From Ulva prolifera (taxonomy: Eukaryota; Chlorophyta; Ulvophyceae; Ulvales; Ulvaceae), in assembly GCA_023078555.1 (NCBI GenBank), contig CM041200.1:7866807-7930806 (forward strand): 64,000 nucleotides of DNA, written 5' to 3'. Within the stretch, counting starts at the first letter, position 1; the number at the start of each line of letters is the position of its first letter. The position numbers and the translations under genes were made by a program. Positions 1-64,000 of the stretch are shown here, one piece after another. The notes below the pieces were generated by a model. It searched no databases. It worked only from the letters and a program-made list of their open reading frames with translations, and was not told where the DNA came from.

Positions 1-332
1 GACGAAGCCGCTGTTTTCCGCGAGCTCAGGGTTACGGACGAGCTCCCCGGCCTCATCCACAAACCCTACGTCGATCGTGCCTGAGACGACGTACACACTT
101 TCGTCGCCACGCGGGTGCACGTGCGGGAAGACGACGCCGCACGCGTCAAAATTGTACACCGCGAATCCGAAGCCGGTGGTGAGCGCGGCGAGGATAGGGT
201 TTGTTTGGAGGCCCGCCGGCTGCAGGGTGCCGCCCGGGAAGGGCACGCGGACGTCGAAGCCTAGGGTGTAGTCCTCGTCAGCGAACGTGCTGCGCACGTT
301 GCTCTCACCGAGAAAGTCGTTGTCGACAAACC
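1..332 (-). CDS. Germin/spherulin-like cupin, internal exon, runs off left edge
   Basis: Reading the minus strand from 332 down to 1 gives an open frame with no stop that leaves the window. It contains the cupin metal-binding motif PHVHPRGDE (H-x-H-x4-E), preceded by FAVYNFDACGVVF and followed by VYVVSGTIDVGFVDEAG, the usual order of germin- and spherulin-like cupin 1 domains. The first half reads as the typical lead-in (PFPGGTLQPAGLQTNPILAAL). Family members are secreted Mn-binding oxalate oxidase/SOD-like or storage proteins; the function here is not determined. A 3' splice site (TGCAG before GGTTTGTC, minus strand) fits an exon start at 332. The same frame also stays open up to an ATG at 420, but that N-terminus has no signal peptide, so an upstream exon is likely. 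The second His of the fold and the C-terminus lie outside the window. Confidence 0.75.
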
Positions 333-946
333 CTGCAGGCCCTGCAACAGGTCTGCCCTTTGGGGACTCTGAATTCGGTCCGAGTTGGTGACGCCGTCCT
401 CCGGAGACCGGTGTAAACATTTGGTTGCTCCGAAACAAGTCTGTTTGAATCTGATTTCAGATCTCGAGGGGCACAGCTGTACATGTGTGCCACATGCCCG
501 CGGCGCGGTGCAGCGAAAGTTCAATAAGTTGGCTGATCAGGGACCTGGGGACGTCGCCTATCCATATATATATAGCTACTGCCGGCGCTGAGATCTATAG
601 CCGATGCATGTCTATAGATACCACTGACCACTGACGGGCGCCGCACCTTGTTGAGCGGTGGGCATGCCAAAAAGTGTGGCGAGCAGGGCTCCGGCCATTG
701 CATCTCTCAGGCGGACTGCCATTGTTGTTGGCCTCTGCATGCATGAAACGATGTCACAGTTCCGTATCTGTGGTCTTTCTCAGCGTCACGAATGGCAATG
801 GCAGCACTGGAGGTCCCCCCAGACTCATGCGGCTCACCAGCGCCAGGGCTCTGAAATGGCACATGCATGTGAAATCAACTGCTCAAGTGGTGATCCCAGG
901 CCTGATCGTGAAGGCTCGCGATAGCGATGCTTGTTTGCCAGGCTGT

Positions 947-976
947 CTCTCACAAACTGTTAACAGTTTGTGAGAG
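947..976. repeat. 30-bp perfect palindrome
   Basis: Centred on GTTAAC, with 15-base arms (CTCTCACAAACTGTT and its complement). It is followed by a second perfect palindrome, TGAGACAATTGTCTCA, at 981-996. The arrangement suggests a miniature inverted-repeat element or a cruciform site rather than chance. Confidence 0.8.
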
Positions 977-2350
977 TTTGTGAGACAATTGTCTCATGTT
1001 ACCGGTTGACCACTGTAGCTGGGAGCCACTGCAGCTGCAGTCCTCGACGGCGTGGCTGCCCGAGTACGTACAGACATGTGCGGACAAGCCAGGACATGCC
1101 AGGACACAGGAACATTATCGTTGAGTTCCGGAAGACGTGCATGGATCCCGTGGTTACGTTCCATGGCTATTCGTGTGCACGGGGACATGTGGCAAGCTCG
1201 GCTCGGGAGACTTCGGAGGATCCCGAGGTGACTTCGGGACGTCCTCCGGGGACTCCGGAGCACTCCGGTCCGGAATGCAGAAGCGATATTGGGTATCTGG
1301 ACCCGCACGTCGCAGTCCTTCGAAGGCTCGGATCCGAGCCGCGCAGCGCACGAGCCGCGCAGCGCACTAGCCATGTATACCGAGTCGACGTACATGTGCA
1401 CGCGAGCGACGACGCAACTGCAGCAATTGCGCAAAGGCTTTGCAAAGCTTTGCCGAAGCGTCAGGGCGTGCACGATGGTGTCGAAACTATTGCCGGTGCA
1501 CGCCAGTCACACCATTTCAACGGTGGGGACGCGTCGCTGACGCATGTGGGTTCATGTCGTTCGAGAGATGCACGACACTAGTACTGATCGACGCGCTACG
1601 ATATTGACCGTTGAATATCCAGATCGCTCTTCTGTAAAACACCACCAACGGGTCAAACTGCTCAGGTTGCACCGCACTTCATGTCAGCGCTGACAAGCTA
1701 GCGAACAGGCAGCAGCATACACCAACAAACATCGCACAGAAGCACTCGGTGTCCCCACTGACAACGCTTGCCCCAAATGTTGCCTTCGTCTCTCCGATCT
1801 GCGAGGTGTCCGACCATGCATATGTGGGATTATCATATGGATCAAGGCCTCGAGCGTCACTCTAAGCAATCTCACACCACAACATATGGTATGTGTACAT
1901 TCTGACCACTCTCTCCTGCGCACAGTACCGACATGTGATTGTGATGTGGATTGCTAGTGGTACAATTGACGTCTCACATCAGTATTGCCACTGTCAGTGC
2001 CACAGTGCTCAACCCCAGCAGCACAGCACTGGCACCACTACTGTCAAGCACACCTGCAGCTACACCTCCACACAAACCACATTCGTCCTCCAGCTTTATC
2101 CTTGTAACACAGACACCACATTCATATGGCTGTGGCAGTCCAGCAGATGATGTCGCAGGCATAGACTTGCTTCTGCTGTTCTACTGTGCACTCCGATCGA
2201 GCTTTCTACTATTGCTCTGTTTACCAGTATATACCCATAATATTAATAGAGCTCACTGGCATCTTGCAAGGACCAGGGCCCATCTGGCTGTGGCAGTCAT
2301 GTCACTGGATAGCTCTGCAACACACTGCATATGATATATAGTGCATATGG

Positions 2351-2374
2351 CATGTGCCATATATATGGCACATG
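2351..2374. repeat. 24-bp perfect palindrome
   Basis: CATGTGCCATAT and its reverse complement meet with no spacer. It is embedded in AT-rich sequence with further ATATGG/CCATAT half-sites. It lies about 80 bp upstream of the TGGTATCAGAG string. Confidence 0.75.
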
Positions 2375-3232
2375 CACTGCACCTGGAAGTCAGTCTTAAT
2401 GTTGCATTGCGACCCTTGTCCTGCCCAGGCCGAGTCTAAGATGCCGGAGGTGGTATCAGAGTGACGTACCTAGACACCGTGCAGTGAATGTGTGTGAATA
2501 TCGGGTACCCGGTTGCTCTTGAATGTGGCCGACGGTACGTCGAGTGATCACGGGTGCGGTGGAGCCGGTGGTCACGGTGGCAGTGCCTCGGAAATTAAAT
2601 TGATCAATTGAAGCTTGAGCAAGCCTGCCACAGAAGAGAAGCAAGGTAGCAACGTGCGCAGAGTGGTGACAGCCAGAAACGACGTCCGCTCGTATCAATA
2701 TTAATGCGGTGGGCGTGAACAACGAAGACCCTCTGGGCTCGAATATATGTGCACGCCGGATGTGGAGAGATTCCCATACGAGATTGAGATCTGAAGCACG
2801 TGCTTACATAACATATATGTGTAGTGCGTAGGAGCCAGCACGCTGCAGCTTGCCGGCAGCCCTCGAGGGATTCCGAGATGGTCGGCGCGAAGATCACAGA
2901 ATTGTCTTCGAATCTGTGATGCCAAAGCCTCTGATGGTCCGACCGACGCATCAAACGATGCATTCGATCGATGTACCTAGGTGACCAGTGGGGTTTTGGG
3001 GCGCGGCCGCGCGCGGCATCGGGAGATTCTATAAGAACAAAGGCGGAGAGGCCGGTAGCACCGCTAGGGCAGCGCACAACTGCTGTGTGTTCAAGCTTCC
3101 CGCACGATGCAGCCCGTCATGTGCAAATACAGCGTCATCACCCGTATTTTTACACACCAAAGTGGTCACCGCGTGCACGCCACCCTCCGAGGTGACCCTC
3201 GCTAGCGTGCGGGCACGTCCAAACTCCATGTA

Positions 3233-3603
3233 TGTAAAGACTGTTAAGTCAAGAGACATAGAAGAGAGATCTGTCGTCTACCCTTTAAGGTCCAGCTGCT
3301 TATATACTATAAGACAGCCTGTGTACGACACCTGCCACAGTGTGCTGAGCTCAGCCCACTGTTCCCCGTACACACCAGAGTCTTCCATCGCGTAAGCCAT
3401 GCTTGGCTGACATAAGCACTCCTTCTAGATAGCTCTAGACTCGTGCTTCTAGATGGCCCGTCCTGCTGACGCAAGACGGTCTGGCGACCACTGTTGACAG
3501 TGCCCCGTGCTGTCAGCCACAAGCTTGTAGGCTGACGGGACATTCCGGAGGCTTCCAGAATATTCTATGTCATGCATATCTATGCATGTGACGTATCGTC
3601 ACA
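3233..3603 (-). repeat. 3' LTR of the gypsy element
   Basis: 371 bp, with the same sequence as 8194-8564 on reading. The ends are TGT...ACA. It holds the element's polyadenylation region on the minus strand. The inner border lies directly next to the polypurine tract at about 3604-3613. Confidence 0.97.
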
Positions 3604-3613
3604 GTACTCCCCC
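3604..3613 (-). other. Polypurine tract of the gypsy element
   Basis: The minus strand reads CGGGGGAGTAC directly against the 3' LTR. This purine-rich run is the expected primer site for plus-strand DNA synthesis. It lies immediately downstream of the pol stop codon region. Confidence 0.7.
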
Positions 3614-3614
3614 G

Positions 3615-6600
3615 TTAGGCTTGCTTGCCCTCAAGCAACTTAGACAGTTCGTCCAATCCTAACGGAAAAGCGTCATCGGGAGGCGTCTCAGCGCGGCTAC
3701 GCCAGAACTCCCGTATGTGCGACTCGCACTCGTGCATCAGCATGGCGTCATGCCAGCCGTATCCACCTCCGACCCAGTGCACCTTGTACTGTCGTCGTGG
3801 AGCGTCTCTGGTCTCAGAGATGTAATCCACTGCCCACTGCAGCTCATCTTCCGAGACCTCGGGGATGACTGGTGGCTGATAAGTCCCATCGCTGTGGAAT
3901 CTTTTCAGTGACGACACATGAAACACGTTGTGCTTCCTGTGCAAGGGTGCAGGCAAATGCACACGGTAACTGAGCCTGTGCGTGCCTATGACCTCCGTGA
4001 TTCGGAACGGTCCGAGCCACCGCGGCGCGAGCTTAAGCTTAAGCCCCTTCTCTATGCGGAAATGCTTGATGTTGATCAGTACTTGACCTCCCACCTCAAG
4101 CGGCTCTGCTGGCCTCCTTCGGCGGTCAGCCGAGGCCTTCTGTCTAGCCTGAGCTGCCGCTATGCAAGTCTTTGCATGCTGCAATTGCTCTGACCACTTA
4201 CCAACGAAGCTGTTCACCGCTGGATTTGCCTTTCGCAGATACAGAGCGTCAGGCGTGTCCGGATTCTGTCCGTAGTTCAGCATGAACGGCGTGTTGCCGA
4301 TCGTGCTGTTGAATGCATTGTTCATCGCAAATTCAGCGACTGGCAATAGCGCGTCCCAGTTCGTCTGGGTGCCATTCACAAAGTGCCGCAAGGTATCTTC
4401 TAAGATCCCATTAGCATTCTCTGTCTGGCCATCCGATTGCGGATGATGACTGGATGTCTTATTGTGCTCGATGCCGAAGTGTTCACACATCAGCTGCCAG
4501 AATTCACTCTGGACTCGCACGTCTCGATCGGATACAATGTCGCTTGGTATACCATGCAGCTTCCAGACATGTTCCTCGAACAGCTGGACAAGCCCACAAG
4601 ACGTGACTGTCTTTGTGGATGGCGCCAAGTGAACCATCTTAGACAGACGGTCGACGAAGACCACGATCGTATCATGACCTTTCTGCGTACGCGGCAGGTC
4701 AGTGATTAGGTCCATGGACACAGATTCCCATCTGCGACTCGGGACAGGCAAGGGACTCAGCAAGCCTTGCGGCTTTTGAGTCGATGCTTTCACTCGCTGG
4801 CAAGAATCACAATTCTTGATGAATGCAGCAACGTCTTTGCTGACACATTCCCAGTGAAACACCTCTCGGACCTTGCGTGCCGTGCGTGCAATGCCATAGT
4901 GGCCACAGTGCGGTGGCGAGTGCATTGCGTCTACGCACTCACTCCGTAATGTATCTACATTCGGAATGTATAACTGGTCTTTCTTAGTCCAGTATAGCCC
5001 ATCGTCTTTCCGCACAAGGTCCAGCTTATCAAAGCGTGGCTTGTTGTCACGCTGCATAGCCTCGTAGCCCTGTTGGCAACGGGCGAAGAGATCTTTGACT
5101 AAATAGCCTTTGATCGTTTGAGCTACGCCATGACCCATATCTGTTACTGCGTTCATATGCACACGACGACCGTCACCCCCCCGTTGCGAAGTGTGCGACC
5201 CGCACACAACATCCGTAAAGTAGGAACAGGTGGCGCCGCGAGCATTGAAAGTCGTAGCGGGATCCAAGCTTTGGATATAGCGGCCACCGACTTGTAGCAG
5301 AGCAAAGTGGGCTGGCGAGCGTGACAGCGGATCCGCGACGTTCGTAGCACCAGGTCTGTATTTCCACACATAATCGTACGCAGAAGACTCATACAACCAG
5401 CGTGCACGACGTTTTAGCGTATGCGGATTGGTCGACGTATCTACGTACGTGTTGGGCTGGTGATCGGTCTCGATCGTAAATGGCTCTGAAGTGCCCTCCA
5501 GGTAACACCGCCACTCGCGCAAAGCATACACTACCGCCAGCATTTCAATGTCTGACGCGCTGTAACCTGCTTCGGCACCAGTAAGCTTCTTAGAATAGAA
5601 CGCGATGGGGTGTCGCTGCTGGAGTAGTGCACCGCCCACTGCCGGTGCAGCCGAACATGCGTCGACTACGACTGTAAAAGGCTTAGAGAAATCAGGCAGT
5701 GCTAGGACAGGTGCTGACACCAACGCAGCTTTCAGAGCAGCGAAGGCGTCTGCGCATCGCTGTGTCCATGTGCCTTTGAATGACGTCTCGACTTGGCGTG
5801 CCTCCTCTGTTGAGAGCTTGCCCCATTGCAGAAGGCGTCCCTTCCGATCGCTAGCGTCTATGCCCTTTAACAGATCAGTCAGTGGGCACGCTATGCGTGC
5901 GTATCCGCGGATGTACCGTCGGAAGTAGTTGGCCAGTCCTAAGAAGCTGCGCACTTCATATACAGAGCGAGGTGGGGGCCAGTCCGTTACAACAGACACC
6001 TTCGCCGGATCAGGCTTGATCCCCTCTGAGGACAGTATGTGGCCCAGGAAACGTAGTTCCTGCTTAAAGAACTCACTCTTTGTGAGCCGGGCTTTGTAGT
6101 TGTGTTTGCGCAGAACACCTAGTACTATCCGGATGTGTTCCATGTGCTCCTCTTCGGTTTTCGAATATATGAGGATATCGTCTAGATATACGCACACAAA
6201 TTTATTCAGCTGTTTGCAAAAGATTCTGTTCATTTCGGCTTGAAAGACAGCTGGCGCATTACAGAGCCCGAATGGCAATACTCGCCATTCAAATTTCCCG
6301 ATGTGTGTGTTGAAGGCCGTCTTTTCCCAATCTTTGGGATGCAGACCAATCTGATGGTACCCGCTGGTCAGGTCAATGGACGAAAAGCATTTCGCTCCAC
6401 CCAGGTTATCCAGAAGGTCCTCCACACGAGGCATGGGATACTTATTCTTATGTGTGAGTTTGTTCAGCTCGCGATAGTCGATGCACATACGCAGAGTGCC
6501 ATCAGGCGTCGGGGCGAACAACACCGGGGCTCCGTAAGCCGAGGATGAGGGGACTATGCGCCCTGTATCCAACAGGCCTTGCACCTGGGACTCCACCTCC

Positions 6601-7538
6601 TTTCGCTCGCTAATAGATAGACGAAACGCAGGTCTGTTCGGTGCAGCGGCCCCGCTGCTCAGGCGCAAGCCTTCCGGTGTACCCGGTTGCCAGTCTCTGA
6701 CAACGGGATCCTCAAACACATCTTTAAATTCAGCTAGTACTTGCTGCACCTGTTCCCGCTGGTCAAAACCAGCGTCTTTGGCCTCACGTAGGATGACCAG
6801 GAACGGCGACGCACAACCTTGCTTGGGCCGTGAGAGCAATCGCTTTGCTTGTACTGCTGAAAGAATGACTGCAGCCGGAGGAGATTCTCCAGGCTGGCTG
6901 CGCGCAGGACTCGCTGTTCGTGCATCGGCAGCTGGAAACAGTCTCTGGTTTTTACGTCTAAGCCACAGACTCGGTGGCGAATAGCGCGGACCTGGCTCGT
7001 GTGAGCCAAAGTCGATAACAGCACCCTCGCGCTTATGCCAATCATCTCCAAGGATTATGTCGAATCCTGGTGCCATGTCAATGACATGCAAACGTACAGT
7101 CTCTGTGTATGATTGCAATGAAAGGCGCGCTGTAACGAGGCCGGTTGTTACGCTCTGTGTACCGTCTGCTAGGATAACAGGAATTTTAGAGCGGTCGACT
7201 GCAAGTCGCTGTCGCTGTGCAAACGATTTGCTGATAAAGCTGAACTTTGCGCCTGTGTCGCCGAGCACTGTGCAAGGTGCACCAGCCAGCGCGGCTGAAA
7301 ACACGAACGTCAGGTCGCTGCTAGACGCCGTAGGAATTCGCAAGTTCTGTACGGGATCGGGTAATGTATCTGCTGTGTGCACACCAACAGGGAACGCAGG
7401 CGGGTCGTAAAATACCACAGTATTATGTACGGCATCGTCAGTACACTGCTGCACTGTGCAAAGCTGTTGCATCCCTTTCGTTAATGCCGTGGCTGCATGC
7501 CACTGAAATGCAAAAGCGTGCGCGCTTCGTTGACCCAT
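3615..7538 (-). CDS. pol: Pol polyprotein (PR-RT-RH-INT-chromodomain), 1307 aa
   Basis: The single uninterrupted ORF encodes all enzymes for reverse transcription and integration. In order: aspartic protease with DTGA at 94-97; reverse transcriptase about 300-500 with Asp389 (FSSIDL) and YLDD at 451-454; RNase H about 618-740 with Asp626, Glu665, Asp692 and Asp736; integrase zinc finger of HHCC type about 871-913 (ending CDSC); integrase core with Asp943, Asp1004 and Glu1040 (D-60-D-35-E); and a C-terminal chromodomain about 1232-1280 (YKVHWVGGG). All catalytic residues are present, so the enzyme set looks functional. The ATG at 7538 lies inside the gag-like ORF in the -1 frame (58-nt overlap). 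No obvious slippery heptamer was seen, so how pol is expressed is unclear. No CCHC zinc knuckle precedes the protease. Confidence 0.95.
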   Translation of the reverse strand: MGQRSAHAFAFQWHAATALTKGMQQLCTVQQCTDDAVHNTVVFYDPPAFPVGVHTADTLPDPVQNLRIPTASSSDLTFVFSAALAGAPCTVLGDTGAKFSFISKSFAQRQRLAVDRSKIPVILADGTQSVTTGLVTARLSLQSYTETVRLHVIDMAPGFDIILGDDWHKREGAVIDFGSHEPGPRYSPPSLWLRRKNQRLFPAADARTASPARSQPGESPPAAVILSAVQAKRLLSRPKQGCASPFLVILREAKDAGFDQREQVQQVLAEFKDVFEDPVVRDWQPGTPEGLRLSSGAAAPNRPAFRLSISERKEVESQVQGLLDTGRIVPSSSAYGAPVLFAPTPDGTLRMCIDYRELNKLTHKNKYPMPRVEDLLDNLGGAKCFSSIDLTSGYHQIGLHPKDWEKTAFNTHIGKFEWRVLPFGLCNAPAVFQAEMNRIFCKQLNKFVCVYLDDILIYSKTEEEHMEHIRIVLGVLRKHNYKARLTKSEFFKQELRFLGHILSSEGIKPDPAKVSVVTDWPPPRSVYEVRSFLGLANYFRRYIRGYARIACPLTDLLKGIDASDRKGRLLQWGKLSTEEARQVETSFKGTWTQRCADAFAALKAALVSAPVLALPDFSKPFTVVVDACSAAPAVGGALLQQRHPIAFYSKKLTGAEAGYSASDIEMLAVVYALREWRCYLEGTSEPFTIETDHQPNTYVDTSTNPHTLKRRARWLYESSAYDYVWKYRPGATNVADPLSRSPAHFALLQVGGRYIQSLDPATTFNARGATCSYFTDVVCGSHTSQRGGDGRRVHMNAVTDMGHGVAQTIKGYLVKDLFARCQQGYEAMQRDNKPRFDKLDLVRKDDGLYWTKKDQLYIPNVDTLRSECVDAMHSPPHCGHYGIARTARKVREVFHWECVSKDVAAFIKNCDSCQRVKASTQKPQGLLSPLPVPSRRWESVSMDLITDLPRTQKGHDTIVVFVDRLSKMVHLAPSTKTVTSCGLVQLFEEHVWKLHGIPSDIVSDRDVRVQSEFWQLMCEHFGIEHNKTSSHHPQSDGQTENANGILEDTLRHFVNGTQTNWDALLPVAEFAMNNAFNSTIGNTPFMLNYGQNPDTPDALYLRKANPAVNSFVGKWSEQLQHAKTCIAAAQARQKASADRRRRPAEPLEVGGQVLINIKHFRIEKGLKLKLAPRWLGPFRITEVIGTHRLSYRVHLPAPLHRKHNVFHVSSLKRFHSDGTYQPPVIPEVSEDELQWAVDYISETRDAPRRQYKVHWVGGGYGWHDAMLMHECESHIREFWRSRAETPPDDAFPLGLDELSKLLEGKQA

Positions 7539-8122
7539 TCGATCAGAGACAGATAATAACTCGGATCAATGTGCATCGCTTTCGGATCGCTACTGCCCGA
7601 AAATGGAGGCAGTTGTACGTCGCGCGTAGTCAACTTGCTAGTCGATGCATCGCTCTGCATAGGCATGGCGTTCTCGGCAGGCATTTGATGCGGAGTAGAT
7701 GGCACCTGGGCGAATCTTGAAAACCATTGGTCCATCATGTGCGCCACCATGTTGAGTGTCGCTGGGTCGAGACGAGGACTCGAAGCGGGCGGCGGCTGCT
7801 CGCAAGCGGGAGCCTGCTCGCCCAATGTCGTAGCCGGTGTAGGGCTTGGAACAGTTGGCGGCTCCGTGCGGTCAGCAGTAGCTTCAGGTTCGTTGACCTG
7901 AAGTGCCCCGACAGCCGCTGTGGCATGTCGAACGTCCGTGTTAGACGGGGCTGGTGGTACAGACTCGGTTGTTGTCGGCTGGGCACTGCCCGCTCCGGTA
8001 CCAACACCGTCCCCCTGTTGGCTAACAGGAAGGTCACTCATAGTGACGTCTGTGTCCATCGTAGGCTCAGCAGCTTGCTGCTGCTGCTGCTGTTTACGCT
8101 GTGGACGACTTGAGCCGGCCAT
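7481..8122 (-). CDS. gag: Truncated Gag-like ORF, 213 aa
   Basis: This is the first ORF after the 5' LTR. The N-terminal half is low-complexity, with a Gln run encoded by CAG repeats and then Pro/Thr-rich sequence. Residues about 165-205 (VQLPPFSGSSDPKA..DPSYYLSLIEWVNEAR) match the start of the retrotransposon gag capsid-like domain (typical LPPF.G). The ORF then stops at 7481, before the rest of the capsid domain and the CCHC nucleocapsid finger, which are found neither here nor in pol. A deletion joining gag to the region before the protease, which would also create the frame change, is the simplest explanation. A natural two-ORF layout is the alternative. Confidence 0.8.
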   Translation of the reverse strand: MAGSSRPQRKQQQQQQAAEPTMDTDVTMSDLPVSQQGDGVGTGAGSAQPTTTESVPPAPSNTDVRHATAAVGALQVNEPEATADRTEPPTVPSPTPATTLGEQAPACEQPPPASSPRLDPATLNMVAHMMDQWFSRFAQVPSTPHQMPAENAMPMQSDASTSKLTTRDVQLPPFSGSSDPKAMHIDPSYYLSLIEWVNEARTLLHFSGMQPRH

Positions 8123-8169
8123 ACTGTTAACTATTCGGAGAAGTTCAGAGTGGAAGCGTATAGGGGGTA

Positions 8170-8193
8170 GGTTCGGGAGCTCACCGATACCAC
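8170..8193 (-). other. Candidate primer-binding site
   Basis: On the minus strand the bases after the 5' LTR read G, then TGGTATCGGTGAGC. The initial TGG is the complement of tRNA CCA, and TGGTATC matches the first seven bases of the classic initiator-Met primer site, but the following bases differ. The primer tRNA is therefore not assigned. Confidence 0.5.
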
Positions 8194-8564
8194 TGTAAAG
8201 ACTGTTAAGTCAAGAGACATAGAAGAGAGATCTGTCGTCTACCCTTTAAGGTCCAGCTGCTTATATACTATAAGACAGCCTGTGTACGACACCTGCCACA
8301 GTGTGCTGAGCTCAGCCCACTGTTCCCCGTACACACCAGAGTCTTCCATCGCGTAAGCCATGCTTGGCTGACATAAGCACTCCTTCTAGATAGCTCTAGA
8401 CTCGTGCTTCTAGATGGCCCGTCCTGCTGACGCAAGACGGTCTGGCGACCACTGTTGACAGTGCCCCGTGCTGTCAGCCACAAGCTTGTAGGCTGACGGG
8501 ACATTCCGGAGGCTTCCAGAATATTCTATGTCATGCATATCTATGCATGTGACGTATCGTCACA
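8194..8564 (-). repeat. 5' LTR of the gypsy element
   Basis: 371 bp, matching the copy at 3233-3603 with no difference seen. By family analogy it carries the element promoter on the minus strand; ATATA-type sequence (TATAAGCAGC on the minus strand) lies near 8255-8275. It is flanked on its outer side by the ATGTA duplication at 8565-8569. Confidence 0.96.
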
Positions 8565-9116
8565 ATGTACAAGCATCAGAACAGCAGCAAAAGCACCAAA
8601 TACGCTCATGAGCGTATTATGCATGCATCTCCGGGCAGCCTGATAGTGGCTTCGAATCCGACGTGCTTGCAGATACCATGGTTCATTCGACATGTCCTGC
8701 GTTGGCGGACCTGACCATGTAGGTGGACGTTCGAGACTTACGTCTGGAATCTCAGACCTTTGCACATTCTGTATCTTATGTTAAGATTCTGTGGACTTTC
8801 AATTCGCGCAGGGGCGCTGTCGCGGCTTGTCTAGAGATCTCGGTGTGAGCATGTTAAAAAATCACTCGAGCGTTCTATTCTCGCTGAGGAACAACGTGCA
8901 ACCTGCAGAATATACCGGCATAAACAACTTGCCTGTTAGAAGATGATGTTGAACCAAGCATATCGGTGTCACGCCCAGGCCACTCGAAAGGAAGGCCACT
9001 CTGGACTTACGCTGGTCCCGTGATCCTATGCCCCACCCACTCAACGCGACACAAGTAGCCGCGACCTGACTGTGCAAGGCGGGTGTCGAACTACCGACCT
9101 CCCGAACCCACCTTTT

Positions 9117-9199
9117 TGTGGCAATCCAGTGATATGGCCGCTGTACCACGGACGTGCAAGGATCCAGCGGTATAGCGGCAATATCACTGGAGTGCCACA
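9117..9199. repeat. MITE-like inverted repeat, copy 1
   Basis: The left arm TGTGGCAATCCAGTGATATG and the right arm are near-perfect inverted copies of about 30 bp, separated by about 20 bp. The same arms occur in the shorter element at 12173-12219. No coding capacity. Confidence 0.75.
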
Positions 9200-10050
9200 G
9201 GAAGTCTGCCAAAGCGAAGCAGTGTGCGGGGCTGCTTGGAGCATACGCTGCCAAAATGGCTGCAAGCTAGACAGCCACAGAAATTGGATATACTAGGCTA
9301 GGAAAGGACCCCAGGATTACTGGTGTCACCTGTTGCAGTTGCAAGTACCAGCTGAACTGTAAATATCTGTTCTGCTACATTAGACTAGAACGGACTGTTG
9401 ACATCGATCACATAGTAAGCTTGCTGGAAACTGGGATCTAGATTCTATCGTTTTCGCAAAATGTGGCATTGGTGTCTGTGTAACTGTTGTGTGCAAGGCA
9501 TGACCAGGCACCCTCGCGCCAACGCTTATCACACTTCATCGCTGTCTTGGGCCCTGTTAATGGGATCGCTGCTATCTCTCTCTGGCGGTTACAGGATGGG
9601 TTATGGACAGTGCAGTTGTATCGCTGTGCAGCATGCGCATATGCAAGCTGGTCGGCTGATGCGTCGACGCCGGGTGAACTGGCAGACGCGTTCAACAAAA
9701 GTAAAATTATTGTTGGGAGGTGCTGTTAAGATACGACGTCCTTCTGAGAACTGCAGCCGCTCAACTGTCAGGCGACGCCACAGCGGCACCAGATCTAGAA
9801 CGCATCACTGGCAAATGTCCGCAGCGAAGGCAGCGAATCGCAAGACAACAACACGTGAGGCTTCTTCGCGCTTCTGCTGCTGTTCTGATGCTCGTACATG
9901 GACTTTGGACGTGACCGCACGCTAGCGCGGGTGGCGTGCACGTGGTGAGTCAGGGCTCTACATCCCGATCGGTTTCCCGACGAAAAAATGGAAAAAGGCA
10001 AAAAAACCGACGGCGAGCGAAGAAAGTCGTCGGTTTCCCCCGAAAAGCCA

Positions 10051-10078
10051 GGGGGGGGGGGGGGGGGGGGGGGGGGGG
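10051..10078. repeat. 28-base G homopolymer
   Basis: An uninterrupted run of G flanked by CCA and CGGCGGG. It is one of seven G or C tracts of 15 or more bases in the window. Its exact length may be an assembly estimate. Confidence 0.9.
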
Positions 10079-11070
10079 CGGCGGGCGTGCCCGATGGCCG
10101 CCAATGGTGCTTTTCGGGATACCCCAACCAACGTCGACAGCTTGTCGGGATCCCGAAATCCTGTCGGGCCTGAAGGCACCGGATGCACATTAATATTGCA
10201 ATGCCAAAGCATTCATCAGGTGAGTCGCAACAATGTTGCTTGCTGCTTGCGCATTGCGAGAATGACCTTGCTTTCGTTCGGGTTCACTGGTCAAGGGCCG
10301 AAGCGCAGGCGCACGGCCGAAACTCCTGCATCAGCCGACCAGGGCAGCAACGAAGCCAATTGTTCGAAGAAGATGGCTGCGGAACGCTCAGGTACCTATC
10401 ACCGGTGATATGCCACGATTGTCTGAACAGAAAGTTCGCGAACGCCAGCTTGAGTATCCATGGAGTGTGTATCAAGGCCCGGTCAATAAAGCTCACTGTT
10501 GGACCTGTTCTGTTTGTGACTCACCACTGGTGACCCCTTTGGTGTGTCAACAATACGGGGGGGCCTCCGTAGGTAGTTAGTGACGCTTAAGCTAAAGCTT
10601 AAATTTAAATTTCGGGCGTCAATCGGCCGTCAAAGCGCATGGTGACGTCCTTATGTGCCGACGCCATGACCCGGATCCGCTCCGGAGCGGGAGGGGGGGG
10701 GTGGGGGAGGGGAGGGGCCACAGGAGCCCCGGGGCGTGATAAGATGCGGGCGGCAGTGCGGCTGACAGTGGCACCCACATAAGAGTCAACGGATCCAATC
10801 GAACACTTGGCTTAGCCAATGGGCTGTACATCACAAGACACCGTCTCCATACATATACATGTACATCAGCACACAGACTCTGTATCACAGACTCTGTATC
10901 TCGGAGATACACTTCATCAACACCCAAGCACACCAAGGCACCTGCTTGTTGCTTGTGAAGGTCGCTAAATGCCCCTGATTTGAACCATCGCCGAATCAGG
11001 GGCATCTGTGGGCGCGGGTGGGCCTGGGTGACACCTTGACTTCAGTAATTACAGCCACAGATACAGGAGA

Positions 11071-11160
11071 GGCAGCTGGTATATGGTACATATCTAGGCA
11101 GCTGGTATATGGTATATACCTACTAGTAGGCAGCTGGTATATGGTATATATCTAGGCAGC
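11071..11160. repeat. Tandem repeat, three units of about 26-35 bp
   Basis: The unit GGCAGCTGGTATATGGTATA (followed by TATCTA or a variant) occurs three times in a row, starting at about 11071, 11097 and 11129. It is AT-rich within GC-rich surroundings. No gene context. Confidence 0.8.
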
Positions 11161-12172
11161 ACCCCCAACTGCCATCCCTGGCACGTGCAGGAAGCGCGGG
11201 ACCAGACTCACCAACCCAGCACGCCGCACGCAAGCCACGGCCAGCATGCAGCCCTCAGTGCAGAAGGATCCTCACAGAATGCGCAGGCGTGGCACCATGC
11301 TGCAGGGCACAGGCTCAGCTCCCGCCTGGCTGAGCGGTGCGTGTGTGCTACAAGAAAAATCGTCGACAGGCGTTCCAGCTTGGCACCACAGGACACGCAC
11401 AGGGTCCCCACACACGTGCATACAACCGCCGACATCCAACGCAGAGCGCGACAACTGTCCCGCTGTACACCAGTGTTGGGTCATCGTGCCCGATCACATA
11501 GAACAATTCCGAATATCCAGCTCTAATTTTTGGGTGGTAGCCCTGAAAATGCTGCAAAGCGACCCAACACTGCTGCACACCCACACCACCCACACACGCC
11601 AGCAACCAACAAGGTTCGTGTGTACGGCAAACTGCCGTGGCCGTGCCTGCCTCGGGGGTGCTACAATGGAAGCCGCATTTGCGGCACATCACGCGCCGCT
11701 GCACAGCCGCAACATGGGCCCGATGTCGGATGAGCTGTGACACCTCCGGGGCCGGCCCGCCCCGGAGGTACCACTGAAGACGCGGCTGAAGCAATTCATC
11801 ACCGCTGAAGAGGAATAGTGACGGGCAAGGGAGTCAAGTGCGGACGCGCGGCGCTGCTGGAGATGCTGTGTGTGTTGATGTGAGTTTTCAGGGCGGAGCC
11901 ACATCAGAGTGTGTCCCGAAGATGCGCCTGAGTGGCTAGGTACGTCAGAGGTTTGTCTGTGTTTTGTGGCAGTGGTACAGTGACTGTGTCGCTCAGAGTA
12001 TCGCTGGGAAGCGGCAGGCTGTGGTACGAGCAGTGTACATTATAGCTCAGGGGCCCCCACCCCACGTGACCATTACTGGGGGCTGCCCCAGATACATGAC
12101 AATGCAATGCTGCGTGTCAGCAGCCCTACACGCAGGTTGTGCAGACCTCTGAACAAAGGCGATTGAGGAGTG

Positions 12173-12219
12173 TTGTGGCAATCCGGTGATATGGCCGCTA
12201 TACCACTGGATCGCCACAA
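12173..12219. repeat. MITE-like inverted repeat, copy 2
   Basis: A 47-bp imperfect palindrome: the left half TTGTGGCAATCCGGTGATAT pairs with the right half ending GATCGCCACAA. It shares its arms with 9117-9199 but lacks the central spacer. Confidence 0.75.
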
Positions 12220-12832
12220 GTGTACCTGATCCCGCATGCTCAGCAAAGCTTAAATCGGTCGCATGCTGCAGTCTGCTGCAACCCGATGCGTCAGAACATT
12301 TGAATCGCCGCGTCAAAAGTTTAAAAAAAACGCAAATCTGATGACGATGCATATCAGTGCCTGCCATCTGACTGGGGCCAAGCGGAAGGCGTGACCTGGG
12401 AGGGGGCTCTCCCGGAGCTGCAGAGGTTTGTGCTGGGTAAAGATCTGGCGACAGAGAACGCAGTCACAAAAAGATATTCCTTAGAACCAAGATTTGCCAG
12501 AACACGCATGCCAGTGGCAAGGCCGAGGCTTAAAGCTTCACACGGCACCTGTGTGGCGCTGGAGCATGCTGCCCCACACATTATAATAACACCTGGACCA
12601 CATTCACAACAACGTTCTCGAACACCACACACAAACAGCGTTCCATACATACTGTACACACCCACGCCAAGAAAGGCATCACCAGCGCTCGCGGCATATG
12701 CCACAGCAGCTTCTGACAAGGGTTGACTCAAACGCTCGGAGCGTCCCTGCCCGCAACACATGGCCACAGCGCCCCGGGATCGCGCAGTGGCATCGCCTCT
12801 CCAAGCGACACGCAGACAGCACGCCGCCGCAA

Positions 12833-15800
12833 TCAAACAGCCGGCACTGCGCCCTCCGCAAAGGCCTGGCTGCAGGCGGTGTGGAACTGCCGCGCTGTGG
12901 CGCGCTGCGTCGGGTCGCGGTGGAGGAGCTGGAGGACCGCGCCGCGCAGCATGCCCAGCGTGCGCAGCGCGGCCGCGGCCGTCTCCGTGTCCTCCCACGG
13001 CAGCTCCTGCTCGCCCTTGAGCTGTGCGACTGCCTGAAGCACTGTCTACTGTCAGCACGTCTCAGCGCGGCACAGTGCCCGGGTCCGTGACGGCGCGCTG
13101 CGAAGCGCAGCATATGGTCGGGAACCGTGACGGCACACAGGCAGCAGCAGCCTGTGGCTGATGCTTGAATGCTTCAAGCGCTGGACCAGGCACGATTCAT
13201 TTGAGCACGATTCATTTGAGCACCTTTGACGCCTTCCCAAAGGCATGCCCACATTTGTTACGACGCCAGCGACGCCTCAATTGCTGGGCGAACTGGTGAA
13301 AAGAAAGAAAGGACACCAACGAATAGCTGCGGGTCCGAGACCGGCGGTGATGATAATACGATCACCGCGGGTCCGCTACCCAGGTAGCTCTTTCATGTGT
13401 AATGACTCCAGAATCGAAAGGCATTGAAGTGCAGCAAGCCACGCACACAGCCCCACTGCAAGCACGAAATATTGTAGAAGACGTCAGGAGGACAGCACAG
13501 GCTGCAGCCGCACCTTGCTCTGGCCCTCAGTCAATATCTTGAACGCGGGCGCGCCCGTCAGCAGCTCATACGCCAGCACACCCAGCGCCCACGCATCCCG
13601 CGCAGCGACACACTCCAGCGTCTCCTCGCCGCGCGCAAACGCGGCGACCACCTCCGGCGCCGCGTACGCGAGCGTGAACCGCATCGGCGACCGCGTGCCG
13701 GCCCGGGCAGCGCGCGAGAAACCCCCCACCGTCCAGCGGTTGTCGATCGCCGTCAGCATGACCTTGGAAGGCTTGAGGTCGCCGTGCACGTACCCCGCGG
13801 CGTGCAAACTCGCGAGCCGCTTCGACACAGCCGACAGCATCTGCAGCACACAGCACGCAGCATGAGAGCCCAGCGCGCCGATGCGCTACCCTGTGAGGTG
13901 TTCCGGGCTGAGCCGGAGCCGTGCAAGGCTGTATTGGCAAGTCGGAGGAGGGTGGGGTGGCTCACCGCGAGGGCGGTGAAGAGGTCGGGGGGGGATCGGT
14001 CCGACCAGTCCTGTAATGACAGCCCCTTGTCCATCACAATGCATGGCGGCAGCGGCCGCCCCGACGGGTCGACGAGACCCCCGGCCTCGGTGTCTAGCAG
14101 CGCATGCACCCTCGGCAGGAATTCGCCGCCTGGCGGCGCGGACGGCGGCGCAGCGTCCGCGGCTTCTTCCGCCGCAGCGGCTAGGGTGGGGCCGAGGGTG
14201 CCGCGGAGGTAGGGTTGGAAGGCGGCGTAGAAGGTCGCTTCGGTGGCAAAGAGGTCCGGGCTGAAGAAGAATTTCACGGCGTATGGCCGGCCACTGTCGC
14301 TGTCGAGCACATGCTGCACAAACGTGTTGCCTACACCCACAGTCCACCTCAGATGCCGCCACCGCACTCCACGTGCTGTGTGCGGGCGTACGAGGACGAA
14401 GCCGATGAACCGCCTGCCTACCGCGGCACCTCAGCACGGACTTGTCGCGCTGTACACAGCTCAATGGGTCCCACAGCACGCAGCACAGCACGACAGACCT
14501 ATTGAAAGGTGCGGCTGGTTGATCGCAAGCGGCAGCTGTGCAGCGACAGGCCGAGAGAGCAGCGCAAATCGAATCGTGCGGCCCATGGGTTTCACAGCCC
14601 CGCAGGTGGCCAGAGGCCTGTTCTCTTCATGCCGCAACCACAAGACGCGGCAATGGCAGCACGCAGCATGCCCATGCACATGCGCAGCCGCAGACGCGGC
14701 GCGCCGTTGCGGCGCTGCAGCGGAGCCCGCGAACGGCTGATGTAGTCAGAACGGTTGGCGGGGGCGCACTCCCGAGGCTGCTTCGATCCCGGCCCAACAC
14801 CTCATACTGGCCCATGAACAGATCGTCCTCATTGAACAGGTCAAGCTGTCGCGACAGCTTCGCCACCTGCCTCGCGCCCTCATCGCGCGGCTTTGCGCCG
14901 CCGACGGCCCCTCCGGCCATCATCCCCCCGGCCGCGGTGGCCTCACTGCCTTTCTCTGCCTCCTGCGCCCGCCGCCTCTGCCGCGCGATCGCCGCGGCCG
15001 CGCACAGTGCGATCGCAAGCACGGCCGCAACGAAGACGGCGACGGCGATGGCAGTGGCAGCGGTGTTGTCATCGCTGTTGTCGGCGGCGCCGGGTGCGAG
15101 CTGTGCGACCGCGTCGGCGGGCGAGAACGGCTGCGCAAGCTCGGCGGAGGAGCGTGGCACATCGGCCGCCGCATCTGGAGGGGCGGTCAGTGGGGGCCAG
15201 TCCGGTGGCGGAGGGGGGCGCTTGGGTAGGACCTGCGCCGTCGCATGCATCTGTCAGCGATCAGAAAGATGACATAGCCAAAAACAACAAAGTAACAATA
15301 TCAACTTGAATTACACATGAATACATTTACGGATATCCTTCGCGAGCAAGTCACGTGAAATCGGCACATGCAGGTAGTTACCACTGCGGCCCCAGATGTT
15401 CAGTGTGAGCCTATCACTTCAAGACGTAACTGAAGTTGGCCCTGCGCATGGCAGAGCTCCACAGCAGACTGTATCGGGTCTCTGCTAGGCTACTGTAGCA
15501 TAGAAGAGACCCGAAGACTCACCTGGTACACACATCCTATCCAAGGGGTAGTGCACAGTCATTACGTCAGTGTTGTGTCGTCAAAATATGAGGTACACGC
15601 GCCCCAGCATGTGCCAGGGGTCACCACGTTGTGACCACAGGTGCTGTGTTGCGTCTGCGGCCGTATGCACGTGGCAGTGCCCGCTTTATGCAGCGCAGCA
15701 CGCGTTTTCAGCATGCATGCGGCTGCGATGGCAGGCCAACGCGAGCTTTGCATTGAAGCAGGTTCCGCACACGAACGCTGAAGGGGGGGGGGGGGGGGGG

Positions 15801-18552
15801 GGGTGGGGGGGGTCGCACCCTCTGGATCCCCGCAAACCAGGGGTCCTCCTCCTGCAGGTTGCCCAGGCGCCCGGCGATGTCCGGCTTGTACGCCCCGTAC
15901 ATGTACGGGGTGTCGTATTCGATAATCCCCTGCCCGTAAATGTATGTAGCCTCCCCCCCAGGTGCAGGCGCATACTCACCGTAGTACTCCCCATACTCGT
16001 AGTCCCCTGTGGCCACAAACGGGGCGCCGCCAGCATAGTCTGCAAACGGCTGCCCCGTAAGCGGCGCGCCGGCGGCAGCACCTGGTGCCCCCCCCACCGG
16101 CGCCGCGCCTGGTGCACCGACAAACTCGTAGTCCGGCTCCGGAGGCTTGGCATTCAAGTAATCGAATTCAGCAAACGGTATCCCGCCGCTGATGCTGACC
16201 CCACCGCCAGTTTCCTCGGGAGGGTCGTAGTACAGGTCCGCGGTGGTGCCCAGGGTACCTGCGGTACTGTTGCTCATGCGCGCAGCGACGGCCGCCCGCT
16301 TCGCCACCGATGCCGGCGGACACCCCGGCTGCGGGGTGTCATCATCCTCCTCGTAGTACTGGAACAGGCAGTCGCTCATGAGCGCGCTCGCAATAGCGTG
16401 GTCCGCGCCGAACACGCCGCCGGCGCCGTCCGGCACCGCCTCCACGTCCACATCGTAGTTCTCGTCATCTGCCGCGTAGTACACGCCGACACTGCCGGTG
16501 GCGGGCGAGGTCAGGTAGTCGTTCATGGACGTCGAGACGATGCGGCCTTGGGGCGGCACGGGGGTGTCTGCGAGGGAGACGTTGCGGAACTGCACGAGGC
16601 CGTTGAAGGAGACGTCGACGAGCTCCGCGGTCTGGCGCATGTTGCGGAAGACGGTGTCCGTGATGCTGGCGCTGGACCACGTGGTGATTTCCAGCGGCGG
16701 CGCCCGGCCGCCCCAGTCTGTGATGATGCAGTCTGCACACATAATGGCGCATGTTGGAGTTGCGACCTTCGGGGTGGGGGTTTGGGTGGTGCATGCACTT
16801 GCGGCTCCTCGCTTAGTTGCAACCCGAATGCATTGGGTATTAGCTGCTAAGCAGCACGGCCATTGTGACTGTTCATATTACCTTGATGAGTGTTGTAGAT
16901 AAAAAAAATACAACAGATTTGGATGAATTGACCAAAGGGCACACTGGGAGCAGATGCAATTGCCTGAGCCTGCATATTGCAACCAGCTGCGTCTTCACCC
17001 AAGCACACGTGCAGCGCGCCCAGCACTGCCATGAGAATCACATGCACCGTGATCACTCTGCATTGCATGGCATGTAGGCCCGACAGTTCTGTTCTCCAGA
17101 GCCATGGATGAGCGCGCAGGGCGACGCTCCTGCCGCAATGTCTCACGCATGAAAGTTCAATGTACCTGGCTCACGTGGCGCTGTGCTGCACAGCACAGCA
17201 CAGCACAGCGCACACAGCGCGGTCTACAACTCCAGGCCATGTCCCACGACGCCACAATCCGCTGACTTCAACAACAGCTCGCGGCGCAGACTGACTCGTA
17301 CCACAGATTCATGCGTGCAAGCTTCACGCAAACTCGCACACAGTCGAGGCCGCACCGCGGAGGAACACGGCGGTGCTTGTGCCGCTTCCCGCAGAGCGCA
17401 CAGCATGCATGCTGTGCGTGCTGTGGCCCTGGAACGTCACCGCAGTCGCATGCAGCTCCGTCATCTCGGGGTCATCGTTCCTCAGAGAGTAGTCGCTGAA
17501 CGCGGAATTGGGCAGCTCCCGGCCGATTGCAACGAAGGAGGGGACGCGCTGCAGGGACGGCAGCACCCGGGCACTGATGTGATGGCGGAGGTAGAGGTTG
17601 TCCAGCCACAGGCGGTTGCGCTGCACGGCGATGAAGGTGTCTGGCAGGAGGAGGAGGCACTGGAAGGGCCGCAGCGGCAGCAGCGGCGCATCCCCGGGCT
17701 CCGGTTGTGGCAGCTGCAGCGCTTGCGATGCGTCCGGGTCGCTGCAGTTGCCCTGCACACCAGCAGAGTCTCCCTGACGTGTCTCCATCGCAGCATCAGC
17801 TGATTACATGCTGCGTCTGACACAGCAGCAGCTGCTCTGTTTCGAAGGCCAACTGTCGCCTCCGACCCGCGCATCCTCCGGTCCGACCTCGGAGGCGGTG
17901 GCCCGCTGCGTTGTCATGAAATCCAATCAAATACGGCACGGCCAAGCTGGGCCTTGCTTTCAAAACCGAAAAATACATTCTTTTGCCACGGCCGGGTGAC
18001 ATGTCGAGGGACGAGAGCAGTCGCGGGCGATGCAGATGCTTTGATCGGGAACCTCGCCTCACAGGACATGGCATACGCAACAAACGCACACGCTGACAAG
18101 GACAGAACTACACCAGCATTCCACGACCGCAGCTGTAGCCCCGGCAGGCATGGAAGGGGCAACACGCAGTCACACGACGCCTCAGTGACGGTCTGCGCCG
18201 GCGTGCTACGGGCGTTGCTCACCCGGATTGACCTCGTGTTGATATCCACCATGAATATCGCCAGCGCATCAAGCTGAATCAGCGCATCGTCCTCCGCCCC
18301 GGCTCCCGTGACGCTCTCGAGGAGGGGCGTGAGGTCGAGGTGGGCGCGGATCTCGATGTCCAGCGCCCCCTGCCGCATCGCCTGCGCAAGCTCGGGCGCG
18401 GTGGACACAACTGTGATGTTGGCAGGGCGGACGTCGAACACCTGAGCAAGCGGCGGAGGGGCAGTGAGTGCCGGCGTTGCGGCGGCGGGTGGCGTTTGTT
18501 CGGAGGCGGGGGGGGCCTGTGACAGGCTGCGTGCGGCTGGTCGAGCTGGCAT
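12833..18552 (-). CDS. Gene A: receptor-like pseudokinase, 998 aa, 7 exons
   Basis: Proposed exons (minus strand): 18552-18223, 17752-17356, 16732-15819, 15232-14770, 14330-13966, 13840-13514, 13033-12833. All junctions are GT-AG and phases close to 999 codons. Residues 1-547 form the ectodomain (ALDIEIRAHLDL, GNCS, PFQC, DCII, MSDC, PGC; Tyr/Gly/Pro-rich end). Then come a PPPDWPPL stalk, a transmembrane helix at about 604-630 followed by RQRRR, and a kinase fold from about 690. Lys721 (YAVKFF) and the TEA Glu are kept, but HRD is HGD (842-844), the catalytic-loop Asn is Lys849, and DFG is GFS (863-865). It is therefore predicted to be catalytically dead or atypical. The F-helix DAWALG and the RATARQF end are intact. 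No signal peptide is encoded after the 18552 ATG; an upstream exon joining at a TTTCAG site near 18565 is likely. Confidence 0.85.
15783..15812. repeat. G tract inside gene A, abutting a splice donor
   Basis: 21 G, one T, 8 G on the plus strand (a C/poly-pyrimidine run in the transcript). It begins immediately after the GTGCGA donor of exon 3 (last exon base 15819). It lies at the start of the intron between ectodomain and stalk exons. Confidence 0.85.
17186..17220. repeat. Short GCACA microsatellite in gene A intron
   Basis: The string CACAGCACAGCACAGCACAG, with edges, lies in the intron between exons 2 and 3 of gene A. No other function is apparent. Confidence 0.6.
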
Positions 18553-21336
18553 GGCCGCTGAGCGCTGAAAGTCTCGGCCTGCACGCTGCTTTCGTCAGAT
18601 CCGCGTGTTCACCTAGCCATGGCCAGAGGCGTGCTAGCTGGGGAACGTGGACTGGGAGATGACTTGGCTGGGTAAATGTGATCGAGGCGTACATACACGT
18701 GTGTGTGAGGCGCTGCTGCAGTGTGGCTGTGTGCTGCAAAGCTGTTTCGAGAGGGATCCGAGTGCTTTGATTAGACAGACGTTTCCACATCTCGTTGACG
18801 CAGAGTGAGGGCTGCATCAACAAGTGCCCAGGAGACGCTGGTGGTACACAGAATGCCCTTGGAGCCACAGCCTGCCGGCCAGTGCGAAAACGCAGCCAAT
18901 AACGGCACAGCAGCAACGTCTTTCGGGAGCCACAAGCAGGAACAATCAAACAGGTGAATGGTTCACTGCACGCTGCCACTTAACATGCTGCAAGGACACA
19001 GCCATAGAGGCAGGTACCAGCACAGCGAGACCCGCAACGCATGTTCTGGATGTCAATCCCACATGCTACCAGGCGAATTAAATTATACGTAGTGATGCAG
19101 GTGACGACCGTCGCGTCTCTGGGGGCTGCAGAATATGCCTGGGACACATGCAGAAGTGTTGGCCTAGTAACGATGCGTTGCTCTACGAACGCAGGAGGCT
19201 TCCGGTAAGACTCTTCAGACTTTTTGAATGCGGATGGTCCGTGCACAGCGGAGCGATGCAGCCCATTGCTTCCAAAGGCGTTGGTGTGCTACCGCCGAAA
19301 CAGTTCTGTGGTCGCCCACCTATCCAACGTGATCGAGAATGTTATGAATGACAGTTAAAACTCACATCAGCAAGTAATGGGATGGCGAGGTCCGTGATGT
19401 ACAGAAGTTCAAGGATGCGTACAGAGCAAGAATCCAGGTCCACCTGCGCGCCTGCGGCAACAGGTAGCTACGCCACGGCGACGTACAGCAGGATAAGCGT
19501 ACAGGTGAGCTGTTGAACGCGCGAAACAGTAGCGGCGCGGAACATAGGTGGACTCAACTGGACTGTTCACCCTCGTCACATTCGGGCCTGTACTCTTCAT
19601 CAGAAGCAGCACCGTCCACTGCGCACGAGCCAGCGAGAGAAGGATCCAACAGTCTGCCACTGTAGTACTGTCAGCAGCTGCCATTGATGTGTGGTGCTTG
19701 CCTAAATCACTACTCCGTGGCTGCCTTGTAAACAACTCCTGACCCGCTCGCAGTTATGTCTCAATCTTGAGGATGGGGAATGCTTTTGCGCACAGGCGCA
19801 ATCCAGACGCAGTGAAAGGTACGTGTACGGCATCGAGCACACCTCTCTCTTGTGTTGAAGGTATGTTGATGTGGCGTCAAGCGAGGACAGCGGGGCCCAG
19901 TTCCGGCTGTACCGCTGCAGGACGTCCAGTCACCGCGCTCGAGCCTTCTTCACAGATTTTCCAGGACGATTTAGCAGTAATGCAGTCTACGGTAGGACTC
20001 GGTGCAATGGATGCGCGCCGTCAAGGAATAGTCGGCAGAGCCGCTGGACACATTCCAAACTTCTAGTCTTTCAAGGCATTTGGAACTGGCACTGCAGACG
20101 GCACGTTAGTCGTGTTAGTCAGCGTAACTGCCAGTCTGTGGACAGGCAAGGCTTCTCCTGGTGAGCGCTGACCGATTCGTGAGACTCAGGCCAGGTGGTA
20201 CTCGCTGGGCTCGATCTACGCGACACGTACACATCGACATTGCGCGTAGTCACGATGCCATGGCATGCCAGGATGCATTGTCTGAGCAAGGCCCGCGCGG
20301 CGCTTGTGCTGCAGTGCTAGAGAATTCATCTCAGGAGGATCCATCGCCACCGCCCAAAACCGGATTTGCAGGCGTGAAATTGACCTGTGTACACGTTTGT
20401 ACCGCACAAGAGCTGCGCGTGGGGCTCACGGAGCGCGGAGGGCATGGCGGGTCGACATCACCGCAGTGCATCATGCATGCGGTGTTCGCATTCGATCGTT
20501 ACAGCTGCGACCAGATCCGCACCCGCAGATCCGCGTGGGCATTCATGTATCCCCATACGAAACTCGCGATTCGTTGTACCTGGTCTAAGGACACGTCAGC
20601 ATGTGCATCATGTCGTCAGCCGAGTCGCGCATGCATGCAGGGCAGGCTCGCCCGCGCGATGGCCTCAGTCGTGCAACGGAAAGCCAATCTGTACAGTACG
20701 AATCGCACCGGAAGAGATTTGTCGACATGTACGTGCCGTGACATTGCAGACTGCAAATATGGTCGCCAACTTCCATTGAATGGAAGTGCCCGGCCGGGAA
20801 CACACGCCCAACACATGCCGATACATGGCGGCGCATGCGGCGGCTGCACGCCGTGGCGCGACAGGAGTGCGCTGGTGCCCCGGGGCCGCCTGGGGCCCCG
20901 GGGCAGTGCCACGCTGACGTGGCAGTTAACTTAGAATTCTGTCGTGACTAGCGAACCCCCCCCCCCCCCCCCCCCCGTTTGACGCACATGTTGCAAGCCA
21001 TGTGGCCTGAACGGAGGGCCGCCCTGCGCAGCCTCGCGACAGCCGCCCCTGCACGCATATGCAGCCCTGGCTGGCAGGTGGCTTCATGAGTTCCTCCTGC
21101 GCATGTCGCCGGCACGTCGTTCCAGTGGCCCTGACTTGCTGCTGTGCACAATTCAGTAGAAGACCGCAACTGACGCGATGCGCGGTGGTGGTGTCGGTAT
21201 GCTGCATGCCGCTCACAGGCAGGTCTGCTTCATATACATCTGCATGGAGAACGTGCACGTGGGAGAGGGTGGGGTCCTGGGTATAGGGGTACCGGCTGGG
21301 GAGGTTCAGCCAAAATAGAGCTCAAACCATGCTCGC

Positions 21337-21337
<1 letters not shown>

Positions 21338-21372
<35 letters not shown>
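21338..21372. repeat. 35-base C homopolymer
   Basis: This is the longest mononucleotide run in the window, flanked by GCTCGCA and AGTACAG. A related 21-base C tract is at 20956-20976, about 360 bp away. Confidence 0.9.
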
Positions 21373-21607
21373 AGTACAGAGAATTGGCAATACCGGACGA
21401 CCAGGAGCACATGCCGGCGTGCGGTGGTATGTGGTCGAAGCATTCGCGCGCATCTGATGCATGCGTTCTTGCATGCTTGACCTGCCAAGTACACATGCCA
21501 TCCAGAGGTACATCTGTGACACAGGGCAGTGATCAGTGCCGGCATTCATGCAGATTCGAGGCAGGCTTGGCATGTGAAAAACGGCAGGCTTGTACGTTGT
21601 TTTGGCC

Positions 21608-21757
21608 GCTCTGGGTGCTGCTTGCGCTGGTTGGGCTTGCGCTTTGGCGCGCTTGGGCTTGCGCTTTGGCGCTCTTGGGCGCTCTGGCGCTCTTGGGCTT
21701 GCGCGCTCTGGCGCTCTGGCGCTTTGGCGCTCTTGGGCTTGCGCTTTGGCGCTCTAC
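21608..21757. repeat. GC-rich minisatellite (GGCGCTCTTGGGCTTGCGCTT-like)
   Basis: About 150 bp of irregularly repeated modules: TTGCGCTTTGGCGC, TCTTGGGC and GCTCTGGCGC. All frames stay open through it, creating long spurious ORFs with Leu/Ala or Ser/Ala/Lys repeats on both strands. No gene is inferred. Confidence 0.8.
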
Positions 21758-24700
21758 AAACCAATCGATTTGCCGACAAAAAATTACAAAAATGGGGAAA
21801 AAACTGACGGCCAGCAAATGGGGTCGTCAATTTCCCCGCGGACAGGAAGGGGTTTCGTGGTGCAAACCGGTCGTTTTCCCGCCAGACTCCGGAAATTTTG
21901 GCTTAACCCCGACGGCGAGCGATCCCGTTGGTTCTCCCGCCAGGAAAAAAATTCAACTGTCGAGCACTGGTCGGGATTGTGGCGTGGGTGCGTTGCGCGG
22001 GGTTGGTGGTCATGTTCTTACGATGCACGATATTTGTCGTGTTTGATTTTTTCTGTGCGGTGCTGTCCGCCTTGCTGCAGCTGTCTGCAGCCTTCAGGGA
22101 TGTTTGTGCCCAAAATGATCTTACAGAAGTATCCCACAAAGCAGGCCTGCGACAATGGAAACTTCGCAGCTCAATCGGAGCAGAGGAAGCCTGAAGACCA
22201 CATGTACAGAAAAGTTTTAATATCTTGACACGGGCCGGAGGGCAGAGCACAACAGTATACCATACCGAACCCGAGGGCTCCGACTCTCGACTTCAAATCA
22301 GGGATACTCGTATGTACATCCAATCCCTAGCTGAGCAAAACCGTGCACTTTGCGGAGTCTGGCGACAGCTTGAAAGCTACCAATTGAGCAATGGTTTCCT
22401 ACACAAAGCAGCTAGTAGCTATATCCCCCTCACCACCGCATGTAGTGCACCGACCCCAAGAACTGCGCACTCGATTGCCATCATGAGATCCTGCACGATC
22501 GTGCCGTGCCTCATGATCAGCAAGGGCTGCACATGCGTGCTCTGACACGCGTTTCACGACATGCTCCCCGCCGGTCTCGACTCGGAGGGGACTCCGGTTC
22601 GGAACTGCGGGCATGCACGGGCTCATGAGTGATCACGCCGCGCGCATGCCGTACACCGCTTGCAAATCAAACGGATGATCTCTGTCCCGATCGCAAGGCC
22701 CGCGGTCAGCTGCAGCGCCGCCGCGCGCATACCTGCAGTTCGCCTTCGCAGCAGTCTGGGTGCGAGTACGTGCACGTGCGAGCCTGCGTGCGCCGGGGCC
22801 GTATCACTTGGAGCTCTAGGTCCACCCTTCACAGATCTGGACTGCTGGTATGGTACAGAACTACACATCTAGCTGTAGACTCCATATGGAGTCCTGATGC
22901 TGCGGCTGGCACAGGAACTACATAGTATGAATAGAACCCCACATCAAGCTGCAAAGGCTCTTGCAACCGTCAGAACCTGGGAGCTGAGCATGGTGGCAAT
23001 GTTCAGAAATCTCTGCGGGGGGTCTGTTGCAGCGTTTGCGTACAGCGATTTACGTCTGCATGTACACCAAGAGGCCTTGCAAGCCATAGAAACAATGAAA
23101 TATCACCTAGCGATACAAAAGTATGGATAAAATTCAGCTGTGGCTGTTCTCCTCACATCTCGGCCGCTCAGATGCCTCGCCCGGTCTGTTGTGAGAAGAC
23201 ATCGCTGCAGGCAGTGTGGAACTGCCGTGCTGTGGCACGCTGCGCCGGGTTGCGATCCAGAAGGTGGAGGACCGCAGCACGCAGCATGCCCAGCTTGCGC
23301 AGCACGGCAGCGCTGCCCGGGCCCTCCCACGGCAGGGGCCGCTCGCCGTGCAGCTGCGCCACCACCTGCATGCGGGCACGTGTCAAACGGTGCTGCCCCG
23401 CCCTCGAGAGCTCTGCCTTCTTTCACCAAGCCAAACCTGAGCTCTGGCTTCTTTCACAGTTGGCAGTTGGGGGCTTGGCATCAGGGGAGTCTGTGAGAAG
23501 CGTAAGGCTTGCAGCGTGTGATGTACTTGAGCAGACTGACATGACAAGTGCCTCATGGCCGGACATGTGTGCACTTTGATCTGGACCACCATCTGGACGT
23601 CCAGTGCAGACCTTGCTTGAAGCTCATGCATGGCGCTGCGGCGGCGTGTGAGCGACGCTGAAGCATCGAGAGTGTATGCGCACCATACACATTTTAATTG
23701 TAAACAAACAACACAAATGTATTCCTGTTCATTCAGAGTTGGCATGGTCCATTACTTATGTACATAAGTAATATAAGTATATATCGATATACCTTCTTCA
23801 CTTTGCAAGCTTGTGGCAGGAGTGTTTTGCTAGGCATCCCATGCAGCTGGAGCAGCACACACCGCTGCAGTGGGAGTGACAAAGTTTGTACGTAATACTA
23901 CTTGTAAGTGTTTGATTGGCACACCTGGGCTTGGCCACCGGCGGCCAGGTCAAAGGCCCTCCACCCAGACAGTGTTTCAAACGCAATCACCCCCAGCGCC
24001 CACGTGTCCATGGACGCCTCAGCCAGCACGCTTCGCTGCCCGGCCACGAAGGCGTGCACCACCTCCGGCGCGGCGTACGCGAGGGTAAAGTTCACTGGGA
24101 CGTCTGTGCCAGTGCGGGCGGCGCGCGAGAACCCTGCGACGGACCAGCGGCGGGTCGCGTCCATGAGGAGGACCTTGGAGGGCTTGAGGTCGCAGTGCAC
24201 GTAGCCGGCGTCATGCAGGCACGCTAGGCGCTGCGCGACGCTGGACAGCATCTGCAGCACACAGCATGCATGGCCATTGGCATGGCGTCGTGGATCTCTA
24301 TCCGGAGAGCGTGCATCCCTCGTCCCCGCTATGCGCAAGCCAGAACCAGATAGCACGCTCACATGACACCACCATGACTGAACGTCATGCATACGCGCCT
24401 TTGGCTGCCACAGCAGCGCCATGCATGAACATTATTGTGAAAAAGGCATTGCCAGAACGACTGCCAGATCTAGACGTCTAGACCAGCTGAGCAAACATGC
24501 TGCCTCGTCCACATGGCTCTGGGTAGATACCAGTTGGACGCACCGCAAGTTCCAAGAAAAGGTCCGGGGGGCCTCGCGCCGACCACTCGAGCAGCGACTG
24601 CCCCTTCGCCATCACCAGCATCGGCGGCAGCCTCCTCCCACCTCCTACCCGCAGCCGCCCGTCCGCGTTTTCCACTAGCTTGTGCACCTCCGGCAGGAAA

Positions 24701-26439
24701 GTGTCCGCCGGGGGTGCGGACTCCGGCGCCGCCCGAGCCGCCGCCGCCGCGGCTGCCGCGGCGGCCGGGGAGAGGTGCATGCGGAGGTCCGGGAGGAAGG
24801 CGGCGAGGAGCGTGGCCTCTGCGCGGAAGGCGGCCAGAGACAGAAACAACTTGACGACGTGGGGAGAGCCATCCTCATCGTCGAGTGCAGGCTGCACGAT
24901 GGTGTGGCCTGCATGTACATACGTAGCGTGCTGGTTTGCTTGTTGTGCATTGCACACATGCATTGTACAAATCACTTTCCACATCGGCGCACGCCGTAGT
25001 GCCGCTGAGGCGCTTAAATGCGTTGAGGCAACTGTGAACATCAGGAAAGTCGATCGTCAAATGATACATATATGCTTACGTATACGTGGCTGTTTGTGGT
25101 TCTGGAATGAAGTGACTCTGCGCGGCAGCGCATGCGCAGGAGCAGTTGTCAACACGTGTGTGCGTATGTGTTTGTGTAGGACCCTGAACTTAATTGAATG
25201 ATGCTGTGAATGGATGGTTCTGGCCGAAGGGGGCACTAGAGCGCACAGCCATGCATGCATGTGCCCCGCGGCAACACCTCAAAACGCCCAAGCAGCAGCT
25301 CTGCTCCATCTCGGTACGTGTCCAACTGCCGCATCGCTACCGCCACGCGCCGCTGCTGCTGGCGTTGGAGAGCTCTCGCATTCACCGGTGGCTCCGCAGA
25401 CTGGCATGGCTCCCACCCGACACCCGCCATCGCCCCTCCCTCGGCGAGCTCCACATGCTTGATGTACGACGTCCTCGCGGCCGCGCTGCGGTGGCGGTCT
25501 CGGCGAAACACAAGCCACAGCACGAGCGCAACAGCAAAACACAGCGCAACAGCGGCCGCACAGACTCCAGCGATTGCACTGCCACTTGGGGTGTTTGCCG
25601 GCGCCATTGCATGGGGGGCTTGTGGGGGGCTCGATGGCCGCATCAGCGCGTCTGCGGCAGAGAATGGGGGCTGCAGCTGAGGCGGCGGCGTCGGGGATGG
25701 AGACAGGGGGGCGGGAAGTATGTATGGCGGCCAGTCTTTGGGGGTCGGGGGGTGGGCTGGCAGTACCTGAAGGTCACACTGCTAGTACTACTTAGTAATT
25801 GTTATTTTTATTTGTTTGATTATGATGGGATGCTTCACACGGCACCGGGTCCTGTGATAGCATGCAGCAATGGCGTCACTGGCAGTGGCTGCAGCTACGC
25901 AGAGGAAGTGGAGCCGTATGCAAGCTCGAGCGCTCGGGGAGCCGGCCAAACGGAACACGCAGCGTCCTTCCAGTTCCATGTGTGAGCGGCACGCTGTCGT
26001 CAAGCAGACGAGCAGCATCCCCGGTACGTGTACGAAGCTGAAAGCGATGTCGCAGCATTGCATGCACACATCGAACAGTCATCATCCGCAGACGTCCGAT
26101 TGAGATGCAGTTGCTGAAACCTGCGTGCTGTACACTTTATGTGATTGTGTGTGAGCGCCTATCGCAAGAGATCTGCTGTATTTGTCTGCGCTCGTTTAGC
26201 TTCGGGGGACTTCTGTAAAACGACTAAACAGTGTAGCATCACAGCCGCACACGGCTGGCGCTGGGGGAAAGCTCACCGCTCGGAGAGCCGCCAACCACGG
26301 GTCGTCCGGCCCAATCATGGGCCAAGGCTCCCGATCAAACTGACCCGTTCCTAGATCAATATCCAGCAGAATATCATCGTGGACAGGCTCATCCTCCATG
26401 CGAAGGGGTCCTGCATGCATGCACTACAAGAAACACGGC

Positions 26440-29400
26440 AGCCCCAAGGTTCAACAAGGTGCCCCATATGGATTAGGGGCTGTTGGGTTGAGAGGTGAAC
26501 AGCCCCAGTCTTCATTTGGGGCTGTTTCGCTGGCTGGCGTCCACGGGCGCTTTGATCACATGCCGCACCAAGGCAATAAGGTAGACATTTGGCACACCAC
26601 AGCTACGGGGCCTTTAAACGGCGAACACCCAAGTGGGACATATGGGGCACATTCGTGAACGCTCCAAGGGGCGCTTTTGGTCGACTCGCACTGTCCTCTA
26701 AGCTACGCACATCTAATGCAGCAGGGTGTATTGCCACTGGTATGGTCTACACATTGTTTGACTGGCATGCGCGTGCTGCGAAGCGTGGTCCTTTGAAGTG
26801 CTGGCTCGTTTTCACGCACTTGTATGGACAGACCCGCCCACGCGCTGAGCGCGCGCTCCATAGCCCTACTATGACTAGTACTGGATACAAAAGCAGAGCG
26901 CTGAGTTTTGTGCGACTTGATCGCTGTTCCAGTGGCCGTCGTCGAGAGGGAGGCATGCCTTCACGCACACTCGTCACCACTTACGATGTCGCCCTCAAGT
27001 GAAGGGTCTCGGTCTCGCAGCTGAGTTGGCTCAGTAGATTCAAGCGGTTAACAAAGCCTCCAGCACCCTCATGCACATTGAATCACCTTCAGTAGCCTTC
27101 TGAAGTTCGTGCTTATTCAGCGACTGTTGCGTGTACGTACACTGTCTCGAAGTACTACAGCGCTTAGTAGCTACAGCGCTTGCTAGCCGATCACTTCAGG
27201 GCGTCGACAGTAAGCTTCGCAAGATCAGACTCTGTTATAGAATACGGTGTTCGAATCATCAGGTTTTGGCAATGTTCGGCTCTGCTGTAGACACACTACG
27301 GCGGTACCACCGTCGCTGGCAACTAGGCGTGGACGTATCACCGCCATCAAGGCCTCGATGAAGACGTTCATACAATCGTGTTCGCTTTGATTGGTGTGTT
27401 CTCTCTGTGCGGGATTGCTTCAGAACGTCAACAGATTATGTGAGCGCCGATTGCAGAAGTCTGGATGGCCTCCCCATGTAGCCTACGCTGCTCACTGTAG
27501 CGACATGGGCATTCTCCATGGAGCTACTCTCGAGAAGAGTGCAATGACATCGACTTCTGTGCAGGGATGCTGGCATACCAGCGTTCGGACTTGACCACCG
27601 GACATTGGGCCTTCTCAATGATTTAGTTGCAGTCCAACAAAGCCAGCTCGGACGATTTTTTGTGTCAGGTGCAATCAACCACCTCCAGGTAGATTCTGCT
27701 GGTCTTCACACTCGATACTGATTCATGCCAAGAGCACTGGGGCATTGAAGCATGTTGCTGCAGCCATGTCAGATAAGCTGCCCCGGGGTGCAGCAAATCA
27801 CGAGCAGCTCCGCTGCAATTCAGCAAATCCAACGCACCCTCTCGTAGGTACGTGAATCCTTATCACACTTTCGGCCAGTACAGAGTCTGTGTTTTCTGTG
27901 AGCGCTAGCTATGCACTTGTTGATGCCTCGGCTCTGCTACCACTGACCGTGCGTGAGAGTGTGTGCACATGTTTTGCGACAAAGTGCGCCATGTCAGCTA
28001 CGACAGACAGTTGCATTGTTGCCTACTCTTTCATTCATGGCTGCTTCAGCAATGATGGGACACATTTGCCGTCCATAGTGCGCCATGCCAGCTACGGTAG
28101 ACAGTTGCATCGTTTCCCACTTCTTCATTCGCAGCTGCTTCAGCAATGCTGAGACATAGACTAGCATGCAGGTCAGCCGCATACAAACACTGTCGGGATG
28201 CCGGACACTGATTTCAACCTGCCATGTGCAAAGGTATGCTGCCCATCAGTGCAGAGACCATTGCAGATAGAGCCCATTGCTATTTCAGCTGTGAACCATA
28301 GCCTACCTCGGTATATCAAGACTGAGCTCCTCTGAGTGTGCAGAGATTGAGAACTACGCGGCATCAACACAAGAAGTAAGACGCCCCACCTGTTCCAGTG
28401 CCAGACATGCACGCAGATGCACAATGCTGCATGTTTTTGCAGGTCATTCTTCTCTTTTGGTTATGGTAGCATTTATCTGCCTTATGCAGGCCCTACCAGC
28501 GTACGGTTTTGATGAGAAGGCCAACTCGAGTACAGTGTAATCTGAAGCAGCTTCAATATAGTCTGATGCTCTGATGATCATGCCTGTACAGCCGTGCTGT
28601 AGCAGGCTATGCCATAATGTAGTGCTTGCTGATCCTCACCATTGCAGTGCATTGTTTTCTGCCCCAAATAGTATTATGTGATGTTTCTGCCCCATTTTCG
28701 GGATATGTGCCCCATATTCGAGCAAAAGTGTCAGTATGCCATGTACTCTTGCATCCCACAATTCATTAAGGACACAATCATGCTCCTCTTGGTGCTCAAT
28801 CACACAGGGCTGCCACAGCCTTTACAAGCCTGTAAAAAGCTCATTTGCGCAGTACAAACGCAAGCAAACACGCAAGTGTTGTCAAAGTAATGATGTGACA
28901 GTACAACAACTTATTGGGCAAGATTGTGGCCGCTGTCGCCGTCCAGATCTATGGCATCGTTGCATGTACCAGCCGCGAGCAACCGATGCATCTCTCGGCA
29001 TGATCAGAAGATGCGAGACAACGCTGCGTACAAAGCCTGGTAGTGTGCATACACTTTGCTATCATCTGTATCAATACCGTGCGTCGAAACCAGGTCGCAA
29101 TCGTCCTCCTGCCACAAGTGCTGTTCACCAAACATGCTTGGTGCTGTTCGTCACGCACCGCCCAATGCGCCGAGCCAGCGCCGTTTCACGCACTTTGTCC
29201 TGCTACAAGCAAGACAGTATATTTATTAGTTGAATGGCGTTCGCGTTACTGAAGTCTATCCCGTATTGGGCTGGATCGCGCAGTTGATCGCATCTGCCCC
29301 ATGCCAGGAGCAGCCCAAGGGCGCTAGCATTAGTGCCCATATATCTAGACAGATCTGTCCCATACGTCCGAGATCAGCACCAAGCTCCCAGTCAAAAACT

Positions 29401-29600
29401 GCCCCAACTGCACGCACAGGGCAGTCGAGATTCTTGTAGTGATGCGGGATTTCTACATGAGGGCCGTGGCCACAGATGACACGGAAGGCCATCGCAGCTG
29501 TGAGCTAGTACTGTGCACATCATGATCCGCCACATGATATATACATCAGGTTGCAGTCATCGGCCACGGTGATGAACCAAGTCGACCTGCAACGGCCAAG
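26440..29600. other. Extra DNA of about 3.1 kb in a gene C intron
   Basis: The matching intron of gene B is 372 bp, and its outer parts resemble the edges of this intron, so about 3.1 kb appears inserted here. I see no transposase, reverse transcriptase or LTRs. It contains an imperfect tandem duplication (27984-28156) and generally lower GC than the exons. The target-site duplication was not resolved by eye. Confidence 0.55.
27984..28156. repeat. Imperfect tandem duplication, about 94-bp unit
   Basis: GTGCGCCATGTCAGCTACG..CTGCTTCAGCAATG occurs at 27984 and again at 28078 with scattered substitutions. It lies inside the enlarged intron of gene C. Confidence 0.75.
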
Positions 29601-30145
29601 CAACGGCTCTGTCAGACTGCGTCACAGTATCTCACGTGTACGTGTACATGCAAGCTCCCCGTGTGGCCCCACCACCCTCCAGCAGGTTGCGGGCTGCAAG
29701 GAGTTCAAGCTCCCTCCCAATTCTGGCAGTGTGACATGCGTACTATATAGTATATGGCATACAGCGTCCAGCGCAGCATGCGTGCTTCGTACCTCTGCGC
29801 GCATCGAGATCTAGATCTGCCTCGCCTGGAGCCTGGGCGGCCGCACAGGCGCGGCTGCGGGCATATGCCTGCTCTCGGACCGCAGCGGTCGCTGCGGGGC
29901 ATCCGGGGCGCCAGGCGCCTTGCGTCACAAACACAAACGCGTTCGCGCAATCGCTCATGGCGGCGTCGCGGATGCGGAACTCCTCCCGAAACACGCCACG
30001 GTCGGCTGCAGGCACCGGCTCCAGCGGCACATCATACGCCTCGTCATCCTCCGGATATGTGGCGGTTCCGGGCGGGTACAAGAACACGCGCCCGCAGCCA
30101 GGCACAGGGAAGCTTGGTATCGACAACATCTCAAGATAGTCATGA

Positions 30146-30165
30146 CCATCAATGATCATTGATGG
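30146..30165. repeat. 20-bp palindrome at the gene C frameshift
   Basis: CCATCAATGATCATTGATGG is a perfect palindrome at the place where gene C carries 19 nt more than gene B. The minus strand reads TTINDH then TGA. The insertion therefore looks templated from the adjacent ACCATCAA. Confidence 0.85.
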
Positions 30166-30366
30166 TTGTGCTGACCACAGCGCCGGCTTGGAGGGTGACG
30201 TTGGCGAAGGAGACGTTGGAGAAGCGGACGGTGCCGTCAAATGACACGTCGGCGAGCTCCACAGGCAGGCGCATGCTGCGGAAGACGGTGTTGCGGATGT
30301 TGGCGACCGCGCTGTAGAGAATCGTGAGAGGGGAGCGGTACCCTGCCCAGTCCGAGAACACGCACC

Positions 30367-31542
30367 CTACAGCACCAGCACGCGGCGTTGTCCATGTGCA
30401 CAGCGTCTGTACACGTCCTGGCTCATGTTACAAGGGCGGGCCTGACAAGGGCGGATAGGTCGGAGCAGAAACAGTCGCCTTTTGATGTGATTTCAACCGA
30501 AATGACCATGTTCAATATGATATTGACGCATGATATGCTTTATCCGGTTCGTTGTGGTCTACGGACGCAGTTGCACTGTGCCTGTCTTCGAGGATGACTC
30601 GGTCGGCCAGCGCTGTTACGATGCTCACGAACAGCGCGATCAAAGCGTGTATATCCTTTCACGGGAACATATTTGGTTACATTCAGGCTTAACTTGGGCT
30701 CTGGAGACTCGCGGCCTTTCTGGAGGTCAATCAGCCTGAGGACACACTTGGGCAGAGCTTAGGACGGCTGCGTGTCACCGCTAGAAGCTAATCCGTCAGT
30801 GATACAAAATTAAACCTACCATGAACATGTTTACCAATTTGCTCAAAGTAGTACACTGCTGGGGAGGCGCATTTCGAAAGGCGCTTTTGTCCAGTGCGCT
30901 CCATGGGCGCTGCGTTTGTTGTCTTTGTCATTCAATGCGGCGAGGGTAGTCATCGTGTGCGGAGGCGCTCATGTGCTCGTCTGTGCTGCATGGATGTGTG
31001 CTGCCCCCGTCTGTGGCCTGCGGTGCTACCTGGCTCAGTCCTTGTATCACTGAAAGCGAGCACATCGCCCCCGCAAGCACGGAAGAAATAGAGTCCATCT
31101 CGATTCCCTTGCTGCAGGTGAGCGATGATATGAAGAGGGGGCGCGCGGGTGAGTCTGGCGGGCGCCTGGCGCTGTCCGGCCTGGTGCGCTGTGGGTCTGT
31201 GGGGAGGTCGTATACACCGCGGCGCCTCGTGGCTCTGACTTGGATGAAGCACCGTTTCGTCCGTCGCATCGGCTAGTCTGTCGCGTCCAGACATCCCTAC
31301 TAGGATAGTACGCAGAAATCATGAAACAGCAGGCCTCATCAGGGGCACGCTATCCATTTTGTCCTACGGGACTCGTCGAATACACAGTTGTCGAATACAT
31401 AGTTTGGCAATTCCCCGTTGAGACCCTTTCCCGTTGGCAAAACCCCTTGCCACCTGGCAACAAGTTGTTGACCCCGCGGATATCTTGCAGAACAGAAGCG
31501 GTAGACATAAGCTCGCGACATAAGCTCGAAAGCGCTCGGTGC
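30367..31542. other. Spacer between gene C and gene B
   Basis: No exon of the ectodomain family (GNCS or ALDIEIR motifs) was found here on the minus strand, so gene C lacks its 5' part. A string GTGCGCTGTGGGTCTGTGGG at about 31186 recurs at 42271. No other gene seen. Confidence 0.5.
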
Positions 31543-34500
31543 TCAGAGACCGCGCCCGGTGTGCTGCGAGAAGGCGTCGCTGCAGGCGGTGTGGAACTGC
31601 CGTGCTGTGGCGCGCTGAGCTGGGTTGCGCTCAAGGAGGCGGAGGACCGCAACTCGCAGCATGCCCAGCTTGCGCAGCACGGTGTCGCTGCCCGGGCCCT
31701 CCCACGGCAGGGGCCGCTCGCCGTGCAGCTGCGCCACCACCTGCACGCCGCGGCACGTGTGCTGCCCGCCGGCTCACTGATCTGAAACAGAAGGTCATGA
31801 GAAGCAAGAGGATCATGTGCTGAAGTAACTGAGTAGGCTGATGTATCTGAGTAGGCTGATGTATCTGAGTAGGCTGATGTAGCCTTAGGCCCGGGCCAAC
31901 AGTTTTGATCTGATCATGAAGAGATCAGGCCCTGTGTGGCACAGATTCGGATGCATTGGCGGTACATGTGCACGTCTTCTGATGATCAAACGTGCATTGC
32001 ACAGAGCAATTTCTTGTCTGAATGTCGCCCGGATTCTCAGAACAAATCTCTTGTGTGAATAGCGTCAGCGCCCTCAGGCATATGGCGAGAGAGTTCTGTG
32101 CATCTGCGGCAGTAGCTCCACTGCAGCGATCTCGGCGCACCTGCGCTTGGCCGCCTGCGGCCAGGTCAAAGGCACTTACCCCTGACAGTGTTTCAAACGC
32201 AATCACTCCCAGCGCCCACGTGTCCATGGACTGCTCCGCCGGCGCGCTGCGCTGCCCGGCCACGAATGCACGCACAACCTCCGGCGCCGCGTACGTGAGT
32301 GTGAAGTTCACTGGGACGTCTGTCCCAGTGCGTGCGGCGCGTGAGAACCCTGCGACGGACCAGCGGCGGGTCGCGTCCATGAGGAGGACCTTGGAGGGCT
32401 TGAGGTTGCAGTGCACGTAGCCGGCGTCGTGCAGGCACGCAAGGCGCTGCGCGATGCTGGACAGCATCTGCAGCACACAGCATGCATGGCCATTGGCATG
32501 GCGTTGGGGATCTCTATCTGGAGAGCGTGCATCCCTGGTCGCCGCTACAGTGTACGCGCAGCCTGAAAACCAGATAGCACGCTCACATGACACCACCATG
32601 ACTGTACGTCATGCATACGTGCCTTTGGCTACCGCAGCAGCGCGGTGCATGTACAGCAGTATGAATTTAAAAAGGCATTGCCAGAACGACTGCCAGACCA
32701 GCTGAGCGAACATGCTGCCTCATCCACATGGCTCTGGGTTGATTACAATTGGGCGCACCGCAAGTTCCAAGAAAGGGTCCGGGGGGCCTCGGGCCGACCA
32801 CTCGAGCAGCGATTGCCCCTTCGCCATCACCAGCATCGGCGGCAGCCTCCTCCCACCTCCTACCCGCAGCCGCCCGTCCGCGTTTTCCACTAGCTTGTGC
32901 ACCTCCGGCAGGAAAGTGTCCGCCGGGGGTGCGGACTCCGGCGCCGCCCGAGCCGCCGCCGCCGCGGCTGCCGCGGCGGCCGGGGAGAGGTGCATGCGGA
33001 GGTCCGGGAGGAAGGCGGCGAGGAGCGTGGCCTCTGCGCGGAAGGCGGCCACAGACAGAAACAGCTTGACGACGTGGGGAGAGCCAACCTCATCGTCGAA
33101 TGTGGGCTGCACGACGGTGTGACCTGCATGTACATGCATGGCGTGCTGACGTGTGTATTATGCATTGCACACATGCACTGGAAAAACATGTTCCGTCCAC
33201 ACTTGTGCAGGTCAACATGCACATGTTCATGTTGCCAAGGCACATGAATGTGTGAAAGTCCAATGGTAGAGCGGTCTTATCACTGGACTTTCACAGAATG
33301 CCACCCGGAGTCCGGAGACTTCAGCGAAGTCGATCGCCTAAGTCAATCTGCGTGACCTGGGACATGTGGTTGTGGAATAAATTGATCTTCAACACGGTAA
33401 CAATTGTCAACACTGTGTGCATCGGTAGAACCCTGAACGAAGTTGTAGTCTGATGATTCTGGCCGAATTCGAAGGCACTAGAGCGCACTGCCATGCATGC
33501 ATGTGCCCCGCGGAAGCAGCTCAAAACGCCCAAGCAGCAGCTCCGCTCCATCCCGGAACGTGTCCAACTGCTGCATCACCACCGCCACGCGCCGCTGCTG
33601 CTGGCGTTGGAGAGCCCTCGCATTCACCGGTGGCTCTGCAGACTGGCATGGCTCCCACCCGACACCCGCCATCGCCCCTCCCTCGGCCAGTTCCACATGC
33701 TTGATGTACGACGTCCTTGCGGCTGCGCGGTGGTGGCGGAAACGGCGGAATACAAACCAAAGCATGATTGCAGTCGCGGCACTGAGCGCGATAGCAGCCG
33801 TCGTGATGCCGGCGATTGTGCCGCCACTTGGGGTCATTGCCGGCGAACTGCTTTGGGGGCTTGATGGCTGCATCAGCGCATCTGCGGCAGAAAACGGCGG
33901 CTGCAGACGGGGCGGTGGTGGCAGGAGCGGAGGACAGGGGTTGGGAAGTATGTATGGTGGCCACTCGTCGGGGGTGGGCCGGTGGGCTGGCAATGCCTGC
34001 AGGGCACACATTGATGTATTGTGCGCGGCCCCTCCGGCCCCTCCGGCCCCTCCGGCTTTTTCCTTTGTAACACATTGCTGTATTGTGCGCGGGGCACCGG
34101 GTCTAAATTTAGCAACTTGAATGGCGTCAGTGACTGCGGGAGCGCCGTGCCAGTGGGGGCACGTGGAGGCCTGCCATGCATGCCATGCAGTGCCCCGGCA
34201 CTCTGGCCGTTCGGCACACGCAGCGCTGTGGTCAGGTGCTGGTTCCATGTATGCATGAGCGGCATGTTATTTCCAAGCAGATGCGTCGCAATCCCGGTAT
34301 GGCTATTTCAGGAAGCTGAAGTTAATGATGCAGCAATGACTCAAGCTTGAATAGCCATCAGCTGAAATTCATCCAATTTCAACACAATTGCCGCTACGTG
34401 TCTAGCACCGCAACGGTAGATACAAGCATATGGTGGGTGTGGGATGCACCCCATGGGTGAGCTCACCGCTCGGAGAGCCGACAGCCAGGGGTCGTCCGGT

Positions 34501-37500
34501 CCAATCACGCGCCCGGGCTCACGATCATAATAGCTTTCACCAATGTCCAGCAGAAAATCGTCAGGGACGTACTCATCCTCCATGGGGAGGTATCCTGCAT
34601 GCAAAATTCGTGCCTCAGACGTGACAGGTGGCGCAGCCACGGAAGGCGTTCAGCAGCTGTGAACAAGCACTGTGATCTGGAAAATACACAAGTCTGCCAG
34701 ACTTGTGTATTTTCCAGATCACAGTGCTTGCCAGTGGTCGCAGTGATCAACCGCAGTGATAGACATACTTCACCTGCAACGGTGAATTTCTAGCTCTAGC
34801 TCTCTTACAGTTATGTCAAAGTATCCCACGTGCAAGCACCCCGTGTGTGCGTGACGTCACCACCCACCAACTTCCTAAAGGTGGGAGGCTCGATGGAGTT
34901 GGCAGGAATTCTGAATTGCAGCAGTGCGACACACATGGTTTACAGCGCGACATGTATGTTCCATACCTCCGCCATGAGCGTTATCTGCCTCGCCTGGAGC
35001 CTGGGCGGCCGCACAGGCAAGGCTGCGGGCATATGCCTGCTTCCGGACCACTTCCGCCGCTGCAGGGCATCCGGGGCGCCAGGCGCCGCGCCTTGCAAAC
35101 ACCAACGCGTTCGTGCAGTCGCTCATGGCTGCGCTGCGAATGCGGAACTCCTCGCAAAACGCGCCGCGGTCGGCTGCAGGCACCGGCTCCAGCGGCACAT
35201 CATACGCCTCGTCATCCTCCGGATATGTGGCGGTTCCGGGCGGGTACAAGTAGACACGCCCACAGCCTGGCACAGGGAAGGTTGATATTGACCAAACACC
35301 GTTACTAGTATAGTCGTTGATGGTTGTGCTGACCACAGCGCCGGCTTGGAGGGTGACATTGGCGAGGGAGACGTTGGAAAAGCGGACGGTGCCATCAAAT
35401 GACACGTCGGCGAGCTCCACAGGCAGGCGCATGCTGCGGAAGACGGTGTTACGGATGTCGGCGGCGCTGCGCAGAATCGTGAGAGGGGAGTGGTACCCTG
35501 CCCAGTCCGAGAACACGCACCCTACAGCACCAGCACGTGGCGTTTCTCATGCGTGCACAGGTGCCCTCATACTATAGTAGTGCCCCCCCCGGACCTCCGA
35601 GCCCGACCATGTAACGTGAGCATCCCAGGCCTGGGCCTGCTGACACATACTGTGCCTTGCACTTCCGGCCTGTAGCCTAACGGTCTGGAGCCTACTGAGT
35701 ACCCAGGGGCGACACGGCCTCGGTGCGGGCGCATGTGCTGCCTCAGTGCTTGCGGGCCGCTGCTAAGGGCAGATGAAGGGCGGAACATGCATGCAGTTAC
35801 GGCGCGATAACGGCGCCACGGGGCGCAGACTTCATGAGTGCTGCGTGGAGGCGAGGCTTCTGGGCCAGTGGGCTGCAGGGAGGATATCGGCCTCGGAAAC
35901 GCCCCTCCCGCCACATTCCTGGTTTTGTTCATGCATGTGCACGCATGAGCGCGCACAGCGAGCGTTCTGTTGAAGGTGCTGGTTGTGGCAGCCAAGGAAC
36001 CAGGAATCAGCTGAACCAGGAATCAGCTGCAGGTATGTGCGATATCGCACATACCTGATTCCTGGTTCCAGTATCGATACTGGAATCAAGACCAGCGCAG
36101 GCGTCCGTGCGCCAACTGATTCGGCCGGACAGACTGTGTGCACAAAAATGCATGAACGAGGCAGTCAGATTCATTCCGAGCAGCTGCAGGCTGTGGGAAT
36201 GGTGCCATAGCAATGGCAGTGCAGCGTACGAGGGACTGCGCGGCGCAGCCAGGCTGCCACGCCGCAAGCGTGCACGCGGCGCCGCAGTCGTTTTCAAAGT
36301 TTGCCACAGCTGCAGCTGCAGGCGCCACCGCCGAGGCTGCAGCTGGGCCAAATTGCTGAAGGGTCGCCGTCGGGTCAAGCAAGAATGATGTGCCTACGCA
36401 CTGCGTCGTGCTCAGATCTAGAGTGCTTGGATTTCTAGGGTGACCGAGATGTTGCGGATCAGAATGTGCATACTATAGTAGGCATTTTTGAGTTTTCATG
36501 CAAGGCGCACATCCGCAAGTGGTTGCATAAACAGATGGTCAAGGCGTGGTGTCAGGAACGGCACGTTGCCGGGTGGGATGTCGATACTGCCTTTCAATGC
36601 CCGGTCCCAACGCTGCTGCAGATTGCGGACAGCGCATCATCGCCATGCATGCAAGCGAATCATTTCATGGCGTTGATGCGCTGTCCGCGGGTGCATTGCC
36701 AAGGTCAATTTGGTAAGGCGCGTTCGCACACCTTTCAGCTGAGCTCAGACTTCATGTGGGGTGGCGCACCATCAATATATATCGAGCAATCCTTGTGCTC
36801 TGCCATCACTCCTGCTGTGGCGATGTAATTGGCTTGAAACGTGGTATTTGTCACGTACACTGATGCTGCCCTGGAGACCGGCTCGGTAGACCGGACGACG
36901 CTATCGGCACCCACCGACAGGAAAGAGAAGTCCGACAACGGCGATGCGCCACGGGGCTTCCGGCGCAGGTACAGGTTGTCCACCCACACAGATGCATTTC
37001 TCACAAGCAGCCATGAATGATGCATGATGAGCATGCATTGAAACGGCTTGAGCGGCAGGAGGTCCGCGGTGTCGGCGGCGGACAGGCCGAGGGCGGCTGC
37101 AGGGTCGCCAGCGGAGCAATTACCCTGAAGCGCACTCTTCTGGGCGTCATGACATGGCCACATGCAGTGCAGTGCACAGTGTGCATGTGGTGGCGCGAGT
37201 TTCCCGGAACGTCACCGTTACTGTGCACATGCCTGCGTGGAGCCGGCTCGCCTCCAGGTCTCCGCCACTGTCTGAGGGGGGTTTCCAGGTGGTTTACCCC
37301 TTCGGCATATGTGGTCACCATCTGTGGACGGTCCCGTTAATTCGGAGTTGTCAATGTCCAATAGGATAAGGCTCCGAGCCGCTCGAGTGACTCAGTAAAT
37401 TCAGATTTACTTTACTTTACTGTCGACCCGTGTGAAGGTTTCGATCGAAGCCTTCTGGGGCAACAGATGTGAACAGCTGTGAGAATGACTCCTTCGCTGT

Positions 37501-38410
37501 ATTTGTCTCAACTCGTGTACTCTGCTGTAACAACTGCAGGGGATGCCAAAGGCAACGCAGATCGTGCATGGACCCAGAGTCGGTTGTACTGTACTACATA
37601 ACCACTAGACTGTATACGCATGTGCAGCTGCAGTAGATATATAGAGAGATAATTAGGGCCACAGCTCTCAGTTCAGCTAGCACCAGGACGGACAGACTCA
37701 TCCTACAAACAAAATCGCACCTTGAATCCAGATCTATTGAAGCGCGTATGAGCATGCGTGATGTCCCCTAAGAACCTGCAGCTATACACTCCCAAGCAGG
37801 TGGGAGGTGCAACGCGCAGCACTAGTATAATTCTGGAATCAGCGGCCGCACGAGACCGTGGGGAACGCAATGTTGCGGGCTCGCCAAACGAAAAGCGGTG
37901 TACTGCAGAAGAGGATCTACGCCCAGCTGCAGGTCAGACACAGCAGAATCATCTCGAAAGAGAGGATATTCGGTAACGACATAGCCGGGCTGCAAACCTC
38001 CAGCTGTGCACATATATTGCGCAGCAACAACGTGCGCCGTAAAGGCAGAACAGGTGGCGCACCCGAATGGACCTCGGCTGCTCAGTAGCATACATCAACG
38101 CCAAGGACGGCTGGATCTGCGACGGCTGCTGCGTGTGTTCACGTTGTCCCGCTGTTGTCTGCTCGCGAGGCAGGGGGAGCGGCAGGCGCTCGAGTTGGCC
38201 GAGGTCGAGGTGGGCTCGGATCTCGATGTCGAGAGCCCCGGCCATGACCGCATCCTGAAGGCCCACTGCAGTTGTGACGACAGTGATGGCAGCTGGGGGT
38301 GCTGGGAGCTGGCGGTGGGGGGGCTGCCTTGCAGGGGGGCGGGGGCCTTGGGCCGTACGGGCAAAGCTTCGACGGCTCGTTGCGGCTGCCATGAGCTCTA
38401 GTTGCAACAC
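31543..38410 (-). CDS. Gene B: receptor-like pseudokinase, 927 aa, 8 exons
   Basis: Proposed exons (minus strand): 38410-38063, 37124-36770, 35521-34967, 34594-34467, 33996-33489, 33123-32759, 32467-32141, 31740-31543. All are GT-AG and the phases close to 928 codons. Ectodomain motifs are ALDIEIRAHLDL, GNCSAGD, PFQC, GCVF, MSDC and PGC, about residues 1-462. The stalk is PTPDEWPP; the transmembrane helix ends IMLWFVFRRFRHH. The kinase fold keeps Lys651 (HVVKLFL) and the AEA Glu. Its catalytic loop is HCNLKPSK (772-779), so the HRD Asp is Asn774 and the Asn is Lys779; DFG is GFS (793-795). This makes it the second most degraded active site of the array. It shares nearly all of exons 3-8 with gene C. 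Its ectodomain exon 3 is split by an intron not present in A, D or E. No signal peptide is visible in the first exon. Confidence 0.82.
31829..31882. repeat. Three-copy 18-bp tandem repeat
   Basis: CTGAGTAGGCTGATGTAT is repeated three times (the last copy ends TAG). It lies in the intron between the last two exons of gene B. Confidence 0.85.
34664..34730. repeat. 67-bp perfect hairpin in gene B intron
   Basis: Two 33-base arms (starting CAAGCACTGTGATCTGGAAA) are exact reverse complements around a single central base at 34697. It lies between exons 34967 and 34594 of gene B. No terminal duplication was recognised. Such a tight hairpin would fold in both DNA and RNA. Confidence 0.92.
36031..36085. 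repeat. Clustered palindromes in gene B intron
   Basis: There is a 26-bp perfect palindrome at 36031-36056 (arms AGGTATGTGCGAT) and a 20-bp one at 36066-36085 (TTCCAGTATCGATACTGGAA). AACCAGGAATCAG just before them is inverted as CTGATTCCTGGTT between them. Confidence 0.85.
36227..36300 (-). pseudogene. Relic of an ectodomain exon inside gene B intron
   Basis: The minus-strand reading here, ENDCGAACTLAAWQPGCAAQ, resembles the end of the family's third ectodomain exon (gene B: MSDCTNALVF..AWRPGCPAA), including the SDC and WxPGC spacing. No other part of that exon and no splice sites are evident. It sits between exons 2 and 3 of gene B, consistent with a decayed exon copy left after rearrangement. 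Confidence 0.45.
36625..36688. repeat. Hairpin with 15-bp arms in gene B intron
   Basis: GCGGACAGCGCATCA at 36625-36639 is inverted exactly at 36674-36688, with extra CGCCATG/CATGGCG pairing inside. Confidence 0.8.
37270..37420 (-). repeat. Dispersed TAAAGTAAAGT repeat, left inverted copy
   Basis: This 151-bp block is the inverted, somewhat longer version of 38811-38926. Shared wording includes GTAAAGTAAAGTAAATCTGA, CAACTCCGAATTAACGGGAC and CCACATATGCCGAAGGGGTA. It has two small insertions relative to the right copy. It lies in intron 1 of gene B. Confidence 0.88.
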
Positions 38411-38810
38411 TGCCAGCGTAGCTGGGGGTGCGGGGCAAGCTGCCTGATCACCGGAGCCCTGATGCCTGGTGCTTCCTGCAGCCGTTCACACCATGGGCTC
38501 AAGCCTCGTGACTGTAGGTGTTGGAAGTAATAGCATATGGATGTGGCATGATTTGGAGCGTAACTTGAGTAATTCTATAGGGGAACACCAGTGTTGGGTC
38601 ATCGGACTCGAGAACATGGAACAACTCCAAGTATCACATGGCAGTGTTTCACGACTAGTACTCCTGCCTGGATGCATCTCTTCTCGGCATATGCGAGCGC
38701 CGAGAAGGCTGCCTTCAGCGGCTGCAAGCTGCCGCAAAACTGCATGAGTGCATACGCAGCCGACTTTGGCGTCACCGATATGTGGACAGATCTGTTCCTT
38801 CAGTTGATGA

Positions 38811-38926
38811 GTAAAGTAAAGTAAATCTGAATTTACAGAGCCGGATTCCCATTGGACATGGACAACTCCGAATTAACGGGACCACATATGCCGAAGGGGT
38901 AAACCACCAGGAAAGCCCCCTCAGAC
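38811..38926 (+). repeat. Dispersed TAAAGTAAAGT repeat, right copy
   Basis: 116 bp from GTAAAGTAAAG to CCCCCTCAGAC, the inverted partner of 37270-37420. The two copies flank 1.4 kb that includes the first exon of gene B. Confidence 0.88.
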
Positions 38927-40302
38927 GCCCGTACGCAACTCACAGGGCCTCCTCCTGTGCTAAGCGAGGTGGTCACGTACGGCCGTTATAAGTCGTCAAT
39001 TGCAATATACAGTTCAGGTGCACCGCGACACACATCACATAGCAGAGATGCTAATGCTCTGCTCAGACGTCGGCCGGTACCCTCGGCGGGCGACATGAAC
39101 TGTGAATCCACATGCAAGCCCATCGCCTCACTGGCCCAAGATCGGCGCCTCAAGCACAGGGTTCAAGTGTAAGTTACAGCGCCCCCCACTAAACTGAGAA
39201 TCGTCTCGGAACCCAATACTGGTAGTCCGGCAAGGCCCATCTATAGCTACATGTTCTGTCGGCACGCGTTGGACGTACGCGAGCAAGGGCTACACCGTGG
39301 CGCTTGCACTGATCATGAGATGCGGGGCATATATTACATAAGGTCCCTGCCAGCCTGAGGACCTAGAACTAACACCGTAGCGAACCAACTTGAAGGGGCT
39401 ACGCACATGTGTATGTGTGTGCCAGCCCGGGGCTGGCGACTCCATGCATATGGACTCCATATCGGAGGCGCTGGCGGTGTGAAGAAGCTGATGTCGGAGA
39501 GGCAGGGAGCGCCGCATGCACGCGGATCCATATGAAAACGCATGTGTACACCTTGCATGTACCATGGCAGCCAAGCCATCATGATGCATGCCTTGACCAC
39601 AGCTGTCTTGATGATGCGCCCATGCATGCAAATGCAGACCAGACCCAAGGCACAGCACCCAGTAGCTGGTACTACTAGTAGTTGAGTAGTGCTCGACCCC
39701 AGTACTACTCACAAGCAGAGGTGCTGTTCTAGTAGCTGGCTGTGAGCGTGAAGATGCTATAGCAATAGTAAATGTATTCACGTGGAACTTTGTTGTGATG
39801 TTTGCTCAGACCCGTCCGTTGTCTTTCACTGGTTGTATGCGTCCTACGTACTGCGTACTACGGGCTCCCGGATGATCCCTGTATTGTGCGGTCCGATACT
39901 CCGGAGTTGTCATTCAAGTTGCCCAAATGCATTTGGCCATGGCTATGGATTGATGCAGACATGCCAACATACATATTGTATCCCACATCATATGATTGCA
40001 CGTTTGGCATTGTGGTGTACGTGCTACGTCTCCATTGCTCACTGATGGCAAGCGCGATCATGATCACGCGCCTTGGCCTAGGCCCGGTCCTTGCTCAAGT
40101 GTCCGGTGCATCGATATCTGAGTATGAACCAGCTGCAAAATGCCAGTGCTGACAGCATAAAACGCATGGTCTCATTTGTATAGAGGTACACCTCTCATTT
40201 CTACCATGGTATCGTTTCTACGTATACCTCACATTTAAAGATACCATAGTAGGCCGAAGTGTCTGTTGTATTCCTGCAGGCATGTGCAAGATGCAACCAC
40301 GT

Positions 40303-40397
40303 GTTACAAAAGAGCAACTGGGAGAAGACAAACACCACAAAATATCACAACAGAGTGGACGGGAAAAGACAAACACCACAAAGGAATCTCATCCGAA
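40303..40397 (-). repeat. Two head-to-tail copies of a small dispersed repeat
   Basis: On the minus strand both units (40303-40345 and 40351-40397) read like GTGGTGTTTGTCTTTTCCCG. They are related to the plus-strand copies at 42166-42214, 42596-42650 and 52269-52320 (TTTGTTTTCTCCCG..CACTCTTTTGTAA). Confidence 0.65.
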
Positions 40398-41369
40398 ACG
40401 CCACCACGTGCGCCACTTTCGCCAGCACGAAGTCTCGACGACATCAACATCCGACTCGGATGAGTCACGAGCATGTGTCAGTGTAGCAACAGAAGATACG
40501 AGACACAGTAAAATGTAGATATTTTTTAGAGCATTGCCTTCGCAGTTGTGTTTGTGTATGCCGTACACTGTTTTGAAACCCATATATGCGTATATACGCT
40601 TCGCAGCTGACATGTCGCGATTTGGTGTCATCTCAGTGGAGATAGCTAGCGGTTGTGGCACTGCGCCGCTTACTTTGCTGGGAAGCCAGTCGCGCAGCAA
40701 TACGTGCACCAAATACACACACGTCTTCAATTTCCAGACGGAGTGCGTGCTCGGTTCAGCTAGGCGGCTTGCGCGCGCGCACACCTTCAGATCTGATCCG
40801 TTGCCTGGTCGCGGCTGCGCCCTTCGTTTACTACAGAACAGCGCGAGGGCGTAGATAAAGCCAACGACAAAGATATTTCTGCGGCAGTTCCCCTACAACA
40901 GCCCGTGATGGAAGCTTCCGAACGCAGATCTGCGCCGCTGCGCCGGGTGCATATATGCATAAGCCGATTTGGGCCTAGTGACAGCGACGGATGTACGTTT
41001 CGACCTCGTCATGTCGCTGAAGTTCCAAGGCAGGGAAGGGGAGCAGACAAACACACCGCTAGCTTGCCCGCGCCTCCGCGATGGCACAATGCGAGCTCGA
41101 GCTCGTGTCATGATATCAGGACATGTGTACCGCGGTACCGGCCCAGCGGTGCCAGGATGGGGAGGTTCGCAGCGACCACCTCGGCCGCGGCGCCGGGTGG
41201 TTGTGCACATGCCTCTGAATATGCATGTGACGCATGAGGGACGCATGGCCATGGGCGGCCGTTGTCGCCGCTGAGGTGTGCTGCTGTACTCGGCATGCAT
41301 GTGCCCGCAACTTGATTACGAGGACGTGTGGCGGGTGTATCTCATGAGATACTTGCAACAAGGAGGTCT

Positions 41370-41575
41370 CTGTGCTACAAGGGCAAAGCAAGGCAGGTAG
41401 CACCGCGAGCAACAACCAGGGGAACCACACACCACGCAACAAGCGACACGCAGCACACACCAACGCATCCACGCAACGTCAGCACCTGCGCCGGCCACAG
41501 CCACACAGCCATACACACAGAGGTCTGCTTGCTACTTTCGCGGTGCTGCCCGCCTTGCTGCCTTTGTCCATGTAA
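41370..41575. repeat. Inverted repeat with flanking direct repeats
   Basis: TGCTACAAGGGCAAAGCAAG..AGCACCGCG near 41369-41406 is inverted near 41537-41575. GAGGTCTCTGTGCTAC occurs in direct orientation at about 41363 and 41585. This looks like a small non-autonomous element. Confidence 0.55.
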
Positions 41576-41998
41576 CACACACAGAGGTCTCTGTGCTACG
41601 AGGCGAGTCCACGGGAATTTATGCAGTGAGCACTACAGCCCCATGCAACTTTTCTATTCTTGCAACACTGTGGCAATTGCCTGAGGCCTGGCAACCACCC
41701 ACTGGCACGGCCGGTATGAATTCAACGGGAGGCTTGCGTACGCACAGCGACGCTGGCACGGACGTAATCGCAAGTGTGTGGGATTGGCTCAGTCCGTCCG
41801 TGAACACGGACACATCGTGTGGCACTGCGCAGCACACCTGGGTACAAGGGGCCTGTTGTTGTACTTCTATGCCCATTCACTAGAAGAGCTCTTCTGTAAC
41901 ACAGTAGAAGCGTGGCAATCTCAAACGTGACAGACGACCGTGTGCAACACATCAGCAGTCAATTTTCAACCCACGTGCACAGTTATTCCTGGGTGCAT

Positions 41999-42106
41999 TG
42001 AGCTCACACCACATATGTATGATAATAATACCACATATGTGTGTACATATGTTGTAATTATAAGCAGGGGGCTCTGAGATTGTATACGTATGTGGTGTGA
42101 ACTCAA
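41999..42106. repeat. MITE-like element with about 17-bp terminal inverted repeats
   Basis: GAGCTCACACCACATATG at the left is mirrored by TATGTGGTGTGAACTC at the right, bounding about 108 bp of AT-rich sequence. Confidence 0.65.
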
Positions 42107-42165
42107 CCACGGTACCTGCCAGCGGAATCCTGATGCCCTGTCATGTGTGTTCTTTGCTGATGTTT

Positions 42166-42650
42166 CGGATGAGATTCGTTTGTGGTGTTTGTCGTTTCAC
42201 GTTGACTCTTTTTTAACCTTGATGCCCTGGCTAACAGTTTTAAAAAAAGCAGTGCGCGCCACCTTGCTACAGGTGCGCTGTGGGTCTGTGGGGAGGGCAA
42301 AAACAAAGAACGCGACACGCAAGGAGGACGTGCCGTGCAGCTGTGTCGGAAGCTTGCTCTGCAGAGCATCTCCACCAGCTGGAAGTGAAACAGAACCAGC
42401 ACGACTTGGTCGCAATGTCTCGGCCAGGGTCGCCGCAATTCGGCACGCTGCCACAGGCTTTGGAACGTGGGCTGCTGCCTGCTGTTCTTTCACACGAGAC
42501 GTCCGGCCAATAGTGGTTGCGATGCTCAAGCAAGCTTGGACGTGGCTAGCGCTGCTGCAGTTCAGATACTACATGCTGCCGCAGTGTAATATTACTATGA
42601 TTAATCTCGGTTTCAGTGTTTGTTTTCTCCCGTTCACTCTTTTGTAAATA
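42166..42650 (+). repeat. Two plus-strand copies of the small dispersed repeat
   Basis: The copies at 42166-42214 (CGGATGAGATTCG...) and 42596-42650 (TCTCGGTTTCAGTGTTTG...) share the end CACTCTTTTGTAAA or a close variant. A third matching copy is at 52269-52320. Confidence 0.65.
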
Positions 42651-43909
42651 CTATGATTATGATCAACTAACAAAGATCTTTTGTAAACTCGAGTGAGCGG
42701 GAGAAGAAACCTTCCACAACAGAGTCTCGTCCGCACCAGTAGCCCCACAGGAGCTTGTGCCGCGCGAACCGGAACACCCATGCCACCCCCAGCTGATGCA
42801 GTACTGAGGCATAGCCGCCTGTGGACACCACCCGCACCCCCACCCCCGCACAAATGCACCTGTTCACATGCATGCTGCGACCTCTCACATGGACAGCTGC
42901 TTTCACAAATAAGACAGGGTTGCGCCGGGGCGCCCGCTGCCGCAGTTGGGGGGTGCACCCTCGCGCCAGCGCACGAAAGAGCCGCAAGTGAAACAGCTTT
43001 GTAACCAATGCATCGCAGCCAAGTGGGCATGCGTCCCGGAACCCAGCCGTCCGATTCGAAGTCAACTATGGCAGCAGGCCAGGGCTGCATATCTTTCTTA
43101 AATACGCTATCTCAGGATACTGTGTGCACCTCTGGACGGGTACGAGCTACGGAATGCCGAATTAAGGATCATGTTCATGCAGCAGGGTAGGAGAGGGCCC
43201 CAATAGCGCACACAGGCCCCATTGGCCACATTCAAGCACTGGACGGCTTGGACCAGTCACCCCGCTGCTTGCCGCAGGGCCGCGTATACAATGACAACGT
43301 GCAACAGAGACCCTCTGCACCCCGTTGGATGGTGGGTGGGGGAGCGGGCGTGCATGCACAGCTGCCCGTCCCTCACCCAAGCCAGCTATGGCAACTTTGG
43401 GCGCTGTCTCTGTGTCAGGATGCTGACGCTGAACTGTGGACTGATCTGCGAGTTTTACAAGGACAAAGGTGATGTGTGCATCCCCCCCCCCCCCCCGAAC
43501 TATGTCAGCCTAGGCTGTGTCGGATGTGAACGTGCTGTGCTCCGTCACGGCGTGCGCTGTGACCCCCAGGTCTTCCGCGTCGCCGAGCCACACCGTCGTC
43601 GCGCCGCCTCGAGCCGCGTCCGCGCCGCTCACGCTGGCCATGCTGGGCATCCTGGGCGCGGCGGCCGCGGCGGTGATGCTGCCGACCCCGCCTGCACAGC
43701 AGACCGGGCTGAGTCGGATAACACTGAGTCAGCGAACTAACGTGTGTCAAGACTAATCCTGATTGTGGCGGACACGCAGGCGCTACCCAGTGCGGTCCGG
43801 CACCACATGCATGCTGCTGTGTCTCGCGGCAATTCTCAGCACGAGCGCTGTGAAGGCAACAGCTGGGAGAGCGGAGCCCGACTGGTTCCGAGCACTAGCT
43901 GGGCTCTCG

Positions 43910-46900
43910 CTATCCAAATCGCGACTCAGAGGCCAGTTCGCCCCAGGCAACAGGTCCATCTACGCCAATCGCCGCTGAATGCGGCCACACGCGGAACGCG
44001 GAACGCCCACTTCCGCATCGCCTGTCCAACCAACACACCCCACATCCAGATCCTTGTAGCCGCAACGATCGGCACTGCTGCGGCATGCTGGGCATGCAGT
44101 GCGGGAGAGGCGGGGGCGCACTCGCTTCCATGGTGGAGCGGGCGGCGAAGACGCGGGTGCAGGCGACGTGGAAGCGGCGCATGGATGCGCGCTGCGCAGG
44201 CTCCCGCTGCAGCAGCGCCATCAGGGGGCCCTTCAGCACGCCGAGCTTCGCCACGGCGGCCTCCCCGCAGGGGCCCTCCCATGGCAGCGGCTCCTCTCCC
44301 CTGAGCATCGCCAGCACCTGCACGTGGAGGCGGCCGCTTGGGCGACGGGCGTTGAGCATGGCAGGTCATGGCTTCACCTGATATGTGAAGCGGACGGCCC
44401 GGCAGTGACATCGCACAGGCGGCGAAAGGAACTGGACATGCACAGCTGAACAGCCCGCACACGTGCATTGCACCGCAGTTGACTTGCAGAGGCATGGTAG
44501 AGGAGTGTTTCGTCAGCGCATTCTGCGCCAGTCAGTGCAAAGCATCCGCCGACCAGCTCCTCAGGCCGAACAGTGCCGTGGCAATACTGCCGACCCTGAA
44601 TTCGCACATGCATGCGGACCAGCACTGAGGCAGTGAGGTACACACTGCGGCAGAGACAAGGCGCACAGGCTGCATCACAACGCCTGTGCGGATCCAGTGT
44701 CTTGTCTGGGTTGCATGTCTGACCATCAAGACCAAACAGCCGTAACTATTTGCATCGTACTTGACAGGGCACATTACCGTATCAACAACGTGCCTGGTAA
44801 ATAGTACTGCAGGTATCTGACAGGGCATAGATGTGGACAATCCAGACCAACCAGCTGAACAAGATTGTATGGTAATCATCCGGGCATGGTACTACTGTAT
44901 CAACAACATCGTTGATCACAAGGCACACCTGTTCCCTCCCAGCTGACGTCATCCGGAACGCAGGGCCGCCGGTGAACAGCTCAAACGCAAGCACGCCGAG
45001 CGACCAGGAGTCCAGCTCAGGCAGGCAGAGGACCTCCCGGTCGCCGCGGTCGTACGCGCGCACAACCTCCGGCGCTGAGTAGGCGAGCACGGCGCGCAGC
45101 GGCGCCCGGCTGCCGATGCGCGCCGCACTCGTGAAGCTGCTCAGAACCCACCGTTTAGCGCGGGGCAGGAGGACGATGCTGGTGGGCTTGATGCTGCGGT
45201 GCACGTGGCCGGCTGCATGCATGTTGGCGAGGCGCAGCGACACTTGTGACAGAATCTGCATTCATACATCCGTCTTGACCAAATAGGGAAGGGGGAGAAT
45301 GTTGGGCAGCTGGGGCCGCTCTTCAGGAGTTTTGCGTAGCAGTACGCTCGCTTGGCTACATAAATGCTTGCAAAACACTTGCATAGGTTGCACAGTTTCA
45401 TGTGAGTGGAACTGAGACAGTGCTCGACTCGGCTGGTTCGGGCCCACAGACATATACGCAGCCATACCCGCGTCATCATGCATGTGCACCGGCAGGTGAC
45501 CTGTTAAGCACTAGCCAGTGTGGTGGTGCAAAACATTGTAACAAGCTGATGCGGGAACTGAAGTACTCAGAAGGAGCACCACCCTGCGCACACCCCAGAG
45601 ACATGGCTGCTGCTGAGGAGAAGGAGATGCTACATTTGTTTAGATTGCAACCGATGCGGCGACGTAAATGCTGGCAAGAAGTCCGGGCATTCGGAGGGGT
45701 AGATACTCTGACAAGGGCTAGATAGCAGGTATCTGGACCTTGCCATTGAGTATGGAGAAGGCACAGGAGCACAGGAGCTCGGGCCCATTGCATGGCCCAG
45801 CAAAGCGCTTCTACCAGACAATACATTGAAGCCGGGGGGTGCACCGAGAGGGAGGCAAAGACGTCCGGGGCCGCCCGGTTCGACCACTCCAGCAGCGACT
45901 CCCCCCGCACCGTCACCACGCACGGCGGCAGGCCCCGGCCCTGCGGTGTCTGCAGCGGTGCATGTGTGCCGTCGCTCACCGCCGCGACCTCCGGCAGAAA
46001 CGCCTCCGCGGCCTCCGCCGCGGCCCGGGGGCCCGCGGCCGCGGCCGCTGGCGCGGCCGCGGCCGCCGCGGACACCGCGTCGGCGGCGATGGCCGCCGCC
46101 TTGGCGGCAAGCGGCCATGCGAGGCCGGTGCGGAGCGCCGGCGTGTGCGCCGCGTACAGCGTCGCCTCGGACTCAAATGCGTCAGCGTCGAGGAAGAACT
46201 TCACGGCGTACTCCCGCATGTCGCGGCAGCCACGAGCGAATTGGACCACTGTGCTGCCTGCACGCGTGACCTCTGTGACCGAGGGCAAGGCGGGGCCGCA
46301 GCGCGGTGCACAGCAACGCATACAGCCACTCACCAAAGCCACATCAGCAACAGTGGTAGATGCTGCACCAGGTGTCACACGGACACAGACGAAGAGGCAG
46401 GTAGCATCTCAGGAACCCGCACGCATCAAGCATAATCACATGCAACAAGCACTGATACATCAACAGCCGTTGCAGCACAAAGCAAGGGAGGAGGGCGTTC
46501 ACACCCCCGAGGCAGCGCTCGGCGGGCCCCAGCAGCTCGAACTTGCCGAGCAGCGCGTGCTCGCTGCGGCCGCAGCGGTCAAGCTTCCGGAAGAGCGCGC
46601 TCAGCCGTGCCTCCTGTGTGGCTGTGGCGGCGTGCGCGAGCTCGATGCTGCCGGCGGCCGCAGCCGCCGTGGCGCCATGCGAGAGGAGCAGCGCGTCCGA
46701 GCTGTGCATGCCGCTGCTGCCGCTGGCCGCCCCCTGTAGCCACACACCACCGCGTGGATAGACAGTGCAGGTGAGCGCAGCTTACGCACAGCACAGGGAT
46801 GTGCACTCAAGGCAACAGCGTCTGGCGCTACCTAGCTGCTGGGGTTAACGTCCGCCAAGCCACAGCACGTACCACACACCACGCGCTTGAGGAGGCGCTA

Positions 46901-49845
46901 GGGTTCACACGCCATGAGGATGGTGATTGTTGCCGTGAAGAAACGGATTCTGGCAGGCGTTCCTTTTGCACGAACAGATGTGCACGCTACGGAGACGGCG
47001 ACTGGAGGATGGAGGCGGCCGCACCGCCGGGAGGTACGCGTTCCGCGGACGCCGCCGCTTCACGGCAACCCACGCCCACAGCGCCGCGATGGCTGCAAGC
47101 ACGGCCGCCGCCAGCAGCGCGAGCACCAGGCCGCGGCCCCACGCCGGCATGCCGCCGCCGCCGCCGCCGCCGCCGCACCCCGACGCCTCGGCGGCGCACC
47201 TCCCAGCATCGCCCTCAGGCGCGTGAATTCTGTCGCTTGGCATCTCAGGCACGAGCTGCACGCGCTGTGCAAGGCCTGCGTCCGTGACCGACGCGGCGCG
47301 GAGGGCGCTGGGAGGGGGCCCGCCGGGGGGGAGGTCCACGGTGAAGGGGGGCCAGTCCGGGGGGGCTGGGGCCCGAGGCGGAAGGATCTGCATGCATGCA
47401 GTGCGGTTAGTGCACCTGAAGAGGAACCCCCCTGTAGCCACCGCCTCACACGCCCCCATGCACGCAGGCACTGTACCTTGAGCGTCTCGGCGAACCACGG
47501 CGTCTCCTCGTGGATCAGATTCCCGGTGATCTCGTCATTCGGATCCTCCCATTCGTACGCTACCCAGTGCGACCCATCATGCTCACCTCCCACTCCAACC
47601 GCCCCGTACTCCTCTACGAGGTACCGATCAAACAGCTCCCTCCGCGCAGCCGCCGCCGCCTCGGAGCAGCCGGGCATCGTCACGTTCCGCTCAAACCCCA
47701 AGAAGAGGCAGTCGCTCAACATGTCGTCCTCGATGACGTAGTCCGCGCCCCACACCCCCCGCTCCGCCGGCGGCACCGCCGCGACCGCGACGTCGAATGC
47801 GGCGTCGTCCTCCGGGTCGTACTCGAGGAGTTCATCGCCGACGAGGTGGAAGTCGTTCGTGGTCGTGCCGACGATGGCGCCGCTCGCGAGGGAGACGTTG
47901 GCGAAGCGCGTGTTGAGGAAGCGGACGGTGCTGCCGAAGGAGACGTCGGCGAGCTCGACGGTGAGGCGCATGTTGCGGAAGACGGAGTTCGCGACGAGGG
48001 CGGTGGCGCGGTAGAAGAGGGTGAGCGGGGATTCAAAGCCGTTCCAGCCTGTGAAGATGCAGTCTGCACGGCGAGGCAGTGATGAAAAAATAATATAAAT
48101 TACAGAGCAGTGTAAAGTAAAGTCAATCCGAATTTACTGAGCCGTATCCAGTTGGACATTGACAACTCCGAGTTGACGGGGCCACATGTGCCGAGTGTTG
48201 TGTACGGGGGGCAATGGTTGAACTGCAGGACAGTGCATTGTGCAGCAATGTGCGAATCGGTCCGGACGGTGTTCGGGAAGGCTGGCTATGGGTCGAAAGG
48301 GAGGGCCACGATGGACAGACGGTGGCCGTGAGGGCAGATCGCGAAGAGGCCCTGGCGCAGCGTGAAGAGGGTGAGCAGTGTTCACTTCCAACACAGCGGC
48401 TGGCCGCGCCAAGCGCGCCGCTGCATGTTCAGACATGATTGATGAGCAATCAGTGAACGCATGCGCCGGCGCCTTGCGGCCGCACAGCCCGCATGCGTGT
48501 TGACACCATTCTGCGCCAGCTCCCTCCAACTGCCACACGCTGTGCGTAGTGAAGTGTGAAAGAGCCGCGTCGGCGGGGCAACGTACTGTGGTCCACCCTA
48601 ACCCCGGCATCCGGTGAGCAAACACGGTGAGCAACAGGGTGCACCACAATCGGCGGAACAGCTCTGTCGTGACAAAAAGTACAAGCATGGCCACCGCAGA
48701 GCGACGGGGCGCAGCACAGCGGACCTCCGAAGAAGGCGCGCGTCTGCATCGCGTCTGAGAAGTACGCCCGCGCACACCCCCGCGGCTCGCCGTGGAACGT
48801 CACGTTGGTCGCGTAGAAGTCACTCCGCTGGATCTGCGGCGGGTCGACCTCGTCCTGGAGCGCCGTGCCGGCCGCGATGAACGCCATGCGCGGCCGCACG
48901 GCGGTACGCCGCAGCAGCAGGTACACCCCGTCCAGCCACACCTTGCCGCTGTTCACGCTGAGAAGCGGTTCGTGCGTGACGAGGAGGCACTGCCGTGGCT
49001 TCAGGGGCAGGAGGTCGGTGGCGGTGGCGGCATCGAGGCGCAGCACGCCGGCGGCGTCGGGGTCGCTGCAGTTGCCCTGCAGATGTGCGCTATGCATGAG
49101 TGCGCGGCCGTTGTGCGCCAGGAGGAGGCTTGCGTGAACGGGTGACTCCGCAGATGAGATCTGGCAACACCAGAATTTTGGGAGGTAGGGGGGGGGGGGG
49201 GGGGGGGGGGGGGGGTCTTGCTACACAACTCTTCTAGCATAGACAAAGCAGCCTCACAATTAGTTGGAAGATTGTTTGTGAGTGAGACACAAGCTGAAGG
49301 CAGCCTGTGCCGTTTGATGCACACATGAAAGGCACGTGAACGCCGATGCATCATGTCGGCATGTGTACTTCGAATCGACACGGTGCCTGAAACCTCCCGC
49401 CGAGACACACAAGTGCGCCATGTTCACCTCAGCAACAGCTTCCAAGGCACGGCCAGCACCCTGCAACTCGCAAAACGCAATGCAGGCCCAGGCGGGCAAC
49501 AGGGGCTCCAGGCTCCAGGGTTGTGGAGTTGGGAGCCCACACCCTGATGGAACGCATGGAGAGGTCCGCATAGAGGAGCGACCTCCTGCCGAACTCCTGC
49601 ACGGTCCCAGAGAAGAGGCCGCTGGGGTCTTGGGCGAGGTCCAGCGAACGGAGGTCGAGGTGCGTGCGGATCTCGATGTCGAGTGCCCCTCGCAGCGACG
49701 CCTCCTGTAGCTCCCGCGCCGTCCACACGACCGTGATGTTCGCGGGAGGGTGGCTGTGGGGGTGGCTGTGGGGCTGGTGCGCGCTGTGCTGTGGCGGCGG
49801 CTGCGGCGCTGCCGCCGGGGCCAGAGGATGCCGCTCCTTAGCCAT
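43910..49845 (-). CDS. Gene D: receptor-like pseudokinase, 993 aa, 8 exons
   Basis: Proposed exons (minus strand): 49845-49543, 49076-48725, 48063-47477, 47387-47025, 46733-46505, 46257-45845, 45255-44929, 44317-43910. All are GT-AG and phases close to 994 codons. The ectodomain (to about 414) has ALDIEIRTHLDL, GNCSDPDA, PRQC, DCIF, LSDC and PGC. A PAPPDWPP stalk, a Gly run and a transmembrane helix at about 500-523 followed by KRRRPR come next. The kinase fold keeps Lys631 (YAVKFFL) and the SEA Glu, but HRD is HRS (768-770), the catalytic-loop Asn is Ser775, and DFG is SFT (789-791), so it is predicted inactive. The N-lobe has a long Ala-rich insert. It ends with about 70 extra residues beyond its sisters. 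The frame stays open upstream of the ATG to a good acceptor (CCCCGCAG, about 49897), so a signal-peptide exon further up is likely. Confidence 0.85.
48112..48196 (+). repeat. Dispersed TAAAGTAAAGT repeat, copy 3
   Basis: TGTAAAGTAAAGT..GAATTTACTGAGCC..TTGGACATTGACAACTCCGA..CCACATGTGCCGAG, in intron 2 of gene D. It is shorter than the pair around gene B exon 1. Confidence 0.8.
49188..49215. repeat. 28-base G homopolymer in gene D intron 1
   Basis: An uninterrupted G run between exons 1 and 2 of gene D, about 110 bp upstream (in transcript order) of the exon 2 acceptor. It is a C run in the transcript. Confidence 0.88.
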
Positions 49846-52268
49846 GGGGGGTTCCTCCGGGGTGGGTGCTGCTTCTGCGGAGGCTCCCAGTGGCTGCGGG
49901 GGTGCGTGTGAGAAGGGGGGTGCGGCTGGCGGGGTCAGCTCAGCTCAGCGCAGTCGGCGAGGCGGCCAGCCCATGAGGTGCCAGGACGGGGGACACAAGA
50001 GCACCACTGGACACAAGAGCACCACTGAAATCTGCACGTGCGGGGCAGGCTGTAGATGTGCTAGCTTGTGATTGCAGGCGGGAGGAAGGGGCAGTGGTGT
50101 AATGCAATTGCCTGCAGGGCTTGTGGCAGCCACCGTGTTCCAGTTTGTTGTGGCACAGGGACCTGTGCGTGGAGGCTGCTGGCATTGCAGCTGTGCACAG
50201 AGAAACGGTGGTACCGAAGCACAGCTAGGGACGGTGCGGGAGAGCGTGGTTGCAATCATGAGCCGTGAGATGGTGCAGAAATGCTTGGGAACGGTCGGTG
50301 GCGCGCAGTCGCGACTTGAGCTGGCAGGGCAGCGAGAGTGTGGCCACATGTGGTGCTCACAGAGGGCGGATGGTCGTGTGCGCAGTGTGTATTCACGGAG
50401 TTTTCTGTTGGTCCAGCAACGACGGACGACAGCTGCAGGGGCGCATGGCTGGGATCAGATGGGCCGCTACCAACCGGCTCGAGTACACCGCAGCACAAGC
50501 CTGACCAGATCAGCTTTATGGCACCGACTCGTGCGCTTGACTACGAGCCTCCAGAGCGATGGAGGCATCCGCTAGGACGTCCTTGCTGGTCGTACACTAT
50601 GGACTGTGCGGCGAATGCGACAGCGTGCACTGGCGACACGAGCTTCAACGTGAAGGCAGAGACATTGTGGAAGTGGTGACGCTGCAAGCATGTTACTTGG
50701 CGGTAGCGGTCAGCGCGGCTGACGGTGAAAGTGCGCTATGCCACCGCGGCGCGTTCCTGGTCCCGCAGAAAGCCTGACAGCGTCAGCTGGACACGCTTCG
50801 CAGAGCCTGAAGAGTACCCGAGGCGACACATCTACCATGTTACTTTGATTCAGCAGTTTTAGGGATAGACTGTGGAGATCCCACGAAGCCCTACGCTGCA
50901 AGCGCGTAGCACTGGGCGTACTACAAGGAGCGTTGCGGCACTGACAGGCGCCATGCGGATACAAGGCGCAGTAAAGCATTGATTTGGTATATGTAATCGG
51001 TGCGCTTGCGCGCGGGTGCTGATGCCGTGCAGCCATGCTGTCGCAAAGCAGAGAGTGCCAGTAACAGCAGCCCCTACAGCCGCTGAGTGATCGCTCGAAT
51101 TGACAGACGCCTTGGCTGATGCATCATATATAACATGCATAACGTACGCGTGAGCATCAGCACCTTCGGGACATGCAGCTAGCCCTGATCGGGGGCTGTA
51201 GTACTCAGGTACTGGTCGCTCCAAGGCCAAGAGGCCTGCGACGCTTACTAGACAGAACTCGAAAGAGAGAAGCTAGTCACGGCACATGGATGGCTCGGGC
51301 AGGCACAAGAACATGGATGCGTCCAACGCGTGCATAGGCACGTTTGACCTGGGACAGCGAGGCGTCAATGCGCTTCAGCGAGCTCGCGTGCACGGATGGC
51401 CGGGACGCAAGTTGTCAGCCAACAACAGGAGATGAAACATTCTGACGTGACCAACATGCATGCCAACGGTATTGCTTGTTCTGGAGCACGTTTCGCACAT
51501 GAAGATGAAGTCGACTAAAACTGCATCAGCATCCATCATCCGCTCGCGGCGCGTCCAGCAACCTTCACTTCTGCGCAACGAACGACCTAATCAAGCAATC
51601 TTTATCTCTAATAATCGTCGAATGGTGTACAGTGCCGCTGGACCTTGCCTCCGCGGCGGTTCTGGACTGCACGGGTGTGCATGTATGCGAGGGAAAATAG
51701 CTGTAAGCACGTGTACAGGTCCCGGAAGCTGCACGCTCGTCACACAGGTTACAAGCCTTGCACAGATCCGAGCGATTGACAGACCCGACACTCGCATCAA
51801 GGCTCGCGTGCAGCAGGACTGGACCGCGCCGAAAAAAAGGAGCCTACGTGTATGCATGCACAATTTGGCAGAGGCACAACCACGAGTCCGAAACGACGTC
51901 ACCTTCTCAAATCACCCGGGCGCGTGTGTACAGGTATCGCCCTGGCTACTGCCTACCTCCTGCTGCCTGCGTAATCTTGCTCGCGCACTTTGGGTGACGA
52001 TTACGAGATGCGAAGCTTGCCCGCCACGCATGCATGCATGCACGGCGCCCAGTTCATGATCGACGCAGCAGCAAGCACGTGCTGCCCGCCGAGCTCGGCC
52101 GAGATGGGACTGCGTTCACTGTCGTTCTCCACTGCGAACGGCCGCAAGGAAGCCGCGGAAGGTGACAGCGGTCTGGTGTAGGACTGCAACTTGAAGGATC
52201 GATCGTGCCGGAGGCCGTATTGGAGGCCTCCCGGCGTGTCGACGTCCCGGCGCAGCCGCACGTGATTC

Positions 52269-52320
52269 GGATGAGATTCGGTTTCAGTGTTTGTTTTCTC
52301 CCGCTCACTCTTTTGTAAAT
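52269..52320 (+). repeat. Small dispersed repeat, copy at 52.3 kb
   Basis: GGATGAGATTCGGTTTCAGT through CACTCTTTTGTAAAT, matching 42596-42650 almost base for base. Confidence 0.7.
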
Positions 52321-53953
52321 CCCGGCGCAGCCGTACATGTGTACACATGCCTGCGTAGCATGTGCACTGCTAGCATGGCATACCACCGAACACAAGTGTG
52401 TATCGATATATATATATATATCTCTGATCGCGGTCGAGAATCTCGACTCGAGACACCCATATGAACGTGATGCCCCGTCGGGCGGGCCCGGTATGCGTGT
52501 ATATACACGTGACACGCGCGATTGGCCATGGCGTGCACGGCCCATCACGAGTCGATGGCCAGCGCCTTCGAAACTTTACGTTGGTGGCCGTCCTTCGAAG
52601 AATGGGTTCGAAGAATGATTCGAACCCGCCCCGGCAAATCAGGGTGCTGCAAATCAAGGCAAATGAGTCTGGTCAGCCCCGGGCCACGTTACATCATGGC
52701 CATGGGGGTGGGGGTGCACATCATGGCCGGGGGGTGGGGGTGGGTGGCCGTGACGTTACGTGTCAGGGGGCAGGGTCAGAAGGCACTGCTGCAATGCCAT
52801 TGCAGTGCCGGCTGCTTTTGCTTTCGCGGAGCTGCCCGTCTAACCGCATCTTTCCTTTCCTGTCCTTGTAATGCTGGCCCCGTTGCATACCTGTTGTAAC
52901 TCGGGGCGGCAAGTGTAAAGTAAAGTGTGTCTGGTGGTGGTAAGCTGCCACTTCAGGCAGTGGTTTGTTGCCAGAGGACGAGGCGAATGCCACAGTGTAT
53001 ATACATCCGCGTCACGTGTCTGCTTGCAGTTCCTGAGCCTATATCCCAGAAGAAGCCGCAGCTAGATGATGCTCAAAAGACGAATCCAGGGAGGAAGCTC
53101 TGCAGCCTAGGCTTGAGCGCAGCACACAGCACGCAGCACGCAGCACGCAGCACGATCTGTCGTGGTGCTGGTGCTGGTGCTGCGCACCTTATGGCCTTGT
53201 CCTTGAAGCCCAGTAGAATTGAAACACAAGCACAGGGCAGCTTGCAATTGTCACGTCACATCAAGACACCAACACCACACCACATGCTGAACACCCAGAC
53301 CCATCAACTGTGCACAGCCATGCACAGGCCCAGATCCATCACAATTACCCTAAGCACTGCACAAATGATTCATTTTGATTTGAAATGAATGCAGGGTGGT
53401 GTAGGAGTGCCTGCTGGCCAGGGTCAGCTGGGGGGTGCATGCATGCTCGCATGCAACGTGAGCGAAATGTTGCATCATAATGCCTCATAATGCCTTCCGC
53501 CCCGTGATGTCTCCAATATTGGAGAATCAATTCTCCAATTCTCATGAGAATTGCAATCATGCCTTGTCTGATCCTGCCCTGTATGAGCTGTCACAAAGGC
53601 TTCTCTGAGGCATCACAATCCTGCAGACCCAGCAACACGCGCATGCAAGCATCTTGCATGGCTCACATGCATGTGCACCTGATGGCTTGCTGCAGCACTG
53701 TGGCAGATTGTCAACGGGTCATGCAACCGGCTGATTGACTGCTGATTGACTGTCGATTCGTGTTGCACTGGCTAGCTTACCTGCCTTGCCTGTTCAATGC
53801 CGGGGATAACATGACCGCAGCTCTGGCAGCCTTGAGATTGAGATTTCCCAGGAGGTGAGGAGGCCAGCTTGAATCGGCTGAAGAGGTGCTTGTGGGTGCA
53901 TGAATATTAACACCTCTCACCCTGTTCTGAACCAGTGAAGTGTGATCGTCAAG

Positions 53954-54085
53954 CAGCCTCCTCTGCAGACTTCAGCAGCTGCAGGGAGCAAAGGTTTCAT
54001 TCAGTATAAGCATGACGACCAGCCTCTTCTGCAGACTTCAGCAGCTGCAGGGAGCAAAGGTTCCATTCAGTACAAGCATGACGCA
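53954..54085. repeat. 66-bp tandem duplication
   Basis: Two adjacent units (53954-54019, 54020-54085) share CTGCAGACTTCAGCAGCTGC and GCATGACG with only a few substitutions, so the duplication is fairly recent. Confidence 0.88.
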
Positions 54086-54883
54086 GATCAAACTTCGCCT
54101 GATCGCTTCACATGCTGGACTTGCATTGTTTTCCACACGTGTATTGCAGCACATTGCAGCACGGCACGGGGGGGCAGCAGCAGCAGCACAGGAAGGACGC
54201 ACGAGTACACGAACACGCACTCAGAGCAGCCGCTATAGCAATGTATACACTGTGATGGGGCTGTGCCAGAGGGGCAGCGAGGTTGATGTATGCGGGGGCA
54301 CTTGTCCGTGTTGTCGCCTGGCGCTGTTCTGCTGCGAAGCTGCCTGTGGTGCTACAGGTCTACTAGAGTTAGTAACACTGAGCAGGAGTTTGTTTCCTGG
54401 ACACCACATGACTCAAGTGGTGTCCAGGATGCTGTGTGCTACAACAGCAAAGTCGGAGTGGCCAGTGGAACTGCCAGGGCAACGAAAACGCATGCGGACG
54501 CCCCAATGCGTGCGCTGCGCAGGAGGTCCGTACCCACGCTGGCCCGGACGCGGCGCCCATTGCAATCACATCTTGACAGACACCCACTCCGTGCCCAGGC
54601 CACCGTGTGCCGTGAGCCATCACCGACCCCCCGCCGCACCACCGCCCGTATGCATGCCTACCTAACCCCGCCTGCCACTGACATTACATCAGAGCGCATG
54701 TATATATATCTGGCACAGCACATATGTATCGATATCGCCACCTGTGGCCCCCCGGCCCGCTGGGCGGTACACGGGGCCCGATCGGGCGGTCTCGGGAGGT
54801 GCCGGCACCGGCACGGCTGCGTTGTGGACCCATGGCGGTGGGCTTGGGTGGCCGCATGTTTTGTGGGCGGGGGTCTGTGGGGA

Positions 54884-54904
54884 GGGGGGGGGGGGGGGGG
54901 GGGG
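54884..54904. repeat. 21-base G homopolymer
   Basis: It is preceded by GGGTCTGTGGGGA, a string also found at about 31195 and 42281 without the long G run. Confidence 0.88.
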
Positions 54905-56360
54905 TGCAGTTCGGGTGTGTTTGCGTGGCGGTCTGGAAGTTTGTGTCGACTGTTGGGGACTCTGTGGGTTTGGCGTGCGCTCGTGAATGTGGTGAGCGAT
55001 GGACCGCGTGAGCGGGTGAGCCCTTGCGCTGCTTGCTGGTTTCGCGTTGCCGCCCGCCTTCATCCTCGCAGTACATTGCACTGACCTCGGGCCCCGAAAC
55101 CACGGTGTGGTGCCGCAGATTGAAACCATCATGGCGCCTGCGGTGCACATTCACATGTGGCGTAGCATAGCATACCACAGAATTCGCCAGTCCAGTGGGA
55201 TCAGAGGCTGGGATCATGCAGAGGCCATATGTGAGAGCGTCCCCGGCCTGTGTCGCACGCAATTCCCATTCAATTCCTTACAGATGAGCGTAACAACAGC
55301 ATCGAGGTGACAACCAGCTGTCACTGCAAAACTCTCGAGACGTAACTCACCTCCAGCTCAAGGCAACGGCAGCAATTGGCAGTTCAACACATGATCGTAG
55401 CATCAGACCCGGCCAGACTTGAATGGTCAGCCTGACCGATACTCGACACACGGCATCCCTCGCTCTTACCATGTATACAGTACACACTAGCACGGCGCTG
55501 GCGAGGGATCACCTGCCGCGGCCGCCGCATTGCGATGGGCCGTGACAGGGTTCCACACGCTGCCGCTAGACAAACCCCCTGCAGACACACCCCCTGCCCA
55601 GCGCCGCCAACATCATATCCCCATAGGTGTGGCCTCACAATGACACCGCACGGTGAAGCAGTCCCCAGCTTGAAAGGGTGACAGTCAGAATCCTCCACAA
55701 TCTGCCCTGTCTTAAGACTACCCCGTCACACACATGCCACTCTGCTGGTGATGAAGGGTTCCTTCCAAGCTAGCTGCACATGTGCATATGGGTTGGCAAT
55801 TTTTTGATGATGCTCGCATACGAGGCCCCACCGCGGCCGTCAACAGAACCCTTGACTCAACGAATCCCACATCGATTCGCCGCTGCGCATGCTGCTCCTG
55901 TCTGTTGTGATGCAGCAAGTCTGCAACATGCGCTGCAATAAGAGAGCAGTACGGGTGAGGGCCAGGCTGGGGCGGTCGGCGGCGCCAGCTCACTGCAGCG
56001 GACTGATAGATGTGCTCCCCACCCCCACCCGTGCCCCCACAATCTCGCTCCCCCGCTTCGGATTTCAGCCTAGCGTCCGCGTGCCTGTCTTATGGCACCT
56101 GCCAACACAAGGGAGGGGCCTGCGGCATCTGCTCAGGTCACACTGTCATGCGGGGACGGCGCCGTGGCGCCGGTGCCTACACAACAGCCTGAGTCCCAGC
56201 TCCAACCATCCTCCAAAAAACAAATAACGGTTCTGCCCCCCTTTCGTCTTTCGCACGCAGCCACCACGACGGCCGCCGGTTGCGGAGCCACCATGGCCAT
56301 CTCTTGCAGCAACGTACAATGCATGGCCAGCATGCATGGACACCGCGCGCCATACTGCGC

Positions 56361-58240
56361 TCACGCCTCGACGGTGGTTCGGCTTGCAAAGAGCTTGGTG
56401 CAGGCGACATGGAAGCGGCGCATCGAGACACGGCGGGTGGGGTCGCGCTGCAGCAGCTGCAGCACCGGGCCCTTGAACGCGCCGAGCTTGCGCTGCAGGT
56501 CTGTGCTGAGCTCGCCCTCCCACGGCAGCGGCACGTCGCCCTTGAGCTGCGCGATAGCCTGCAAGCACGGGCAGCGCTGTTGGGATGGTGGTGTCCTCCA
56601 TGCCTTGAAACGTAGACAGATGTGGGAACAAAAACGTGCTGCGCTGGCTGCTGCCAGCTGTTGTTCCGAGAGAAATGCTGCTGCCGTTTACGCATGCGCT
56701 CTGATGTGATCTGGTGTAGTCTCTGCAACTTTGTGATTTGTGCGGAGGCACGCTGATGCAGCAGTTGATGTTCAGCACAGGCAATGCGCGCGCCTCTTCT
56801 CCTCTGATGGATTCTGCTGCAACAGAATTAAAAAATAAAATTAAAAAAAGGCACGCTGTGCCAATCTTGGCCAAAATTGACCGGCAGCTACAGGCTGGGC
56901 CTGCTACAGACACACAGTCTGCACAGTCTGCACAGAAACAAGAGACAGACACAGTCCGCTGCCAGAAACACCTGTGCTGAGAGGGCAGGTATGGGCATGC
57001 ATTGACACATGGGTAATTCACATCCTCCAGAGAGCTTCACATCCCCTGTCCCCTTTGGTGGCTGCCCCACTGGGAGGTGATGGAACAACTCATGTTTGGA
57101 TCATGGGAAGTCAGTTTTTGTTTCCAACAGTAACTATTTCATGGGGGATTTCTCACAGGGGACTGGGCTGTCCCCATGCCTGGACATGTGCTCACAGCAG
57201 AGAGTGAGCCAGGCCAAAGCCTCACAAGGAACTTTTTCGGTAGGTGCCAGCAGAAGTGCAGGACCCCATGCATGTGTTCTGGTGCAGCCCACAACTGCAA
57301 CTCCTGGCACCATAACTGTCCACTTCTGGCACCTGTGAACACGTCAAAACAAAACGGGAACCCAGTGAAAAGCGAAACCGGTGAACCCCCAGCTCATGCT
57401 GTGCCTGTCTGCTGCTTCCTGATATGTGCAGAGGATGCTGTGATGGGAAATGGTCTGGCATGTGAACAGGATACAGATCAGACAGATGTGTACTGTGCAC
57501 AGGGTGGTTAGCACCAGGTGGTCTGCCCTGTAGGGTTGTGCTCTTGTCCACACAGTTCACCTTACCACACCTCACCACAAGATGAGACTCATAAATCCAA
57601 GCAAGAACACCCTAGCAAGTTGAGAAACTTGCATGTGGTCCTCACCAACAGGTAGGAATGTGACATTGTGTCTGCACAGACTCTGGCAGATGTGTGAGTT
57701 TGACCTCAGACATGATACATGCATCATGCCCTGCCTGCCGGTGTCTCTGTAATGCAGACCATATCCCAGCAGGATCGCACACACCTGACACAGCATGCTG
57801 CAGCAACCCACAAGCCCCAAGTCACAAGCCCCAAGTGCGGGATGTCTATCTCACACCCGACTCTATCACCCATTGACTCACCACGTGAGAAACAAAGACG
57901 GTCATGGTCAAGGTCAGTCAAACGACAGTCTCAACATACTGTGAAAATGCCCAACATGAATTAAGATACGAAAAACAGGAAATGCACGCACCCGGCAGCG
58001 GCCTTCGGTGAGGAGCTTGAATGCAGGAGCGCCAGTGAGCAGCTCAAACGCCATGACGCCGAGAGACCACGCATCCAGCGCCGGGGTGGACTCAATCTCT
58101 GGGCAGCTGCTCTGGTACGCTTCCACGACCTCCGGGGGGGCGTACGCGAGCGTGAAGCTCAGCGGCGCCACCTCCCCGATGCCTGCGACGCACCCAAAGT
58201 CGATCACCGTCCAGCGGTTCTCACGGGGGAGCCACATGAC

Positions 58241-58277
<37 letters not shown>

Positions 58278-61200
58278 TCGTGCATGTCCGCGAGGCGCAT
58301 CGAGATGTTGGACAGCACCTGCAGAAACACATCGGGGCGCTGAACACCCAAACAGCACCGGCAGTGACGGAACACATTGTCGATGGAGTACAGGGGCGCT
58401 ATAGGTCTGCGCAAAACAGGGCTGACGAGTGCACCGATTCACGGCAACGCCTCCCCAGCACGCAGCACGCATGCGGGAGCGCACCGCGAGCGCGGTGAAC
58501 AGGTCCGGCTCGGCACGGTTGCTCCACTCCTGCAGGCTCTCGCCCTTCTCCATCACGATGCACGGCGGCAGCGGCCGGCCGTTCGGGTCCACGAGGCCCC
58601 CGGCCGCGCCGTCGCACACCGCCTCGACCTGCGGCAGGAACCGCGCTGCGGCAGCCGACATCTGGACGGCCGCGCCGCCGCCGACGGCCGTCGTGGCGGA
58701 CATGTCGGCCGCGCGGGCCGCCACCTCCGGTGAGAGAGACTCGCGCACGTCGGGGAAGCAGGCGGCGTAGAGCGCGGCCTCGACGAAGAAGGCGTCGGGG
58801 TCGAGGAAGAACTTGACGGCGTAGTCGCAGCGGTCGCGTGCACCGCGCGCAAACTGCACCACCGCCTGGCCTGCATGGCACAAGGGGTGCTTGTTTATCT
58901 CCTGATCCGATGCCATACACTCGCACGATCAATGGGCCGACTCCCACGGGCCCTCTGAGTAGCCTGCACAATTCGTGAGCCCGCCGTCTTGGCACCCTCG
59001 GGTGAACAAACCGCGGGACCACTCCGCAGAGTGGCGCATGATGCGTACATGCCGCGCCGGGTGCGGCGTGAATGTGTCAGGGGAGCGCACCGCCGCGCCG
59101 CCGCTGCTGGCGGCCGAGAAGCTCGAACTTGCCGAGGAACAGGTCCTTCTTCGTGAACACGTCGAGCTGCTTCAGCACGGCGCGGATGCCGGTCTCCGAC
59201 ACCGTCGCGTCCGTCGTCTCGAGGCCGACGTCCCCCGCCGGCGCGAGCGTGGAGTAAACGCCCCGGCGCCCGGCCCCGGCTGCAATCTCTCGCGCGCGCT
59301 CTTGCTCGCGGGCCTGCAGCGCCGCAGCCGCGCCGCTCGCGGACGGCTCCTCGTACACCGCGTCCTCCTCGATCGTGCCGTCCACCGTGCGCTCCCGCGT
59401 GCTGCGGCCCTCCGTCTGCCGGCCATGCGTGCTCTGCGTGTGCGGAACGTACACACGGGTGCGATTCGAGTCGATCGTGTCGCCGTACGGCGAACGCACG
59501 ACCGTGCTGCCGGTGACGCCGCTCGAGCGCGCCTGCAGACTCGGCTCGCGGTAGGCTCCGAGGGCCGGGGCCGTGTAGTTGCCGACGGCAGATGCGCCGG
59601 ACGCGAGGGAGGGGGTGTGGCCGATGCTGCCGGCCCCGCTCCTCCCGGCCTGGCTCCCGGACGCATCGCCGCCGCTCATGTTGCCGGTGGATGAGAGGTC
59701 GATGAGCGGCTGGTCGGCCGCGGGCGCACGCACGCCGCGCTCGGCGGCGTCGCCGCGGAGCGACTCTGACGGCACGTCGGCGACGGTGGCGGCGTGGCGG
59801 TCGCGGCGAGACGCCGCCGCCGTCGCGGCCGCCGCGACGACGCCTGGCGGGTCCGGCCGCGGCGCGCGGTACCCGCCTGCCTCTCGGTCAAACAGACTCG
59901 GCTTGAGCATCTCGTCAGGCTCATCCTCCGGCTCCGGCGCAACGAGCGCGAGCGACTTCGGCAGCTCGTACTCGTAGTTAGGGTTGAGCGCGGACGACGG
60001 CATGCTCGCATCGCGCTGGAGGGAGCCCTCGTGCCTCAGGGTTCCAACCGGGAAGTCGCGGATGTGAGCCTGGGAATCGTCGTCGGAGTCGATGGAGCCG
60101 GAGCTGTGCGGCAGCGCTGCGCTGGCGCCGCCGACGAGGTCGGCCGCCGAGCCGCGCGCGGAGTAGCCAACAAACGTGTCGTCGGGGTGCTCCGCAAAGC
60201 CGGAGCCGGTCGAGATGAGCATCGCTTGCCCTGCGGACTGCATCGCGAAACCGTCGAGGTGCATCGTCTTCGCTTGGAGCACCTGCAGACACCACCCGTC
60301 TCACGTGACACACAAGGTGAGACGCGCGGGGGCGCACGCTGCCACGATTCGGCCGCCGAATCTACACCATGGTGCATGCAACCGGCACCTACGCATGCAG
60401 TAAATGCACGCGCACCGTGGTCACGTCGCCACCGAGCGCCGGCAGCCCGCCCGAGCCGCCGTCGCTGGTGCCCGTGAACCCGGCGACCTTGCCGCCGGCG
60501 CCGCGCTCCGCCTTGCGCCGCCGCGCCCCCACGCACCACCACAGCACGCCGGCGAGCGTGGCCGCGAGCAGCGCTACGATCACGATCAGCAGCACCGCGA
60601 TCGTGTCAAGGGAGTCGCCGTCGTCGCTGACCTCGCGGCCCGCGGCGAGGCCCGTCGCGATGTCAAGCGGCTGCGCGAGGTTCACCTGCACCTCCTCCGG
60701 CACGACCTCCGGCTCCGTCATGATGCCGCTGCGGTTGACGGCCGGCCCGGCCTCGACGACCAGCGGCGGCCAATCCGCCGGCGCCGGCGGGAAGTCCGGG
60801 AGAGCCTGCAGGACGTACATCACCATTGATATCACACGGTTTCGGGCTCACCCGCGCGGGCACGGCGTGAGCGTTGCTGTGGAGAATTCAGATGCCATGC
60901 GAGCTGACACTGCTGCAGTGGCTGGCTTGTGCTGCCACGCGTGCAACACCACATCGAAATCGCAGTCGTACATCAGCGAACACATGGGGGGCTGCTCTTG
61001 AATATGCACACGCAGCCGCAGGTGCCTTCGTCGCCTCAAATATACTTATCGCCCTCATGCACACATGAACCCAAGGGAGACATCCCCACCCAACATCGCA
61101 CTGCATGCATAGAAGTCATATGGTATGACTCACGCACCTTTTGTGTCGCGAGCAGCCACTCGTCGTCCTCCTGGACCATCAACACCGTGAATCGCAGCTG

Positions 61201-62889
61201 CGGGTCATTGATCACCTCGTAGTCTGTCAGCTGGTCCGGCGAGTCCACGACATCGATGGTAAACAGCTGATTCCCATAGTCCGGCCCAAACCCGTAGTTC
61301 TCGTACCCTGCGCCGCCGTCACCACTGTAGTCCCCAAATGGCACCCCTAACTCATAATCCCCTGCAGGCACAGCGCCCCCGGCCGGCCCCGCCGCGCTGT
61401 AATCCGGCAGAGGGCCGTCATTGGAAAACGGCACGCCCGTGCTCTCGCGGTCGCCGCTGCCGGCGAAGCCGCGGTCGATCGTGCGGTTGCGACCGGCGCG
61501 CGAGGACGCGGGGCACCCCGGGAGCACCGACTCAGGGGGGCGGAGCAGGTAGATGCAGTCGCTCATCGTGTCGTTGACGATGCGGAACTCCTCCCGAAAC
61601 ACGCCGGCGTCCGCGGGGGCCACCGCGACGACGTCGACGTCGTACGCCGCATCGTCCTCCGCGTAGTACAGTATGTAGAACCCTATCGCCGTCTGGTAGT
61701 CGTTGAGGGTCGTGCTCACGACGGCGCCGTGCTCGAGGGACACGTTGGCGAGGGAGACGTTGAAGAAGTGGACGGTGCCCTCGTACGAGACGTCGACGAG
61801 CTCGGATTCGACGCGCATGTTCCGGAAGACTGTGTTACGGATGTGGCCGACGCTCTGGAACTTGAGCGTGATGAGGGACTCAAAGCCGGCCCAATCCGAG
61901 AAGATGCAGTCTGCACGCGCCCGAGCGGTGGTACAACAGAAACGGCACGTGCGCCGGCTGTGTCAATCACGGTGTCAGGGGCGGCCGGCAGTGCTCCGCC
62001 TGGTGCGCGCTCCTTGGACACAGACCCCGGTTCAACCTCGGTTCTTGGTGAAGCTGAGCCCCAGGAAGCCACACAGCGCACAGGCATCAGGACAGGTGTG
62101 ATGATTGATCAGCCACGGCAGGCAGACCCGAACCAGGAAACGTGTGATGCCTCACGGACGTATTTCACCGCAGACGATGTTTTTTTTCAGGGGAGTCGGT
62201 GCACCTACACCAGGCTCGGCTGTGCCCCGCACGGCACCGCAGCAGCACACGCCGCGCGGCTCCGAGGGGCGGGGCCTGAACACATACACAACAATTCCAC
62301 ATATTCAGGTCTACGTTCTGGAGGCCAGCTCTGAAGGTCCGTGCTGAGCCGGTGCGGCATGTTCACCCAGGCTGCCGCGTAGCGTGTGTGCCGCAAACCC
62401 ACGACATCCCCACCAAAGCAGGGCCGCCGTGCGGCGGGCACGGTGCGCCGGAGGTGACTGTGAGGGGTGCATGCCGGCGCAGGGCTGCAGGAGCAGGGTT
62501 CCCCCGCGCAGCCCCGGCAGCCACCCGAGCAGCCCCGCACCGTCAACAAAGTAGGAGATCCCGGTCAAGTCGCCGACGAGCGCGCGCGCGTTGCCGCGGT
62601 GCTCCGCCTGGAACGTCGAGCCCGTGATGTACACCGTGCTGCGCACGACGCCCGGCCACTGGAGCTCGCCGTTGAGGGCGCCGGCGGTGATGAAGGTGAA
62701 CGAGGGCCGGGCGATGCGGCGCGCGAGCTTCAGGTACACGTTGTCGATCAGCATGCGGCCGTTGTTGACCATGAGCCACGTCTCGTTGACGACGAGCATG
62801 CATTGGAACGGCCGGAGCGGGATCACGTCGGCGGCGTCGCCCTCGGTCAGGTTGAGAGCCTTGACTGGGTCCGGCTCGGTGCAGTTGCC
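56361..62889 (-). CDS. Gene E: receptor-like protein kinase with canonical active site, 5' end outside window
   Basis: Proposed exons (minus strand): 62889-62541, 61910-61138, 60805-60416, 60282-59091, 58870-58485, 58318-57992, 56558-56361. They give 1204 residues plus a first exon not found before the right edge. The ectodomain has GNCTEPD, PFQC, DCIFSDW, MSDC and PGC; then PAPADWPP, a transmembrane helix at about 442-467 and ARRRK. A 397-codon exon adds an acidic/Ser-rich juxtamembrane region ending QLDVFTKKDLFLGKFELLG. The kinase domain is complete: Lys921 (YAVKFFL), VEA Glu, HRDLKPAN (Asp1051, Asn1056), DFG (Asp1070-Gly1072), APPE, DAWSLG and the C-lobe TRR. It should be able to phosphorylate Ser/Thr (HRDLKPxN is the Ser/Thr-type loop). 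This is the only member of the array with an intact active site, and so possibly the signalling partner or ancestor of the others. Confidence 0.88.
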
Positions 62890-64000
62890 CTGCAGGTGGT
62901 CCTCCATTACTCATGGCGTACTCATGACTTTTCATTCCGTTTCACCAAGGTCCATTCACCGGATTGAGGTGCACAGCGGCTACACGTGCTCTCCGATGAA
63001 TAGCTGTATAGTTCCACTTGTTTCGTGGGTGTCACATTCACGTTGTTTCCGGGCAGCGGCTCGAGGCGCGACACGTACTGCGACCACTGGTATGCCGGGA
63101 CAGAGACGCAGGCAGCGCTGCAACAGCAGCGTGAGAGCGTGACCAGCAACCCAGCACGCCTGCGCCAGCCAGCATCCGACACAGAGCCCAGCACTGCCAC
63201 AGGCAACACCTGCGCACGCTGCCTGTGCGGCGTCTTGTGTATGGCAGTCGCCCGATATGCCAGGGCTCGGAGCGACGGGCGGGGGGTGTCGGAGGGTGCT
63301 TGCCCGAGTGGCAGAGCTGTGATAAATGACATACAGGTGTTTGCGCCTATGCCGCAGGCTTACAAACTTGCAACAATCGCGAATAGACGTTCTAGATACT
63401 GTATCTAATGTCAAGGCCTGCTTAGACCTGGAAAGTTGGCGAGTAGATTGCTGAAGCTGCGCTAACTTGAAAGTGCCGTGATGTGCCGTGCCTTGTGCGT
63501 CATGCAGCCACGCACAACACATGGTATCACGATGAGGCTTTGTGACCACTTTGCAGCAATGACGTGACAGTTTCAGACATTGGCCTTGCTGAGGGATGAG
63601 CAGGCCGGCTGTGAGCAGCACAGAGGTGCGTCTGGTTGGTCGACGGATTCGAACAACGTAAAGTAAAGTAGACTGAAATTCACTGAGCCGTATCCTGAAA
63701 GGACATTGACATCTCCGAATTGACGACATGTGCCAATGTAAAGGAAAGGAAAGTGAATGTCTGTTTGCTTGGTCGCATAACGGGACAGACTCAAACAGCG
63801 ACACAGCTCTGAGTCTCTGAGTGCTGCAGCAGAGCAGAGATGTGGGAGCATGTCTGTCACCACTGCTGCAACACATCGATCTGGGCAGATTGCTCACAAT
63901 AAGGCTGGGAACAGCCTCTGCAGAGCATCAGAGTGCATGAAGAAGACTGCGTGCTGCTGGCCACATTCGTCCTGACAGGCAAGTTACTGACAGGCAAGTT
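62890..64000. other. Presumed first intron and upstream region of gene E
   Basis: No ALDIEIR-type first exon is present, so it should lie beyond 64000. A 305-codon minus-strand ORF (62980-63897) has no domain and crosses a repeat copy (63658-63735), so it is not called. Nothing else recognised. Confidence 0.5.
63658..63735 (+). repeat. Dispersed TAAAGTAAAGT repeat, copy 4
   Basis: GTAAAGTAAAGTAGACTGAA..CACTGAGCCGTATCC..GGACATTGACATCTCCGAAT..ACATGTGCC. It is the most diverged copy seen, upstream of gene E exon 2, and so again in a 5' intron of an array gene. Confidence 0.75.

Follow-up and report, generated by a model that had tools for sequence, protein, structure and literature searches.

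A tandem array of receptor-like kinase genes in Ulva prolifera with an intact copy beside four predicted pseudokinases

The window (the whole stretch of 64,000 nucleotides analysed here) carries five receptor-kinase paralogues side by side on its minus strand, at 12833-62889, four of which (genes A, B, C and D) are predicted from their catalytic motifs to be pseudokinases, and the fifth (E) has these motifs intact. We lean, with some confidence, towards a lineage-specific receptor-kinase family containing a pseudokinase branch maintained by selection, whose members would probably serve as non-catalytic co-receptors, inhibitors or decoys, a function that we infer. The gene models were built by homology on a single assembly and comprise the following features. 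G+C across the window was 0.52-0.70 in 2-kb steps, similar to the 57.3% reported for Ulva compressa (PMC9266709). Light-harvesting genes mark the genome as that of a photosynthetic member of the green lineage. A genome search for APAF1_C, which has been reported in Ulva mutabilis (PMC8891106), had no match, a negative that does not demonstrate absence.

Gene A, 12833..18423, minus strand: predicted receptor pseudokinase, from homology, spliced model and motifs HGD..K and GGFS; 7 exons, 955 aa, open
A, 18423-18223, minus strand: first conserved ectodomain exon found
A, 17752-17356, minus strand: exon with GNC/QC
A, 16732-15819, minus strand: exon with CII/SDC/PGC
A, 15232-14770, minus strand: exon with DWPP stalk, transmembrane segment (TM) and juxtamembrane part
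A, 14330-13966, minus strand: kinase N lobe exon
A, 13840-13514, minus strand: catalytic loop/DFG exon, with HGD, loop Asn replaced by Lys and DFG by GFS
A, 13033-12833, minus strand: C lobe exon with stop
Gene B, 23168..30366, minus strand: 5'-truncated copy, predicted pseudokinase, motifs HCD..K and AGFS
B, 30366-29896, minus strand: late ectodomain exon remnant, net 10-nt insertion, stop near 30150
B, 25766-25247, minus strand: stalk/TM/juxtamembrane exon, open
B, 24908-24544, 24251-23925 and 23365-23168, minus strand: kinase exons, open
Gene C, 31543..38293, minus strand: predicted receptor pseudokinase close to B, motifs HCN..K and AGFS; model closes
C, 38293-38063, 37124-36770, 35521-34944 or 34935 (late exon, two possible donors) and 33996-33489, minus strand: exons
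C, 33123-32759, 32467-32141 and 31740-31543, minus strand: exons, continued
Gene D, 43910..49743, minus strand: predicted receptor pseudokinase, motifs HRS..S and SSFT; 8 exons, open, passing the paralogues' stop codon and ending at stop 43910-43912
D, 49743-49543, 49076-48725, 48063-47477 and 47387-47025 (DWPP, TM), minus strand: exons
D, 46733-46505, 46257-45845, 45255-44929 and 44317-44120, minus strand: exons, continued
D, 44929..45255, minus strand: catalytic-loop/DFG exon, HRS for HRD and SSF for IDF
Gene E, 56361..62889, minus strand: receptor kinase, VAVK-type Lys, HRD..N and DFG intact; 7 exons within the window, 1204 aa, open
E, 64333-64530 in window coordinates (beyond the window), minus strand: first ectodomain exon
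E, 62889-62541, 61910-61138 and 60805-60416 (DWPP, TM), minus strand: exons
E, 60282-59091, minus strand: large juxtamembrane exon
E, 58870-58485, 58318-57992 and 56558-56361, minus strand: exons
E, 57992..58318, minus strand: catalytic-loop/DFG exon, HRDLKPAN and VIDFG intact

An earlier note on this DNA had proposed five minus-strand paralogues with ordered exons, and this was borne out by a self-comparison of the minus-strand ORFs, in which five groups of exons resemble one another and run in one order (kinase exons at E of about 1e-13 to 1e-92), and by GT/AG junctions that the paralogues share at the same residues and in the same phases. Ectodomain exons, stalk, a single membrane segment and kinase follow each other in this order in all five genes, the ectodomain of B being broken. 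The [DE]WPP stalk and the one transmembrane helix named in that note are likewise present in five of five, with maximal mean Kyte-Doolittle values of 1.95-3.01 (19-residue window) for the hydrophobic segment. Its claim that the exon phases close agrees with these matching junctions. The spliced models of A, C, D and E, begun at the earliest conserved ectodomain exon that was located, have no internal stop; the copy at 23168-30366 is frame-broken. Two details needed correction. The truncated copy, said to be a gene C keeping only the later ectodomain exons, occupies the second place from the left (23168-30366), and its late exon is just a remnant; because of the net insertion and the stop in it, B is without intact later ectodomain exons. 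Gene E was also taken to end at 62889, but it continues past the window edge, and the array runs on at both sides. Start exons and signal peptides were not identified for A-D (in A, neither signal exon nor start codon was found at the 5' end), and the sole candidate signal peptide lies upstream of E, outside the window.

Both the DFG Asp and the catalytic-loop Asn are absent from four of the five window kinases (A-D), and C and D are in addition without the HRD Asp, which A and B keep. All four retain the Lys of the VAIK motif and the C-helix Glu. These losses had been missed in the earlier sequence reading. Among 50 related kinase exons that were read, a part of the genome's kinase matches in which nine belong to a more distant group with unchecked ectodomains, HRD, N and DFG were all present in 45; the DFG Asp and the loop Asn were both missing in four, all within the window, and one other lacked the HRD Asp alone. 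The kinase of A still matches PF00069 at 1.6e-14, and over the kinase exons B, C and D can be aligned with E. Genome searches revealed no close relatives of the C and D kinases outside the window, motifs having been read in the fetched matches: the best identities were 53-54% for C (C9:1754255 and C5:8724754) and 53% for D, save one match of 61% in the last exon and a few of at most 55% in the first exon.

The degenerate kinases might be pseudogenes, that is, functionless and decaying duplicates of active receptor kinases. This seems rather unlikely, although the truncated B carries a frame break and a stop, D has lost the stop codon of its paralogues, and long branches lead to the kinases. 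No stop interrupts A, C or D over 7-8 exons with conserved splice sites, and in neutral simulations at 0.4-0.8 substitutions per site just 0.5-1.5% of the runs were stop-free for one kinase domain, before indels. The codon-model omega was about 0.12 for the A-D kinases versus 0.15 for 31 copies with intact motifs, and fixing omega at 1 cost 121 lnL units and was strongly rejected; the fit for A-D uses one ratio and four sequences on long branches. Between the B and C kinases there are 36 synonymous and 25 nonsynonymous differences in 295 codons (dS 0.167, dN 0.040, omega 0.24; Fisher p 5.7e-8), a per-site rate about four times higher at synonymous than at nonsynonymous sites. With open frames, this omega and the rejection of omega = 1, the degenerate kinases do not look as if they were decaying. 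In the kinase tree A joins B and C with support of 100/99, and D joins at 89/86; a clade comprising all four lacks firm support. The ectodomain tree groups neither A with C, as the kinase tree does at 100/99, nor A, C and D; these groupings, when forced on it, were not rejected in the AU test (p 0.18 and 0.08, respectively). Median kinase distances to the intact-motif copies were 1.52-2.34 for A, C and D versus 0.53-0.96 for 20 others, and ectodomain distances were 1.80-2.50 versus 1.07-2.02. Because the kinase/ectodomain distance ratio of A (0.61) falls among those of the intact copies, only C and D show a clear excess of kinase change.

Alternatively, the four could be enzymes with an atypical chemistry, such as metal-independent or non-phosphorylating transferases. 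Residual or atypical activity is conceivable because the ATP-anchoring Lys and the C-helix Glu are present in all four and the HRD Asp (as HxD) in A and B, and the kinase domain is under strong constraint. Both metal-binding residues are nevertheless gone in every one of them, C and D are also without the catalytic base, and D carries other residues at these places than A/B/C, a pattern that gives no hint of an alternative active site having been preserved; we regard such enzymes as improbable. An error in the assembly or in the gene models would be a natural concern with one assembly and homology models without transcripts, but the substitutions lie within long open exons with conserved flanks at four separate loci, and the residues differ among A, B/C and D, making this explanation very improbable indeed.

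The ectodomain was described earlier as carrying five conserved Cys and belonging to no named family, and both descriptions stand. Across 13 aligned copies, GNC, QC, SDC and PGC never vary at the Cys, and the Cys of C[IV][FI] is nearly invariant; a 14th assembled copy (C5:7283617), kept out of the alignment, deviates, with SDR for SDC, PGC gone and the C[IV][FI] Cys outside the matched stretch. Pfam gave no family for the E ectodomain and no credible match in the 13 ectodomains (at best isolated weak hits to Maf_N and pentapeptide families, E 0.13-0.99), and the ectodomain profile had no credible match among solved structures in the PDB (best E 0.33, a ribosomal protein). The right-handed beta-helix suggested in the earlier note is a plausible hypothesis. 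An Asn-hydrophobic motif, picked after the sequences had been seen, occurs 5-8 times per protein versus about two in shuffles, roughly a threefold excess; this repeated pattern is shared with pectate-lyase-like right-handed beta-helix proteins, whose VxTxxELxxA we also take the ectodomain opening to resemble. A periodicity of 25 residues is weak (z 2.2-2.4 for the best of 34 lags). Unlike in those proteins, however, no beta-helix or pectate-lyase profile matched (Pfam with 13 members; PDB profile search), and AlphaFold2, run on the late exon only with five sequences, gave no confident model (pLDDT 34.8, pTM 0.29). Among the published titles and abstract openings listed, none describes the receptor family, and the combination of beta-helix, receptor kinase, ectodomain and algae yielded no paper. 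The ectodomain, having no named relative, may be a new module for extracellular recognition.

The earlier idea that a surface-receptor family is expanding locally has stronger support than was claimed for it. Late-ectodomain-exon loci number 38 on C5 within 1.26 Mb (7.225-8.489 Mb), the window genes being five of them, with two further loci on C10 and one on C4. Paralogues outside the window have swapped exons: in one gene pair elsewhere in the cluster dS is 0.012 in the mid exon versus 0.78-0.86 in the kinase, and in another 0-0.07 in the kinase versus 0.52 in the mid exon. The eukaryotic search for relatives covered the window's own genome, and no relatives were confirmed from 84 pattern matches in viral contigs or 597 in prokaryote genomes. 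A sex or mating-type locus was rejected as the reason for the cluster by a weak test, the genome's two RWP-RK matches being on C2 and C3 and none on C5.

The architecture resembles that of plant RLK/Pelle receptor-like kinases, which have an extracellular domain, one transmembrane helix and a cytoplasmic kinase, and whose groups, tandem-expanded ones included, form local clusters with many paralogues. In contrast to these, the ectodomain here is without a Pfam match. The family kinase fits the generic Pkinase PF00069 (2.1e-17) far ahead of PF07714 (PK_Tyr_Ser-Thr, 1.6e-5), and the best 60 of 924 solved-structure matches are kinases, among them S6K, CaMK, PknB, Aurora and PAK4, with none named as a plant RLK. 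BIR2, an RLK/Pelle member, has an LRR ectodomain. In Arabidopsis this receptor pseudokinase is described as regulating the active receptor kinase BAK1 by competition (PMC10868138). The likeness is that of a membrane receptor with an inactive kinase, although the window copies are inactive by prediction and their partner is only proposed. ZED1 and the ZRKs are RLCKs without an ectodomain or a transmembrane segment. ZED1 and seven ZRKs (RLCK XII) are reported in Arabidopsis as clustered pseudokinases working with active kinases in immunity (PMC6634424). The present genes are alike in being a cluster of related pseudokinases, but A, C and D are predicted transmembrane receptors beside an intact paralogue.

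Under the favored reading of a selected pseudokinase branch, the family would have grown by tandem duplication and by exon exchange between neighbours of the kind seen elsewhere in the cluster. An adjacent branch of A, B, C and probably D has lost the metal-binding kinase residues, the copies being kept, as the in silico estimates show, by purifying selection. The dead receptors may still be delivered to the membrane and may bind a ligand or partner, and could pair with intact paralogues such as E and modulate signalling as co-receptors, inhibitors or decoys, whereas B, with its broken ectodomain, may be dying or may act only via its membrane-anchored pseudokinase. More tentatively, the cluster could be a fast-evolving recognition system of a green-lineage alga, based on an ectodomain family without described relatives, with ectodomains and kinases reshuffled through exon exchange. 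In it a tandem branch would have become selected, catalytically dead transmembrane receptors (decoys, inhibitors or co-receptors) tuning the active ones, a parallel to plant BIR2/ZRK and animal receptor pseudokinases that arose independently of them.

A review table gives about four RLKs in Chlamydomonas reinhardtii and one in Ulva mutabilis (PMC10868138). Against so few receptor-like kinases in each chlorophyte alga, a family of 38 loci within 1.26 Mb of one chromosome would stand out as a large receptor repertoire specific to the lineage. Dead and intact copies adjoin in it, which allows a direct test of whether receptor pseudokinases arise and persist within tandem receptor arrays.

The middle kinase exon (the exon with the catalytic loop and DFG) was read for catalytic motifs in 50 distinct copies. 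HRD, the loop Asn and DFG are present in 45 of them, and four are missing both the Asn of the loop and the Asp of DFG; these four are exactly the genes A, B, C and D of the window's five minus-strand receptor-kinase paralogues (A to E). All four predicted pseudokinases have retained the conserved Lys and the C-helix Glu.

Catalytic motifs of the predicted pseudokinases (window coordinates)
12833-18423, minus strand, gene A: HGD..K, GGFS
23168-30366, minus strand, gene B: HCD..K, AGFS
31543-38293, minus strand, gene C: HCN..K, AGFS
43910-49743, minus strand, gene D: HRS..S, SSFT

The 50 copies are tblastn matches (E 1e-8 or better) from the window and from the position-tabulated loci of its genome, with overlapping reads of one place merged, the distant kinases L005 and L006 (Pfam loci) omitted and the remaining kinase matches on other chromosomes kept outside the set. 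Nine of them, from C1, C7, C23 and C5:5.0 Mb, group apart as more distant copies; among these, the C23 and C7 copies are identical, perhaps one gene assembled twice. The copy at C5:7664837-7665175 (L072) has HRN for HRD with the loop Asn and DFG intact, and is possibly a further inactive kinase. In the tree of the 50 copies, A grouped with B and C (100/99) and D fell beside these (89/86); because of this support for D and the long branches of A-D, the catalytic residues could have been lost either once or twice. Searches of the same genome with the kinases of C and D turned up no further close relatives.

The dead kinases appear to have evolved under constraint. Over 295 codons, the B and C kinases differ by 36 synonymous and 25 nonsynonymous changes (dS 0.167, dN 0.040, omega 0.24; Fisher p 5.7e-8). 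The dS was uneven, 0.04 in the N exon (omega 0.57 on 10 changes) and 0.26-0.30 in the other exons, which suggests patchy conversion. With A as outgroup, one amino-acid change was assigned to B and eight to C, and 10 and 11 synonymous changes, respectively, with 14 and 12 changes left unpolarised; the contrast between B and C was not significant (p 0.10). A single-ratio codon model put omega at 0.12 in A-D and at 0.15 in a set of 31 intact-motif copies. This set was drawn from 46 copies (A-D excluded) by requiring a kinase N exon reading longer than 300 bases, which removed 15. Fixing omega at 1 lowered lnL from -3152.0 to -3273.1 (kappa held at 1.84), and neutral simulation at 0.4-0.8 substitutions per site left a stop-free kinase domain in 0.5-1.5% of 1000 runs. 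Pairwise ratios among the older copies (A-E, B-C pair excluded) were higher than in the model, 0.36-0.74, which would follow from near-saturated synonymous sites.

Kinase and ectodomain could be paired in 23 genes: A, C, D and 20 copies with intact motifs, E among them. Measured to the intact copies, the median kinase distance was 1.52 for A, 2.34 for C and 1.61 for D, against 0.53-0.96 for the 20 intact copies, and the ectodomain distance was 2.50, 1.80 and 1.98, against 1.07-2.02. By these distances, the kinases of C and D have changed out of proportion to their ectodomains. In A both parts are fast, with a ratio of 0.61 that lies inside the intact-copy range (0.29-0.68).

When all minus-strand ORFs of the window were compared with one another, they fell into five ordered exon sets, bearing out the shared order of parts described in the earlier note. 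In these homology-based models from a single genome, the GT/AG junctions common to the paralogues coincide in residue position and in phase (1 at the end of the mid ectodomain exon and at the start of the late ectodomain and kinase N exons, 0 at the start of the stalk exon and at the later kinase junctions). The proposed closing of exon phases holds for A and E (seven exons each, no internal stop) and for D (eight exons), and C closes with either of two late-exon donors, but it fails in the ectodomain of B. There, only a late-exon remnant is left, with a net 10-nt insertion and a stop relative to C, and B/C homology stops just upstream of the late exon; the transmembrane, juxtamembrane and kinase exons of B are open. 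The truncated copy, given as gene C in the earlier note, is the second from left (B), and its late exon is broken rather than kept. Gene E does not end at 62889, the limit given earlier; its first ectodomain exon is at 64333-64530, beyond the window end. A signal-peptide-like stretch was found upstream of E only, each spliced model starting at the first ectodomain exon recognised as conserved. E also has a Ser/Gly/Ala-rich juxtamembrane exon of 1192 nt (59091-60282), absent or much shorter in A-D. D is without its paralogues' stop codon, and its frame runs on to 43910 (43910-44122), which would add about 70 residues to the C-terminus unless spliced. Short tandem duplications of 64-83 nt lie outside the modelled exons at 53954-54083 and 27980-28156.

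A Ty3-type LTR retrotransposon occupies window positions 3233-8493, with one intact minus-strand ORF (3615-7562) for protease, reverse transcriptase, RNase H and integrase. Its direct repeats are 100% identical over the 300 nt compared, so the insertion is probably recent. The plus-strand neighbour of A (L037, C5:7862632-7866066) carries, in frame, mid and late ectodomain exons together with an EWPP stalk. The search for a kinase exon downstream of it, in window 1-12800, was negative (740 intervening bases not covered). This neighbour may encode a receptor-like protein lacking a kinase, or may be a gene disrupted near the retrotransposon.

The Cys of GNC, QC, SDC and PGC, noted earlier as conserved, are invariant in 13/13 aligned ectodomains and belong to 43 invariant columns. 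Fourteen ectodomains were assembled from conserved parts of three exons; the one left out, C5:7283617-7285162 (L025, L038), is missing the SDC and PGC Cys in the matched frame, by either frame error or real loss. No Pfam family matched the E ectodomain, the best E-value among the 13 was 0.13, and the ectodomain profile gave no credible match to solved structures, in agreement with its proposed place outside named families. The beta-helix suggested in the earlier note is no more than a hypothesis for the fold. An Asn-hydrophobic motif, chosen after the sequences were seen, occurs 5-8 times per ectodomain compared to about two in shuffled sequences, and the 25-residue periodicity in hydropathy is weak. 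One AlphaFold2 run on the late exon of E and four window paralogues gave pLDDT 34.8, too low for use.

The suggested local expansion agrees with at least 38 late-exon loci at 7.225-8.489 Mb of C5, five of these in the window (C5:7866807-7930806), in a genome of 88.9 Mb; C10 adds two and C4 one, and there are weaker matches in other places. The E ectodomain and a divergent copy as queries gave the same picture. The loci were counted by hand as a lower bound, merging split pieces of one exon and omitting 7508626 on C5 (E 5e-5) as well as weak C1 and C9 matches; the 38 include partial loci and loci with a stop in the matched frame. Along C5 7.82-7.99 Mb the orientation switches: plus for the copies at 7.82-7.86 Mb, minus for A-E and for those at 7.94-7.97 Mb, and plus again for the next one, at 7.985 Mb. 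Weak ectodomain matches about 3-8 kb from same-type kinase matches on C1, C2, C3 and C9 suggest a wider superfamily of such receptors dispersed over other chromosomes.

Outside the window, in four neighbouring genes at C5 7.33-7.39 Mb, the pairs near-identical in the mid ectodomain exon (dS 0.012, 0.074) differ from those near-identical in the kinase (0-0.07 and 0.02-0.06; other pairs 0.78-0.89), and the late exon is intermediate (0.09-0.28), closest for one kinase pair. This mismatch indicates that parts have been exchanged or converted between paralogues, a reading confined to these genes.

We do not yet file the family under RLK/Pelle, because its kinase scores much better against the generic Pkinase model than against PF07714, and the nearest solved structures among the matches listed are not named as RLKs. 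Architecture, expansion, motif loss, constraint and exon exchange elsewhere in the cluster are shown in silico. Beyond these, the receptors would be displayed at the membrane and bind a ligand or partner, and those with dead kinases may regulate the intact paralogues. As parallels we take BIR2, which competes for BAK1 (PMC10868138), and the ZED1/ZRK cluster (PMC6634424).
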